A stretch of DNA of 64,000 nt, from positions 75,215,019-75,279,018 of the forward strand of contig NC_088710.1 of NCBI RefSeq assembly GCF_963576615.1, written 5' to 3'. Below the pieces are notes generated by a model that saw only the letters and a list, made by a program, of their open reading frames with translations, was not told the DNA's origin and made no database searches. The position numbers and the translations under genes were made by a program. Positions 1 through 64,000 of the stretch are shown piece after piece. Source of the DNA: Watersipora subatra (lineage: Eukaryota > Bryozoa > Gymnolaemata > Cheilostomatida > Watersiporidae). Position 1 is the stretch's first letter, and every line of letters starts with the position of its first letter.

Positions 1-231
1 CGCTACTACATGGCTGGTAAGGAAGTTATCATCAGAACTCTCCTCGTAGCTTACTATTGCAAAGTTCTGCCGGCTGGCCAAAGATTTGTGCTCGTAAAGG
101 CGTTTTTGTTCCTTTTTTAAAACAGATATATTCTCCTCGTAAGTAGCTGCGGTCACTTCTATCTGAATTTCCAGACCTCCCTGAATGATTCGTGATCTTC
201 TAAGAATGACATCTACCACCCTTGCAATCAT
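1..231 (-). CDS. Partial ORF at window edge, unrecognised protein
   Basis: An open frame of 77 codons starts at an ATG at 229-231 on the minus strand and runs off the left edge. An in-frame TGA lies 11 codons upstream of the ATG, so this is the first possible Met. The protein has a basic stretch (RRSRIIQGG), a Glu/Lys-rich, probably helical stretch (SVLKKEQKRLYEHKS) and an acidic end (SYEESSDDNF). I do not recognise a family. It could be the first exon of a separate gene, since a CpG-containing, promoter-like stretch lies about 250 bp upstream. It could also be a downstream exon of the RhoGEF gene, but I found no acceptor here whose phase fits the donor at 1638. Base composition is less A+T-rich than the flanks, which favours coding. 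Confidence 0.4.
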   Translation of the reverse strand, partial: MIARVVDVILRRSRIIQGGLEIQIEVTAATYEENISVLKKEQKRLYEHKSLASRQNFAIVSYEESSDDNFLTSHVVA

Positions 232-494
232 TGTTCTTCGGTGTATGATGAAAAATCTCTCTCACACTAAAACAAATAATGAAGCGGTAGGGATGGAAAA
301 AATAAGTACTGCGTTTTACCGAAGAACCAAAGTAAAATTCTACTAATTTAGTAAATGTGAAAAACTCATTACTTACCACAAATTATTGGTTCATCAAAGG
401 CCTCCAAATCTGTGAATATTCGTGAAAACCTCTGAACGCAACAAAGAATTTATAGCTTAGCACGATCCACCCATTGTTGTAAGCTAAATAGAAA

Positions 495-570
495 ACGAAA
501 GGCGCAATGCGCGCAGCCGCGCATGCGTAAGGTTAACTCTATTGCTAGACGTAATAGAGTTAACTTTTCC
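495..570. promoter_or_regulatory. CpG-rich stretch with NRF1-like motif and a 12-bp-arm hairpin
   Basis: A local cluster of CpG dinucleotides contains CGCGCATGCG (about 518-527), close to the NRF1 consensus. It is followed by a perfect inverted repeat, arms 532-543 and 553-564 with a 9-bp loop. The stretch lies upstream of the ORF that starts at 231 and could be its promoter. A promoter role is inference; no TATA box or initiator is clear. Two near-copies of CGCGAATAAATTCATCC follow at about 592-665. Confidence 0.3.
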
Positions 571-888
571 TAGAGAGTGGCAGTTTTTAGCCGCGAATAA
601 ATTCATCCGCGAATATGCATGAAAAGACAATTCTCGCGAAATATAACTCCGCGAATAAATTCATCCTGTACGGTATGTCTATTGTAAATTATTTATTTTA
701 TCCCTTTGAGATTTCGGGAAACTTGGAACACTGTATATTGGCACATTGAAGTCAATTCAAATATTGCTCAAATTTAACATTTATACTAAAAAAATTGTAT
801 CCTACGTCAATCCTAAGTAGAGGTTCCGGTGCACCCACTATTATTGGTCATGGTCACAGTCCAGTGGGGATAGAGTTTAATATGGATA

Positions 889-1048
889 CTATCATGTGTG
901 GTAACTGTCATGTATGGTCACTGTATGTGTGGACAGTCATATGTGTGAACAGTCATGTGTGTGGACAGTCATATGTGTGGACAGTTATATGTGTGGACAG
1001 TCATGTGTGTGGACAGTCATGTGTGTGGACAGTCATGTGTGTGAACAC
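889..1048. repeat. Minisatellite, 16-bp unit
   Basis: About ten copies of a 16-bp unit, core GTGTGTGGACAGTCAT, with point variants (gtgtgaac, gttatat). The overlapping short ORFs on both strands come from the repeat and are not genes. Confidence 0.9.
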
Positions 1049-1638
1049 TGGCTGATGTGCAGGAACATCCAGGCCTGTACACTATTTAGTGCAATATAAG
1101 CAAATATGGACTTGGTAAGAAACTGTTTCCATAGCTTCCATAGATTCCTACCTTCTTTTACCGGCACTCTCCACTCCCTGATGAAATCTTGTCTTCTCTT
1201 TCTTAGCCCCACCAAACATAGTAAAGCTGACCTTGGTGTTTTTATCAGCAAATGAGCTTTTATCCAACTCTAGAAAAATAAACTTTAAATCTGAAGCTGA
1301 ATGAAGCTATGCTGATACGCGAGGGTATATATGCAAGATGGCTGCCCGCTTCTCTAAATGCATTTTGCACTTCCTTTCGACTCTCACTGCCAAAATGAGC
1401 AAGACTGATGGAGGCTATATGAAAACACTATGATGGATTTATGGCTCACACAGAAATTAACCGGAGGAATAGATCCTAAAAATACTAGAGAATTGTACAA
1501 ATATACCTAGCCCCCATTATAGCTCTGCTAGAATACCAATCTTGGCATCAGCAGCCCTATTAGCATAACATGTTCCAACTCTAGTCAGCACTGTAGTCCA
1601 CTGGTAAAAGAATTAGGCTCACACCAGCACCGTCCTAC
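1049..1638. other. Non-coding interval, no feature seen
   Basis: Probably intron of the minus-strand RhoGEF-like gene, downstream of the exon that ends at 1639. The 72-codon minus ORF at 1033-1251 has no clear acceptor/donor pair of the right phase, and I do not call it. Confidence 0.4.
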
Positions 1639-1818
1639 CTGAAGATGATGCGCCTACAGTCACTCCAGCTATGCTTAACTTGGGCCCAAGAGCAGAAAAG
1701 TCCAAAGATTTCGGTCGTTCTCCGCTTGGTCTACGGTTCAGCGCCGCCTCACATGCATCTGCTTCCACTTCTTCCTCATTCTCCTCTTGTGTGACGTCAA
1801 GCATTGACTTGTACTGGC
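1639..1818 (-). CDS. ARHGEF28-like: RhoGEF-like gene, exon 9 in window
   Basis: Acceptor TTATTGACAG|GC and donor TCAG|GTAGGA. Phase 1 in, phase 1 out, 180 nt. It encodes QYKSMLDVTQEENEEEVEAD, then RRPSGERPKSLDFSAL. This is an acidic stretch followed by a basic/Ser segment (RRPSG resembles a PKA-type site). The next exon is not found inside the window. Confidence 0.68.
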
Positions 1819-4800
1819 CTGTCAATAAGCCAGCAACATTAGCACTTACAGGAGTCATGAAGCCCCATAACCGACCGGCTGGAAACACAGTCTAACATGT
1901 CTGAAACTAATTGACTGTTGTACATACTGGCCAAACATCTATATCTATAGGCATAGGCCTATATATATTTCTCAAAGTATGTCTGCCTGTCATTAAGGGT
2001 TATCGATATAGCTATAGCGTACGCTGATTATTTTACCAATGCGGCTACGCGTTACGATGCCCCTGTTAAAGAAATATTTTTCATAAGGTTCAATTACTAT
2101 ATCTGGGGTCAAGGCAAATTCTTCTCGCGCGGACAATTATGTATATTAAAATATTTTGGGACCTAAGTATATACAACACGATGCTTCTTCTGCTTCGTCT
2201 TTTTTTCGTTAGGACAAATTTGTTCGGCCCACGAAATCAACAATAATTTATCTCGAACTTGAAATTTGGTGATTAGTCCACCGATTATATACGTTATTAA
2301 AATATACATCATTGAACTCGCCATGGCGAGTTATCCATATCTGTTATATCTGGTATCCGTTATATCTGGTATCCGTTATAATAAACACAACTCGCTAACG
2401 AAAACGATAAAATTTCTGTTGAAAGTTTGAAGTTTACATACTAAAACTTCCTTCAAGTATGTGTTTAGTAAATTATATTCATTTAAGTTAAATTCAGCGT
2501 TTATGTTACAATCTGTCTCGAAGGTAAGAACTCTCCACAGTAGTACATTGTAACGTTTTATCTTGCAGATCATAACCACAAAATGCACTAAAGTCATTGT
2601 ATGTACCTATAGTTACCAGGGTTAACATAGTATTTTGGTACTATTTTTAATGATGATGAGTTTTACCAGGAGGTGATTGCATTAGATAATGACTATGGGT
2701 TTCTATACCACTCTATGTACGCCTATAGCCTACGATATTTTCACATGCCAACCCTGAAGCGAATTAAAATCATATAATCGTATACCAAATAATTGTAATC
2801 ATAACAAAGCAGACTATATTTAGCCATTACTTTCTAATGATTTCACACTTACAGTTAAACACCTTTACATTTTTATTTTTCCTTCTAATTCCTTTCAACG
2901 AAACAGCTATTTCAAGTTATGAAATTTTAAACTTACTGTTTGAAAACCTTTACAGCTGTTTTATTTATTTTTAATTTAGTTGTCCTGCACAAAACCTTTT
3001 CCTCATGATATGAAGTTTGAAAGTTACAGTTGTTTGACAAAGTTTGAAAACCTTTACAGTTGCTTTTATTTTCTCTCTCAATTTATTTCAACTACACAAA
3101 ACATCTCTCTTATGATATATAGTTTAAAAGTTTGAATGGCAAATTTTGTTTTATGTTAAATTCAAATCAATTTTCTGTCCAAAAACTTTAGTATTACCCG
3201 GGCAACGCCGGGCCGCACAGCTAGTGTATATATACAAATCTCAAAGTTTCTAGTCTGTTTAGATATCAGTTTGCCTGGCTATAGCTATTAAAATCTTAGA
3301 ATTAAAAGCTCGCAATCTGCTGAATTTGAACTCGCGATTATTGCGACCGTAGGTGCGAAATCCAATTGACTAACCACCAGACTACGATGGATTTACGTTT
3401 CAAAGCTATTACTATATACTTTATACATCCTTTTTACCCGATTTCACATGTTAAATGACGTAATAATTCTATGAACTCTTAACTTTATGAAACTCGATGC
3501 TTTTCCGTCCTCGCCGTTCTAGGGCTAATTTGTTTTCCGCAAAATGACATCGACAATAATTTCTCTCAAAATTACAATTTGACGACTATATCTCAGTTCA
3601 GCGTCATCCTTTATGGTAAAAATGGGTTCCGCAAACAGATAAGCGATAAAATTTTAGTTAAAAGTTTACTAAAGCGCATACTAAAACTTCCTTCAAGTAT
3701 GTGTTTAGTAAGCTAAATTTATATAAGTTGGATTCAGCGTTTATGTTACACGTCTGTCTTGAAGGTAACAACTCTGCACGTATTACATTGTAATGTTACA
3801 TTTTTTAACAGATTATACCTGCAAAATACACGAAAGTTATTGTACGTAACTGTTATAGTTATTAAGGTTAACATAATGTTTGGTTACTATTTTTAATGAT
3901 GATGATTTTCATTATTTTTAACAAGCAGTGATTGCATTAGGTCATTACTATGGGTTTCTATACCATTCTATACGTCTATACGATATTTTCGCCTTATGAG
4001 GCCAACACTGAAACAGTCTATCATCATATAACCGTATACAAAATAATTTTTCGTTGTAATCGTAGCAAAGCAGGCTATATTTAGCCATTACTTGCTAATG
4101 ATTTCACATTTCCATTTAAACATATTTACAGTTTTATTTTTCCTCCTAATTTATCTCAACACAGCACTTCCATGATATAAAATTTAAAAGTTGCAACTGT
4201 TTGCAAAGGTTTGAAAAACTTTACAATTGTTTTCTTTTTTCTCTCAATTCATTTGAATTGCTAAGAAAACGCTTTTTCCATGATATGAAGTTTAAAAGTT
4301 GGGATGGTAAATGTTGTGTCAAATAAAAATAAATTTTCTGTCCAAAGAATTTTGTATTACCCAGGCAATGCCGAGCATTCAGCTAAGATATTATATACAG
4401 CTGCACAGGTATCTATAGATATTCATACATACACTATATACAGCTGCACAGGTATCTATAGATATTCATACATATACTATATACAGCTGCACAGGTATCT
4501 ATAGATATTTATACATACACTATATACAGCTGCACAGGTATCTATAGATATTCATACATATACTATATACAGCTGCACAGGTATCTATAGATATTTATAC
4601 ATACACTATATACAGCTGCACAGGTATCTATAGATATTCATACATATACTATATACAGCTGCACAGGTATCTATAGATATTCATACATATACTATATACA
4701 GCTGCACAGGTATCTATAGATATTTATACATACACTATATACAGCTGCACAGGTATCTATAGATATTCATACATATACTATATACAGCTGCACAGGTATC

Positions 4801-7800
4801 TATAGATATTTATACATACACTATATACAGCTGCACAGGTATCTATAGATATTCATACATATACTATATACAGCTGCACAGGTATCTATAGATATTCATA
4901 CATATACTATATACAGCTGCACAGGTATCTATAGATATTCATACATACACTATATACAGCTGCACAGGTATCTATAGATATTCATACATACACTATATAC
5001 AGCTGCACAGGTATCTATAGATATTCATACATACACTATATACAGCTGCACAAGTATCTATAGATATTCATACCTATACTACATACAGCTGCATACATAT
5101 TTATAGATATTCATACATATACAGTAGCAAAGGTATCTATATTTATAAGGCTATATGTTCAGGTCTGTAGCTAACTATAGCTAACAGTAGCTAACAGTAG
5201 CTAACTATAGCTAACTGTAGCTAACTATAGCTAACTATAGCTAACAGTAGCTAACTATAGCTAACAGAAAAGAGTTAAACATAGCAAAGAGTGAAAATGA
5301 AGTTAAAAGGCACAAAGCTGGCTCAGCATATCTCCATTAAAAAGACAAAACGGGAACCTTCTGATCACAGTTATACAAACACTCCCCGATCAGAATCGTG
5401 ACCACATACAGAGCTCTAGTCTACTATAAGAATTAGGTCAGTTTGCTGCCAGCAACCAGTTAGCCACCTCAATGCTATTGTTAAGTCAATTTTTGTCTAG
5501 TCTGTATGATGGATGAACATGCTAGCTAGCCTTCTACAATCAATAGCTGCCCACCAGGCAGTTAGAGATTAAAATGAAACAAGTACGTACTGATAAATAT
5601 TTGTGAACTGGCACATTAATATACATAAACACATGTATACGGTTTGTTGCTATGGAGACCAGTTCACAAATATTTAAATAACCTTGTCACTGGCTCATCA
5701 CTCTCTGATGAGACAGTGACAAGTATTTTTCATAAGGTTTCATTACTATATCTGGGGTCAAGGCCAATTCTTCTCGTGCGGATAATTATATTGTCTCCGT
5801 TTCATCGTATTCAAAGTTTTGATGGATAGCTTCTGGTGGAACAGTAACCTTTTTTATGCACACACACACACACTCTTCTATGCACGAATTGTTATTATTA
5901 ATTCTACATATGCAGGATTTTTATTTTGTTTTTTTCAGTTTGTAATAATTATATCATTACCGAATCATCAGTTAGTATAGTATATGTTTGAATATCTATA
6001 GATACCTATACAACTGTATATAGTATATGTTTGAATATCTATAGATACCTATACAACTGTATATAGTATATGTATGAATATATATAGATACCTATACACT
6101 GTATATAGTATATGTATGAATATCTATAGAGACCTATACAGCTGTATATAGTATATGTATGAATATCTATAGATACCTATACAACTGTATATAGTATCTT
6201 GTCACTGTCCCATCATAACCTGTCTCATCACTCTGTGATAAAACAGTGACAAGATTGTGATGAGACAGGGACAAGGTTGTGATGAGACAGTGACACGGTT
6301 GTGATGAGACAGTGACAAGGTTGTGATGAGACAGTGACAAGGTTGTGATGAGACAGTGACAAGGTTGTGATGAGACAGTGACAAGGTTGTGATGAGACAG
6401 GGACAAGGTTGTGATGAGACAGTGACAATACTGATGGGAGACATCAGTATTGTCATCAGACTTGTGTGGTAAATTAAGCCCCAAGAATGAATTTGCATAT
6501 GGCATGTCCAATGTGCCACAAACACAGCATTGCCAATTGCCAATGTTGTATACAACATACAAATGGTCGTATCCCATAAAACACGCACTATTAAAAATTA
6601 CTACATACTGGTGTCTGTCGTCCTTTGCAATTGCAACATGAATTCAACTTAGAGCGAATGATATTTCATCTTAACAGATACAGAGCAAATGGGAATCGTT
6701 TTGCCATGGTAGCACTTATTACAATAACAATAGACAACTCCATATTCATACTGTAACCTTAGCAAGCGTTAGGTTGGTTTACTCGCACCTCTAACGCTAG
6801 TATCCTCTCTACTACACCATTACACTTGGCTATATATGAAGTCTTATGTTGTAAATGTGGGTGTATAATAACTGGATACATAGCTGATGAAGCGTGTAAC
6901 GTAACTGTTATAATAGCACTGCTCTACGGCGACTGCTCTACGGCGACTGCTCCAGGGCGACCGCTCTATGGCGAGCGCTCTACGGCGACTGGGTAGTTAA
7001 GGGCAAGTTGTCTATAAGGGAGCAGCAATCACAGTGAAACATCAACTGTTGGTGTTATTGAGCTTTATAGTCGAGTAAATATAATAACAATTATATTCTG
7101 ATAACTCCAAGAGTCACTTAGGTATTAATTCACATGCATTATCCAAGAGCCAAGTTTACTTCATCTTCAATTCAATAACAACTACTAATCCGTTTGGAGT
7201 TGTGCACCTTCATGTACAAAATAATGCGAAACCATGCCTGTTATGGAGTCGTGACGTGAATTGGCTAAAACCATGACATTATTGACCAGAACCAATAAAT
7301 GGAGATCACTTGCTATAACAGGCTAAGACGCCCTCTGATCTTCTTTTTACGTGATGTCTGAGTAAGAACCCGAGTCCCGTAGGAGCATGCGTAGTAAGCA
7401 AAAGTGTGACGGGTTGTGACAACATTAAGGGGTGCCTACGAGATGTTTGTATTCCAATGACACATCGTTCGTTATTGCAGGAGAATTATGGTAGCTTTTG
7501 CCTTGATTGGAGTCCGCGATGTACAGGATACATGATACACGACATACATGATACAGAACGTACATGATACACGACGCACATGATACAGAACGTACATGAT
7601 ACACGTCGTACATGATACAGAACGTACATGATACACGACGTACATGATACACGACGTACATGATACCCGACGTACAGGACACACGATGGTACATGATAAC
7701 AGAGTCAGGTAGGGTCTGTGGTATGTAGATACATTTGTTGCATACTTTGTTAAATGGCACGGCTCGAGTTCCTCATAAATGCCTTAAAGGTTGACTTGCA

Positions 7801-10800
7801 ACAAAATTCCCATTACAGTTATTTGGTATCAAAAGATTCACCATATCTTACTCTGTTGTGTTGTAGGTGTCAAATACGTGGAAATGTGATTACAGGCTCT
7901 TAAAAGCTCAAAAATGAACAGTTAATCGAAGCCATCACGAAAACGCTGTAGGTTGGAATCCTTCTCCAAAATGGCTCTAATGGGACGTAGTTGTACAAGT
8001 CGAAGGAGTGCATATCATCCTCTGATAAACAGGAGTAGCCTGTTAGTCACCTGTGATAGTCGAAAAATGCTGCAGAAATTGTTCACGCTGTATGGCAGGA
8101 AGTATGGGTCACATGATCAGATTACGACTAGATGATTAGACCAAGCTGAAACAAAACTGAAAAGTCGCGAGCGTCTATATTTGATAAGGGTTTTCCGGTA
8201 GTACCCGAAGTGTTTGTCATAAGCTAGTGCTACGAAACGTTTTATATTGAGCCTTTTATTGGCCTTTCAATTCACGTGAATCACGGTGTCAAAACAATAG
8301 CCAGATCGAGTTGAGTACTACGGCGTTTTCGTGATGGCTGCAGTTAACTGTTCATTTTTGAGCTTTTAAGAGCTTGTAATCACATTTTTACATATTTTGC
8401 ACCTACAACACAGCAGAGTAAGACATGGTGAACCTTTTGATACCAAATAAATGTAATGTGAAGTTTTGTTGCAAGTCAACCTTTAGCATATTTTGGCTAC
8501 CATAACCAAACATTTATGCTTAAAGGCTTAATGACAAATGCACCCGATGTTCGCTACACGGCTACACGTTACACTGTTACACCACTCACACCCTTCAGAA
8601 AGCCAATAAAGGACCTTAATTAGAATTGAATGTGGAGAGCAACTAGCCATGTGACGACCATGTGACTGTGAGGCGAGGAGAATATGATAGGAAACTGGAT
8701 ACGATTAGTTACACTTGGGTCATGCTAAGTCAAACAAGAGCCTGATTGAGTGTGCGACTGCTTGAGTGATCTCAGCATTCAGAAACTACCATGATGAACA
8801 AAACCTCATTATCTCTCGCTTTCTTCTCATTGGCTCAACTAATGCCCCATAACTTATACCAGGTACTACCTAATAGCCTTCGCAGCTAAATGGTGTTGTA
8901 ATCCTAGTAAAACAGGGACAACCGTGCCACTCATTTCATGTATTAATCATCGGCAAGAAGTGCATCCATAAGTGCCGCAATGCATGAGTACACATAACAA
9001 CAAGCATATCATATATTCATCAGCAAACAACAGTGAGACTTTCGAATATTAAAATGTTATATTATCAATTAAAGATATCAGTGCCAGACAGTTGACAGTG
9101 CCAGACAGTTGACAGTGATAAACAGTTGACAGTGACAAACAGTTGACAGTGGCAAACAGTTGACAGTGATAAACAGTTGACAGTGACAAACAGTTGACAG
9201 TGGCAAACAGTTGACATTGACAGACAGTTGACAGTGACAGACAGTTGACAGTGACAGACAGTTGACAATGACAGACAGCTGACAGTGACAGACAGCTGAC
9301 AGTGACAGACAGCTGACAGTGATAGACAGCTGACCGTAATAGACAGCTAACCGTGATAGACAGCTGACCGTGATAGACAGCTGACCATGATAGACAGCTG
9401 ACCGTGATAGACAGCTGACCGTGATAAACAACTGACAGTGACAGACAGCTGATAGTGACAGACAGCTGACAGTGACAGGTAGCTGAGCAGATGGGCAATA
9501 ACTTACCTCTATTCTGTCGTGGTTGAATGGCCATTGGAGCACTAGCAGGAGCATCATAAAGAGCTGAAATTTCTAAGCTCGGACATGAAGTACTGAACCT
9601 CTTCAAGTCCTGCAAGTGAGGTTTGATATCAATGGGCTGTAGGAGTAATATTGTTAATAGTGAACATAGGAGTTGCACGTAGGAGTGGCCGGCCCCTGAG
9701 CCACCAGTCGCTTATCATTGCAACAGCGCAACTATCCACACTCGCTTATCAACAGCCGTCCCTAACTAATCCACACTAAAAATGACCAGCCACTCCTTTC
9801 CAATTGTGGTTACAACCAACTCTCCTACTTCTATGGTTGCCATCAGTCTACTATACCAGCGGTTACAACGAGGGCTTACCTTTCAATGGATTACCATGAG
9901 CAAACCATGCCAGTGGTTACAACAGAGGGCTTACCTTTCAATGGGTTACCATGAGCAAACCATGCCAGTGGTCACAACAGAGGGCTTACCTTTTAATGGG
10001 TTACCATGAGCAAACCATACCAGTGGTCACAACAGAGGGCTTACCTTTCAATGGGTTACCATGAGCAAACCATACCAGTGGTCACAACAGAGGGCTTACC
10101 TTTTAATGGGTTACCATGAGCAAACCATGCCAGTGGTTACAATGATGGCTTACCTTTCAATGGGTTACCATGAGCAAACCATGCCAGTGGTCACAACAGA
10201 GGTCTTACCTTTCAATGGGTTACCATGAGCAAACCATGCCAGTGGTTACAACAGAGGGCTTACCTTTCAATGGGTTACCATGAGCAAACCATGCCAGTGA
10301 TCACAACAGAGGGCTTACCTTTTAATGGGTTACCATGAGCAAACCATACCAGTGGTTACAACAGAGGTCTTACCTTTCAATGGGTTACCATGAGCAAACC
10401 ATACCAGTGGTTACAACAGAGGGCTTACCTTTCAATGGGTTACCATGAGCAAACCATGCCAGTGGTTACAACAGAGGGCTTACCTTTTAATGGGTTACCA
10501 TGAGCAAACCATGCCAGTGGTTACAACAGAGGTCTTACCTTTTAATGGGTTACCATGAGCAAACCATGCCAGTGGTTACAACACAAACTCTAACACTGAT
10601 AACATCTAGATACCTCCAGTAAAGAGTGTAGCAAAAGGTTTTACTAAAAGTACAATCTCCAGCGGACAGCATCTCACCAGCAGGTAAACAGACTAGCCTA
10701 TTGATAATCAACTGCTCAACAACGGAGGGAAAGTACAAAAACTAAAAAATAAACTCGAACAAAATAAAAATAGATAAGTAAAAACAAAATAAAATCACTA

Positions 10801-13800
10801 GTTTCACCATAAATTTATAGCTCAGCATAGCTATATACCTCGCCATAGCTACATGTATATACCTCACTCTAGCTATATACCTCACTGTAGCTATATACTC
10901 ACCATAGCTACATGTATATACCTAACCGTAGATATATACCTCGCTGTAGCTATATACCTCACCATAGCTACATGTGTATATCTCACTGTAGCTATATACC
11001 TTACCATAGTTATATACCTCACCATAGCTATACACCTCACTGTAGCTATATACCTCACCATAGTTATATACCTCACCATAGCTATACACCTCACTGTAGC
11101 TATATACCTCACCATAGCTACATGAGTATACCTCACTGTAGCTATATACCTTACCATAGTTATATACCTCACCATAGCTATACACCTCACTGTAGCTATA
11201 TACCTCACCATAGCTACATGTATATACCTAACTGTAGCTATATACCTTGCTGTAGCTATATACCTCACTGTAGCTACATGCATATACCTCCCTGTAGCTA
11301 TATACCTTACCATAGTTATATACCTCACCATAGCTATACACCTCACTGTAGCTATATACCTCACCATAGCTACATGAGTATACCTCACTGTAGCTATATA
11401 CCTTACCATAGTTATATACCTCACCATAGCTTACACCTCACTGTAGCTATATACCTCACCATAGCTACATGTATATACCTAACTGTAGCTATATACCTTG
11501 CTGTAGCTATATACCTCACTGTAGCTACATGCATATACCTCACTGTAGCTATATACCTTACTATAGCTATATACCTCACCATAGCTATATACCTCACTGC
11601 AGCTATATACCTCACTGTAGCTATATACATCACTGTAGCTATATACCTCACTGTAGCTATATACATCACTGTAGCTATATACCTCACTGTAGCTATATAC
11701 TTCACTGTAGCTATATACTTCACTGTAGCTATATACCTCACTGTAGCTATATACATCACTGTAGCTATAGACCTCACTGTAGCTATATACCTCACTGTAG
11801 CTATATACATCACTGTAGCTATACACCTCACCGTAGCTATATACCTCACCATGACTTCTGTAAAGTAAAATAAAGCTTACCATCCTTCCATTGTCCTTTT
11901 CATCGTGAGTCATAGCTTCGACCTCTTCTCGGTTCCCTTGTGTCATCTTGACACTTTCCGCTGCAAGGTAATCGTATCATGAGCAACAGCAGATAGTCAG
12001 TAAAGAATTCATACAAGCAGTAGCGAATCTAAAGTGATCAGAGCTATGGACCACCAATCGGTTGGTACGACTTTTCTGGTTACCAGTCCTAACCTAACAC
12101 TCATCTCTCACCATAATTTTTGTCACACAAAATCACGTTGGAAGGCTTGAATTAGAACACAAATGTCTCTTGCTACTTTGCGCAGTAGCTAACTCTTACG
12201 GTGTCATTTTACAAAGTTTTGAATAAATGATACTTCCTCGAGAAAAACCAAATTGCATAATTGAAAATGCTGGAGCAAACCTTATCATAGCACATCTAAA
12301 CCATTTCATCTTGTGATGTACCGAGTTTCAAAACCTTTTCATTCCGTAATGTACCTGGTATCAGAACCATTTTATCACGTAATGTACCTAGTATCAGAAC
12401 CTTTTCATCACGTAATGTACCTGGTATGAAAACCATTTCATCACGTAATGTACCTGGTATAAGAACCTTTTCATCACGTAATGTACCTGATATCAAAACC
12501 TTTTCATCACGTAATGTACCTGATATCAGACCCTTTTTATTAAATATTTAAGTCTAACACATGTTATTCAAAGCGTTAAGATATAAACGCACAAGCAACT
12601 GTTTGAGTGCTTTCAAGGGCGATATTGTTCAGACAAACATGGCCAAATCTTGGACACCCCTACTCGCTCTATTTTCAGCAGGCAAACATATCAGCATGAC
12701 ACTTGCTAAGCATCTAGCCTGCTCATTGGTTTATTTATGGAAAAAACTTGGTCAACTGCCCCCTAAACAATGTATGATGAGAGATGGCAATGGTAAGGCC
12801 TCTTGTAATACCAGAATTTGTCAAAAAGTAAACAAAAATAAACACAACGTTTTAATTATTATACTACTTTGTAATCTTTTACTTCATTTTGTATTCGTGC
12901 GCAATTTTTTTTAACATGGTGGAAAGCAGCGATGTAGTAATTTAGTTTATTTCTTCAAAAGACGAAAATTTTTAAGTAGATTGAAGGCAGTCTGATCGGT
13001 AATCAAGAGTGGAAATATGTCAGTAGGATTTGTCAGCAACTCGTCTCAAGTGTGTTCAATTGAGAGTTTTTTCTCCAAGAGAGCTTGCACAAAACGAGCA
13101 AAAACCCGCTAATGTGTTGATAGCTTGAGAATGTCTAAAGTAAAAGTCAAGAAGTTGAAGATGAAAACTGACAATGCATGACAATCACAAACATGTAAAG
13201 ATGAAATACACATATATATATATATATAGCGTAAGTTAGTTTAAGTTACAGTACGTATCCCTAACACAACTATACAGCTGAACCTGTACTTCTGCAGGCC
13301 TACGTTTTCATTCATTGTCAACGTAAAACAAAAATAAAAATTTCTTTTCTAAGATTACTTAGTTTAGTAATGTACTTTATGTACTTTATGTACTTTGTGT
13401 ACTTTGTACATTTCTCGTTACACCTTTCTAATATGCAGTTTCACCAGTCCCAGAAAAAAATAATATGAACAGTCCTACACAAAGTCCCAGTATCCTACAC
13501 AAAGTCCCAGTATCCTACACAAAGTCCCAGTATCCTACACAAAGTCCCAGTATCCTACACAAAGTCCCAGTATCCTACACAAAGTCCCAGTATCCTACAC
13601 AAAGTCCCAGTATCCTACACAAAGTCCCAGTATCCTACACAAAGTCCCAGTATCCTACACACAGTCCCAGTATCCTACACAAAGTCCCAGTATCCTACAC
13701 ACAGTCCCAGTATCCTACACACAGTCCCAGTATCCTACACAAAGTCCCAGTATCCTACACACAGTCCCAGTATCCTACACAAAGTCCCAGTATCCTACAC

Positions 13801-16800
13801 ACAGTCCCAGTATCCTACACAAAGTCCCAGTATCCTACACACAGTCCCAGTATCCTACACAAAGTCCCAGTATCCTACACACAGTCCCAGTATCCTACAC
13901 ACAGTCCCAGTATCCTACACAAAGTCCCAGTATCCTACACACAGTCCCAGTATCCTACACAAAGTCCCAGTATCCTACACACAGTCCCAGTATCCTACAC
14001 ACAGTCCCAGTATCCTACACACAGTCCCAGTATCCTACACAAAGTCCCAGTATCCTACACACAGTCCCAGTATCCTACACAAAGTCCCAGTATCCTACAC
14101 ACAGTCCCAGTATCCTACACACAGTCCCAGTATCCTACACAAAGTCCCAGTATCCTACACAAAGTCCCAGTATCCTACACACAGTCCCAGTATCCTACAC
14201 AAAGTCCCAGTATCCTACACACAGTCCCAGTATCCTACACAAAGTCCCAGTATCCTACACACAGTCCCAGTATCCTACACAAAGTCCCAGTATCCTACAC
14301 ACAGTCCCAGTATCCTACACAAAGTCCCAGTATCCTACACACAGTCCCAGTATCCTACACAAAGTCCCAGTATCCTACACAAAGTCCCAGAACAATAATC
14401 TATATATATAAATCTCAACGTCTGTCTGTCCGTCTGTCTGTCATTCGTCTGTCCAGCTATAGCTGGTAAAGTTTCAGTAACGGAAAATCACCTTCGTCCT
14501 AGATTAGAACTAATGATATCAATATGGTATCAAGTCAATCAACAAGTAACAACAAAGCTAAGACATTCATATCACATCCACTGCGCTTGTATATATTGTA
14601 AATCATTTTGCTGCACACTCTAGATGTGCACTCGTTATTATTAATTAATACAGTGTACTCCAGGGTCACGGTGCCACTGTTACAACATTTTTTCGCCTTG
14701 CTATATGGAACGCAATGCCGTTTTCGATGAATTGTTTTCCTGTGAGGCTATGAGGCGGACAAATTTTTTTCACCATATGATACGATATCAACAAAGCTGC
14801 TCTTAAAATTCAAATTTGGCAAACTGATTACGACGAAATAACAAAATTGCCGATATGCTATTCGCTCAAATTCCTACCACAACACCTGAAAGAGATACGA
14901 TGCTCACTATCTCAGTTTAGCGTTATTCGTTATAAGTTATAGTGAAAACGAATTCGAAAACAGGTAAGTGATAAAATTTTAGCCCATGACAAGGTTGAAG
15001 TTTAGTAAAATACTTACTAAAGCTTAGCTTCCAGTATGTGTTTAGTAAGCTAAATGCATTCAAGTTAAATTCAACGTTTATGTTGTACATCTGTACACAA
15101 GGTAAGTACTCCCCATGGTACATACTGCACGTAGTACATTGTAATATTACATCTTTTTGCAGATCAAAACCACTAAATACACCAAAGTCACTAAGATTAA
15201 CGTATTGTTTTGATACAAACTTTTAACATGCACAGTATGTATATAACAATTCTGATGATATTTAGCAGAGGGTGTTTGCATTAGATAAATACTATGGGTT
15301 TCTATACCACTCTATTTGATATTTTCGCCTCATGATGTCAGCACTGAAACAAATTAAAATCATATAATTGTATATTAAATCATTTTTCATTGTAATCATA
15401 GCAAAACAGACTTTATTTAGCTATTACTTGCTAATTATTTCACATTTACATTTAAAAACATTTGAATCTGTTTTATTTACTCTATTAAAGATGTGGTTGC
15501 GTCAAAAAGGTCGATTTAATGAAATTGAGACCAATAAAAGGCTAAAACGTCAGCTACAATTTGATGTCATTTTTGTCTTTGTAGACCAATCCTGTCCAGA
15601 GATATATGCGTTTGAATGAGGCCATCTTTTAAAAAGCTCACATTCCATCGGGTGCTTCATTCGTGACGTAACTAGTGATACATCTGAAAAGAGTCCACGA
15701 GCGATAAATATAAGGCCGCTTCATTAGCCAATCATCAGCCCAAAATTTTTATATAGGTCGTAATAAATGTTATCACTCGTAAAACGCGTTGTCTGTGATT
15801 TCAAATTTAGGAATTTTACTCTATTATTAAATCGCATGAACATCGATATTTACCAAATTAATTAACATGGTTACTTTAATGAATTACTTGGTCGACACGT
15901 TTTATTGACGAACAACAGAATTGTAAAAATTGCTGTAAAGTTACTGCGAAGGTGATTCCGAGTTTTCTGGGCATCAGGTGGTTAAAAATTCTACGGAGGA
16001 AAATTGGAGAATGGAGGAAAATTTATCTTTTACTTTGAGTCTCCTATAGAGTTTCCTGTCGAGTTTACATTTAGATTATATTTCCCTGTTTGAGGTTATA
16101 ACGTAATTTCCTGCGTGTGCGAGATACGTATGTACAGTGAGTTCTTGACGACTTTTTAATCCATAGCATCTAGCAATACAATGGCTTCGATTGATGAATA
16201 TACTAAAGGTAATATTTTTTAGTACTCATTAATACATGCACTAATTAATAAAATTATAACTTTTTGCTATCAGCAATCATTGTTTTATAATTTTTTATCG
16301 TTTCACTGAGCTATATTTGCTTCAAATTTTCTGTGGTAGTTTTATCTAGTAAATTAGATTTATGATTTGACTTTAAATGTTCACTTCTCACTTGTAGAAA
16401 GCGAAGAAAATCGATTGATCAATGCAAATCCTTAACTTCCAAAACCAAAGCTTCGAATCGTTAGCTTGGCGTACTTATGCTTTTGTTAAACATTTATTCA
16501 TTTTTAAAATTACACTCACTCTCTATCTAACTCCCAATTTGAAAGCTTTCAGTGGATACGCGTTAGAATGACATATCTATGAATGACATATATTTATTGC
16601 ATTTGTTTTACCGATTACAGGATGTTTATGTGGTCCCACCCGCCGAAGCAGCTTTGTCAGGGTGGAAACTGCCATAAATGGGAAAGAGAGACTTGAATGT
16701 GTGCTGCATAAACCATGATGTTTTGTTTGAGTTTGCTACAGTAGATGAATTTGTCTTATTGTATGAGCTGAAACTATGCGAGTGGCCACGACTTGATGAA

Positions 16801-19800
16801 TATTTTTAATAAAAGCTTTATGCCGAAATGAAAATATTTTTGCTTGTAAAAATTATATATTAAAATAATATTGTTGAAGATAATGCAAAACATGATTTGC
16901 AGAACATTGAATATATCATAGCCCAGTTGACATCTGTGCTGAAATCTTTTTTGATAGATGGATTTATGAAGTGTAATCAGAGCTGAATGGACAGGCATTT
17001 TTGCATAGCTCGACCATTTGTTTAGTACTTGAATCAACTAATCAAATGTGACAAGTGAATTTTTTCTACACATTGATACCAATAATGACACGTTGACAGT
17101 CGACTATACAATGTACATGACTTTTAGGGATGTAGTTGGTTTCGCCACATATTCTTTTCAAAGACGCAGCTTGCTTATTTTACTTATGGTAGTATGAAAC
17201 TAGTTTTCGGTGTAGGCAATGATATACAGCCCCACCCCCAGAATAGGCGACAGGCATAATGTGGGCGGGGCTTTTGGGAGGCTGTATATGTATATCATTA
17301 GTGTGGGTAGCGATGGAACTATGCCGATACAAAGATCTTATTCTACATAGTTTGCTTGACAGAATTACCGTAGACCGGTAGAATTGGTAGTCGGTACTAA
17401 GAGGTTTACACAGCATTTAGAGGAAGCTAATATGACAAGTTTTTAATTTTCCTTGTTTGAGGCCTTTGAGACATTGGAAATAATGTATCTGTAGCTGGAT
17501 TTAAAATTTTATTCTAGCCAACATGAGCAAATACAAGATAAAATATATGCCAATAGAGCCGCGTAGGACTAGACTTTTATCGCAATAGCCGATGTGAATA
17601 CGAGAGATGGAGACAGGTTGTATCACGCGTTACATCATTTTGGGCAAGTCGAGGCATGTTTTTTTGGTCTGAGAGTTTTTACCGCGATCAAATTTTTTCG
17701 ATTTTAATCTTAAAATATCTTGACAATGAGATTGCCTAATACAACAAACAACGTATCAACTGATAGACAAAGAAAAATACTTTTAAAATCAACTCAAATT
17801 TGACGCAACCCTATCTTTAACTTATTTCAACAAAACACTTTTTTCATGATATGAAATTTAAAAGTTAGTTGTTTGAAAAAGTTTGAAAACCTTTACAGTT
17901 GTTTTATTTTTTCTCATAATTTATTTGAACTGCACAAAACACTTCTCATAATAAAAGTTTGAAAGTGAGAATGGTAACTGTTGCTATGTTAAATAAAAAT
18001 AAAATTTCTATGCAAAGAATTGTTTATGACTCAGGCAACGATGGGCATTCAGCTGGTCTCTCTATATATAGATGTTTGTCAGGAACAACAATTGAGATGT
18101 TCACCGGTAGATCAAACACTCATCTATTTTAGCTGTGAACAGAGGACCCGTGTATTTTTATCTCACTGTATTCTAACTTTTAAAGAACATAGTCTATACT
18201 ATAGGATTGTAGCAAAGACATAGTACAAACCATCTCCTGCCCGTATTCTGAAGTAGTTAGTGGGTCGGTAGTAGAACAAAAACTAATATACATGTAATCA
18301 TGTAGTTAAGGTATATTTAGGAAAATGTTAGGTGCAAGATCAGTAAAAGAGTGAAAGGACAGCATAAGTGACAGCGATGGTGTTCCGAGCCACACAGTCT
18401 CACAATAATCCACACAGTCTCATAATAATCCACACAGTCTCATAATAATCCACACAGTCTCACAATAATCCACACAGTCTCATAATAATCCACACTATTT
18501 CACAATAATCCACACATAATCACAACAATTCATACCATCTCGCAATAATACAAACTTTCTAACAATAATACAAACTTTCTCACAATAATACAAACTTTCT
18601 CACAATAATACAAACTTTCTCACAATAATACAAACTTTCTCACAATAATACAAACTTTCTCACAATAATACAAACTTTCTCACAATATTATATATTATCT
18701 CACAATAATACAAACTTTCTCACAATAATCCACACAGTCTCATAATGATCCACACTATTTCACAATAATCCACACATAATCACAACAATTCATACCATCT
18801 CGCCATAATACAAACTTTCTCACAATATTATCTCACAATAATACAAACTTTCTCACAATAATATAAATTACCTCACAATAATACAAACTTTCTCACAATA
18901 ATATAAATTATCTCACAATAATACAAACTTTCTCACAATAGCCCACATCACTTGTCAAGGATCTATACAATTTAAAAATAATCTACACAACACTTGAATA
19001 TCAGACACCAATAGAAAATTAATTTCCAGTCGCATTATTCACACAATTGCACAGTTTCCCTAAACCATACATGTATAAGCGATGTACCCGACTCTTTGAC
19101 ACATGCTATAGGTAGCACACAGAGGGGTTATACAAGGAAAACAGAAAGCATATCTTACACAGTAAAGCCATGGCTACTGACATCTGAGGGGGGGTAACTG
19201 CTATGTTCGGCACATGCTCATCGAGTCTGACTGGTTCCAGCGCTGCTAGTTTGTTAGTATTGCAAGCATCTAGCCCGAGAGATATTGGTGAAATGGACAA
19301 AGGAAGTGAAGGTACAGAAGCCCCAGCCCCACTCCTTTTCCATGTTCGTGGTGGGAGTACCGGTGGCTCATCGCTATCATAATCTGTTCCACTAGATGTA
19401 TCACTATAGGGTTCAACTAAAAGAATGCATTATATCTAACATTCACAGTAAGAAAAGTATGGCAGACTACTAGACTGTACTACTAGGTAATATCGAGGAT
19501 TAAGCAGTTGGTAGGACTATAGACAGTAGAAAGAAGGACAGCACCTGCTGGCAGCGATATGGAGTGCTATGCACGTAATAGGAGATATGGACAGTAGGGC
19601 AGACAAGAATACAGGCAGACATGAGGTGACAGCTACAAGTAGTCAGCAGTGGCAGCAAGTGTTTTGACCAGAGGTGACCGAGTGGCGAGAGGTTATTGGG
19701 TACAAAGAGACATTGAGATAAAGGTAAAGGTGTATGTACCTGGCGCTGATACGGACATGGATAAGAATCTAGGCAAATGGACAGGTGTGCAACATTTTTC

Positions 19801-22800
19801 ATTATACTCAAGGAGCCCAGCAACAGTCATTCTCTGGTATTATTATCTCAGCTAGTAGTTGTGCAAATAATAGTTGGTTTCTGTTCCATGAGCGTCTGGC
19901 ATGCCCCAGAGGATTTTGATAGTTTTCATGCTGCGCAATAACTTGTTTTCTCACAAGTAGTACTAGCTGGACGAGTGGTTTAAGGCAGTGCGACTGGCAG
20001 GATACTAGTAGCAATAACGAACAAAGACAAATTTATTCATAATCCTTCATATATAGGATGATTTAGGGTGTGCAAAAAAGGAACACCATGCAATTTTTAA
20101 TTAGGAAGGAGTTACTCGTGTGAACTACATGACAACACAGAGCGTGTGTAGAGCACGAGTCGAGCACTGCCCATTAGTGATGTAATTCTTGCGTTTAGCG
20201 ACCATTAAGGAAGTAAGGAAGAACTAGGAAGGTACTTAGCATGGGTTAGTGAGAGATTAAATAATAGAGAAACAGCTCAGTATGTGGCAAAGATTCTACA
20301 TCTGTAACTACATCCATGTCTTTGCATAAGCTCCAGAGGACAGCACTAGCCAGCAATGACATAAAGGGGTGGCTATACACACACACCAACAAAATCACTC
20401 ATATGTGCAGCCAATTTGGCAACACACTGTTGCGTCGTGTTGAAACAAGCGTGTTGGTCTACATGGTTATAGATGAATTAAAAGCATCTGGAAAGGACTG
20501 GAAAGAACTAAAAAGGACTGAAATAGCTGATTACAGGGAACATACGTTATATACAGTTTATTCTATTCCACAAGCTGGTTTGCTTTGAGATCCGTCTTCG
20601 AATAGTCACGACAACAAAGCTTCACGCAAACATTTATATAATGAACAAATATATTCTCACTAGTAAGAGATATGGAAGGTCACGTCTAAATTGCAATTGT
20701 TAATGTAATGCATTAGGTAATAAAATCTGTTGAAATCCAAATTTTTGTGTGGTTTGATTCATGTAACGAATCCAAATCTCGTCTGACTTCCATCATTCAG
20801 GATTTCCATCAAATAGATAGCACTGTTTCGTGAGCAAAAATACAGCAATGCAAATAGTGGCACAAATTTTATTGCGGTCACAAATTATTGATGATCTATT
20901 ATATTATATCATAAAAATGCTAACAAAATTTCAATATTATGGAGAATTTAGTGAGGACATCATGGCTCTCACATTGTCAGTGGTCAATCTATCAGTCAAG
21001 CCAAGTGTTATCTAGTAGAGTCTGTGTGTATAGCCACAGCAAATATCTACACTAAACATTCACTATGCATTGTCAGTGCGGAGCCAGGCCTTAAGAAAAG
21101 CATTCTACATTTAAGTGTGAAAGAGAAACTTGGCTCATCGATATCTTACAGCCATAAAGCTTTCAGTTTAGGCCTATAGTTAGTTGCCTTGCAGGTTTTT
21201 AGTGATAAATTGCAATTGTCGTGGACAGCTATCCAATACTCGGTATGTCTAGGCTGGTGGTCTCAAAAAGCTTGCAGCAATTCGGTGCCTCGCGGAACAA
21301 TGGAGATACGTGATGGAATTAATTATCCGTTGGTGTGCCACCGCAGTACTTCCCTGCCTAGTACACCTGTGTATGTCATAAAACAAACCCATGCTTTGTT
21401 GAGGCGAGGTGCAACTAATAACTGCATTTATGAACAACGGTGAGCCCTTCCCTATGCCTCTAATAGTACCATTTGTCCTTCAATTAATATACCCCTGCAA
21501 ACTGTAACCATACTCACTTAGAGAGACATCAACATCTTCAGATAGTCTGCCATCCTCTACATTGCTGCCGTCTCTACCATCTTCTCCAGACACACCAGAA
21601 AACACGTTATCCATTTTGTCAAGGTTCATATCCACATCAGTTAGCAATACAATATCTGCATCAGCTGTGACTCGGCAGGTTGCCGATGCATTTGGCAGAG
21701 AATTCTCCGGAATACTATCCAATGGGCTATGTTCTCCAACAGCAATTGTTCGCCGCGAGACGCCTAGGTCTCCATTTTCCATATCCAAAGCATGGCAGTC
21801 AGTTTTTATTTCTTCGATAAGCTGGTGCAACATGTCGATATCAGCATCTGAAGCAGAAGAAAAGTGTCCATATGTAGCGCATTTACCTCAAACCTTAAAG
21901 AATGTCAATCAATGATTTGCAGGAGCAAACAATGACGAACACTGCTTACATTAATCTCCAACAATGAGGCAAGATTATATCTAAAATGATTACTGAAGTA
22001 ACAGAGGAAGCAAATTCGTATACATGTATACGAATTTGTTTCTGCTTGACTAGTCGATATAGATATCGACTAGTCAGTAGCGGCTGTCTGACCAGACAGA
22101 ATAATGAGTAGCCATTCACCTCATCACATATATACAGACACTCTCATTCGCGCTGAATAAGCTTTTCAAACTCGACGATTGACAGCGAGCTCTCTCCTAG
22201 TAGGCCACCAAGTCCACCATTCACTCATATTCTAATAATAACGTCACTGAACACACTCAGTTGGCACTATCAATCACTGGAATGTCTTACCGAGTCCACC
22301 AGAATGAGAACAAGCCATCTCTACGCTGCTGGAGTCGGCGCTGGCTTTAGCACTATCCGGAGTGGCACTCAACGATTCACCATCGCTTGGGATCAAACCC
22401 TTACAGGGGTTAGATGCACTGATAAGAGAAAACAGTTACTAAAGGACATTTTGAGTAGGACTGTCTTATCACTCACATACCTGTCTCTTCACAAACTGCA
22501 GATAAAGAATGCAATTGACATTCGTAGTGTAGTGCTCAGGAAGACTATACAGCCTCTTAATTACGTCATAAAGCAAAGTTCACTTGAAGGAAAGATACAA
22601 ACAGTAGTCGAGAAAGAGTAACTATGACCATTCGTTAACCATGAACGCCAATCAATATACCATCAAACTAATACTAGCTTCTATAACAATTGTTGAATAT
22701 AGCTCTACTACTTGTTCATTGCTAAACCTCTAGGCAAGATAATCCTTTAACTTGCAGATAAATGGGCCCCTTATCATCGTAACTTTTAAAGCAAACTGCT

Positions 22801-25800
22801 ACTGAATTTAGTACCTAGTTGAGTTGAGTATGTCCAACTAAATTTCCCAATCAATACTACAAAACAATTGAAGTTTGACTAACAAAAGTTGTATAGTAAC
22901 ATACCCAAACGCCACTTAAACTGAAGTTAGAACCAGTCTTTCTAAGCAACACGACAATTGGTTTTAGACATCGAAACATTAAAACAAAAAAGCTTTTGCA
23001 AGATGAAAATGTATCATCATAATAGTCTAGTGACCCTAAAAAGTTTGCTGCAGCGTTTTAGATCTCGGATATACTTACTTACTTTCCAATTGATCCTAAG
23101 CGCCAGTTCAATGCATATAGGGTATATTAACCTGTATCACCGTGTATTAACTGAGCTCTGAGTAAAGTACATCATAGTATAGTTGTTTGCATAAAATGAG
23201 GGTAATAAAGTGGTAAAAACTATATATATGAGTATTTATGTATCATCAGTCCGATTGTCTAAGGCCAAAGGTGATATAAATGATATATATGAGTATTTGT
23301 GCATATCAGTGAGTATTATCAGTCTGATTGTCTGTGGGCGGAAAATATACTTTAACTTGGTTTTTAATGCGATTGTAAAAGCTAAATCGCCACACATTTG
23401 TTCGGTGTTGGTGGCTTAATATCTTACTTCTAGTGTCATGTGTCACAGGTGCAAATTTAATGTATTCATTTAATTGTAGCCTATGTTATAGAAACCTGCT
23501 TCAATTTTTCTGAGGAATAGGGTATCCAGACTATCTCGCCTGTCACTCAGAGAAAGGATATGTTCAACAGCAGCTTGATGACCATGGACAATGCGGGCGA
23601 TAAAGCTAAACCAATATAAATAGGTTACCGTAACAAAAAATCAAAACAGATCTCAAAGTGCCAGCGCTGAAGTGAGGATATATGATAGCAAAAGCCGAAC
23701 TTACTAAGTTAGTATTATAATAATATCAGTTATACACCATGAAATGTTAATTAAATCGTTAGATGGTATTTTGGAATACTTGTTAGCCTGCGTTGCAAGG
23801 TAGTGATGTCTTATTATAAGTGGACAATTGTTTTAACCAGGTGTATGTAAAAAATATTAGTTTGTAGCATTGCTGCGTTCTCACCATTATAGTACGAATA
23901 TTAACATGAGGCAAGCTTTAGACGCTGTAAATTTATTAGTAAAATACCACGATAGCAGACGATGTTCAAATAAGCTTTATTAGCATTGCAAGTATTGGTT
24001 TCTTATTCTGATGACACTCCAAAATCACAACATAATTATTTACTGCAGTCGAACTACGACGTATAAAATAATCCCTTCCATAACGTTAAATTGACTTTCT
24101 CCAAGGATTTTGACTCACACGTACAGATTTTGACAAAATTATAATATGTAACCTTACCGTACAAAGGCAAAATCTAAATATGTTCCCTAGAAGATAACTG
24201 TTCTTATGATATTGCGACTATAAATAAATGAAGCATTTCAATATAAGCTTTTCGGTGAATCGTAAACGTCTAATGATGGCCTTGCTTCCACTTCAGAAAA
24301 TAGGCTAATTTCCTTAAAGGTGAGATCTGCGGTGGGCTATTTCCAGGTTACCTTGTCTCGAAGTAATCAATTGGCTAAGACATTCCGAACCACGCCCGTG
24401 ATTACTTTGCTCGAAAAGACAACTTCAAATAAAACATTCGTTTTTGTACTTGTACAGTACTGTACATATTATACCATGAAATGGTAAAACTGTGTTGTTT
24501 GCCATTCTTCCAAATTATTACAAAAAAGTTGAATCGATCATTGCAGAGCTTTGACTTACATAAGCCAACCTTCATTCGATATAAAATTGGCTGACTGATA
24601 AAAAAACTGTATGTTGTAGAGATTACAGAACATCCCGCTAAACATTCTTTTCTTTTAGTAATATTAATGTTTTACGAATGTTCATTTGAAAAATGGACAA
24701 AGCTGTGAACAAGTGACGGGTTTTATTGATACCTCTTAACTAAGAAAATTATTTTTAGCAATCTCAAAACATGTGATCAGCATAAATGAAGAGTAAGGAA
24801 AATATCAAGTGGAGCTACAAAAAAGGACTTTTTATACAAAGGAACCAAAATATTTAAATACCAAGCAGTTTTGAGGTGCTTCTTGTTAGGTGCAGTAGCA
24901 GATAGCAGCGGCCTCAACTAAATTAGTATCTTTATTGTCGATACAAACACTTTATGTGTATTATTTGCCAGTGATTAGTCTTAGAGGGTGTATTTGAATA
25001 ACAATTTTTGGTTACATGAAAGTTTTATACATTTACAACAGCATCGAAATACAAAAGCAGCCAAGAAACAGTTTACTGCACCTTCCTTTCCTAGACATTC
25101 TTTATGACAAACAATTTGAACAAAAGTTTTCTAAAATGGTTATGAACTGAAATAGAGGTTTTAACATTTTAGGGCATAGTAGATTTTTGCGCATCATTTT
25201 AATACCAATAATAAAATGCGTAAAATACCCTGGTTTTTTTGATAAGCTTTAACTATGTAGTTTGAGCGACATTCAATGAACTTTTCCTATTAAAGGCTTC
25301 AGGTTTTAACAAAACTATTATGCAGCTCACCATATTTCTTTCACCACCTTTCTATCGCCACCTTTCTATCGCCACCTTTCCATCGCCACCTTTCTATCAC
25401 TACCTTTCTATCACCACCTTTCTATCGCCACCTTTCTATCGACACCTTTCTATTGCCACCTTTCTATCGCCACCTTTCTATCGCCACCTTTCTATCACTA
25501 CCTTTTTATCACCACATTTTTTTCATCTCCTTTTTATCACCACCTTTCTATCACCGCCTTTCTATCCCTGCCTTTCTATCACCACCTTTCTATCGCCACC
25601 TTTCTAACGCCACCTTTCTATCACTGCCTGTCTATCGCCACCTTTCTATCACCACCTTTCTATCGCCACCTTTCTATCACCACCTTTCTATCACTGCCTG
25701 TCTATTGCCACCTTTCTATCGCCACCTTTCTATCGCCACCTTTCTATCACTACCTTTTTATCACCACATTTCTTTCATCTCCTTTCTATCACCGCCTTTC

Positions 25801-28800
25801 TATCACCACCTTTCTATCACTGCCTTTCTATCACCACCTTTCTATCGCCACCTTTCTAACGCCACCTTTCTAACGCCACCTTTCTATCACTACCTTTTTA
25901 TCACCACATTTCTTTCATCTCCTTTCTATCACCGCCTTTCTATCACCACCTTTCTATCACTGCCTTTCTATCACCACCTTTCTATCGCCACCTTTCTAAC
26001 GCCACCTTTCTAACGCCACCTTTCTATCACCACCTTTCTATCGCCACCTTTCTATCACCGCCTTTCTATCCCTGCCTTTCTATCACCACCTTTCTATCGC
26101 CACCTTTCTAACGCCACCTTTCTATCACTGCCTGTCTATCGCCACCTTTCTATCACCACCTTTCTATCGCCACCTTTCTATCACCACCTTTCTATCACTG
26201 CCTGTCTATTGCCACCTTTCTATCGCCACCTTTCTATCGCCACCTTTCTATCACTACCTTTTTATCACCACATTTCTTTCATCTCCTTTTTATCACCGCC
26301 TTTCTATCGCCACCTTTCTATCACTGCCTTTCTATCACCACCTTTCTATCGCCACCTTTCTAACGCCACCTTTCTAACGCCAACTTTCTATCACCACCTT
26401 TCTATCGCCACCTTTCTCTCGCCACCGTTCTATCGCCACCTTTCTATCACTACCTTTTTATCACCACATTTCTTTCATCTCCTTTCTATCACCGCCTTTC
26501 TATCACCACCTCTCTATCACCACCTTTCTATCGCCACCTTTCTAATGCCACCTTTCTATCACTGCCTGTCTATCGCCACCTTTCTATCACCACCTTTCTA
26601 TCGCCACCTTTCTATCACCACCTTTCTATCACTGCCTGTCTATTGCCACCTTTCTATCGCCACCTTTCTATTGCCACCTTTCTATCACTACCTTTTTATC
26701 ACCACATTTCTTTCATCTCCTTTCTATCACCGCCTTTCTATCACCACCTTTCTATTGCCACCTTTCTATCACCACCTTTCTATCGCCACCTTTCTATCAC
26801 TGCCTCTCTATCACCACCTTTCTATCGCCACCTTTCTAACGCCACCTTTCTAACGCCACCTTTCTATCACCACCTTTCTATCGCCACCTTTCTCTCGCCA
26901 CCGTTCTATCGCCACCTTTCTATCACTACCTTTTTATCACCACATTTCTTTCATCTCCTTTCTATCACCGCCTTTCTATCACCACCTCTCTATCACCACC
27001 TTTCTATCGCCACCTTTCTAACGCCACCTTTCTATCACTGCCTGTCTATCGCCACCTTTCTATCACCACCTTTCTATCGCCACCTTTTTATCACCACCTT
27101 TCTATCACCACCTTTCTATCGCCACCTTTTTATCACCACCTTTCTATCACCACCTTTCTATCACCACTTTTTTATCGCCACCTTTTTTATAACAACCTTT
27201 CTATTGCCACTTTTCTATCACCACTTTTTCATCGCCACCTTTCTATCATCACTTTTCTTTTATCACATTTCTTCTACCCTACTTTTTTCAATCAGGAATA
27301 GATCAAGCGTCTTGCGACACCAGAAATAGATTCTAGCGGTTCTGATTTTCTCACTTTGCTGTGATAATATTAGAAATGAGAAAGATCCTGAACTTGAACC
27401 CAAAGCTATCTGCCAATAAAGCAATAAAATACCATATGGCTAATAAAGTCTTCAAGGTAACTGAGTTTTTGGTTAGCTCGTTGACTCGGTTTGTAAGGCT
27501 ATCGTATCAAATTTCCACAAAGTAATAAATCACTTATCTTGTTCAGCTTGCCTCAGGACACGATTTATCTTTTATATAGTTGAGAGTCAACAGGAAGCAT
27601 ATATATGTACTACACTTACTTTTCTAGTAACTTGATAGAGCTTATTTTACATACCTTAGCAAAAGCTTGGCGAGATCGAGGTGGCATCCATTGCTGGCAA
27701 TATCAGATGGTAAAAGTCCACTCTGGTTTGGTATGTCTAAAAGTTGACGCCCGCCTGGCAGCTTTAGCAGGTGCTTACAAAAATTTAGCAATCCAAATCG
27801 ACATCCAAAATGCATGAGCGATTCTCGGCCTTCATCTGATTCAATAGAAAGTAAGAAATAGAGCAAACTCACTAAAGTAAGGAAGAATAATTCCTAATAA
27901 CAATATGAAGAAACGGTCAGTCAAAATGTTCTATTACATACACTAGCATGCTTCAACTGTACGCTAATATCAAAATAAACTGATTTGGTTTGTGAATTTT
28001 GTTGTTGAATTTCAAAGATATTCAGCTGTATACTATTCATATCAGAACTACTGGTTTGCTCTACCTGCATTACAGCAACATCCCGTCAACATCCCGTCAA
28101 CATCCCGTCAACATGTAACATCTGATATATAGCTTAAACCCTGTAACCATCTTAGCTACTATTTAGCAGGATTTGTAGCCATTTTTTACTGGCCATTCTT
28201 AAAAAAAAGGTTACTACTTAGTAATGTACATTCAAGTTTACTCTGTAGAGTTTAGAGTTTACAGTTATCTGTAGGTTAACACTTCAGACAGAGTTTACAG
28301 TTATCTGTAGGTTAACAGTTTAGACAGAGTCTACAGTTATCTGTAGGTTAACACTTCAGACAGAGTTTACAATTATCTGTAGGTTAACACTTTAGAGTTT
28401 ACAGTTATTTATTACTCAAGAAAGCTTGTTGCCAGACTCGAATGAAGGTATAACAAGTTATAGAGGACCGGCTAGAAGACCGGCTTTCGGAAATATTGCG
28501 GAAAATGTTGCACTCGAATTTGATAAGCTGAAAGTTCATTTTAAGACAGAGAACATGTCGGTTTTGCCCTGTTTTGTCATGTCGGTTTTGAGTCTAGAAT
28601 CGAAGGTAAGCCGAGGCTTATATGACTCTCCCAGAGTTTACCACACGATCAGTCTTAATCTAACTCTTACCTAAATCAAAGGGTCCCAGTAAAGTCCAAC
28701 CATCTTCAAACTCCATATTGGAAAATTCAACGGTTAGTTGTTCATCTAGATAGGACAAATCCTCATGTAACGGGCTGAACTGTTCAGATCGCTGTAAGTC

Positions 28801-31800
28801 AAGATCCTGCAGAAGATGTAAAGAATAGCAGAGTTTAGTGGCTCATCAATATCACCATAAAAGAGGACCAGCTAGATTCTGTAGAGTCAATCTAGTGAAC
28901 ACAGTACACTCACCGATATAATAGTTAAAAGGCTTATATATTGCGCTTGACTTCATTAGATGGAACAATAAAGGGTGCAGTAAAGAGAAAAATGCCAAAT
29001 TTGACAAAACCGTTGCCTCAAAACTTTATGCTAATGTAAATAAGGTATCAAATTAGTTATCACATGACATGATGTTCCACCCTCGGTACATTGTACTGTA
29101 ATCAGGGTAAACTTGACTTGGGTTACAACTCGATTAATGCCGACTATCATCTGTAGTTCATTTATCTGACTCTAACGGCGAGAGAGAGAGAGAGAAGCAA
29201 AACACCATAGCAAGAAACACAAAAGTATGTGGACTGCCTGTTAGATTTCAACTTCAACAAAACACCTCCAGGGTCATAAATCAGGTCACTTACTTAAGCA
29301 TTCCTGTGCCATGACTCAGCCCCTCCGTGACTGACTGTCCTTGGGGCAACATAAAATGAGCTCAGATTCATGCTGTAAATTACTCGTTAGGATTACGTCA
29401 GGGGGATGAAATTGCGCTGCCGCTGGTATTAATACGCTCCCCATTATTGACAGTCATTGTTCGCATGCCAGATGCCAGGTTAAGTTACACGTATATTTGT
29501 CTAAGGGTGCATGGAACTCCTCTGGTATTATGTACGGCATGCGAGTGTTGACTCCCTAATTGTAATTCCTAGCGCTCAAGTCGTAATACATAGTTTTCTA
29601 TGTAAGACATACATAGAAGGTTGGGAGTTGACCTCCCCCCCCACGTGCCCTGTTGCCATGAATATCTCTCTAAAATCCAGAACTTTTTATTAATTTGTTC
29701 TCTCCATCACCTTAGGCATTTTTACAGCTTTTGCAGCTAAGTATGGCAGCAAACTATAGTGGTCAAGTATGGCAACCACTCTGGTCAATAAGCATGCTGC
29801 CCTTTTGACAAAACCTAATTAAAGGATGATATAAAACACAGTTTAGTTTCTATTCATTATTACTATTGTTACTTATTACGTTTCTTTGCTAGTCATTATT
29901 ATTCTAGCAAGTTCTATTCTAGTAATCTAGTAAAGTTATAGCAAACATTGAGAATAGAGTAGTGTTATATCGAGTATAGAGTAGTGTCATATTGAGTATA
30001 GAGTAGTGTTATATTGAGTATAGAGTAGTGTTATATTGAATATAGAGCAGTGTCATATTGAGTATAGAGTAGTGTTATATTGAGTATAGAGTAGTGTTAT
30101 ATTGAGTATAGAGTAGTGTCATATTGAGTATAGAGTAGTGTTATATTGAGTATAGAGTAGTGTTATATTGAATATAGAGTAGTGTCATATCGAGTATAGA
30201 GTAGTGTTATATTGAGTATAAAGTAGTGTCATATTGAGTATAGATTATTGTTATATCGAGTATAGAGTAGTGTCATATTGAGTATAGAGTAGTGTTATAT
30301 TGAGTATAGAGCAGTGTCATATTGAGTATAGAGTAGTGTTATATTGAGTATAGAGTAGTGTTATATTGAGTATAGAGTAGTGTCATATTGAGTATAGAGT
30401 AGTGTTATATTGAGTATAGAGTAGTGTTATATTGAATATAGAGTAGTGTCATATCGAGTATAGAGTAGTGTTATATTGAGTATAAAGTAGTGTCATATTG
30501 AGTATAGATTAGTGTTATATCGAGTATAGAGTAGTGTCATATTGAGTATAGAGTAGTGTTATATTGAGTATAGAGTAGTGTTATATTGAGTATAGAGTAG
30601 TGTCATATTGAGTATAGAGTAGTGTTATATTGAGTATAGAGTAGTGTTATATTGAATATAGAGTAGTGTCATATCGAGTATAGAGTAGTGTTATATTGAG
30701 TATAAAGTAGTGTCATATTGAGTATAGATTAGTGTTATATCGAGTATAGAGTAGTGTCATATTGAGTATAGAGTAGTGTTATATTGAGTATAGAGCAGTG
30801 TCATATTGAGTATAGAGTAGTGTTATATTGAGTATAGAGTAGTGTTATATTGAGTATAGAGTAGTGTCATATTGAGTATAGAGTAGTGTTATATTGAGTA
30901 TAGAGTAGTGTTATATTGAGTATAGAGTAGTGTCATATTGAGTATAGAGTAGTGTTATATTGAGTATAGAGTAGTGTTATATTGAATATAGAGCAGTGTC
31001 ATATTGAGTATAGAGTAGTGTTATATTGAGTATAGAGTAGTGTTATATTGAGTATAGAGTAGTGTCATATTGAGTATAGAGTAGTGTTATATTGAGTATA
31101 GAGTAGTGTTATATTGAATATAGAGTAGTGTCATATCGAGTATAGAGTAGTGTTATATTGAGTATAAAGTAGTGTCATATTGAGTATAGATTAGTGTTAT
31201 ATCGAGTATAGAGTAGTGTCATATTGAGTATAGAGTAGTGTTATATTGAGTATAGAGTAGTGTTATATTGAGTATAGAGTAGTGTCATATTGAGTATAGA
31301 GTAGTGTTATATTGAGTATAGAGTAGTGTTATATTGAGTATAGAGTAGTGTCATATTGAGTATAGAGTAGTGTTATATCGAGTATAGAGTAGTGTCATAT
31401 TGAGTATAGAGTAGTGTCATATTGAGTATAGAGTAGTGTCATATTGAGTATAGAGTAGTGTCATATTGAGTATAGAATATTGTCATATTGAGTATAGAGT
31501 AGTGTTATATCGAGTATAGAGTAGTGTCATATTGAGTATAGATTAGTGTTATATCGAGTATAGAGTAGTGTTATATTGAGTATAGAGTAGTGTCATATTG
31601 AGTATAGAGTAGTGTTATATTGAGTATAGAGTAGTGTTATATTGAATATAGAGCAGTGTCATATTGAGTATAGAGTAGTGTTATATTGAGTATAGAGTAG
31701 TGTTATATTGAGTATAGAGTAGTGTTATATTGAATATAGAGCAGTGTCATATTGAGTATAGAGTAGTGTTATATTGAGTATAGAGTAGTGTTATATTGAG

Positions 31801-34800
31801 TATAGAGTAGTGTCATATTGAGTATAGAGTAGTGTTATATTGAGTATAGAGTAGTGTTATATTGAATATAGAGTAGTGTCATATCGAGTATAGAGTAGTG
31901 TTATATTGAGTATAAAGTAGTGTCATATTGAGTATAGATTAGTGTTATATCGAGTATAGAGTAGTGTCATATTGAGTATAGAGTAGTGTTATATTGAGTA
32001 TAGAGTAGTGTTATATTGAGTATAGAGTAGTGTCATATTGAGTATAGAGTAGTGTTATATTGAGTATAGAGTAGTGTTATATTGAGTATAGAGTAGTGTC
32101 ATATTGAGTATAGAGTAGTGTTATATCGAGTATAGAGTAGTGTCATATTGAGTATAGAGTAGTGTCATATTGAGTATAGAGTAGTGTCATATTGAGTATA
32201 GAGTAGTGTCATATTGAGTATAGAATATTGTCATATTGAGTATAGAGTAGTGTTATATCGAGTATAGAGTAGTGTCATATTGAGTATAGATTAGTGTTAT
32301 ATCGAGTATAGAGTAGTGTTATATTGAGTATAGAGTAGTGTCATATTGAGTAAAGAGTAGTGTTATATCGAGTATAGAGTAGTGTCATATCGAGTATAGA
32401 GTAGGGTTATATTGAGTATAGAGTAGTGTCATATTGAGTAAAGAGTAGTGTTATATCGAGTATAGAGTAGTGTCATATTGAGTATAGAGTAGTGTCATAT
32501 TGAGTATAGAGTAGTGTCATATTGAGTATAGAGCAGTGTCATATTGAGTATAGAATATTGTCATATTGAGTATAGAGTAGTGTTATATCGAGTATAGAGT
32601 AGTGTCATATTGAGTATAGATTAGTGTTATATCGAGTATAGAGTAGGTTTATATTGAGTATAGAGTAGTGTCATATTGAGTATAGAGTAGTGTTATATTG
32701 AGTATAGAGTAGTGTCATATTGAGTATAGAGTGGTGTTATATTGAGTATAGAGTAGTATCATATCGAGTATAGAGTAGTGTCATTTTGAGTATAGAGTAG
32801 TGTCATGTTAAGTATAGAGTAGTGTCATATTGAGTATAGAGTAGAGTTATATTGAGTATAGAGTAGTGTTATATTGAGTATAGAGTAGTGTCATATTGAG
32901 TAAAGAGTAGTGTTATATCGAGTATAGAGTAGTGTCATATCGAGTATAGAGTAGTGTTATATTGAGTATAGAGTAGTGTCATATTGAGTAAAGAGTAGTG
33001 TTATATCGAGTATAGAGTAGTGTCATATTGAGTATAGAGTAGTGTTATATCGAGTATAGAGTAGTGTCATATCGAGTATAGAGTAGTGTCATATTGAGTA
33101 TAGAGTGGTGTTATATTGAGTATAGAGTAGTATCATATCGAGTATAGAGTAGTGTCATTTTGAGTATAGAGTAGTATCATATCGAGTATAGAGTAGTGTT
33201 ATATTGAGTATAGAGTAGTGTCATATTGAGTAAAGAGTAGTTTTATATCGAGTATAGAGTAGTGTCATATTGAGTATAGAGTAGTGTTATATCGAGTATA
33301 GAGTAGTGTCATATCGATTATAGAGTAGTGTCATATTGAGTATAGAGTAGTGTCATATTGAGTATAGAGTAGAGTTATATTGAGTATAGAGTAGTGTCAT
33401 GTTAAGTATAGAGTAGTGTCATGTTAAGTATAGAGTAGTGTTATATTGAGTATAGAGTAGTGTTGTATTGAGTATAGAGTAGTGTCATATTGAGTATAGA
33501 ATAGTGTCATATTGAGTATAGAGTAGTGTCATATCGAGTATAGAGTAGTGTCATATTGAGTATAGAGTAGTGTCATGTTAAGTATAGAGTAGTGTCATGT
33601 TAAGTATAGAGTAGTGTCATGTTAAGTATAGAGTAGTGTTATATCGAGTATAGAGTAGTGTCATATTGAGTATAGAGTAGTGTTATATTGAGTATAGAGT
33701 AGTGTCATATTGAGTATAGAGTAGTGTTATATCGAGTATAGAGTAGTGTCATATCGAGTATACGGTAGTGTCATGTTAAGTATAGAGTAGTGTCATGTTA
33801 AGTATAGAGTAGTGTCATGTTAAGTATAGAGTAGTGTTATATTGAGTATAGAGTAGTGTTATATTGAGTATAGAGTAGTGTCATATTGAGTATAGAATAG
33901 TGTCATATCGAGTATAGAGTAGAGTTATATTGAGTATAGAGTAGTGCCATGTTGAGTATAGAGTAGTGTCATATTGAGTATAGAGTAGTGTTATATCGAG
34001 TATAGAGTAGTGTCATATCGAGTATACGGTAGTGTCATGTTAAGTATAGAGTAGTGTCATGTTAAGTATAGAGTAGTGTCATGTTAAGTATAGAGTAGTG
34101 TCATGTTAAGTATAGAGTAGTGTTATATTGAGTATAGAGTAGTGTTATATTGAGTATAGAGTAGTGTCATATTGAGTAAAGAGTAGTGTTATATTGAGTA
34201 TAGAGTAGTGTCATATTGAGTAAAGAGTAGTGTTATATCGAGTATAGAGTAGTGTCATATCGATTATAGAGTAGTGTTATATTGAGTATAGAGTAGTGTT
34301 ATATTGAGTATAGAGTAGTGTCATATTGAGTAAAGAGTAGTGTTATATCGAGTATAGAGTAGTGTCATATTGAGTATAGAGTAGTGTTATATCGAGTATA
34401 GAGTAGTGTCATATCGAGTATACGGTAGTGTCATGTTAAGTATAGAGTAGTGTCATGTTAAGTATAGAGTAGTGTTATATTGAGTATAGAGTAGTGTTAT
34501 ATTGAGTATAGAGTAGTGTCATATTGAGTATAGAGTAGTGTCATATTGAGTATAGAGTAGCATACCTCAAGTGCATTTAGGTGATGAATAGACCGCTTTA
34601 AGTATTCTGCGAGTTCTCCGATTTCCTTGTGAAGCTGAGGTTGAGAAAGGTTGCTAGAGATTCTTATGTTTGGTAAAACACGTGCATTGGCATTTATCGC
34701 TTCAACTTCGAGGTCTTCAAGTGACTCAATAGTGAAGGGTAGGGTCCCGGATAGAACATTAGACTCCTCATCACATATTTCCTGCCTCTTTGGTTCTTCC

Positions 34801-34988
34801 GCTTCTTCTGCTGATTCTATTTCCTCCTTATCTCTCTCGGCAGAGTTAGTCTTGTGCGCAAGTTTGTTTGTCTTGCTTTCCTCCTCTTCTTTGTCTGTAG
34901 CGACGAAAATGGTTGTTGGAGTTAGAGCTACATTTAACAAACACTTTTCGGCAAAGAAACAAAACCAGTTTTCTTTTTCTTGTTCCAT
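1639..34988 (-). CDS. ARHGEF28-like: RhoGEF of the AKAP13/ARHGEF28 (p190RhoGEF) family, N-terminal region, nine exons
   Basis: Exons in transcript order: 34894(or 34988)-34566, 28806-28671, 27835-27655, 22418-22291, 21847-21518, 19416-19159, 11960-11881, 9609-9507, 1818-1639. Each junction is GT..AG and all eight phases agree (0,1,2,1,1,1,0,1), giving an open frame of about 570 codons. The family call rests on exons 2-3. LDEQLTVEF..MEF..GWTLLG is followed by RESLMHFGCRFGLLNF, a PGGRQLL segment and PNQSGLLPSDIA, which matches the short ankyrin-like block near the N-terminus of AKAP13 and ARHGEF28. Family members are Rho guanine-nucleotide exchange factors acting at the cytoskeleton; their C1, DH and PH domains come later and would lie left of base 1. 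The exons after the ankyrin block are Ser-, Asp- and Pro-rich and look disordered. The start is uncertain: Met at 34988, or an upstream exon such as 43795-44536. Confidence 0.72.
1938..3224 (+). mobile_element. Non-autonomous Helitron-like element, copy 1
   Basis: The 3' end carries a GC hairpin (cccgg..ccggg, 197-212 of the 3-kb block) eight bases before CTAG at 3221-3224. A 5' TC stands at 1938-1939. The element sits between A (1937) and T (3225), as Helitron insertions do. No Rep/helicase ORF is present. It shares its inner sequence with copies at 3228-4386 and 14399-18056. The 5' limit is less certain than the 3' end. Confidence 0.7.
2528..2570 (+). other. Intron-like segment conserved inside Helitron-like copies
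   Basis: AAGGTAAGAACTC near 2521 and TTATCTTGCAG ending near 2568 look like a splice donor and acceptor about 45 bp apart. Counterparts occur in copy 2 (about 3765-3812) and copy 3 (about 15101-15163). No coding frame could be followed on either side. It may be a relic of a captured spliced transcript. Confidence 0.35.
3228..4386 (+). mobile_element. Non-autonomous Helitron-like element, copy 2
   Basis: It begins TATATACAAATCTCAAAG directly after copy 1 and ends with a degraded hairpin and CTAA at 4383-4386 (CTRR rule). Most of 3400-4386 aligns with copy 1, with many substitutions and small indels. The 43-bp minisatellite starts within about 10 bp of the 3' end. No transposase ORF is present. 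Confidence 0.65.
3315..3388 (-). other. tRNA-like (SINE-head-like) segment inside Helitron copy 2
   Basis: On the minus strand TGGTTAGTCAATTGG (3362-3376) resembles a pol III A box and GAGTTCAAATTC (3322-3333) resembles a B box, at about tRNA spacing. The stems are poor, so this is a tRNA-derived fragment and not a working tRNA. It has no counterpart seen in copies 1 and 3. Confidence 0.4.
4391..5110 (+). repeat. Minisatellite, 43-bp unit
   Basis: About 16 copies of a 43-bp unit (core CAGCTGCACAGGTATCTATA, starts at 4398, 4441, 4484...). Units alternate between TATTCATACATATA, TATTCATACATACA and TATTTATACATACA types. It decays at the right end. The same unit occurs in opposite orientation at 5983-6200. 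Confidence 0.93.
5166..5270. repeat. Short tandem repeat, 11-bp unit
   Basis: Repeats of TAGCTAACTAT/TAGCTAACAGT, about nine copies. Confidence 0.88.
5271..5982. other. Spacer with a foldback and a Helitron fragment
   Basis: Intronic sequence without coding evidence. It holds an inverted repeat at 5683-5723 and, at about 5728-5792, a stretch (ATCTGGGGTCAAGGCCAATT) closely matching 2072-2135 of Helitron-like copy 1. A (CA)n run is at 5860-5872. Confidence 0.55.
5683..5723. repeat. Hairpin-forming inverted repeat
   Basis: CTTGTCACTG (5683-5692) pairs with CAGTGACAAG (5714-5723). After one mismatch, 694-700 of the block pairs with 706-712, leaving a 5-base loop. Its arms resemble the 22-bp repeat unit at 6229-6427. 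Confidence 0.85.
5983..6200 (-). repeat. Inverted copy of the 43-bp minisatellite
   Basis: About five units of TATGTTTGAATATCTATAGA type, the reverse complement of the unit at 4391-5110 with GCACAG changed to GTATAG. Together the two arrays form a large inverted repeat around an 870-bp spacer. Confidence 0.88.
6229..6427. repeat. Minisatellite, 22-bp unit
   Basis: About nine copies of GTGATGAGACAGTGACAAGG plus TT. The array is bounded on the right by a hairpin (6423-6455). Short ORFs across it are spurious. Confidence 0.93.
6423..6455. repeat. Perfect hairpin at array edge
   Basis: 14-bp arms 6423-6436 and 6442-6455 with loop GGAGA. It begins inside the last unit of the 22-bp array. Confidence 0.9.
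6456..7514. other. Non-coding interval with a small 15-bp repeat
   Basis: Intron of the RhoGEF-like gene. About five degenerate copies of GCTCTACGGCGACT occupy 6915-6990. Nothing else is supported. Confidence 0.5.
7515..7690. repeat. Minisatellite, 16-bp unit
   Basis: About eleven copies of GATACACGACGTACAT, with alternate units reading GATACAGAACGTACAT. Confidence 0.92.
7787..8483. mobile_element. Long-TIR MITE, copy A (697 bp)
   Basis: The ends are inverted repeats starting AAGGTTGACTTGCAACAAAA and flanked by TA on both sides (785-786; 8484-8485), as for Tc1/mariner-type insertions. Similarity between the two ends extends about 170 bp inwards with mismatches. The 60-codon ORF inside (7953-8135) shows no transposase motif. 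Copy B lies at 36236-37113. Confidence 0.85.
8484..9082. other. Non-coding interval, no feature seen
   Basis: Intronic, A+T-rich, with no repeat or exon supported. Confidence 0.4.
9083..9485. repeat. Minisatellite, 17-bp unit
   Basis: About 24 copies of CAGTTGACAGTGACAAA with GTTGAC (left) and GCTGAC/GCTGACCGTGATAGA (right) subtypes. It lies about 20 bp downstream of the splice donor at 9506 on the minus strand. The 209- and 159-codon minus ORFs are repeat artefacts, except that the first also reads through exon 9507-9609. Confidence 0.93.
9507..9609 (-). CDS. ARHGEF28-like: RhoGEF-like gene, exon 8 in window
   Basis: Acceptor CAAACCTCACTTGCAG|GAC and donor AGAG|GTAAGT, both strong. Phase 0 in, phase 1 out, 103 nt. 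It encodes DLKRFSTSCPSLEISALYDA, then PASAPMAIQPRQNR, a low-complexity linker with a basic-Ser motif (KRFSTS). It joins exon 1818-1639 through a split Gly codon. Confidence 0.7.
9866..10580. repeat. Minisatellite, 55-bp unit carrying a splice-donor-like motif
   Basis: Thirteen copies of a 55-bp unit (GAGCAAACCATGCCAGTGGT at 9898, 9953...). On the minus strand, the sense strand of the host gene, every unit contains TTGAAAGGTAAGCC or TTAAAAGGTAAGCC, a good 5' splice-site match. It lies in the intron between exons 11960-11881 and 9609-9507. Confidence 0.93.
10826..11852. repeat. Minisatellite, 18-bp unit with higher-order structure
   Basis: About 57 copies of CTATATACCTCACTGTAG, with variants ACCTCACCATAG, ACCTTACCATAG and a longer CTACATGTATATACCT. 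Blocks of about 180 bp recur in the left half (10950, 11130, 11310). The unit is 18 bp and stop-free in several frames, which makes the 318-, 178-, 155- and 143-codon ORFs. Confidence 0.93.
11881..11960 (-). CDS. ARHGEF28-like: RhoGEF-like gene, exon 7 in window
   Basis: Acceptor GATTACCTTGCAG|CGG and donor GATG|GTAAGC. Phase 1 in, phase 0 out, 80 nt. It encodes ESVKMTQGNREEVEAMTHDE, then KDNGRM, a charged linker. The donor is 28 bp from the 18-bp array. Confidence 0.66.
11961..12297. other. Intronic interval, no feature seen
   Basis: Sequence between an exon and the 33-bp array. No exon or repeat is supported. Confidence 0.4.
12298..12532. repeat. Minisatellite, 33-bp unit
   Basis: Seven copies of a 33-bp unit (CACGTAATGTACCTGGTATC...). 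The 33-bp length keeps one minus frame open, so the 66-codon ORF is spurious. Confidence 0.92.
12533..13465. other. Intronic interval with short microsatellites
   Basis: A+T-rich. A (TA)n run lies at 13211-13229 and a TGTACTTTA repeat at 13370-13402. The 117-codon plus ORF at 12561 has no family signature and lies inside the intron of the minus-strand gene; not called. Confidence 0.4.
13466..14391. repeat. Minisatellite, 20-bp unit with two alleles
   Basis: About 46 nearly identical copies of AGTCCCAGTATCCTACACAA. The only common difference is A or C at one position (ACACAAAGT versus ACACACAGT). The first nine are all A; later copies mix in a patterned way. The 334-codon ORF is spurious. The array ends 8 bp before the Helitron-like 5' terminus at 14399. 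Confidence 0.95.
15488..17817. mobile_element. TIR element (2.3 kb) nested in Helitron copy 3
   Basis: Terminal inverted repeats of about 20 bp, AAGATRKGGTTGCGTCAAA, flanked by TA on both sides (15486-15487; 17818-17819). No transposase ORF of useful length was found. The interior holds a possible two-exon mini-gene at 16181-16718 and an inverted repeat around 17220-17300 (ATGATATACAGCC / GGCTGTATATGTATATCAT). Confidence 0.75.
16181..16718 (+). CDS. Possible two-exon 41-residue mini-gene inside the TIR element
   Basis: Exon 16181-16208 encodes MASIDEYTK and ends AAAG|GTAATA. A second exon may start after CCGATTACAG at 16621 and run to TGA at 16716-16718. The joined frame reads GCLCGPTRRSSFVRVETAIN plus GKERLECVLHKP. 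The phase fits through a split Gly. An alternative acceptor near 16397 (TTCTCACTTGTAG) would give ESEENRLINANP and a stop. No family is recognised. It may be a gene fragment captured by the transposon, or chance. The A+T-rich gap between exons has intron-like composition. Confidence 0.3.
18057..18385. other. Intronic interval, no feature seen
   Basis: Sequence between the Helitron end and a 20-bp array. The 67-codon ORF here is not supported. Confidence 0.4.
18386..18945. repeat. Compound minisatellite, 20-bp units
   Basis: Two related 20-bp units, CACACAGTCTCATAATAATC and AATACAAACTTTCTCACAAT, in blocks. A segment of about 140 bp (CACACTATTTCACAATAATC and following) is duplicated at 18490 and 18750. 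Confidence 0.92.
19159..19416 (-). CDS. ARHGEF28-like: RhoGEF-like gene, exon 6 in window
   Basis: Acceptor ATGCATTCTTTTAG|TTG and donor CTGT|GTAAGA. Phase 1 in and out, 258 nt. It encodes EPYSDTSSGTDYDSDEPPVL, then PPRTWKRSGAGASVPSLPLS and further Ser/Pro/Leu-rich sequence to MSVAMALL. PPVLPPRTWKR looks like a Pro-rich, SH3- or WW-type ligand. The preceding acidic SDTSSGTDYDSDE block could be phosphorylated. These roles are inference from composition. Confidence 0.7.
19417..21517. other. Intron, no internal feature seen
   Basis: 2.1-kb intron between exons 6 and 5. ORFs of 60-107 codons occur on both strands; none has paired splice sites, motifs or coding bias that I can defend. Confidence 0.5.
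21518..21847 (-). CDS. ARHGEF28-like: RhoGEF-like gene, exon 5 in window
   Basis: Acceptor TTTTCTTCTGCTTCAG|ATG and donor CTAA|GTGAGT. Phase 1 in and out, 330 nt. It encodes ADIDMLHQLIEEIKTDCHAL and then a long acidic, Asp/Ser/Val-rich segment (VDMNLDKMDNVFSGVSGEDG). The first 20 residues could form an amphipathic helix; the rest looks disordered. The split Asp codon joins it exactly to exon 22418-22291. Confidence 0.72.
22007..22076. repeat. Two adjacent palindromes in an intron
   Basis: A perfect 28-bp palindrome spans 22011-22038 and extends imperfectly to 22007-22042. Immediately after it is a 14-bp-arm inverted repeat (22047-22060 / 22063-22076) with a 2-bp spacer. Confidence 0.9.
22291..22418 (-). 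CDS. ARHGEF28-like: RhoGEF-like gene, exon 4 in window
   Basis: Acceptor TTTTCTCTTATCAG|TGC and donor CTCG|GTAAGA. Phase 2 in, phase 1 out, 128 nt. It encodes ASNPCKGLIPSDGESLSATP, then DSAKASADSSSVEMACSHSG, GL. Ser/Ala-rich, no domain seen. Found by requiring a phase-2 acceptor after the ankyrin-block exon, and it fits at both ends. Confidence 0.66.
22419..25327. other. Intron, no internal feature seen
   Basis: 2.9 kb of A+T-rich, non-repetitive sequence between exon 4 and the 14-bp array. Small ORFs here lack support. Confidence 0.5.
25328..27260. repeat. 14-bp minisatellite with 434-bp higher-order repeat
   Basis: About 138 copies of CTTTCTATCGCCAC and variants (CACCAC, ACTACC, AACGCC, ACTGCC). 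A marker block ending CACATTTCTTTCATCTCC recurs, and long stretches repeat with a 434-bp period (31 units), for example 26209 versus 26643. The pyrimidine-rich strand is the plus strand. ORFs of 95-228 codons are artefacts. Confidence 0.94.
27655..27835 (-). CDS. ARHGEF28-like: RhoGEF-like gene, exon 3: ankyrin-like block
   Basis: Acceptor TTTCTATTGAATCAG|ATG and donor CTAAG|GTATGT. Phase 1 in, phase 2 out, 181 nt. It encodes EGRESLMHFGCRFGLLNFCK, then HLLKLPGGRQLLDIPNQSGL and LPSDIASNGCHLDLAKLLLR. ESLMHFGCRFGLL, PGGRQLL and PNQSG.LPSDIA match the conserved ankyrin-type repeats of AKAP13/ARHGEF28. This is the best evidence for the family. Confidence 0.82.
27836..28252. other. Intron between exons 3 and 2
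   Basis: Includes three copies of CAACATCCCGT at about 28077-28113. Nothing else is supported. Confidence 0.5.
28253..28410. repeat. Tandem repeat, 36-bp unit
   Basis: About four copies, core TTTACAGTTATCTGTAGGTT, with AACACTTCAGACAGAG or AACAGTTTAGACAGAG linkers. On the minus strand (sense strand of the host gene) the unit lies in the intron downstream of the donor at 28670. Confidence 0.9.
28671..28806 (-). CDS. ARHGEF28-like: RhoGEF-like gene, exon 2
   Basis: Acceptor CATCTTCTGCAG|GAT and donor TTTAG|GTAAGA. Phase 0 in, phase 1 out, 136 nt. It encodes DLDLQRSEQFSPLHEDLSYL, then DEQLTVEFSNMEFEDGWTLL and GPFDL. LDEQLT..F.NMEF..GWTLLG corresponds to the helix and Trp-containing segment that precedes the ankyrin block in ARHGEF28. 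The plus-strand 82-codon ORF overlapping its edge (28426-28674) is rejected. Confidence 0.8.
28807..29948. other. Intron, no internal feature seen
   Basis: Non-repetitive sequence with a short (GA)n at 29179-29195. No exon is supported. Confidence 0.5.
29949..34558. repeat. 4.6-kb minisatellite, 22-bp unit
   Basis: About 210 copies of GAGTATAGAGTAGTGTYATA plus TT or TC. Variants (GAATATAGAG, TATAAAGTAG, TATAGATTAG, GTTAAGTATAG) recur in order at multiples of 22 bp, so larger blocks were duplicated. The GTTAAGTATAG and GAGTAAAGAG variants are confined to the right third. The array stops about 8 bp from the donor of exon 1 (34565). Confidence 0.95.
34566..34988 (-). CDS. ARHGEF28-like: RhoGEF-like gene, exon 1 (start or internal)
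   Basis: Donor CTTGAG|GTATGC at 34565, phase 0, joining exon 28806-28671 in frame. The frame is open from Met at 34988, with TAA seven codons upstream. A good acceptor (TTTTCGTCGCTACAG|AC) would start the exon at 34894 in phase 1. The encoded part is Glu/Lys-rich (DKEEEESKTNKLAHK), then LPFTIESLEDLEVEAINANA, and QLHKEIGELAEYLKRSIHHL. The last segment corresponds to the helix before the ankyrin block in family members. Whether it starts at Met 34988 or is spliced to 43795-44536 is open. Confidence 0.68.
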
Positions 34989-36235
34989 TATAAAAATATT
35001 ACGCTTTTATAGCGATTTTATTTGATAATTAATCATATTATAACAACTAACCCTACCTTTAGCATACGTTAAGTTTTGTCTCATGATGAATACATAGAAT
35101 GAGTGTACAGTAGTTTTACATCTCAAATGAGAAATTGAAGTACTGTGTTTCCCTGAAGAGAGGGCAAGGAATATATTAGCTACCGCCCAGAGACGAAGAG
35201 AATTGTAAAGGTTAAAGGAGGCTAGTGTTTGCTGTGCTGCGAGAGTCTAGTTGAGCCACTGCGTGCTCTCAGCGTACACTCATGTGCGCAGTTGATCGTG
35301 TTCTGTTGCAATAGACGATGAATATTACTTGGTTGTGAATAGAGTATAATAGCTTCTAAATGGCTAATCCTCAGATTTTCTCTTAGAATATCGAATTGTC
35401 ATTTTGACAGAATCCTATCAGCCTTCTTTAGGAGAGACCACTGAACACTAGCTCAATATGGCGCTGTCAACCGCTTTCAACTAGCTCAATATGGCGCTGT
35501 CAACCGCTGTCAACTAGCTCAATGTGGTGCTGTCAACCGCTGTCTCAATCACTTTGGTTCATTCCTATACTGTATGTAATCCTTCAGTACCGGCTGATTG
35601 CCTTTTTTCATTTAATTCAAAATGTAAAGGAGTTATAAATACTAGTGAATAAAAATAATTGAAATCTACTGAAAGACACTTTTACTAACGGGTCTTAATA
35701 AATATCTCTGACTCATCCAGTAAACGTAAAATTAGCTTGGAGTTGTAGCTACTTTATGAGAGGGATGAAAACTACCGTAATAGTAGTAAAATAATTCTTT
35801 AACAACAGTGCTAATATCTATAGGGTTGGTAAGATAAAAAATAACTGTAAAGGAGTCTTTTCCACACTTTTATGCAGCAGGCAATACATGTAAAAAGCGC
35901 TGGAGACATTTTCTCTCTGGCTGCTGCGAGAAAATGTCTCAAGAACAGCTCAAGCATTGCGTGACGTCAGCCTGAAAGATAAAGTAGTCCAAACAGCTTA
36001 GGAGAGAAATTAAAGCCTGAGAGGCCAAAATAAAGAGTTAAATATAATGTGAGAAATTGTACTGGTTAAAGAAAGATTTTCCCTTTTGTCCCCCTTTCTG
36101 ATATCTCCGAGAATCGAAAGCTTACAAGTTAACAAAAAGGGTTGTTGACTTTGGCATACATCGCAGCTCTGTGGTGGTAAGCGAAATAAAGGAAGGCCTA
36201 GACTCTGCTATAAAAATGTAGCTAAGAAGAATTTA
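34989..36235. other. Non-coding interval with 33-bp triplication and a hairpin
   Basis: Three copies of CTAGCTCAATATGGCGCTGT (33-bp unit) lie at about 35449-35547. An inverted repeat has arms 35903-35915 and 35928-35940. If exon 1 starts at Met 34988 the promoter would be here, but no clear core promoter is seen. Confidence 0.5.
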
Positions 36236-37113
36236 AAGGTTGACTTGCAACAAAATTCACATTACAGTTATTTGGTATCAAAAGATTCACCATGTCTTAC
36301 TCTGCTGTGTTGTAGGTCAAAAATATGAGGAAATGTGATTACAAGCTCTTAAAAGCTTAAAAACGAACAGTTAATTGCCGCCATCACGAGACTGCCGTAG
36401 TTTGGATTCTTTTTCCAAAACGGCTCAAATGGGATGTAGTTGTACAGGATGGTTTCTGTTTACACTTTCACGCAACCTCATTCGTCGAAATATTTTCACA
36501 AATATACTTCAAGCATTCAAAAAACCCTGTCTATTGTTCTTACGTGTTTATTTTATCGTCATTATAATGCTGTCACTTTCAGCACTGATATCTTATAACT
36601 TACCGTAAAAATTCGTTTAATATTTTAATCTTAGCTCGAAGGAGTACATATCATTGTCTGATGAACATGACGAGCCTGTTGGCCATCTGTGATAATCGAA
36701 AAATGCTGCAGAAATTATTGGCGAAGTATGGGTCACATGATCAGATTACAACTAGATGATTAGATCAAGCCAAAACAAAACTGTAAAGTAGCGAGCATCT
36801 ATATTTGATACGGGGTCTTCGGTAAAACTGTAAGTGTTTGTCATAAACTAGCGCTACGAGAAGTTTTATATTGAGCTTTTTATTGGTCTTTCAATTTATG
36901 TGAGAACATCACGTGACAAAACAATAACCAAATGTAATGACTATGTCAAAAAAATAAACTGATTCCAATCTATGGCAGCTTTTCGTTTTTGAGCTTTTAA
37001 GAGCTTGTAATCACATTTCCACATATTTTGCACCTACAACACAGCAGAGTAAGACATGGTGAATCTTTTGATACCAAATAACTGTAATGTGAATTTTGTT
37101 GCAAGTCAACCTT
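36236..37113. mobile_element. Long-TIR MITE, copy B (878 bp)
   Basis: Same ends as copy A (AAGGTTGACTTGCAACAAAA, inverted at the other end), flanked by TA (36234-36235; 37114-37115). It carries about 180 bp of extra sequence at about 36447-36634 that copy A lacks. No transposase is present. Confidence 0.86.
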
Positions 37114-37224
37114 TAAAATGGAGACAGATCAATATAAACTCATGACAGACGACTGCTTGTGATCGAGATGATTGGATATCTGCTATCACATGCAAGCCAC
37201 AACCATAGACAGTCTTAGTTACCT

Positions 37225-37383
37225 CGACTGATTGTGAGAGAGAAAGGGAAAGAAAGGGAGAAAGAGAGATAGAGAAATTGGGGAGGCAGAGAGGGAGAAA
37301 GAGAGAGAGAAGGAGAGAGGGAGAGGAAGAGATAGAGAGAGGGAGTGAAAGCGATAGAGAGAAAGAGATAGAGAGAAAGAGAT

Positions 37384-37453
<70 letters not shown>

Positions 37454-37553
37454 AGAGAGAGGGAGGGATAGAGAGAGATATAAAGATGTAGAGAGAGAGA
37501 GAGGCAGAGAGAGAGAGAAAGAGGTAGAGAGAGGGAGAGATAGAGAGAGATAT

Positions 37554-37631
<78 letters not shown>

Positions 37632-37645
37632 TAGAGAGAGGACAC
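37225..37645. repeat. GA/TC-rich microsatellite
   Basis: 420 bp of GA dinucleotide runs with AAAGAGA and GATAGAGA interruptions. The purine strand is plus. The 192-codon Ser/Leu ORF is spurious. Confidence 0.95.
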
Positions 37646-37765
37646 CTCAGTCATAAGCTGGCATGCAGAGACCCACTCATCCAAATCCTAAGCCAGAAAG
37701 TGTAATACAAGAACTTATAAAACAGGACATTTGCTATGGAACTTATTTTATTTATAACCTGATGA

Positions 37766-37975
37766 ATTAAGAACATTAATCTATCAATGTATTATGGACT
37801 AAGAACATTAATCTATCAATGTATTATGGACTAAGAACATTAATCTATCAATGTATTATGGACTAAGAACATTAATCTATCAATGTATTATGGACTAAGA
37901 ACATTAATCTATCAATGTATTATGGACTAAGAACATTAATCTATCAATGTATTATGGACTAAGAACATTAATCCT
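37766..37975. repeat. Minisatellite, 32-bp unit
   Basis: About 6.5 nearly identical copies of AAGAACATTAATCTATCAAT plus 12 bp. Confidence 0.95.
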
Positions 37976-38680
37976 TAATACATTTATTTTGGATAGCCTG
38001 TGCTACCACCTTTCTAGATACACTTCTAAAAATATCGATATCCTTGCCCTGCACGCAGTTAAAGACCCACTAGCATCTTGCAGCCTACTTTGTCTAAAAC
38101 TACCTTTAAACTAGGAATTTTAACTAAATTAGCAACTTGAGACAATCTTAGACCAGATTATTTGTGCAGTTGGTATAGCAAGTTCCTCCTTCAGTCTGTC
38201 ATAAGCTGGGCACTGGATGTAACAGTCAACCTAGTTCTTGAGAGTGCAACTCCCCCATTACCAGCACTTTAAGGAACTCTATGATTCTATCTATCAGTAT
38301 TTTAAGTAACTCTATGACTCTGTTTCGTTCCTTGGCTACTGACTAGTTTCTGTTTGGAGCAAATTGTTCAAGTCTCTTTTCTTGTTGATCCTTTTTTGTT
38401 TTTGTCTTACATAATTTACCTTTCAATTTTACTTTCTGTATCAAAAAACCTTAAACTTGCCACACTTTCTTACACAATCATTGATTTGAGGAATCTGTTA
38501 TTCAATGCAAATTTATTACTATAAAAAAATCATTAGTAATATTAAAAATGCTTTAATTTTTAACTGCTTCATTTTTTACTTACGCGATAATAATAATAAT
38601 AATAATATTATTATAATAATATTATTATAAATAATAATAAATATAATTATAATAAATTATAAATAATATAATAATATAAA
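37976..38680. other. Non-coding interval ending in an AAT microsatellite
   Basis: No coding evidence. An (AAT)n/(ATT)n tract at about 38587-38684 can fold back on itself. Confidence 0.5.
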
Positions 38681-38681
38681 T

Positions 38682-39368
38682 AATGTGCTACTGCATATGC
38701 CACTACACCATGTCACAATATCATTATAATGTGTTACTGTATATGCCACTACACCATGTCACAATATCATTATAATGTGCTACTGCATATGCCACTACAC
38801 CATGTCACAATATCATTATAATGTGCTACTGCATATGCCACTACACCATGTCACAATATCATTATAATGTGCTACTGTATATGCCACTACACCATGTCAC
38901 AATATCATTATAATGTGCTACTGCATATGCCACTACACCATGTCACAATATCATTATAATGTGCTACTGCATATGCCACTACACCATGTCACAATATCAT
39001 TATAATGTGCTACTGCATATGCCACTACACCATGTCACAATATCATTATAATGTGCTACTGCATATGCCACTACACCATGTCACAATATCATTATAATGT
39101 GCTACTGTATATGCCACTACACCATGTCACAATATCATTATAATGTGCTACTGCATATGTCACTACACCATGTCACAATATCATTATAATGTGCTACTGT
39201 ATATGCCACTACACCATGTCACAATATCATTATAATGTGCTACTGCATATGTCACTACACCATGTCATAATATCATTATAATGTGCTACTGTATATGCCA
39301 CTACACCATGTCACAATATCATTATAATGTGCTACTGCATATGCCACTACTCCATGTCATAATATCAT
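38682..39368. repeat. Minisatellite, 46-bp unit
   Basis: About 15 copies, core ACTGCATATGCCACTACACC, differing mainly at C/T in CTGCATATG versus CTGTATATG. High identity suggests recent expansion. Confidence 0.95.
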
Positions 39369-39969
39369 TTTGTTTAGTATAAACATGTAGAGACAGGATA
39401 GCTATACTTATACTAAAAAATATGTATCTACTGTATCCTTAGCCAGGTGTCAATGGCATGAATGTAATTTGTTAGAATTATGTCGTTTTGTGTGTTGCCA
39501 TGAAGCACCAATTCGATAAATATTTTGTGTTCCATGTACCTCTTGAGGCTGGGTTCAGCCTCAAAAGGTACATATGAAACTAAAGCCTAACTTTAGCCTT
39601 TGCAAAATTTAGTATTATATTTTTGTGGTGAACTGTGGTATCAGACACTGGGGGCAAGCCATTTACCAAAAAGACTGCGTAAAAATAGCCAACATATCAT
39701 GCATTCAAGCAAGGAATGATGGGAAATGACGAGCACATGAAACCTTTGAAGTTGGAATGCAAGAGATAGATTTAGGAACTGGATCAAGGATAATACATGC
39801 GCTGAGTGTTTACACTCCGCTGTTAATATAACAACGCAGAGCTAAAGTCAATTGATTTGCTGAGGATGACAAATACGCCCTTGCCAAAGCTGTCCGAGTA
39901 GTTGGTCACCTCATGGCTATTCACGTGCTTGCTATTGACTTGCTAAAAAATCTCTAATTATTGGTGATT
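39369..39969. other. Non-coding interval
   Basis: Contains an inverted repeat near 39538-39572 (TGTACCTCTTGAGGCTG / CAGCCTCAAAAGGTACAT) but no exon. Confidence 0.5.
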
Positions 39970-40446
39970 ATTTTGCCAGTTAGTTACTCGCTAGTTAGTC
40001 ACCCGCCAGTTAGTCATCTGCTAGTTAGTCACCTACTAGTTAGTCATCCGCTAGTTAGTCACCCGCTAATTAGTCACCCGCCAGTTAGTCCCCGACCAGT
40101 TAGTCACCTGTTAATTAGTCACCTGCTAGTTAGTTACCGCTAGTTAGTCACCTGCTAATTAGTCACCTGCTAGTTAGTCACCTGCTAGTTAGTCACTTGC
40201 TAGTTAGTTACCCGCTAGTTAGTCACCCGCTAATTAGTCACCTACTAGTTAGTCACCTGCTAGTTAGTCACCTGCTAGTTAGTTACCCGCTAGTTAGCCA
40301 TCCGCTAGTTTGTCACCTGCTAGTTAGTCACCTACTAGTTAGTCACCCGCTAGTTAGCCACCCGCTAGTTAGTCACCTACTAGATAGTCACCTACTAGTT
40401 AGTCACCTGCCAGTTAGTCACCTGCAAGTTAGTCACCTGCTAGTTA
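39970..40446. repeat. Minisatellite, 15-bp unit
   Basis: About 31 copies of GCTAGTTAGTCACCT, with CCAGTTAGT and CTAATTAGT variants. Its length is divisible by three, so the 60- and 91-codon ORFs are artefacts. Confidence 0.94.
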
Positions 40447-42591
40447 ATGGTTTGTATATAATGGCTGAATGATTAAGCATTGTTCTGATTCATCATTCTG
40501 GATCTTTAGAAGTTGAGACTTGCCTTCAGGATTTGGTGAATAGTTGTGACTAGCAGTAGTTGACAGAGCAAACGGGCTATCCTAGCAGACAGAGCCCACA
40601 GGCTATGCTAGTTGACAGAGCACAGGCTTTACTTCCTGCTGTCAATTACTGCGGTAAAAAGTAGGCTTGAGGTCATAAAGTATAAGACAGCAACGTTCAC
40701 AATTGTAAGATTAAATTGTTTCAGGGATTAAAATCACTGACGATAGAGGTAGAGAGACAAATTTCCGCTGCCGAGCTGACAGTTTTGTCAGCCCAGATAA
40801 GGATTACTATATAGTGATATTTGCACTTGGACAATTTTCAAATCTGTTACAGTCAATCTATTTTAAAAATATATCATTTTCCGCTTCTATACATTCACAT
40901 CACTACTTTTATCTAAGCCATAAAAATCTGCCTTCGTTGTAACTAGCAATAGTTGTCTCTTTGTTCACTGAAGGAGTATTTATTATCAGCTATAGGATTT
41001 AATGGTATTTCGTGAGCAGTAATTGACTGTGTCATGTACATGTATGCTTGTCAAGTCACCATATCTGCGTCTGCTTGATGATTCTACCTACAAGAACCAA
41101 GACCTCTAGGGTGGATGTCAGCGAGCATTTCTGGTATACTAGCAGTCCTTGAAGTACGACTCAACGGGGAATCGGCGTATTTGTGTCGCTCGGAGTCATT
41201 GCATGACTGCTGCCCATTGGCTGGCTGTCGTCAACTTTGGGAAAATAAGTTCAATTAATTCAGTAAGATAGCTAGAGATTGGATAGAAAGGAGCAAAGAC
41301 AAATTCTCTTGGTTGATCAGAAGTTGATCAGCATGTTAGTCATTTCTGTCACGCAGACATACGTTATTGCAGCCTGCGTGTTAAGTTACTGTAGCCCTTG
41401 TATGCGTATGTAACTATTGTAACCTGTGGGTAGGCTAGTGTAGCTAATGCGCAAGGTAACTGCGGCTGATATGTGGCGATGTAGCTAGCGGTGAGATTAC
41501 TGCAGATGTAGCCAGTGGTAATATTACCACTGGCTACATCTGCAGAATAAGAAAACTCGCTCGATTAGGCATATGAAGAGAGAGGGTTGGGGCACTGGCA
41601 CAGTAGATGAAAATGAAAGGAATCGACGCAGCCTCACTGACTTACAGTTGAAACTCAGGCCATTAGACATTGCTCTAACTGTATGATGAACGAACCAGTT
41701 TCTCGAGGACAAACTCTTCTACCTACTCATTCTTATTATCTTATTATATCTACTATTATTCTTGTTATCACCTTTATTCCAGTTTAGTATACATTGAGGC
41801 TTGCAACTGTACAAAGATAGGTATACTAGGTATATAGGTGCACTAAGCAGCTATGCCAAGACAATGTCTTTTATTGAACAACACTCTAGCCTCACTAAGC
41901 GGAGTTGCTTTTTCGTAGAAAACCTTTCTTACTAGTATTAGTACTATCATTACTATTATGATTATATATATTATTGTTATTATTACGCAAAACATGTGTT
42001 GGCAATGTTATGCTTGTGCCCTGAGATAGTGAACTCACCTGACATCGCTAGAGATTCTCAACTACATAGAAGTAGCAGAGCAGATGAAAGGTGAAAGACT
42101 GACAGTCTCATTCATACAATGACCACAAATTTGACAAGTAGCTACAGGTGATTGCGGGGCGTACTGTTAGCTGGCTGCCTCCCTCTAATCTCAGCATTTA
42201 GTGGTATGACTGTTGCGTACTCACTCTACTCCTTACAACAAAAGATTTATTGTGCGCTCATGAATGACCTTGATATACTTGACTGGATTAATACAGGCGG
42301 TGAGCGGTTGACCAGTTCGCATCATTTGTGCTGCCTATAGAACTGCTGTTAATGACATGTCTTGAACACAAATGCCTCTGCCTTAAAACTGTTTAACAAA
42401 GCCTTCCCTAGACAGGCCCGCGTTAACCTTTTTATATGCTAAAACTGCTGAGTTACCCTCACATACTAGTAGCACATTGTTAACACCTGATAGCAACTCT
42501 CTCAAGAGCACTGCAAGCTGTTCCAACCTTGATTGTTATGGCAAGATTACTGATGAAGTATTGTTCATATACTTCATAACTATTACAGCTG
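40447..42591. other. Non-coding interval with a long palindrome; weak exon candidates
   Basis: A perfect 46-bp palindrome spans 41500-41545. On the minus strand, 42061-42039 has an unusually good acceptor (TTCTATGTAG) and donor (GTCAG|GTGAGT) around only 23 nt. 41695-41663 also has acceptor- and donor-like ends. Neither fits the RhoGEF frame clearly, so I leave both as candidates. Confidence 0.4.
41500..41545. repeat. Perfect 46-bp palindrome
   Basis: The sequence from CTGCAGATGTAGCC to its mirror GGCTACATCTGCAG is its own reverse complement with no spacer. A diverged copy of the left arm lies directly upstream (41475-41499). Confidence 0.95.
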
Positions 42592-42810
42592 TAGTACACT
42601 AGCTGTGGTACACTAGCCGTGATACACTAGCCGTGGTACACTAGCCATGGTACACTAGCTGTGGTACAGTAGCCGTGGTACACTAGCCGTGGCACACTAG
42701 CCGTGGTACACTAGCCGTGGTACGCTAGCCGTGGTACACTAGCCGTGGTACACTAGCCGTGGTACACTAGCAGTGGTACACTAGCCGTGGTACACTAGCT
42801 GTGGTACATG
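42592..42810. repeat. Minisatellite, 14-bp unit
   Basis: About 15 copies of TACACTAGCCGTGG, with GCTGTGG, GCAGTGG and TACGCTAG variants. Confidence 0.93.
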
Positions 42811-43685
42811 CATACCCAATCTACATGAATGGTATGAGGTACCTCTCAAATGACGCTATTGAAATTGGAGAAGCGCAAAGCATGCTACAGGAAGGCAAAC
42901 GCGTGATTTCTCATAGGGAAGTGAGTTGATGTGTGGCTACAAGGTCTTTCACCTCTCTCTATTAACTCTACCTATAATTACTATCTCCCGCTAGCGGAGG
43001 TGTGCAATTTAGCGTCTCATTTCCTGTGGAGCCACCAGACAGCCGTTCTGTGTAGCAAAAGCTTGCCTCTGCTGGCAGCATGGTAAAAATCTGAAAGATG
43101 AAATATGGCCAGAATGAGCCGAGTGTGTCTTTTACAGGTTCAGAGAAGTAAGGTCATAATGTATAAGATGTGATGGGCGAGCAAGATGCTTCAGAGGACA
43201 TAAATGCCGGCATTTCAATAAGAGCAAGATTAATAGGTGTCATCGTCTGCCTTAACAGTTTCGACTCGCAGAATGTGAAATTTCAAGTGATGTATACAGA
43301 GTAGCTTCTGCAGACGTTTTATCGGTTTTAGTTTTCAGCCTTGTCATAAAAGGCTAAAGGCTACCAACAACTACATAACAGGTACCTGAAGAGCTGAGTG
43401 AGGTGGGGTCTTGTGTGACCAGCTTTATGGTGATTGCATGGAGCCTGATGAAATGACTGAGTGTTAGGAATGTAACCTTAACTTGCTGAAACAAATACTC
43501 TCTAAATTTATGCCGTGGTGAACAGAAAGTCAACTCCTCGAAAGAGTTGAAACTTTAATGACAGCAAATCACTGTACATTTCTTTTGAAAGTGCTATGGT
43601 GCTACAAAAATGTAGAACAAAAATGTACTTTTTGTTGACAAAAAGTGTGAGTGAATAACCACTCCTAGTCACCAGAAATGACATA
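42811..43685. other. Non-coding interval, no feature seen
   Basis: No exon or repeat is supported. Confidence 0.4.
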
Positions 43686-43800
43686 GCAGGTAGAGATAAG
43701 AATGGAGCAGGTAAACTTGTCTACCTACCAGGAATTGGAGCAGGTAAAATTGTCTACCTAGCAGGAATAGGAGCAGGTAAACTTGTCTACCTACCAGGAA
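43686..43800. repeat. Tandem triplication of a 33-bp unit containing a splice-donor-like site
   Basis: Three copies of a unit that on the minus strand reads CCTATTCCTGGTAGGTAGAC and then AAGTTTACCTGCT. The first copy overlaps the 3' end of the ORF 43787-44536. Each unit repeats the same GGTAGGTAGAC donor-like sequence. Confidence 0.88.
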
Positions 43801-44536
43801 TAGGTGCAGATCTGGTCACGGTGAGCCGGTGCTTCTCTAACAATCGCTGTTCACATCTCTGACCTCTTCTCAAAAGCTGCTGCCGAGCTGTTTGCTGACT
43901 TGAGAGTCTACTGGCAGCCTCTTTAATGTGCGGTGATCTTTGTGAGTGCATTCGCTCTACCTTAACAGACTTGACTGCTGACTCAGACGTGAAAGCTGCT
44001 GCTTTCTTTTGTGTCTGTGTTGGATGGACTGGTGCACCATCCTGGCCGATATCAAAGAAAAATGCATTTGTAATCTGCAGCTCACTGTTGGTGTCTCTGC
44101 TTAAAGAACCAGCCAGTTCTGTTGCATCATCACAAGAGCTTGAGAGGGAAGATTCTGGAGAGCAACTTTCATGACGAGAAGTTATTTTACTCCGAACTAA
44201 TCCCGCAGGCATGCTGATCAGACTCCAGCTTCTCCTCAGCAACTTACCAAACTGCCCCTTCCTCGGTAGCTTTGTCTGAGAGTTAGGGCAAGCATCACTA
44301 ACTTCCAATTCCAGTCCATGTTTAGATTTTGGTGTGACCTTTCCCCGCTCTTCAGTGACAATATATTGGTTGTGCGCTGTTGATGCTTGGCATGGTTTCA
44401 TACCTGTTACATTCACATAATCCTCACTAGAAAGTCTGCAGAAACAGTTAGAAATATCACCAAACTGGATAGATACTAACTGTGAAGTAAGACTCTGCTC
44501 CGATGCATCCTTGTCTTTCACATGAATGCCCACCAT
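43795..44536 (-). CDS. Long ORF, probable coding exon; possibly 5' exon of the RhoGEF-like gene
   Basis: 247 codons of non-repetitive sequence from Met 44536, with an in-frame TGA two codons upstream. The protein is Ser-, Gln- and Arg-rich: basic LPRKGQFGKLLRRSWSLISM, acidic/Ser HESCSPESSLSSSCDDATEL, a short FFFDIG motif and an Arg/Gln-rich end SSQQTARQQLLRRGQRCEQR. No known domain was recognised. Two donors are possible: CCTG|GTAGGT (43795, phase 1) joins in frame to the acceptor at 34894, and GGTAG|GTAGAC (43791) leaves phase 2. An internal acceptor (TAACTGTTTCTGCAG) and donor (AACAG|GTATGA) near 44405-44436 hint that only part may be exon. The link to the RhoGEF gene is inference. Confidence 0.5.
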
Positions 44537-45242
44537 GCTTCAATGAGCCAATCTGACCATCTCACTTGTCACTCCGCTCTGTTGATTCTATTACCGTAGC
44601 AACTATTTCCTTTGGCCAAAAACAAAACAGCAATTTATGACAAGAGAAAAGTGCAACATGTTAAATATTCATTTTCAGCTCCATTGTGCCAGCACATAGC
44701 GCTTGTTTGAAAACCTTCCTGTTTAGAACAGAACTAAGAGACTTAATGCATCGTGTAAAGGTGGCACTTTTTTTATTTTCGCTTCCTTATATTGAAAGTC
44801 AACCAAAAGCTTTTTCAATATTTCCAGTTCTTCGAGGTCTTGCATCCAAAGTTACAAGATTACCCCGTTTCTCCAGGCAATTATTTTGTTCACAAGCCAA
44901 TCATTGATGCTTCATAATGCTGCGGCAGTCAGCATCTGGTGTAACATTATTTATGTAGTTGCGACTGACTGCGCTTACCAGTGCAAGAATTGATGCCATT
45001 TTGGTAGCAAGTTATGGAGCAAATACACTAATTACCCAGTCTTCCCAAACCAGCCATGGTCGTTTATAGTAATCAGAAATATAACTTGATATAGCGTCAT
45101 ACATATCCTATGGCTAAACCAGGCCTCGTAAGCTAGTACAGAGTATTCGTCAAATCTGCTGCTTCATTGCTACACAAGCAAAATAATTCCAACAAATTAC
45201 GTTTATGCTTTTTTCTATGGAATGCTAAACGATGAGCAAGTT
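44537..45242. other. Non-coding interval upstream of the ORF
   Basis: Would hold the 5' UTR and promoter of the minus ORF if Met 44536 is a true start. No core promoter is recognised. Confidence 0.4.
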
Positions 45243-46180
45243 ACAGCTCATGTTACAGCCATATGTTACACCCTACCAGTGTAAGGTAGCTCATGTTATA
45301 GCCATATGTTACATCCTACCAGTGTAAGGTAGCTCATGTTATAGCCATATGTTACATCATACCAGTGTAAGGTAGCTGATGTTATAGCCATATGTTACAA
45401 CCTACCACTGTAAGGTAGCTCATGTTATAGCCACATGTTACATCCTACCAGTGTAAGGTAGCTCATGTTATAGCAATATGTTACATCATACCAGTGTAAG
45501 GTAGCTCATGTTATAGCCATATGTTACATCATACCAGTGTAAGGTAGCTCATGTTATAGCCATATGTTACATCATACCACTGTAAGGTAGCTCATGTTAT
45601 AGCCACATGTTACATCCTACCAGTGTAAGGCCGCTCATTTGATAGCCATATGTTACATCCTACCAGTGTAAGGTAGCTCATGTTATAGCCATATGTTACA
45701 TCCTACCAGTGTAAGATCGCTCATATGATAGCCATATGTTACATCCTACCAGTGTAAGGTAACTCATGTTATAGCCATATGTTACATCATACCAGTGTAA
45801 GGTAGCTCATATGATAGCCATATGTTACATCCTACCAGTGTAAGGTAGCTCATGTTATAGCCATATGTTACATCATACCAGTGTAAGGTAGCTCATGTTA
45901 TAGCCATATGTTACAACCTACCAGTGTAAGGTAGCTCATGTTATAGCCATATGTTACATCATACCGGTGTAAGGTAGCTCATATTATAGCCATATGTTAC
46001 ATCCTACCAGTGTAAGGTAGCTCATATTATAGCCATATGTTGCATTCTACCAGTGTAAGGTAGCTCATATGATAGCCATATGTTACATCCTACCAGTGTA
46101 AGGTAGCTCATGTTATAGCCATATGTTACATCCTACCAGTGTAAGGTAGCTCATGTTATAGCCATATGTTACATCATATT
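45243..46180. repeat. Minisatellite, 43-bp unit
   Basis: About 21 copies, core GTAAGGTAGCTCATGTTATA, with CATCCTACC, CATCATACC, CAACCTACC and CATATGATAG variants. It is unrelated in sequence to the 43-bp unit at 4391. Confidence 0.94.
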
Positions 46181-46868
46181 ATGTGACAGTCAGGTAATTA
46201 TGCATATGCTCGCTTATTTGCTCAGCCAGGTTTATTTCATAAGATTAAAAAAGCAGCCAGTTTTCACCAACAAATTACGCTGATCGTTTTCTTCAACGCC
46301 CTAGTTTCCTATGGTACCGGCATAACCAATGCTGATATTGTCTCCCTTGTCATGCGAGCTCTCTTTAGCAGGCCCAAGAGATGAAGGCCGACTACACATT
46401 TTTAAAAAAGGAGTCTTTGCAATGGTTCATATAGGCTGAAAAACTGTTAATCCAACAGCTAAGTACTTTCCCTATTATACTATAATTCACTCTACGCATA
46501 GAGTGAATTATAGTATAATTGTATAATAACATAATAGTATATAAAGTGTTGAGGGCTTTTTATTTTTTATTCTTTACCAGACTAGCGTTTCTAGTAGTAA
46601 TAAGTACATACGTATGTATATATATGTATATATAAATATACATTTTACATATATATGCACTGTATATATATGTACATCATATATGTATATAATGTACACG
46701 CACATACATATGTATATATATATAGGTTCTAGTGGTTCTAAAGCTCTGATCTTTAAGCTTTCTTTAAAGATTTGAATGGCTATAATAATAGAACCAATGT
46801 ATGGAATGGCTTAAGAACAAGGGATATGAAACTTCCTTATCTCAGCTTTCCTCTGATATTATCTGATT
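46181..46868. other. Interval upstream of H1 with a long inverted repeat and TATATG microsatellite
   Basis: An inverted repeat with perfect 21-bp arms (46474-46494 / 46499-46519) and a 4-bp loop, then TATATGTA-type repeats at 46608-46722. Part of this should be the H1 promoter/5' UTR if Met 46944 is the start. Confidence 0.6.
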
Positions 46869-46943
46869 ATGAGGATAGCTTGCAAATTGAAATTAACTAG
46901 TTGTATCACGCCAAAGATCGTACGGAGAAGCTTGCGTTTTGAA

Positions 46944-47047
46944 ATGGCCTTGAACGCTAAACCTTATCAGGCAATGGTTGTGGAGGCCTTGCAGGCTCTT
47001 GGAGACAAAAAAGGTTCATCAAGACAGCGGATACTTAAATACATCTT
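46944..47047 (+). CDS. H1: H1 exon 1, first part of globular domain
   Basis: MALNAKPYQAMVVEALQALG and onward to KYI, with donor ATCTT|GTAAGT, phase 2. An N-terminal tail of only about five residues is short for H1. An upstream exon or the Met at 46869 remains possible. Confidence 0.82.
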
Positions 47048-50000
47048 GTAAGTAGCGACCACCTTTCACATATTGCTATATTTATTATATAGGTTATATA
47101 CAACCACCTTTCACATATTGCTATATTTATTATATAGGTTATATACAACCACCTTTCACATATTGCTATATTTATTATATAGGTTATATACAACCACCTT
47201 TCACATATTGCTATATTTATTATATAGGTTATATACAACCACCTTTCACGTATTGCGATATTTATTATATAGGTTATATACAACCACCTTTCACATATTG
47301 CTATATTTATTATATAGGTTATATACAACCACCTTTCACGTATTGCGATATTTATTATATAGGTTATATACAACCACCTTTCACATATTGCTATATTTAT
47401 TATATAGTTTATATACAACCACCTTTCACATAATGCTATATTTATTGTATAGGTTAGACACTACTATATCTCATATACTACTATATCTCATATACTACTA
47501 TATCTCATATACTACTATATCTCATATACTACTATATCTCATATACTACTATATCTCATATACTACTATATCTCATATACTACTATATCTCGTATACTAC
47601 TATATCTCATATACTACTATATCTCGTATACTACTATATTTCATATACTACTATATCTCGTATACTACTATATCTCGTATACAACTATATCTCGTATACT
47701 ACTATATCTCGTATACTACTATATCTCGTATACTACTATATCTCGTATACTACTATATCTCGTATACTACTATATCTCGTATACTACTATATCTCGTATA
47801 CTACTATATCTCGTATACTACTATATCTCGTATACAACTATATCTCGTATACAACTATATCTCGTATACTACTATATCTCGTATACTACTATATCTCGTA
47901 TACTACTATATCTCGTATACTACTATATCTCGTATACTACTATATCTCGTATACTACTATATCTCGTATACTACTATATCTCGTATACAACTATATCTCG
48001 TATACAACTATATCTCGTATACTACTATATCTCGTATACTACTATATCTCGTATACTACTATATCTCGTATACTACTATATCTCGTATACTACTATATCT
48101 CGTATACTACTATATCTCGTATACTACTATATCTCGTATACTACTATATCTCGTATACTACTATATCTCGTATACTACTATATCTCGTATACTACTATAT
48201 CTCGTATACTACTATATCTCGTATACTACTATATCTCGTATACTACTATATCTCGTATACTACTATATCTCGTATACTACTATATCTCGTATACTACTAT
48301 ATCTCGTATACTACTATATCTCGTATACTACTATATCTCGTATACTACTATATCTCGTATACTACTATATCTCGTATACTACTATATCTCGTATACTACT
48401 ATATCTCGTATACTACTATATCTCGTATACTACTATATCTCGTATACTACTATATCTCGTATACTACTATATCTCGTATACTACTATATCTCGTATACTA
48501 CTATATCTCGTATACTACTATATCTCGTATACTACTATATCTCGTATACTACTATATCTCGTATACTACTATATCTCGTATACTACTATATCTCGTATAC
48601 TACTATATCTCGTATACTACTATATCTCGTATACTACTATATCTCGTATACTACTATATCTCGTATACTACTATATCTCGTATACTACTATATCTCGTAT
48701 ACTACTATATCTCGTATACTACTATATCTCGTATACTACTATATCTCGTATACTACTATATCTCGTATACTACTATATCTCGTATACTACTATATCTCGT
48801 ATACTACTATATCTCGTATACTACTATATCTCGTATACTACTATATCTCGTATACTACTATATCTCATATACTACTATATCTCATATACTACTATATCTC
48901 ATATACTACTATATCTCATATACTACTATATCTCATATACTACTATATCTCATATACTACTATATCTCATATACTACTATATCTCATATACTACTATATC
49001 TCATATACTACTATATCTCATATACTACTATATCTCATATACTACTATATCTCATATACTACTATATCTCATATACTACTATATCTCATATACTACTATA
49101 TCTCATATACTACTATATCTCATATACTACTATATCTCATATGCTACTATATCTCATATGCTACTATATCTCATATACTACTATATCTCATATACTACTA
49201 TATCTCATATACTACTATATCTCATATACTACTATATCTCATATACTACTATATCTCATATACTACTATATCTCATATACTACTATATCTCATATACTAC
49301 TATATCTCATATACTACTATATCTCATATACTACTATATCTCATATACTACTATATCTCATATACTACTATATTTCATATACTACTATATCTCATATACT
49401 ACTATATTTCATATACTACTATATCTCATATACTACTATATCTCATATACTACTATATTTTACATACTACTATATCTCATATACTACTATATTTTACATA
49501 CTACTATATTTTATATACTACTATATTTTATATACTACTATATTTTATATACTACTATATTTTATATACTACTATATTTTATATACTACTATATTTTATA
49601 TACTGCTGTAATATCTCATACACCACCCGTATATCATACAAACTACCAGGGGAGTAAAGAGTATGCCAGGTCTGGCAGACAGAGCTCTTTGGTACTGTTA
49701 TACATCTTGGTGTAGTTTGTAGATTTATAAGGAACATTGCCTGAACTGTTTAGAAGTGCAACTAGTACATGTATGTAAATTATTTTGTACTGTTGTGAAA
49801 AGGGTGATCTCTCGTTTTCTGGGATTACTCTTCCATACTTCTGCAAAGTGTGCAGCACATGCTGGTGATCAAACAGAAATTCCTGCCTAATTGATCCATG
49901 GCTGTTTATCGCACAGGTTACACTATGAGGTGCCGAAAGATGAGAAGAAGGTGGCGAAGTATATGAAAATTGCTCTGAATAAGGCCATAGAGAGCGAGAC

Positions 50001-51024
50001 TGTAATTCAGAAGAAAGGCAAGGGGATGACTGGAAGCTTTGCATTGGTAAGATACTAACACAAGAGAACTGTACGTGAGACTATTGCAATGGTTTGGCAA
50101 GAGTATCGGTAAGTGATAGATGAATCGCAGAGACTGTATGAATGGCATAGACTGTATGAATCGCGTAGACTGTATGAGTCACGTAGACTGTGATATGCAT
50201 AGACTGTGTGAATCGCAAGAGACTGTGTGAATCGCGTAGACTGTATGAGTCACGTAGACTGCGTGAATCGCGTAGACTGCGTGAATCGCGTAGACTGCGT
50301 GAATCGCGTAGACTGTATGAATCGCGTAGACTGTATGAATCGCGTAGACTGTATGAATCGCGTAGTCTGTATGAATCGCGTAGTCTGTATGAATCGCGTA
50401 CCACCGTGAGTCATCTAACAATTCTTTCAACTTTAGAATCTCAAGTCACAGGCAGCTACAACAAACATGGCTAAAGGTGACTTCAAAAAAGTACCAGCTA
50501 AGGCGAAAACGACAACTATAAGACGACTCTCTATGCACACCAAAGTGATCTCTGCCATACCTCCAACTCCTAAAAAACGACTTGCATCCAACAAGGCCTT
50601 GACAGCAGAGCTAAATAAAACTTATGATGTTGAGGAAAGTTCGGAGGTTTCATCTAGCTCTCCTCCCTTAACTTCCCCAACAAGGACCTCTGCACTCATC
50701 GAAGTACAAAAATCGGCTCCAAAAGCGAATAAGAGGGGTCGTCAACCAATGCTGTCTGATGAGATCCCTAAAGCAGCCAAAGACGGCAAGACTAGCAAAA
50801 AAGGAAAATCTTCAAATGGTAGCAGCAAGACATCTGTTGCGCAGAAGAAGCCCACAACAGCCACCAAGAAGTCAGCGGCAAGTGCTAAGAAACTGACACC
50901 AGGCGGTAGAAAGTCGGGACTTGCCAATAAAAAGTTGGCAGCCACTAGCAAAGCGACAAAAGCTAATAAAAAGTCTGGTGCAGCTGGTAAAAAAATTACG
51001 AACAAGTCAGCAAAACTATTATAA
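46944..51024 (+). CDS. H1: Linker histone H1, three exons
   Basis: Exons 46944-47047, 49917-50046 and 50437-51024 (or 50452) join in frame (phases 2, 0) to about 273 residues. The globular winged-helix (H15) domain is split by intron 1: KPYQAMVVEALQALGDKKGS and SRQRILKYI, then LHYEVPKDEKKVAKYMKIAL and NKAIESETVIQKKGKGMTGS. The C-terminal tail is rich in Lys, Ala, Ser and Thr (KKSAASAKKLTPGGRKSGLA) with TPKK and SPTR sites of the kind CDKs phosphorylate. Linker histones bind nucleosome dyads and compact chromatin. Introns and a poly(A) signal (AATAAA, 51176-51181), with no histone stem-loop seen, indicate a replication-independent, polyadenylated type. The start may lie upstream: the frame is open to Met 46869. 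No core histone genes adjoin it. Confidence 0.88.
47057..47455. repeat. Minisatellite, 45-bp unit, at start of H1 intron 1
   Basis: Nine copies, core ACCACCTTTCACATATTGCT. The first copy begins about 10 bp after the splice donor. CACGTATTGCG variants occur twice. The 127-codon minus ORF is spurious. Confidence 0.95.
47458..49601. repeat. 2.1-kb minisatellite, 17-bp unit, in H1 intron 1
   Basis: About 126 copies of ACTACTATATCTCRTAT. The centre (about 47590-48860) is almost wholly CTCGTAT, the flanks CTCATAT, and the right end TTTTATAT, so the array is zoned. Rare ACAACTATATCTCGTAT units recur in clusters. The 880-codon ORF exists only because the 51-bp supercycle lacks stop codons. Confidence 0.96.
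49602..49916. other. End of H1 intron 1
   Basis: Unique sequence leading to the acceptor GTTTATCGCACAG at 49916. Nothing else is seen. Confidence 0.6.
49917..50046 (+). CDS. H1: H1 exon 2, second part of globular domain
   Basis: Acceptor TTTATCGCACAG|G and donor GCATTG|GTAAGA. Phase 2 in, phase 0 out, 130 nt. It encodes LHYEVPKDEKKVAKYMKIAL, NKAIESETVIQKKGKGMTGS, FAL, the helix 3 and wing of the H15 fold. Confidence 0.88.
50118..50405. repeat. Minisatellite, 18-bp unit, in H1 intron 2
   Basis: About 16 copies of CGTAGACTGTATGAATCG, with TGCGTGAATCG, TGAGTCA and TAGTCTG variants. It fills most of the 390-bp intron and produces ORFs on both strands, all rejected. Confidence 0.94.
50437..51024 (+). 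CDS. H1: H1 exon 3, Lys-rich C-terminal tail
   Basis: Acceptor TTCTTTCAACTTTAG at 50436, or CAAGTCACAG at 50451; both are in phase 0. It encodes MAKGDFKKVPAKAKTTTIRR, then SAIPPTPKKRLASNK and a long Lys/Ala/Ser tail ending SAKLL before TAA. It is normal for H1 tails to be poorly conserved. Confidence 0.88.
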   Translation, partial: NLKSQAATTNMAKGDFKKVPAKAKTTTIRRLSMHTKVISAIPPTPKKRLASNKALTAELNKTYDVEESSEVSSSSPPLTSPTRTSALIEVQKSAPKANKRGRQPMLSDEIPKAAKDGKTSKKGKSSNGSSKTSVAQKKPTTATKKSAASAKKLTPGGRKSGLANKKLAATSKATKANKKSGAAGKKITNKSAKLL

Positions 51025-51175
51025 TGAGTTGGCAGCAGAAATTGAGATCGAGTATACAAGATGAGTACAGCTGACAGTAGATTCAAGTGTAATTAGATAG
51101 CGAACTGATTACAACTGATTACAGCAATGTATTTTGTACACATCTAGGTGAGAGAGTGTTTCTTTGTGTTCACAT

Positions 51176-51181
51176 AATAAA
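51176..51181 (+). terminator. Poly(A) signal of H1
   Basis: AATAAA, 152 bp after the H1 stop codon, followed by a GT/T-rich stretch. Confidence 0.75.
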
Positions 51182-51331
51182 CTGTTCCCTTGTCACACAT
51201 GTTAGATTGCTTCTATTTACATCAGAGGCTCTCATATTGTGGTACAACAGGTTTAATGGAAGAAGAATGTCTCACCAGCACATATTGTGGTAATCAATTC
51301 TTAGCAAGCTGTTGTTTGTTCCACATAAACA

Positions 51332-51337
51332 TTTATT
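51332..51337 (-). terminator. Poly(A) signal of left GLD2 paralogue
   Basis: TTTATT on plus (AATAAA on minus), about 190 bp after the stop codon at 51524. It lies about 150 bp from the H1 signal on the other strand, so the two genes converge. Confidence 0.65.
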
Positions 51338-51523
51338 TATGAAAACTATCATCAAAAACAAAACTACAAATATGAGCATAAATTAAACAAAACTATCAAT
51401 TCTGAAATAGTGAATTCGGAATAGGTGAATTCTGAGATAGTTACTAGGACAAGACTGATTCAGAGTTTTTCCACAGATTGCAAGACTAATTGTGAGTTAC
51501 TCAACAGATTGGTAGAGAATGGA

Positions 51524-51663
51524 TTAGATTTTATTATTTAGGATGCGATATGGGTCTTTTGTTTCCTTCAGAATCTGATAGGACTTCTGGAAAATTGCTT
51601 TTATTTTCTTGAATGTCTGAGGATCATAAACACTCCTTGCAACATTCGTCAGATTGAAGGGTT
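51524..51663 (-). CDS. TENT2-like: Left GLD2 paralogue, last exon
   Basis: Acceptor GTGGTCTGTTGCAG at 51664, phase 1. It encodes PFNLTNVARSVYDPQTFKKI, KAIFQKSYQILKETKDPYRI, LNNKI and TAA. EEPFN.TNVARSV is the GLD2 C-terminal motif. The acceptor's pyrimidine tract is part of a 17-bp repeat. Confidence 0.87.
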
Positions 51664-54600
51664 CTGCAACAGACCACAAGATAACAACAGACCACAAGAT
51701 AACAACAGACCACAAGATAACAACAGACCACACACAAGAAAACGGCGAGTTCAGAAGAAACTACATGGCGAACTTGACAGCTTTCTGATGGCAGCAGAAA
51801 ACAGTTACAAATTACAGTGCTAGTAGAAATGACACATGTGTGTTTAGTAGAAAGCTCGAGTGGCAGACCTTCAACAAAAAGCTGGGCATTGGTGTATGAA
51901 TTGAGAGGGGCCTGCCTGTCCGCGCTGTGGGCGTCTTGGCAAGTTGGCTGGGCCTTGCGTACCTGCTCTAGAAGTAGGTGTCTTCCAAGACGCACCGACA
52001 TGACTGTTGTATCAAATCTACAAGTAAAGCCCTTGTACCGAGGTGCACTTTAAATCACTTGAAATGATAGCATACAAGAGACTCACTCATCAAAAATATC
52101 AATTTAACCAAATGGGACAATTTTTAATAACTGCTAGTCGTACTGTCTAAGGCACCGGCAGAACAAATACTGTGATTGCAGCGCATATGCAAGCCCAATG
52201 AAGCTCCACTCCCACAAAGTCCCTTACTTGAAGTTATTTGCATAGAGATCAAAAAAACCAAGCAGAAGTTCCCCGAGGGACATGGTGTTGCAGCTCTGTT
52301 GGATATATGGAGGCATCACCACATTCCCAATTAGCACTGGCACATCTTCATTAAAGAATTCCTATAAATAGACCAACAACGCCGTTTAGCTGAACTGCTA
52401 TGCTAGCCACTAACAAAGGGACTAAAATGGCTTCAATCTCTTCCATTAGCACTTCAAACTTTCGTATGTTTTAAAGAAAAACAAAGCATTTTGGTTGCTA
52501 GTGATCTAATATTAGATGCCCTTTATACTTGAATAATAGGGGACAAACTGGATAGAGCGACAAATGTGGTAGTAACCCACTGCTTGAGTTTGTTGTATAG
52601 AAGGCAAGAGTGGACAACTCCCAAGACCGCATTGGAGGTAGTTGATGACCATGAGCGTCAAGGCATAGCTGCAAATAGTTTGGTTTTTTGCCGAATTTAT
52701 GCGATGAGACCTGGCCCACCTCTTAACAAACAAGACCAATGGTGTCACTCTCCAATCATCTACCAATAGAATCAGTCACAGAAAAGCTACTACGGTAATA
52801 ACCCTGCGAAAGCAGGCATCGTATAACTGAGCTTGTTTCAAGAAATCGTGTTACTGTAGATGTGTACTTACAGTTAGCGTAGCACCGCAACAAGTGAGAG
52901 TTTCGAAGGCCCACCACATTGTTGACATTGAGGTTTAGGGTCGTACCACTAAAATTACAAATTAGTTATTTGGTTTACCGATGATGGGCATATTTTCTAC
53001 AATATTTCACATCGCTCAATGACGTAATTATTTTGCTAGAAGAACTGTCCTATAAAAAAACATTTTTATGCTTGGCCATTTACCAACGACTTTACAACAG
53101 CAAATTATCTGTTGCTACTATCAAGTGTAAACTGATGTCTCAATTAATTGGCCAATGGCAGAATACGACTGTTCTTTAGCCATGACTCATCCCCCATTTA
53201 CTAGTTCCCTAATTTTAATGTACATGTATATTCATTTCTGTGTTGGCTGCTAACAATTGGTCTTTAACAGACAAAAAGTTGAAAATTACTGCCAATGGCC
53301 GCCCTGCAAAACATTTTATTGGTTAATAATGAAATTAGGCGAGCCATTGGTACAAATTTTTTAAAATTTCCTCAAAAGGTTTTTCTAAAAAAATGACACC
53401 TGATATAGCTGTTATAAGTACAACTTCATAGGTTTTTAGTGCCTTTACAGACTATGCAATCAGTTTTGTGTACTTACGTTGAGTTGTCATGGATGTTGAG
53501 AATTGGTACAGTAGCCCTTATCAGCTCACAGTTGCACCATCTAACTACAGTATGTTACAAACATTTATTGCATCTCTTCCTTGAATGTTTATGCGCTAAA
53601 GATATCGGAGGTTGGTATTCCAGATTTAAAAAACCACTAATAAAATATTTTTAGTGTCTAGTAAAGAGGCATATACATGTATGGCTTAAGCACATTACAA
53701 CATAGTGAGCAACTTGTCACGGAACTGAAGCACCTGTCGCACGTGTCGACTACCTACCTCCAAGTCAAATATTTCACTCGCCAGTTTTGTGTGTCAATAG
53801 CTTTAACTATTAAGGGTCCCCGTAAGAAATGCTGACACAATCTATTGTTTATTATAGATGCTTACTTGTTTGATGCAAGAGTCCCTGCACGCCAGCGAGC
53901 ACCCTCAGGGCAGCACTTCTTTGCACCTACAGTACACAGACACATTTACTTATACATGTATATTATGCTACATAATATATTACGTTACTTACTGTTTAAA
54001 CAGCTTGAGCGAGTGAGTTGTCACCTCTGTTGTGGACATCATAAGGCAGACATCAAGATCACATTTCTCCATGCCGTAACCGCTCAACACCGAGCCTATG
54101 ATGAAGATTCCTTGTTGATCTAAAATAGGAAAATACTGCAGTTTGATAGCGATGCTATTGTTTTGATGTAGCAGTACAATTTAGTGAAACTTACTCAGCA
54201 CCTGTGTAACGTCCTGCGCTTACCGTAGTGGTACCAGGAATGGGCCTGCAGCATGGCAGAGCTAAGTGCATCCACGACACCAACTTTTGCAAGCAGTTCG
54301 GAGTCGCTGAGTTTACAAGCATTTGTAATCTCCACCAGGGCATATTCCATAAGCAACATCTTGTGTTGCGGGGAGTTCATATACACCTACAAGTAGTTAG
54401 TGGTTAGTCCGCTTCAAGTTGCTCGTACCAGCCGACCTCGGCTTTTACCACTTGATCACGCCAATTAAACTCACCAGCTCTGGAGAAGCTGTCTGATCGC
54501 TTCTTTTTCTTACTTCCAAGAGAATTTCACGGCTCGGTGATTTGAAGCACATAGAACAATAGCAGGTAGGCAGCCCGTTGTTCTTAGAAAAGGCCGACTT

Positions 54601-54688
54601 GGCATGATCGGAGCAGGAAGAGAAATAGTCAACACATTCCTGGCGTCGCTCAAATCGTGTTGAAATTGGAGAATGTCCGAGTGAACAA
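51524..54688 (-). CDS. TENT2-like: GLD2-type non-canonical poly(A) polymerase, left paralogue, with substituted catalytic Asp
   Basis: Exons in order: 54688-54514, 54386-54224, 54119-54025, 53926-53866, 53544-53478, 52948-52872, 52759-52581, 52361-52228, 52017-51869, 51663-51524. All nine junctions agree in phase. Nucleotidyltransferase signature: IIGSVLSGYGMEKCDLDVCL (GS motif and DxD), then ELIRATVPILNIHDN and LNLNVNNVVGLRNSHLL. The third catalytic Asp of the family (DLN.NN) is Asn here. The central domain (DWRVTPLVLFVKRWARSHRI, SYALTLMVINYLQ) and the PAP-associated part (LGELLLGFFDLYANNF; EPFNLTNVARSVYD) match GLD2. GLD2 adds poly(A) tails to cytoplasmic mRNAs in oocytes and neurons. With Asn at this position the protein may be inactive or altered, but all exons are intact. 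The 5' end lies above 54688. Confidence 0.85.
51666..51737. repeat. Tandem repeat, 17-bp unit, abutting a splice acceptor
   Basis: About four copies of AACAGACCACAAGATAA. On the minus strand it reads TTATCTTGTGGTCTGTT and runs directly into the GCAG acceptor of the last exon. Confidence 0.9.
51869..52017 (-). CDS. TENT2-like: Left GLD2 paralogue, exon 9 of those found
   Basis: Acceptor GCTTTACTTGTAG, phase 2 in. The donor GAAG|GTCTGC is weak, but the right paralogue also has a weak donor (GTTCGT) at the same place. It encodes DTTVMSVRLGRHLLLEQVRK, AQPTCQDAHSADRQAPLNSY, TNAQLFVE. MSVR..R matches the SVR segment of the PAP-associated domain. Confidence 0.8.
52228..52361 (-). CDS. TENT2-like: Left GLD2 paralogue, exon 8
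   Basis: Acceptor CTATTTATAG, donor CTTCAA|GTAAGG. Phase 0 in, phase 2 out. It encodes EFFNEDVPVLIGNVVMPPYI, QQSCNTMSLGELLLGFFDLY, ANNF. LGELLLGFF.LY is the PAP/25A-associated motif. Confidence 0.84.
52581..52759 (-). CDS. TENT2-like: Left GLD2 paralogue, exon 7, central domain
   Basis: Acceptor TTCTATTGGTAG, phase 1 in. The donor AAGCA|GTGGGT is placed by phase and by alignment with the right paralogue. It encodes DWRVTPLVLFVKRWARSHRI, NSAKNQTICSYALTLMVINY, LQCGLGSCPLLPSIQQTQA. KRWA...I and SYALTLM..NYLQ are nucleotide-binding elements of the family. Confidence 0.88.
52872..52948 (-). CDS. TENT2-like: Left GLD2 paralogue, exon 6, third catalytic Asp changed to Asn
   Basis: 77 nt, the same as its counterpart. 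It encodes GTTLNLNVNNVVGLRNSHLL and RCYAN. The family has Asp before LN.NN; here the codon is AAC (Asn). The rest of the strand is well kept. Confidence 0.88.
53478..53544 (-). CDS. TENT2-like: Left GLD2 paralogue, exon 5
   Basis: Acceptor ACATACTGTAG, donor TCAAC|GTAAGT. It encodes RWCNCELIRATVPILNIHDN and S. ELIRATVPIL matches the strand before the third Asp. The overlapping plus ORF (53439-53654) is spurious. Confidence 0.82.
53866..53926 (-). CDS. TENT2-like: Left GLD2 paralogue, exon 4
   Basis: 61 nt, the same length as the right paralogue's exon. It encodes VQRSAALRVLAGVQGLLHQT, aligned to VTRSEAIGVLRAVEGVLKAA in the other copy. Donor AACAA|GTAAGC. Confidence 0.8.
54025..54119 (-). CDS. 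TENT2-like: Left GLD2 paralogue, exon 3, catalytic GS and DxD
   Basis: Acceptor CCTATTTTAG, donor CAGAG|GTGACA. It encodes QQGIFIIGSVLSGYGMEKCD, LDVCLMMSTTE. GS..SGYG and D-L-D are the nucleotidyltransferase motif binding the 3' end, nucleotide and metal. Confidence 0.87.
54224..54386 (-). CDS. TENT2-like: Left GLD2 paralogue, exon 2
   Basis: Acceptor CTACTTGTAG, donor CTACG|GTAAGC. Phase 0 in, phase 1 out. It encodes VYMNSPQHKMLLMEYALVEI, TNACKLSDSELLAKVGVVDA, LSSAMLQAHSWYHY, a helical stretch before the catalytic core. Confidence 0.78.
54514..54688 (-). CDS. TENT2-like: Left GLD2 paralogue, exon 1 of those found, Cys-rich
   Basis: Acceptor ATCTTACTGTAG, donor TTGGAA|GTAAGA. Phase 2 in, phase 0 out. 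It encodes CSLGHSPISTRFERRQECVD, YFSSCSDHAKSAFSKNNGLP, TCYCSMCFKSPSREILLE. Six Cys and two His, including CYCSMC, could bind zinc; that is inference. The frame differs from the 68-codon ORF with Met at 54716. Earlier exons are not found. Confidence 0.65.
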
Positions 54689-54715
54689 CTACAGTAAGAT
54701 AGCGAGATATGATCA

Positions 54716-54890
54716 ACTTACAAATAACAGTATGGTAGGCTTATAGAACTTAGTTCGCTGTTAGTCCCCGAGGCCTAACAGTATGGTAGGCTTATAGAAC
54801 TTAGTTCCCTGTTAGTCCCCGAAGCCTAACAGTATGGTAGGCTTATAGAACTTAGTTCCCTGTTAGTCCCCGAAGCCTAACAGTGGTAAG
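54716..54890. repeat. Tandem repeat, 51-bp unit
   Basis: Three copies plus, core TATGGTAGGCTTATAGAACT with TTAGTCCCCGA. It starts about 27 bp upstream (transcript sense) of the Cys-rich exon. Confidence 0.92.
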
Positions 54891-55658
54891 TCTAACAATA
54901 AAATACAGTATACAAAACTAGACTTAAATGACACACATTATCGTGTCTTCTCTTCAAAATATCTCCCTACAAATTACGCCTTTTTCCATAACACTGATAG
55001 AAACATTGCTAACAATACTTATTGAAATATACCTTCTACTCATCTTGTTGTTCTGCATAATTCCATGAAAGTCCAATCCACTCTTAAGTTGCTGAAACTG
55101 TTTCGACGCCAACGAGTCTTCACATCTTTTTGTATGCTCTTATATTGTAAAGCTGCCGTTAATCTTAACCATTAATCTTAGCTATCTGAGGCTTTGTTAG
55201 TGCTGAACGACCAACATTGCAGCTGAAGCTGTGAAAGCAAAAACAATAGCAAAGGAAAGCCTAAATGCAGCTAAAGGAAAGCTTAGAAGCGCATCATTGG
55301 CTGATGAGCAGCCATGTCATTGGCTGGTGAGCAGCCATGTCATTGGCTGATGAGCAGCCACAAAAATTGTTAGCATTATTTAGCTTAGTAAATCCTGCTC
55401 TACCGCAATATGAATGGGCTACGTGGAATAGTTAACACGTGCAAAATATGCCCAATTAAAACTTTCGTAAAACTATAACTTTTAAACAAAGAATGAGGAG
55501 ATTAATTACTCTTTAAATGCGAGTTATAGCAAAAAGATGAAAACTTTAACACAAGCAATGCTTAGAAATTTATTCAAGTGCACATCATGGTCAAATAATT
55601 AGTTTTCAATTAAACTGAAATCAAACTATCAACTGTTTGACAAGAAAAATGAAGCCTC
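54891..55658. other. Interval between GLD2 paralogues
   Basis: Contains two to three copies of CATTGGCTGATGAGCAGCCA at 55296-55362. It should hold the 5' exons or promoter of the left paralogue, but none could be supported. Confidence 0.5.
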
Positions 55659-58535
55659 ACTACCAACTCTGTTATCAGAGGAATAAACTCACACTACCAA
55701 CTCTGTTATCAGAGGAATAAACTCATACTACCAACTCTGTTATCAGAGGAATAAACTCTCACTACTAACTCTGTTATCAGAGGAATAAACTCTCACTACT
55801 AACTCTGTTATCAGAGGAATAAACTCACACTACCAACTCTGTTATCAGAGGAATAAACTCACACTGCCAACTCTGTTATCAGAGGAATAAACTTTCCCTA
55901 CTAACTCTGTTATCAGAGGAATAAACTCTCACTACCAACTCTGTTACCGGAGAAATAAACTCTCACTACCGACTCTGTTATCAGAGAAATAAACTCACAC
56001 TACCAACTCTGTTAACAAAGGAATAAACTCACACTACTAACTCTGTTATCAGAGGAATAAACTCTCACTACCAACTCTGTTATCAGAGAAATAAACTTTC
56101 ACTACTAACTCTGTTATCAGAGGAATAAACTCTCACTACCAACTCTGTTATCAGAGGAATAAACTCTCACTACTAACTCTGTTATCAGAGGAATAAACTC
56201 ACACTACTAACTCTGTTATCAGAGGAATAAACTCACACTACCAACTCTGTTATCAGAGGAATAAACTCACACTGCCAACTCTGTTATTAGAGGAATAAAC
56301 TCTCACTACTAACTCTGTTATCAGAGGAATAAACTCACACTACTAACTCTGTTATCAGAGGAATAAACTCTCACTACTAACTCTGTTATCAGAGGAATAA
56401 ACTCACACTACCAACTCTGTTATCAAAGGAATAAACTCTCACTACCGACTCTGTTATCAGAGGAATAAACTCACACTACCAACTCTGTTATCAAAGGAAT
56501 AAACTCGCACTACTAACTCTGTTATCAGAGGAATAAACTCTCACTATCAACTCTGTTATCAGAGGAATAAACTTTCCCTACTAACTCTGTTATCAGAGGA
56601 ATAAACTCTCACTACCAACTCTGTTATCAGAGGAATAAACTCACACTATCAACTCTGTTATCAGAGGAATAAACTCTCACTACCAACTCTGTTACCAAAG
56701 GAATAAACTCTCACTACCAACTCTGTTATCAGAGAAATAAACTTTCACTACCACCTCTGTTATCAGAGGAATAAACTTTCCCTACTAACTCTGTTATCAG
56801 AGAAATAAACTCTCACTACCAACTCTGTTACCAGAGAAATAAACTCTCACTACTAACTCTGTTATCAGAGGAATAAACTCACACTATCAACTCTGTTATC
56901 AGAGGAATAAACTCTCACTACCAACTCTGTTATCAGAGGAATAAACTCACACTACCAACTCTGTTATCAAAGGAATAAACTCTCACTACCGACTCTGTTA
57001 TCAGAGGAATAAACTCTCACTACCAACTCTGTTACCAAAGGAATAAACTCTCACTACCAACTCTGTTATCAGAGAAATAAACTTTCACTACTAACTCTGT
57101 TATCAGAGGAATAAACTCTCTCTACTAACTCTGTTATCAGAGGAATAAACTCACACTATCAACTCTGTTATCAGAGGAATAAACTATCACTACCAACTCT
57201 GTTACCAAAGGAGTAAACTCTCACTACCAACTCTGTTATCAGAGAAATAAACTTTCACTACTAACTCTGTTTTCAGAGGAATAAACTCTCACTACTAACT
57301 CTGTTATCAGAGGAATAAACTTTCACTACTAACTCTGTTACCAGAGAAATAAACTCTCACTACCAACTCTGTTATCAGAGGAATTAACTCTCACTACCAA
57401 CTCTGTTATCAGAGGAATAAACTCTCACTTCCAACTCTGTTACCAAAGGAATAAACTCTCACTACCAACTCTGTTATCAGAGGAATAAACTCTCACTACC
57501 AACTCTGTTTCCAGAGAAATAAACTCTCACTACTAACTCTGTTATCAGAGGAATAAACTCACACTATCAACTCTTATCAGAGGAATAAACTCTCACTACC
57601 AACTCTGTTACCAAAGGAATAAACTCTCACTACCAACTCTGTTATCAGAGAAATAAACTTTCACTACTAACTCTGTTATCAGAGGAATAAACTCACACTA
57701 TCAACTCTTATCAGAGGAATAAACTCTCACTACCAACTCTGTTACCAAAGGAATAAACTCTCACTACCAACTCTGTTATCAGAGAAATAAACTTTCACTA
57801 CCAACTCTGTTATCAGAGGAATAAACTCACACTATCAACTCTGTTATCAGAAGAATAAACTCACACTACCAACTCTGTTATCAGAGGAATAAACTCTCAC
57901 TACCGACTCTGTTATCAGAGGAATAAACTCACACTACCAACTCTGTTATCAGAGGAATAAACTCGCACTACTAACTCTGTTATCAGAGGAATAAACTCTC
58001 ACTACCAACTCTGTTATCAGAGGAATAAACTTTCCCTACTAACTCTGTTATCAGAGGAATAAACTCTCACTACCAACTCTGTTACCAGAGAAATAAACTC
58101 TCACTACTAACTCTGTTATCAGAGGAATAAACTCACACTATCAACTCTGTTATCAGAGGAATAAACTCTCACTACCAACTCTGTTACCAAAGGAATAAAC
58201 TCTCACTACCAACTCTGTTATCAGAGAAATAAACTTTCACTACTAACTCTGTTATCAGAGGAATAAACTTTCCCTACTAACTCCGTTATCAGAGGAATAA
58301 ACTCTTACTACCAACTCTGTTACCAGAGAAATAAACTCTCACTACTAACTCTGTTATCAGAGGAATAAACTCACACTATCAACTCTGTTATCAGAGGAAT
58401 AAACTCTCACTACCAACTCTGTTACCAAAGGAATAAACTCTCACTACCAACTCTGTTATCAGAGAAATAAACTTTCACTACTAACTCTGTTATCAGAGGA
58501 ATAAACTTTTACTACCAACTCTGTCATCAGAGGAA
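55659..58535. repeat. 2.9-kb minisatellite, 34-bp unit
   Basis: About 85 copies, core CTCTGTTATCAGAGGAATAA then ACTCWCACTAYCAA. TTATCAGAG/TTACCAAAG/TTACCAGAG and CTCAC/CTTTC variants recur in longer blocks, a higher-order structure. Two units have a small internal deletion (CTCTTATCAGAGG at 57571 and 57707). It separates the two GLD2 genes. Confidence 0.96.
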
Positions 58536-58687
58536 TCTAAACTACTACTTATAACCCCATCGCAAAAAAGAGCACAGCAGAAACTTTTATTTATGTACTA
58601 TTTTTAAAAAAGTGTGTTCTGCATAAAGGAACAAAATGAAGCGAATCATGAATACACCAATATCATTCACACAAACGAACATGTTTC

Positions 58688-58693
58688 TTTTAT
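58688..58693 (-). terminator. Probable poly(A) signal of right GLD2 paralogue
   Basis: TTTATT on plus (AATAAA on minus), about 200 bp after the stop at 58893. Another candidate lies at about 58586-58591. Confidence 0.5.
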
Positions 58694-58892
58694 TTTCAAA
58701 AAAATGTTTTTTTTTAATGTATTTATAGCGGCAAGCGCCAAAAACTAAGATATGCACTAGCAGAGATTCATTGTAAAATGTTCTAATTACGAAAATATTA
58801 TAAAAGTACAGTTAAAAACATGAAGATATTTAAAAGCAACTAATAAATTTTTTAAAGCTAAGAATGTTGGCACGATTCGAAACTTTAAGATT

Positions 58893-59023
58893 TCAGTTAA
58901 AAATGGAGAAAGGGTTATGGGATGTAGTCAGCTCATCATAAGCTTCCTTGAAGACTTTTTTAATTCCTTGGAAGACTTCAGGGTCATAAACACTTCGGCT
59001 AACGTTTGTTCTGTTGAACGGTT
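58893..59023 (-). CDS. TENT2-like: Right GLD2 paralogue, last exon
   Basis: Acceptor GAATTTTCTTTTAG, phase 1. It encodes PFNRTNVSRSVYDPEVFQGI, KKVFKEAYDELTTSHNPFSI, FN and TGA. Confidence 0.86.
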
Positions 59024-62000
59024 CTAAAAGAAAATTCTACTACACATTCAGATGTTAGAGATTGTTGCATAGTATGACAATATGATCAAACATATACATC
59101 CATACAATATGAGCAATCATATACTTCCATACAATGTGATCCAATCATATACTTCCATACAATATGATCCAATCATATACATCCATACAATATGATCCAA
59201 TCATATACATCCATACAATATGATCCAATCATATACATCCATACAATATGATCCAATCATATACATCCATACAATATGAGCCGATCATATACATCCATAC
59301 AATATGAGCCGATCATATACATCCATACAATTAAGAAACAAATGAATCGCGGTAGAAATAAAAGATAGTCAACAAGAGAGTGAGAGTGACAGTGAATAAT
59401 CAGCTGACCAGGTAGTTAATAAAACCTGGCTAACCTTCTGATAGCGTGCAGAGTGTGAACAACTCTCAAATAAGTAAAAACTAAAGAAGCTAGGAACCCG
59501 CTCATACGAACCTTCGATGAACATATAGGCGTTGTCATAGGTATAAGATGGGGTCTGAGCATCCATTTCCCTGTCTGCCCCGTGTAATCCACCATATTGA
59601 GACATTCTTTGCTGAGCCTGCTCCCATTTGACTTTGTCTATAGGCAGTATCTGCCCTCGACGCACTGAGAGCACATCAAACTCAAATCTGCAACAATAGC
59701 ATTGACTACTACTGACTCCAAAGCCTTGCTGATTCATAAATAACATTTGTTCAGCATCTAATATAGCTGGTGAGATGTACTCAGCCCCTACATTCAATTT
59801 CCGTAACAAAGCTAATGCGGAGCTTCAATATGGATAAAACCAGATAAGCTTTTTATGGCATGCAAAAACATGTAGAATAACATGCTATTTCCTAATATTT
59901 GTGACTGTACATAAATATGATAACATTGACTGCGTGTAACCAGTGAGCCATAATTATGAAATGTGCTTGTGAATGGAGGTTGGTTATACGGACATGCGCT
60001 GAAGAATGGTTATAGTAACATGCGCTAGAGAGTGGTTATAGTGACATGCGCTAGAGAGTGGTTATAATGACATGCGCTAGAGAGTGGTTATAATGACATG
60101 TGCTAGAGAGTGGTTATAGTGACACGTGCTGGAAATATCTGGTTACATACCTAAACTGGTGCACATAAAAGTAAAAGAAGCCAAGAAGCAGATCATAGAG
60201 GCTCATCATATTGAGTCGGTCTTTAGGAAAAGGCAGAAATGTTGGAAGATTCATGGCTAAAGTTGCAATGTCATCTGTGAAGTATTGCTGAAAAAGGAAA
60301 GGATGACATCGCAAGAATGATTTGAACATAACATATAGACAATGGATGAAAGGGATTCATTCGATGGACTTAAAATAAATTGAAACTAACCGGGTAAGCT
60401 TGCTGGAGGCAAGGTAACACCGGGTATTCAAGACCTAACTGGAGGTATCCAATCACCATCAAAGTGAGGGCATAACTGCATATAGTCTTGTGTCTAGCCG
60501 AGTTTATATTCCTACTCTTAGCCCACTTTTTGATGAAAAGTATGAGGGGCTTGACTCTCCAGTCAACTGCAAAATAGATGAAGAATATATTCAAAGTTAT
60601 CCTCTCTGTTGTCTTCAACAATACTAACTACATTCATAATAAAATATTAAAATTACAACTACTATTATATTGAATAGTATTTGTATTTATAGGGATACAA
60701 ATATTAGGCATCATGAAATATAATAGAAAATAAAGAACAGGCTTATAAAGTTAGAAGAGAACGGGATAGCAAACACTCACAGTTGGCGTAACACGTGAGC
60801 AGATGTGAATTCCTGATACCCACTTTGTTGTTGATGTTTAGATCACAGACGATGGTTCTACAAAGTACATGTATATGACGCTTGACAGCTGCCAGCCATG
60901 AACAACAGCCAACTGGCAACTCAATAAGACTAGTAGCATGAAAACTAGATTATAATTAAAAGGCAGAGTTTAAAAATAGGTCAAATGATACGACGTCTTT
61001 CATAACCAGGCTATGCATTCGCTGATCATGCATGCGCATACTATTGTAAACAATATTAAACATAATTAATGTTTATTATAAAATATAACAAAGATATTAT
61101 AAGTGTACAAATACAAAAACCTACTCTAAGAAACAGAATTCATAGATCGTACACGATGTCTGGTGTTACAATCTTTAAGCTGAACTCACTGGATGCAATG
61201 AAAAGTTGGGGTAAAAAAAAGCAGAATAGAGTGGGCCGCAGCGACAACGAAACAGTCTAGTGCTCTAGTCTCAAAACTCAATTACAAATATAGTTTGTCA
61301 GTGTACACAGAGTACGGTGAACACAGTATATGCACCAGCGACTATAGTGGGGTAAACATGAGAATTAATTCATTGTCATTAGAAGCTTCCATGCTGATAA
61401 CAGCATGTTTTGGCAAACTCTCTGGTACAGGTTTCAGTTATTGGATAAACAACATGAGGATTAATATTACACTGTCAACAGAACAGGAACTTTAATAATA
61501 AGAAATATAGCATGAAGAATCACATGACATTAATAATTTCACTGGCAAGTAGTTGCAAAGAGCTGTAGCTGAATGTTACTATGAGTCCATAGAAGTACTA
61601 CCATAGAAGTAATACCATAGACAAAATACTATAGAAGTAATACCATAGACAAAATACCATAGAAGTAATACCATTGACAAAATACCATAGAAGTAATACC
61701 ATAGACAAAATACCATAGAAGTAATATCAATGTCTCATGTCTGTTTCTGTGAGCAGGCGATGTAATTAGAGAGTTCTACTTCGTGCTTTCCAAGAGAAAA
61801 TACAGCAAGTAGGGTGCAATTGAAAGACTGCTCAGCAGTTATAATGTAGATATACTTACGTCTGTTCATCTGTGAAGATCAATATTGGCACAACTGCTGT
61901 GATCACTTGTACATTGCACCAACCTGTAAAGCAACCTTTAGGTTGTCATAAGGTCATTAACACGGCTATCTTTTGCCACCCTCATGAGGTGTAACTACAT

Positions 62001-62181
62001 GTATGGTCTCTCATCACGCACCATTCACATAAGATGGAATCACACTAAGTTTTGGCTCATTGCCTACAAGCCTTCTCATCTGAGTAATACAGAGCAAACA
62101 AGTGTGCAAAACAAATGTACCTGCAGCCTTGAGAACTCCCTCGACAGCCCTAAGAACTCCGATAGCCTCGCTCCTGGTTAC
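58893..62181 (-). CDS. TENT2-like: GLD2-type poly(A) polymerase, right paralogue (3' part in window)
   Basis: Exons in order: 62181-62121, 61923-61860, 60857-60781, 60566-60391, 60287-60151, 59687-59512, 59023-58893. All six junctions agree in phase, with the same intron positions as the left paralogue. Motifs: VVPILIFTDE, then TIVCDLNINNKVGIRNSHLL with the third catalytic Asp kept; DWRVKPLILFIKKWAKSRNI; SYALTLMVIGYLQ; MMSLYDLLLGFFYFYVHQF; and EEPFNRTNVSRSVYD near the end. The protein would elongate poly(A) tails on cytoplasmic mRNAs. The exons with GS and DxD should lie beyond 62181 but were not found up to 64000, so they are probably outside the window. It has about nine more codons than the left copy in exon 59687-59512 (QRMSQYGGLHGADREMD). 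Confidence 0.87.
59092..59333. repeat. Minisatellite, 28-bp unit
   Basis: About 8.5 copies, core ATACATCCATACAATATGAT, in the last intron of the right paralogue, about 65 bp upstream (transcript sense) of the last exon. Confidence 0.93.
59512..59687 (-). CDS. TENT2-like: Right GLD2 paralogue, penultimate exon
   Basis: Acceptor GCTATTGTTGCAG, phase 2 in. The donor GAAG|GTTCGT is weak but placed by the EEPFN motif. It encodes FEFDVLSVRRGQILPIDKVK, WEQAQQRMSQYGGLHGADRE, MDAQTPSYTYDNAYMFIE. Confidence 0.84.
59987..60133. repeat. Minisatellite, 26-bp unit
   Basis: About 5.5 copies, core GGTTATAGTGACATGCGCTA. On the minus strand it begins about 17 bp after the donor of exon 60287-60151. Confidence 0.93.
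60151..60287 (-). CDS. TENT2-like: Right GLD2 paralogue, PAP-associated exon
   Basis: Acceptor CTTTCCTTTTTCAG, donor TTTAG|GTATGT. It encodes QYFTDDIATLAMNLPTFLPF, PKDRLNMMSLYDLLLGFFYF, YVHQF. Confidence 0.88.
60391..60566 (-). CDS. TENT2-like: Right GLD2 paralogue, central-domain exon
   Basis: Acceptor CATCTATTTTGCAG, donor ACCCG|GTTAGT. It encodes DWRVKPLILFIKKWAKSRNI, NSARHKTICSYALTLMVIGY, LQLGLEYPVLPCLQQAYP. About 70% identical to the left copy by eye. Confidence 0.9.
60781..60857 (-). CDS. TENT2-like: Right GLD2 paralogue, exon with third catalytic Asp
   Basis: Acceptor TGTACTTTGTAG, donor CAACT|GTGAGT, 77 nt. It encodes TIVCDLNINNKVGIRNSHLL and TCYAN. Asp codon GAT. Confidence 0.9.
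61593..61727. repeat. Minisatellite, 28-bp unit
   Basis: About five copies, core ACCATAGAAGTAATACCATA plus GACAAAAT, in an intron of the right paralogue. Confidence 0.92.
61860..61923 (-). CDS. TENT2-like: Right GLD2 paralogue, exon before the third Asp
   Basis: Acceptor GGTTGCTTTACAG, donor CAGAC|GTAAGT. It encodes WCNVQVITAVVPILIFTDEQ. It aligns with WCNCELIRATVPILNIHDN of the left copy. Confidence 0.84.
62121..62181 (-). CDS. TENT2-like: Right GLD2 paralogue, first exon found in window
   Basis: Acceptor CAAGATTTTTCAG, donor GCAG|GTACAT, 61 nt. It encodes VTRSEAIGVLRAVEGVLKAA. Phase 0 in, phase 1 out, identical to the left copy. Confidence 0.82.
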
Positions 62182-62389
62182 CTGAAAAATCTTGAGAAGT
62201 ATCAATCAGTGGGAAAAATACATTAAATGCTGTAATAAAAAAAAGCCAAAAAATTGTGCTGGTTAATAAATGGAGTAAAGGAAATGGTAGAGTTGATACT
62301 AGCTCGTCTCTTGTGCAGTTTTAACTGCTCGCACGCTCAATTTGGAATAGATAGACCCTAGCATCAACAGCCCTTATTTACAGTTCCTT

Positions 62390-62577
62390 TAGCTGGGAGG
62401 ATTCATTCGGATCGGGAGGATTCATTCGGATCGGGAGGATTCATTCAGATCGGGAGGATTCATTCAGATCGGGAGGATTCATTCGAATCGGGAGGATTCA
62501 TTCAGATCGGGAGGATTCATTCGAATCGGGAGGATTCATTCAGATCGGGAGGATTCATTCAGATTGGGAGGATTACC
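62390..62577. repeat. Minisatellite, 19-bp unit
   Basis: About ten copies of GGGAGGATTCATTCAGATC, with CGGATC and CGAATC variants. Confidence 0.94.
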
Positions 62578-64000
62578 GTAAAACCTCTATTTGAACGCCA
62601 TGCCGCTTTATTTTTCAACTCATCCCCTATAATAGTGGTGGTCAAATAAAGGTGGCATTAAAATAGAGGCTGGCGTTCTATTTTTTAAATAGCTTGTCAG
62701 AATTTTGAAGATAAATTTAACCCTTTTACGGGCGAAACACATATCGCCTATATTTTGCGCTCTCCTAGGGCGGAGCGACATTAACCCTTTTGGATGCAAT
62801 AAATCTGCTAACTTACCTCTAACTTGTCAAAGATCCCTTAATAAATATGCATTGAAAAGCTGAGAATTATCTCTACCAGTTGATATCTATTGCTTGCAAT
62901 TAACCAGCAATGAAATTACTGTCTAGCCTATGCCCTGCTTTGCAAATTGTTGGAGCTTTCAACTTGTTAGTTCGTTCTAAATTTGAAGGCAAATTTTTAT
63001 TTGACAACTGTATTTACCGATGTTGCATAAAAGGTTACCGCACTCATTGATATTTGCTAGTTTACAGCCAAAACTGGTTCTTCATGTGCATAAAAGGTTA
63101 CTGCACACATTGATATCTGCTACAGTTTACAGCCAAAACCGGCTCTTCATGTGCATAAACGGTTACTGCACTCTTTGATATATGCTACTAGAGAGTTATA
63201 AGAGTCGACTCATTGTAAGCCGTGTTCAGATAACTTCAAAGATGATATCAAATAATATGCTACAAGTCTGCAAATTTATAAGTTATATAGTAATATTCTA
63301 TCCGGTGCTACAAAGATATATATTCAATAACGAGTGACATAAACGAGCCATACTTAAAATACATGCAGAAACAAAAATTAATATTATTGAAACAAAAATA
63401 TTTGGATTGTTTGCTCGGTCATTTGCGCTCTGGTTGTTGCTTCCGATGGAATGAAAATCTTCTGGCTGTTCAACGCCTTCCACAATGACCTCTAACCTCA
63501 ACTTTTCTGAACTGCTGAACTAGTTGATATTAGCGTATAAACAATTTTTTGAGCAGAGCAAAACCTTCACACATTGCATTTCGCACAGATGATAAATTTT
63601 TAGCCACATGGGTGCTAAGCACAACTTGCAGCCTAAAACTAGTTACGGTATTCATATACCATTGTAAATGAAAACCGTTTTGCACGTACATTGAAGTATC
63701 AAGACCATGTTAAACAAGGAGCTACTATTAGCCTGATACAGTTATTAATTATTTCTATGGCGTTGGTTGCAAAGTTTTAACGAAAAAAAAAACGCTAAGC
63801 TATAGAGTTAGAAAATGGACTTCACGACAAACAGAAACAACGAAAGAATAAATTGTTGTTGATGTAACCGAGTCATTATTAGTACGATTTTGTGTACACT
63901 TTTCTACTGATCAATTGATATTATGGGTTTGTAAAGATCAAAGAATGTCAAAGTGGCAGTCAAATAGGGGTGGAGTTCAATTAAAGGGTGACGCTCTATT
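62574..64000. mobile_element. Probable TIR transposon, right end outside the window
   Basis: 62574-62700 starts TACCGTAAAACCTCTATTTG and contains TGGTCAAATAAAGGTGGCAT...GGCGTTCTATT. The last 50 bases of the window (GGCAGTCAAATAGGGGTGGA...GACGCTCTATT) resemble it. The two may be ends of one element or two related MITEs. The 67-codon ORF between them (63298-63501) shows no transposase motif. Direct repeats of about 57 bp (TGTGCATAAAAGGTTACTGC) lie at about 63010-63190. Confidence 0.4.

What the first reader, a model, noticed from the sequence alone, without database searches (positions are those of the whole stretch)
9485..60151. Minisatellites repeatedly begin within about 30 bp of splice junctions
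Comparing my inferred junctions with array edges gives these gaps. Donor 34565 to the 22-bp array: about 8 bp. H1 donor 47048 to the 45-bp array: about 10 bp. Donor 60150 to the 26-bp array: about 17 bp. Donor 9506 to the 17-bp array: about 20 bp. Donor 11880 to the 18-bp array: about 28 bp. The donor of the 43.8-kb ORF lies inside its 33-bp array, and acceptor 51664 is joined directly to a 17-bp array. The Cys-rich exon acceptor at 54689 is about 27 bp from a 51-bp array. That is roughly 8 of about 30 inferred junctions, most of them donors. Random placement in introns averaging kilobases would rarely do this. Arrays may be seeded at, or tolerated next to, splice sites, perhaps linked to R-loops or replication slippage, and may drive intron growth here.
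Basis: partly seen in the sequence, partly recalled or inferred. Interest (0 to 1): 0.8.

Follow-up and report, generated by a model that had tools for sequence, protein, structure and literature searches.

The report
Repeat arrays crowding introns near donors
About a third of this stretch of animal DNA is short tandem-repeat arrays that fill the introns, and although several do begin just inside a splice donor, the pattern is close to what random placement in originally short introns would give.

Summary
The window is animal nuclear DNA. I rebuilt four genes with reading-frame checks: two GLD-2-type poly(A) polymerases, an intron-bearing linker histone H1 and an unnamed 10-exon gene. They give 26 complete introns (52 junctions). 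Forty-two minisatellite arrays cover 35% of the window: 40% of intron sequence, 0 of 4,821 exon bases. The cited neighbours are mostly real: 5 donors and 1 acceptor lie within 30 bp of an array. But that is 6 of 52, not 8 of about 30; one cited acceptor is 35 bp away and one cited donor is unproven. Random placement of arrays inside their own introns predicts 1.3 donors and 1.3 acceptors. So there is a nominal donor-only excess (p 0.004; 0.03 over thresholds) and no acceptor excess. It disappears if introns were originally 200-300 bp, like most array-free ones here, or if the gene without a named homologue is left out (p 0.24). R-loop seeding is disfavoured: 4 of 5 donor-side arrays have more C than G on the RNA-like strand. 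At 9 of 9 tested junctions the unit does not match the flank better than chance, so these are not amphioxus 'mirages'. Arrays do account for much intron length. The splice-site link is a weak lead.

The parts
34566..34988 (-). exon 1 of the unnamed 10-exon gene (called GEF in my notes); donor at 34565
   Evidence: open frame of 642 codons over 10 exons with consistent phases, no stop; no Pfam family above cut-off
29947..34560 (.). 22-bp array, 4.6 kb, begins 5 bp inside donor 34565 (intron 1)
   Evidence: TRF; gap
10804..11852 (.). 18-bp array, 28 bp from donor 11880 (intron 7)
9856..10583 (.). 55-bp array in the same intron; 13 donor-like AAG|GTAAG copies on the sense strand (10 GTAAGC, 3 GTAAGA)
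9079..9486 (.). 17-bp array, 20 bp from donor 9506 (intron 8)
46944..51024 (+). linker histone H1 gene, exons 46944-47047, 49917-50046, 50437-51024
   Evidence: Pfam Linker_histone E 3.1e-20, in frame across both introns
47058..47456 (.). 45-bp array, 10 bp from H1 donor 47048
47460..49594 (.). 17-bp array adjoining the 45-bp array in H1 intron 1
50120..50400 (.). 18-bp array in H1 intron 2, 36 bp from the acceptor
51500..54688 (-). GLD-2-type poly(A) polymerase copy A, 10 exons found (more may lie upstream)
   Evidence: open frame to a stop; Pfam MTPAP-like_central and PAP_assoc; PDB gld-2 4zrl E 2.6e-48 over residues 61-412
51667..51732 (.). 18-bp array whose last unit runs into acceptor 51664 (only CAG between)
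54725..54884 (.). 51-bp array, 35 bp from putative acceptor 54689 (the partner donor of that intron was not found)
58880..62173 (-). GLD-2-type copy B, last 7 exons, junctions homologous to copy A
59981..60124 (.). 26-bp array, 26 bp from donor 60150; no array in the homologous intron of copy A (52018-52227)
59077..59331 (.). 28-bp array in the last intron of copy B, 53 bp from acceptor 59024
43700..43809 (.). 33-bp array that overlaps the end of the 43.8-kb ORF (43787-44539, minus); the ORF's claimed donor at 43794 is unverified

Best explanation
This is a minisatellite-saturated stretch of an animal genome. Unrelated short sequences are duplicated in tandem at many independent places in non-coding DNA and then grow by slippage or unequal exchange; arrays that reach exon sequence are removed by selection. 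Growth adds copies inside the array and does not move its edges, so an edge records where the first duplication happened. Because introns were short to begin with (array-free ones have a median of 212 bp), many seeds necessarily lie within tens of bp of a splice site, and later array growth makes the intron kilobases long, so the closeness looks improbable in hindsight. A mild leftover preference for the donor side may come from the smaller protected zone at donors (about 6-8 nt) than at acceptors (branch point plus pyrimidine tract). Shown: array content, exon exclusion, unrelated units, gap sizes. Inferred: independent seeding, growth mode, short ancestral introns, role of selection, sizes of the protected zones (recalled).
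For: 42 arrays cover 34.9% of the window: introns 40%, other DNA 33%, exons 0 of 4,821 bp, so the arrays are not specific to introns. Of 36 units compared (of 42 arrays), only one pair is related (4388/5976, inverted), so they arose independently. With free intron length capped at 300 or 210 bp, expected junction hits are 5.4 or 6.7 against 6 observed. Arrays differ between homologous introns of the two GLD-2 copies (donor 60150 has one, its counterpart at 52227 does not), so they look young and dispensable. None of 24 short tandem repeats (TRF score 30-49) in complete introns lies within 30 bp of a donor (0.82 expected, recounted).
Against: With present-day free intron lengths the donor excess stands at p 0.003-0.004 (0.03 over thresholds). 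It survives a rough transposon correction (p 0.005) and leaving out copy A, copy B or H1 (p 0.001-0.008), and Fisher combination gives p 0.005. Ancestral intron lengths are assumed, not known.
Confidence: 0.6

Rival explanations
1. Real donor-side seeding bias: tandem duplications start preferentially just downstream of 5' splice sites, through some process tied to transcription or splicing, and then drive intron growth.
For: 5 of 12 array-bearing introns have an array within 30 bp of the donor against 1.27 expected; 1 acceptor against 1.27; Wilcoxon donor gap smaller than acceptor gap p 0.017. Array units carry donor-like 9-mers on the sense strand more often than matched intron DNA: 8 of 26 at 5 bits or more against 2.3, p 0.003; dinucleotide-shuffle z 2.46 for 28 units, acceptor z 0.28.
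Against: Post hoc, small n, not significant without the gene lacking a named homologue (p 0.24) or with short ancestral introns. Donor gap is below acceptor gap in 8 of 12 introns only, one-sided binomial p 0.19. Short proto-repeats show no donor bias (0 of 24). The donor-adjacent arrays are not themselves clearly donor-like (mid-p 0.11-0.49).
Confidence: 0.25
2. Arrays near donors are kept because they help splicing or protect long introns, for example by offering extra U1 binding sites or enhancer motifs.
For: The 55-bp array carries 13 sense-strand AAG|GTAAG copies (10 GTAAGC, 3 GTAAGA); its consensus scores 11.0, higher than 25 of 26 real donors here. In C. elegans a minisatellite is over-represented near alternative splicing decisions (PMC4039745, passages read).
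Against: Presence is not conserved between the homologous GLD-2 introns. No two of the five donor-adjacent arrays appear among the best unit matches, and they are not themselves unusually donor-like. The 55-bp array itself is 1,297 bp from the donor.
Confidence: 0.1
3. Mirage-type arrays: the repeat unit is a duplicated exon-intron boundary, as described in amphioxus.
For: Same setting (arrays touching splice junctions). At the 43.8-kb ORF the 33-bp unit contains CCTG|GTAGGT together with the end of the ORF.
Against: In 9 of 9 usable pairs the exon or gap flank does not match the unit better than shuffles (lowest p 0.094). The 43.8-kb case was also run, but with the junction set 8 bp off, so that row does not test it; its donor is unproven.
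Confidence: 0.05

Closest known systems
Amphioxus 'mirages' (Adh3, globin, troponin C, PGBD5 genes)
   Same: Minisatellite-like tandem arrays at exon-intron boundaries; both 5' and 3' boundaries can be affected; splicing apparently tolerates them (PMC3087553 abstract and passages; PMC3902484 one passage). The original Adh paper is not held.
   Different: Mirage units span the boundary and copy exon sequence; here no unit-flank match was found at 9 of 9 usable junctions.
Ordinary intronic minisatellites / VNTRs
   Same: Tandem units of 9-107 bp, locus-specific, 76-100% matches in the rows used, none overlapping an exon of the models.
   Different: Very high density: 42 arrays and 35% of 64 kb.
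C. elegans CeRep25B minisatellite near alternative splicing regions
   Same: Intronic minisatellite statistically linked to splicing regions (PMC4039745 passages).
   Different: That is one repeat family enriched by gene class; here the arrays are nearly all unrelated to each other (one related pair among 36 units).
Intron gain by tandem duplication of AGGT
   Same: Links tandem duplication to intron origin (PMC4974935, title and start of abstract in the search listing only; AGGT recalled).
   Different: Here intron phase and order are shared by both GLD-2 copies (6 of 6 comparable introns; the edges of some were set with the paralogue's help), so the introns are older than the arrays.

Membership tests
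Minisatellite arrays | head-to-tail units of about 9-100 bp, locus-specific | tested here: met
Amphioxus-type mirages | repeat unit contains the duplicated exon-intron boundary | tested here: not met
   no significant unit-flank match in 9 of 9 usable pairs, lowest p 0.094; the 43.8-kb ORF array includes the ORF end, but its donor is unproven and its row had a misplaced junction
Amphioxus-type mirages | units carry AG/GT splice signals | tested here: inconclusive
   8 of 26 units have a donor-like 9-mer of 5 bits or more on the sense strand against 2.3 in control DNA; no such trend for acceptors
Amphioxus-type mirages | germline or somatic length instability | not testable with these tools
   only one haplotype is available
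   donors p 0.003-0.03, acceptors no excess, not significant under short-intron nulls
R-loop-seeded arrays | G-rich non-template strand at the seeding site | tested here: not met
   4 of 5 donor-side arrays have C>G on the sense strand; the GGG rate is at most 1 per kb in all five

The most novel reading that the evidence does not exclude
In this lineage tandem duplications are seeded preferentially a few to 30 bp downstream of 5' splice sites, by a splicing- or transcription-linked process that is not R-loop formation, and the resulting arrays, whose units tend to resemble donors on the sense strand, are a main engine of intron growth.
Probability: 0.17. Interest if true: 0.65.

Novelty: new member of a known kind. 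Interest (0 to 1): 0.3.

Why it matters
How introns become long is an open question. A genome in which minisatellites make up 40% of intron sequence is a good place to watch it, and if seeds really favour donors, the array edge would mark the event. As it stands, the case mainly shows that array-junction distances must be judged against array-free intron length and not against present-day intron length.

Tried and rejected
No whole genome is held for the window, so the genome-wide test could not be run. A tblastn of the H1 C-terminal exon against phages and a scan of viral contigs for the GLD-2 protein found nothing. Pfam found nothing for the 43.8-kb ORF and only a sub-threshold match (E 1.4, below its cut-off) for the 10-exon gene. 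That gene gave only weak matches in the PDB search (6 chains up to E 1, best E 0.0046, ankyrin repeats). Its likeness to the N-terminus of AKAP13 / p190RhoGEF is from memory and comes from no call. Rfam found nothing at gathering thresholds.

Rejected: junction copying as the seed; R-loop favourable skew; mobile dispersal of one minisatellite; acceptor-like motifs in units. My first gene models had wrong edges at three GLD-2 sites and missed one exon of the 10-exon gene; these were corrected by phase and paralogue comparison.

Dropped before counting: low-complexity tracts (GA at 37236-37640, ATA at 38587-38684, TA at 46613-46724, although TRF also lists longer-period rows for them); the 15 of 42 arrays outside complete introns; and the half-introns at gene-model ends (acceptors 54689 and 62174, donor 1161). 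Counting acceptor 54689 (35 bp) would not change the 30-bp count. A 22-bp proto-repeat (1127-1148) lies 13 bp from half-intron donor 1161 and was not counted. The donor-motif test used 26 units (24 from complete introns, 2 from half-introns; units at 2938, 13370 and 14419 left out) and 28 (the last two added). One search compared 36 of 42 units. The hand list of short repeats held one that overlaps an array edge and lacked one other; the recount drops all overlaps and again gives 24. The transposon correction used 2,336 bp and 701 bp plus a rough 1,950 bp for the repeat-rich 2.4-4.36 kb stretch seen.
Full report
What the window is. The 64-kb window is eukaryotic and no genome is held for it. 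I rebuilt gene models by locating exon edges and checking phase and open frame. Copies A (minus, 54688-51500, 10 exons found) and B (minus, 62173-58880, last 7 exons) of a GLD-2-type poly(A) polymerase read through to a stop in one frame. They match Pfam MTPAP-like_central and PAP_assoc, and copy A aligns with gld-2 (4zrl, E 2.6e-48, residues 61-412) and GLD2 (6lbk, residues 51-415) across introns 2-9; intron 1, at residue 58, lies at the edge of the 6lbk match only. Several exons of the two copies match each other at protein level, and all six comparable introns have the same phase and order; three of the edges were set with the help of the other copy or of phase. A plus-strand gene (46944-51024, 3 exons) is a linker histone H1 (E 3.1e-20). 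A fourth gene (minus, 34988-1162, 10 exons) is open for 642 codons with matching phases but has no Pfam family above cut-off, so its junctions rest on frame logic alone; weak ankyrin matches (best E 0.0046) are all the homology found. Together: 26 complete introns, 52 junctions, all GT-AG. Species and exact taxon were not determined; 'animal' is inferred from the gene set.

Arrays. TRF finds 42 arrays with units of 9 bp or more and score of 50 or more, 22,307 bp, 34.9% of the window. They cover 15,842 of 39,527 intron bp, 6,465 of 19,652 other bp and 0 of 4,821 exon bp. Twelve of 26 introns carry 27 arrays. Of 36 units compared, only the 43-bp pair at 4388 and 5976 is related (inverted; score 66 against a maximum of 24 in 30 shuffled sets).

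Check of the claim. Within 30 bp of an array: donors 34565 (5 bp), 47048 (10), 9506 (20), 60150 (26), 11880 (28), and acceptor 51664 (3). Acceptor 54689 is 35 bp away. The 43.8-kb ORF donor is unproven: that ORF meets a stop just beyond it, inside the array, and has no family match. So the count is 6 of 52 and not 8 of about 30.

Is it more than chance? Keeping each intron and its arrays and placing the arrays at random, 1.27 donors and 1.27 acceptors are expected within 30 bp. Observed 5 (p 0.003-0.004) and 1 (p 0.75). Allowing for choice of threshold (5-100 bp): donors p 0.031, acceptors 0.39, both 0.059. Threshold-free Fisher: donors 0.005, acceptors 0.79; donor gap below acceptor gap in 8 of 12 introns, Wilcoxon p 0.017, binomial p 0.19. 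Spreading all 27 arrays over all free intron DNA gives 0.92 expected donors, p 0.0026. Rough transposon correction: p 0.0054. Leaving out one gene at a time: p 0.0013 without copy A, 0.0083 without copy B, 0.0037 without H1, 0.24 without the 10-exon gene.

The main weakness is the yardstick. Array-free introns here have a median of 212 bp; array-bearing ones have a median of 574 bp once arrays are taken out, and some of that is transposon-like. If free length at seeding was at most 1000, 500, 300 or 210 bp, the donor p over thresholds becomes 0.067, 0.13, 0.29 or 0.51, and the total expected hits are 3.2, 4.1, 5.4 or 6.7 against 6 observed. The data therefore do not separate a real donor bias from short ancestral introns. 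What the short-intron model does not explain by itself is the one-sidedness (5 donors, 1 acceptor); a wider protected zone at acceptors is my inference for that.

Tests of mechanism. (a) Units do not copy the junction: 9 of 9 usable pairs (5 donors, 4 acceptors at 3-53 bp) show no significant unit-flank match, lowest p 0.094; a tenth row, for the 43.8-kb ORF, had its junction 8 bp off and is set aside. At donor 34565 the first intron bases TATG-CTACTC look like a unit with three bases missing, and at acceptor 51664 the array's last unit supplies the upstream flank with only CAG between; both are read by eye. (b) R-loops: donor-side arrays have sense skews of -0.76, +0.47, -0.15, -0.48 and -0.39, while 16 of 22 other intronic arrays are positive (Mann-Whitney p 0.042). 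This is the opposite of what R-loop seeding would favour. (c) Proto-arrays: of 24 short tandem repeats (TRF score 30-49, not overlapping the arrays) in complete introns, 0 lie within 30 bp of a donor and 1 within 30 bp of an acceptor, 0.82 expected each (recount 52). (d) Donor-like units: array units have better donor-like 9-mers on the sense strand than matched intron DNA (8 of 26 at 5 bits or more, 2.3 expected, p 0.003; sense-minus-antisense p 0.010; the simple count of sense above antisense, 16 of 26, p 0.105). By dinucleotide shuffles z is 2.46, antisense 0.22, acceptor-like 0.28. Without the 55-bp array the paired sense/antisense test is p 0.065. The donor-adjacent arrays are not clearly donor-like. 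I treat this as a lead.

Paralogues. Six introns can be compared between copies A and B. Arrays are in 1 of 6 in A and 3 of 6 in B, and only the last intron has one in both, with units not among the related pairs. So the arrays came after the introns and come and go (inference).

Literature. Arrays at exon-intron boundaries are known as mirages in amphioxus genes (PMC3087553, abstract and passages; PMC3902484, one passage), but their units contain the boundary. A C. elegans minisatellite is linked to alternative splicing regions (PMC4039745, passages). Searches listed no paper whose title or shown start of abstract reports a donor-side bias of minisatellites; the lists are capped and subscription papers are mostly not held, so absence here says little.

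Verdict. Real arrays, mostly real proximity, correct remark that arrays lengthen introns; unproven and possibly illusory link to splice sites; R-loop cause disfavoured. The question is directly testable with the whole genome.

Noticed in passing
9856-10583: 55-bp array with 13 donor-like AAG|GTAAG copies (10 GTAAGC, 3 GTAAGA) on the sense strand of the gene it lies in; the consensus scores 11.0, above 25 of 26 real donors.
   Followed up: partly
36232-37117 and 7785-8485: Two related elements with long terminal inverted repeats (139 nt at 96%; 149 nt at 89% plus 22 nt at 100%), like non-autonomous DNA transposons.
   Followed up: partly
15485-17820: 2.3-kb stretch with 22-nt inverted ends (91%) starting TTAA, between pieces of an older repeat that seems to continue on both sides; piggyBac-like ends are recalled, not tested.
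   Followed up: partly
4388-5122 and 5976-6197: Two 43-bp arrays that are near reverse complements of each other, about 850 bp apart.
   Followed up: partly
46944-51024: A linker histone H1 gene with two introns, one well inside the globular domain and one at its end, whereas replication-type H1 genes usually lack introns (recalled).
   Followed up: no
51500-54688 and 58880-62173: Tandem pair of diverged GLD-2-type poly(A) polymerase genes with shared intron phases.
   Followed up: yes
43787-44539: ORF of 250 codons plus stop, without family match, that ends at a stop inside a 33-bp array whose unit holds a donor-like CCTG|GTAGGT.
   Followed up: partly
26 array units, 2338-62574: Units are donor-like on the sense strand only (8 of 26 against 2.3 expected), with no acceptor trend; might reflect extra U1 sites in long introns.
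   Followed up: partly
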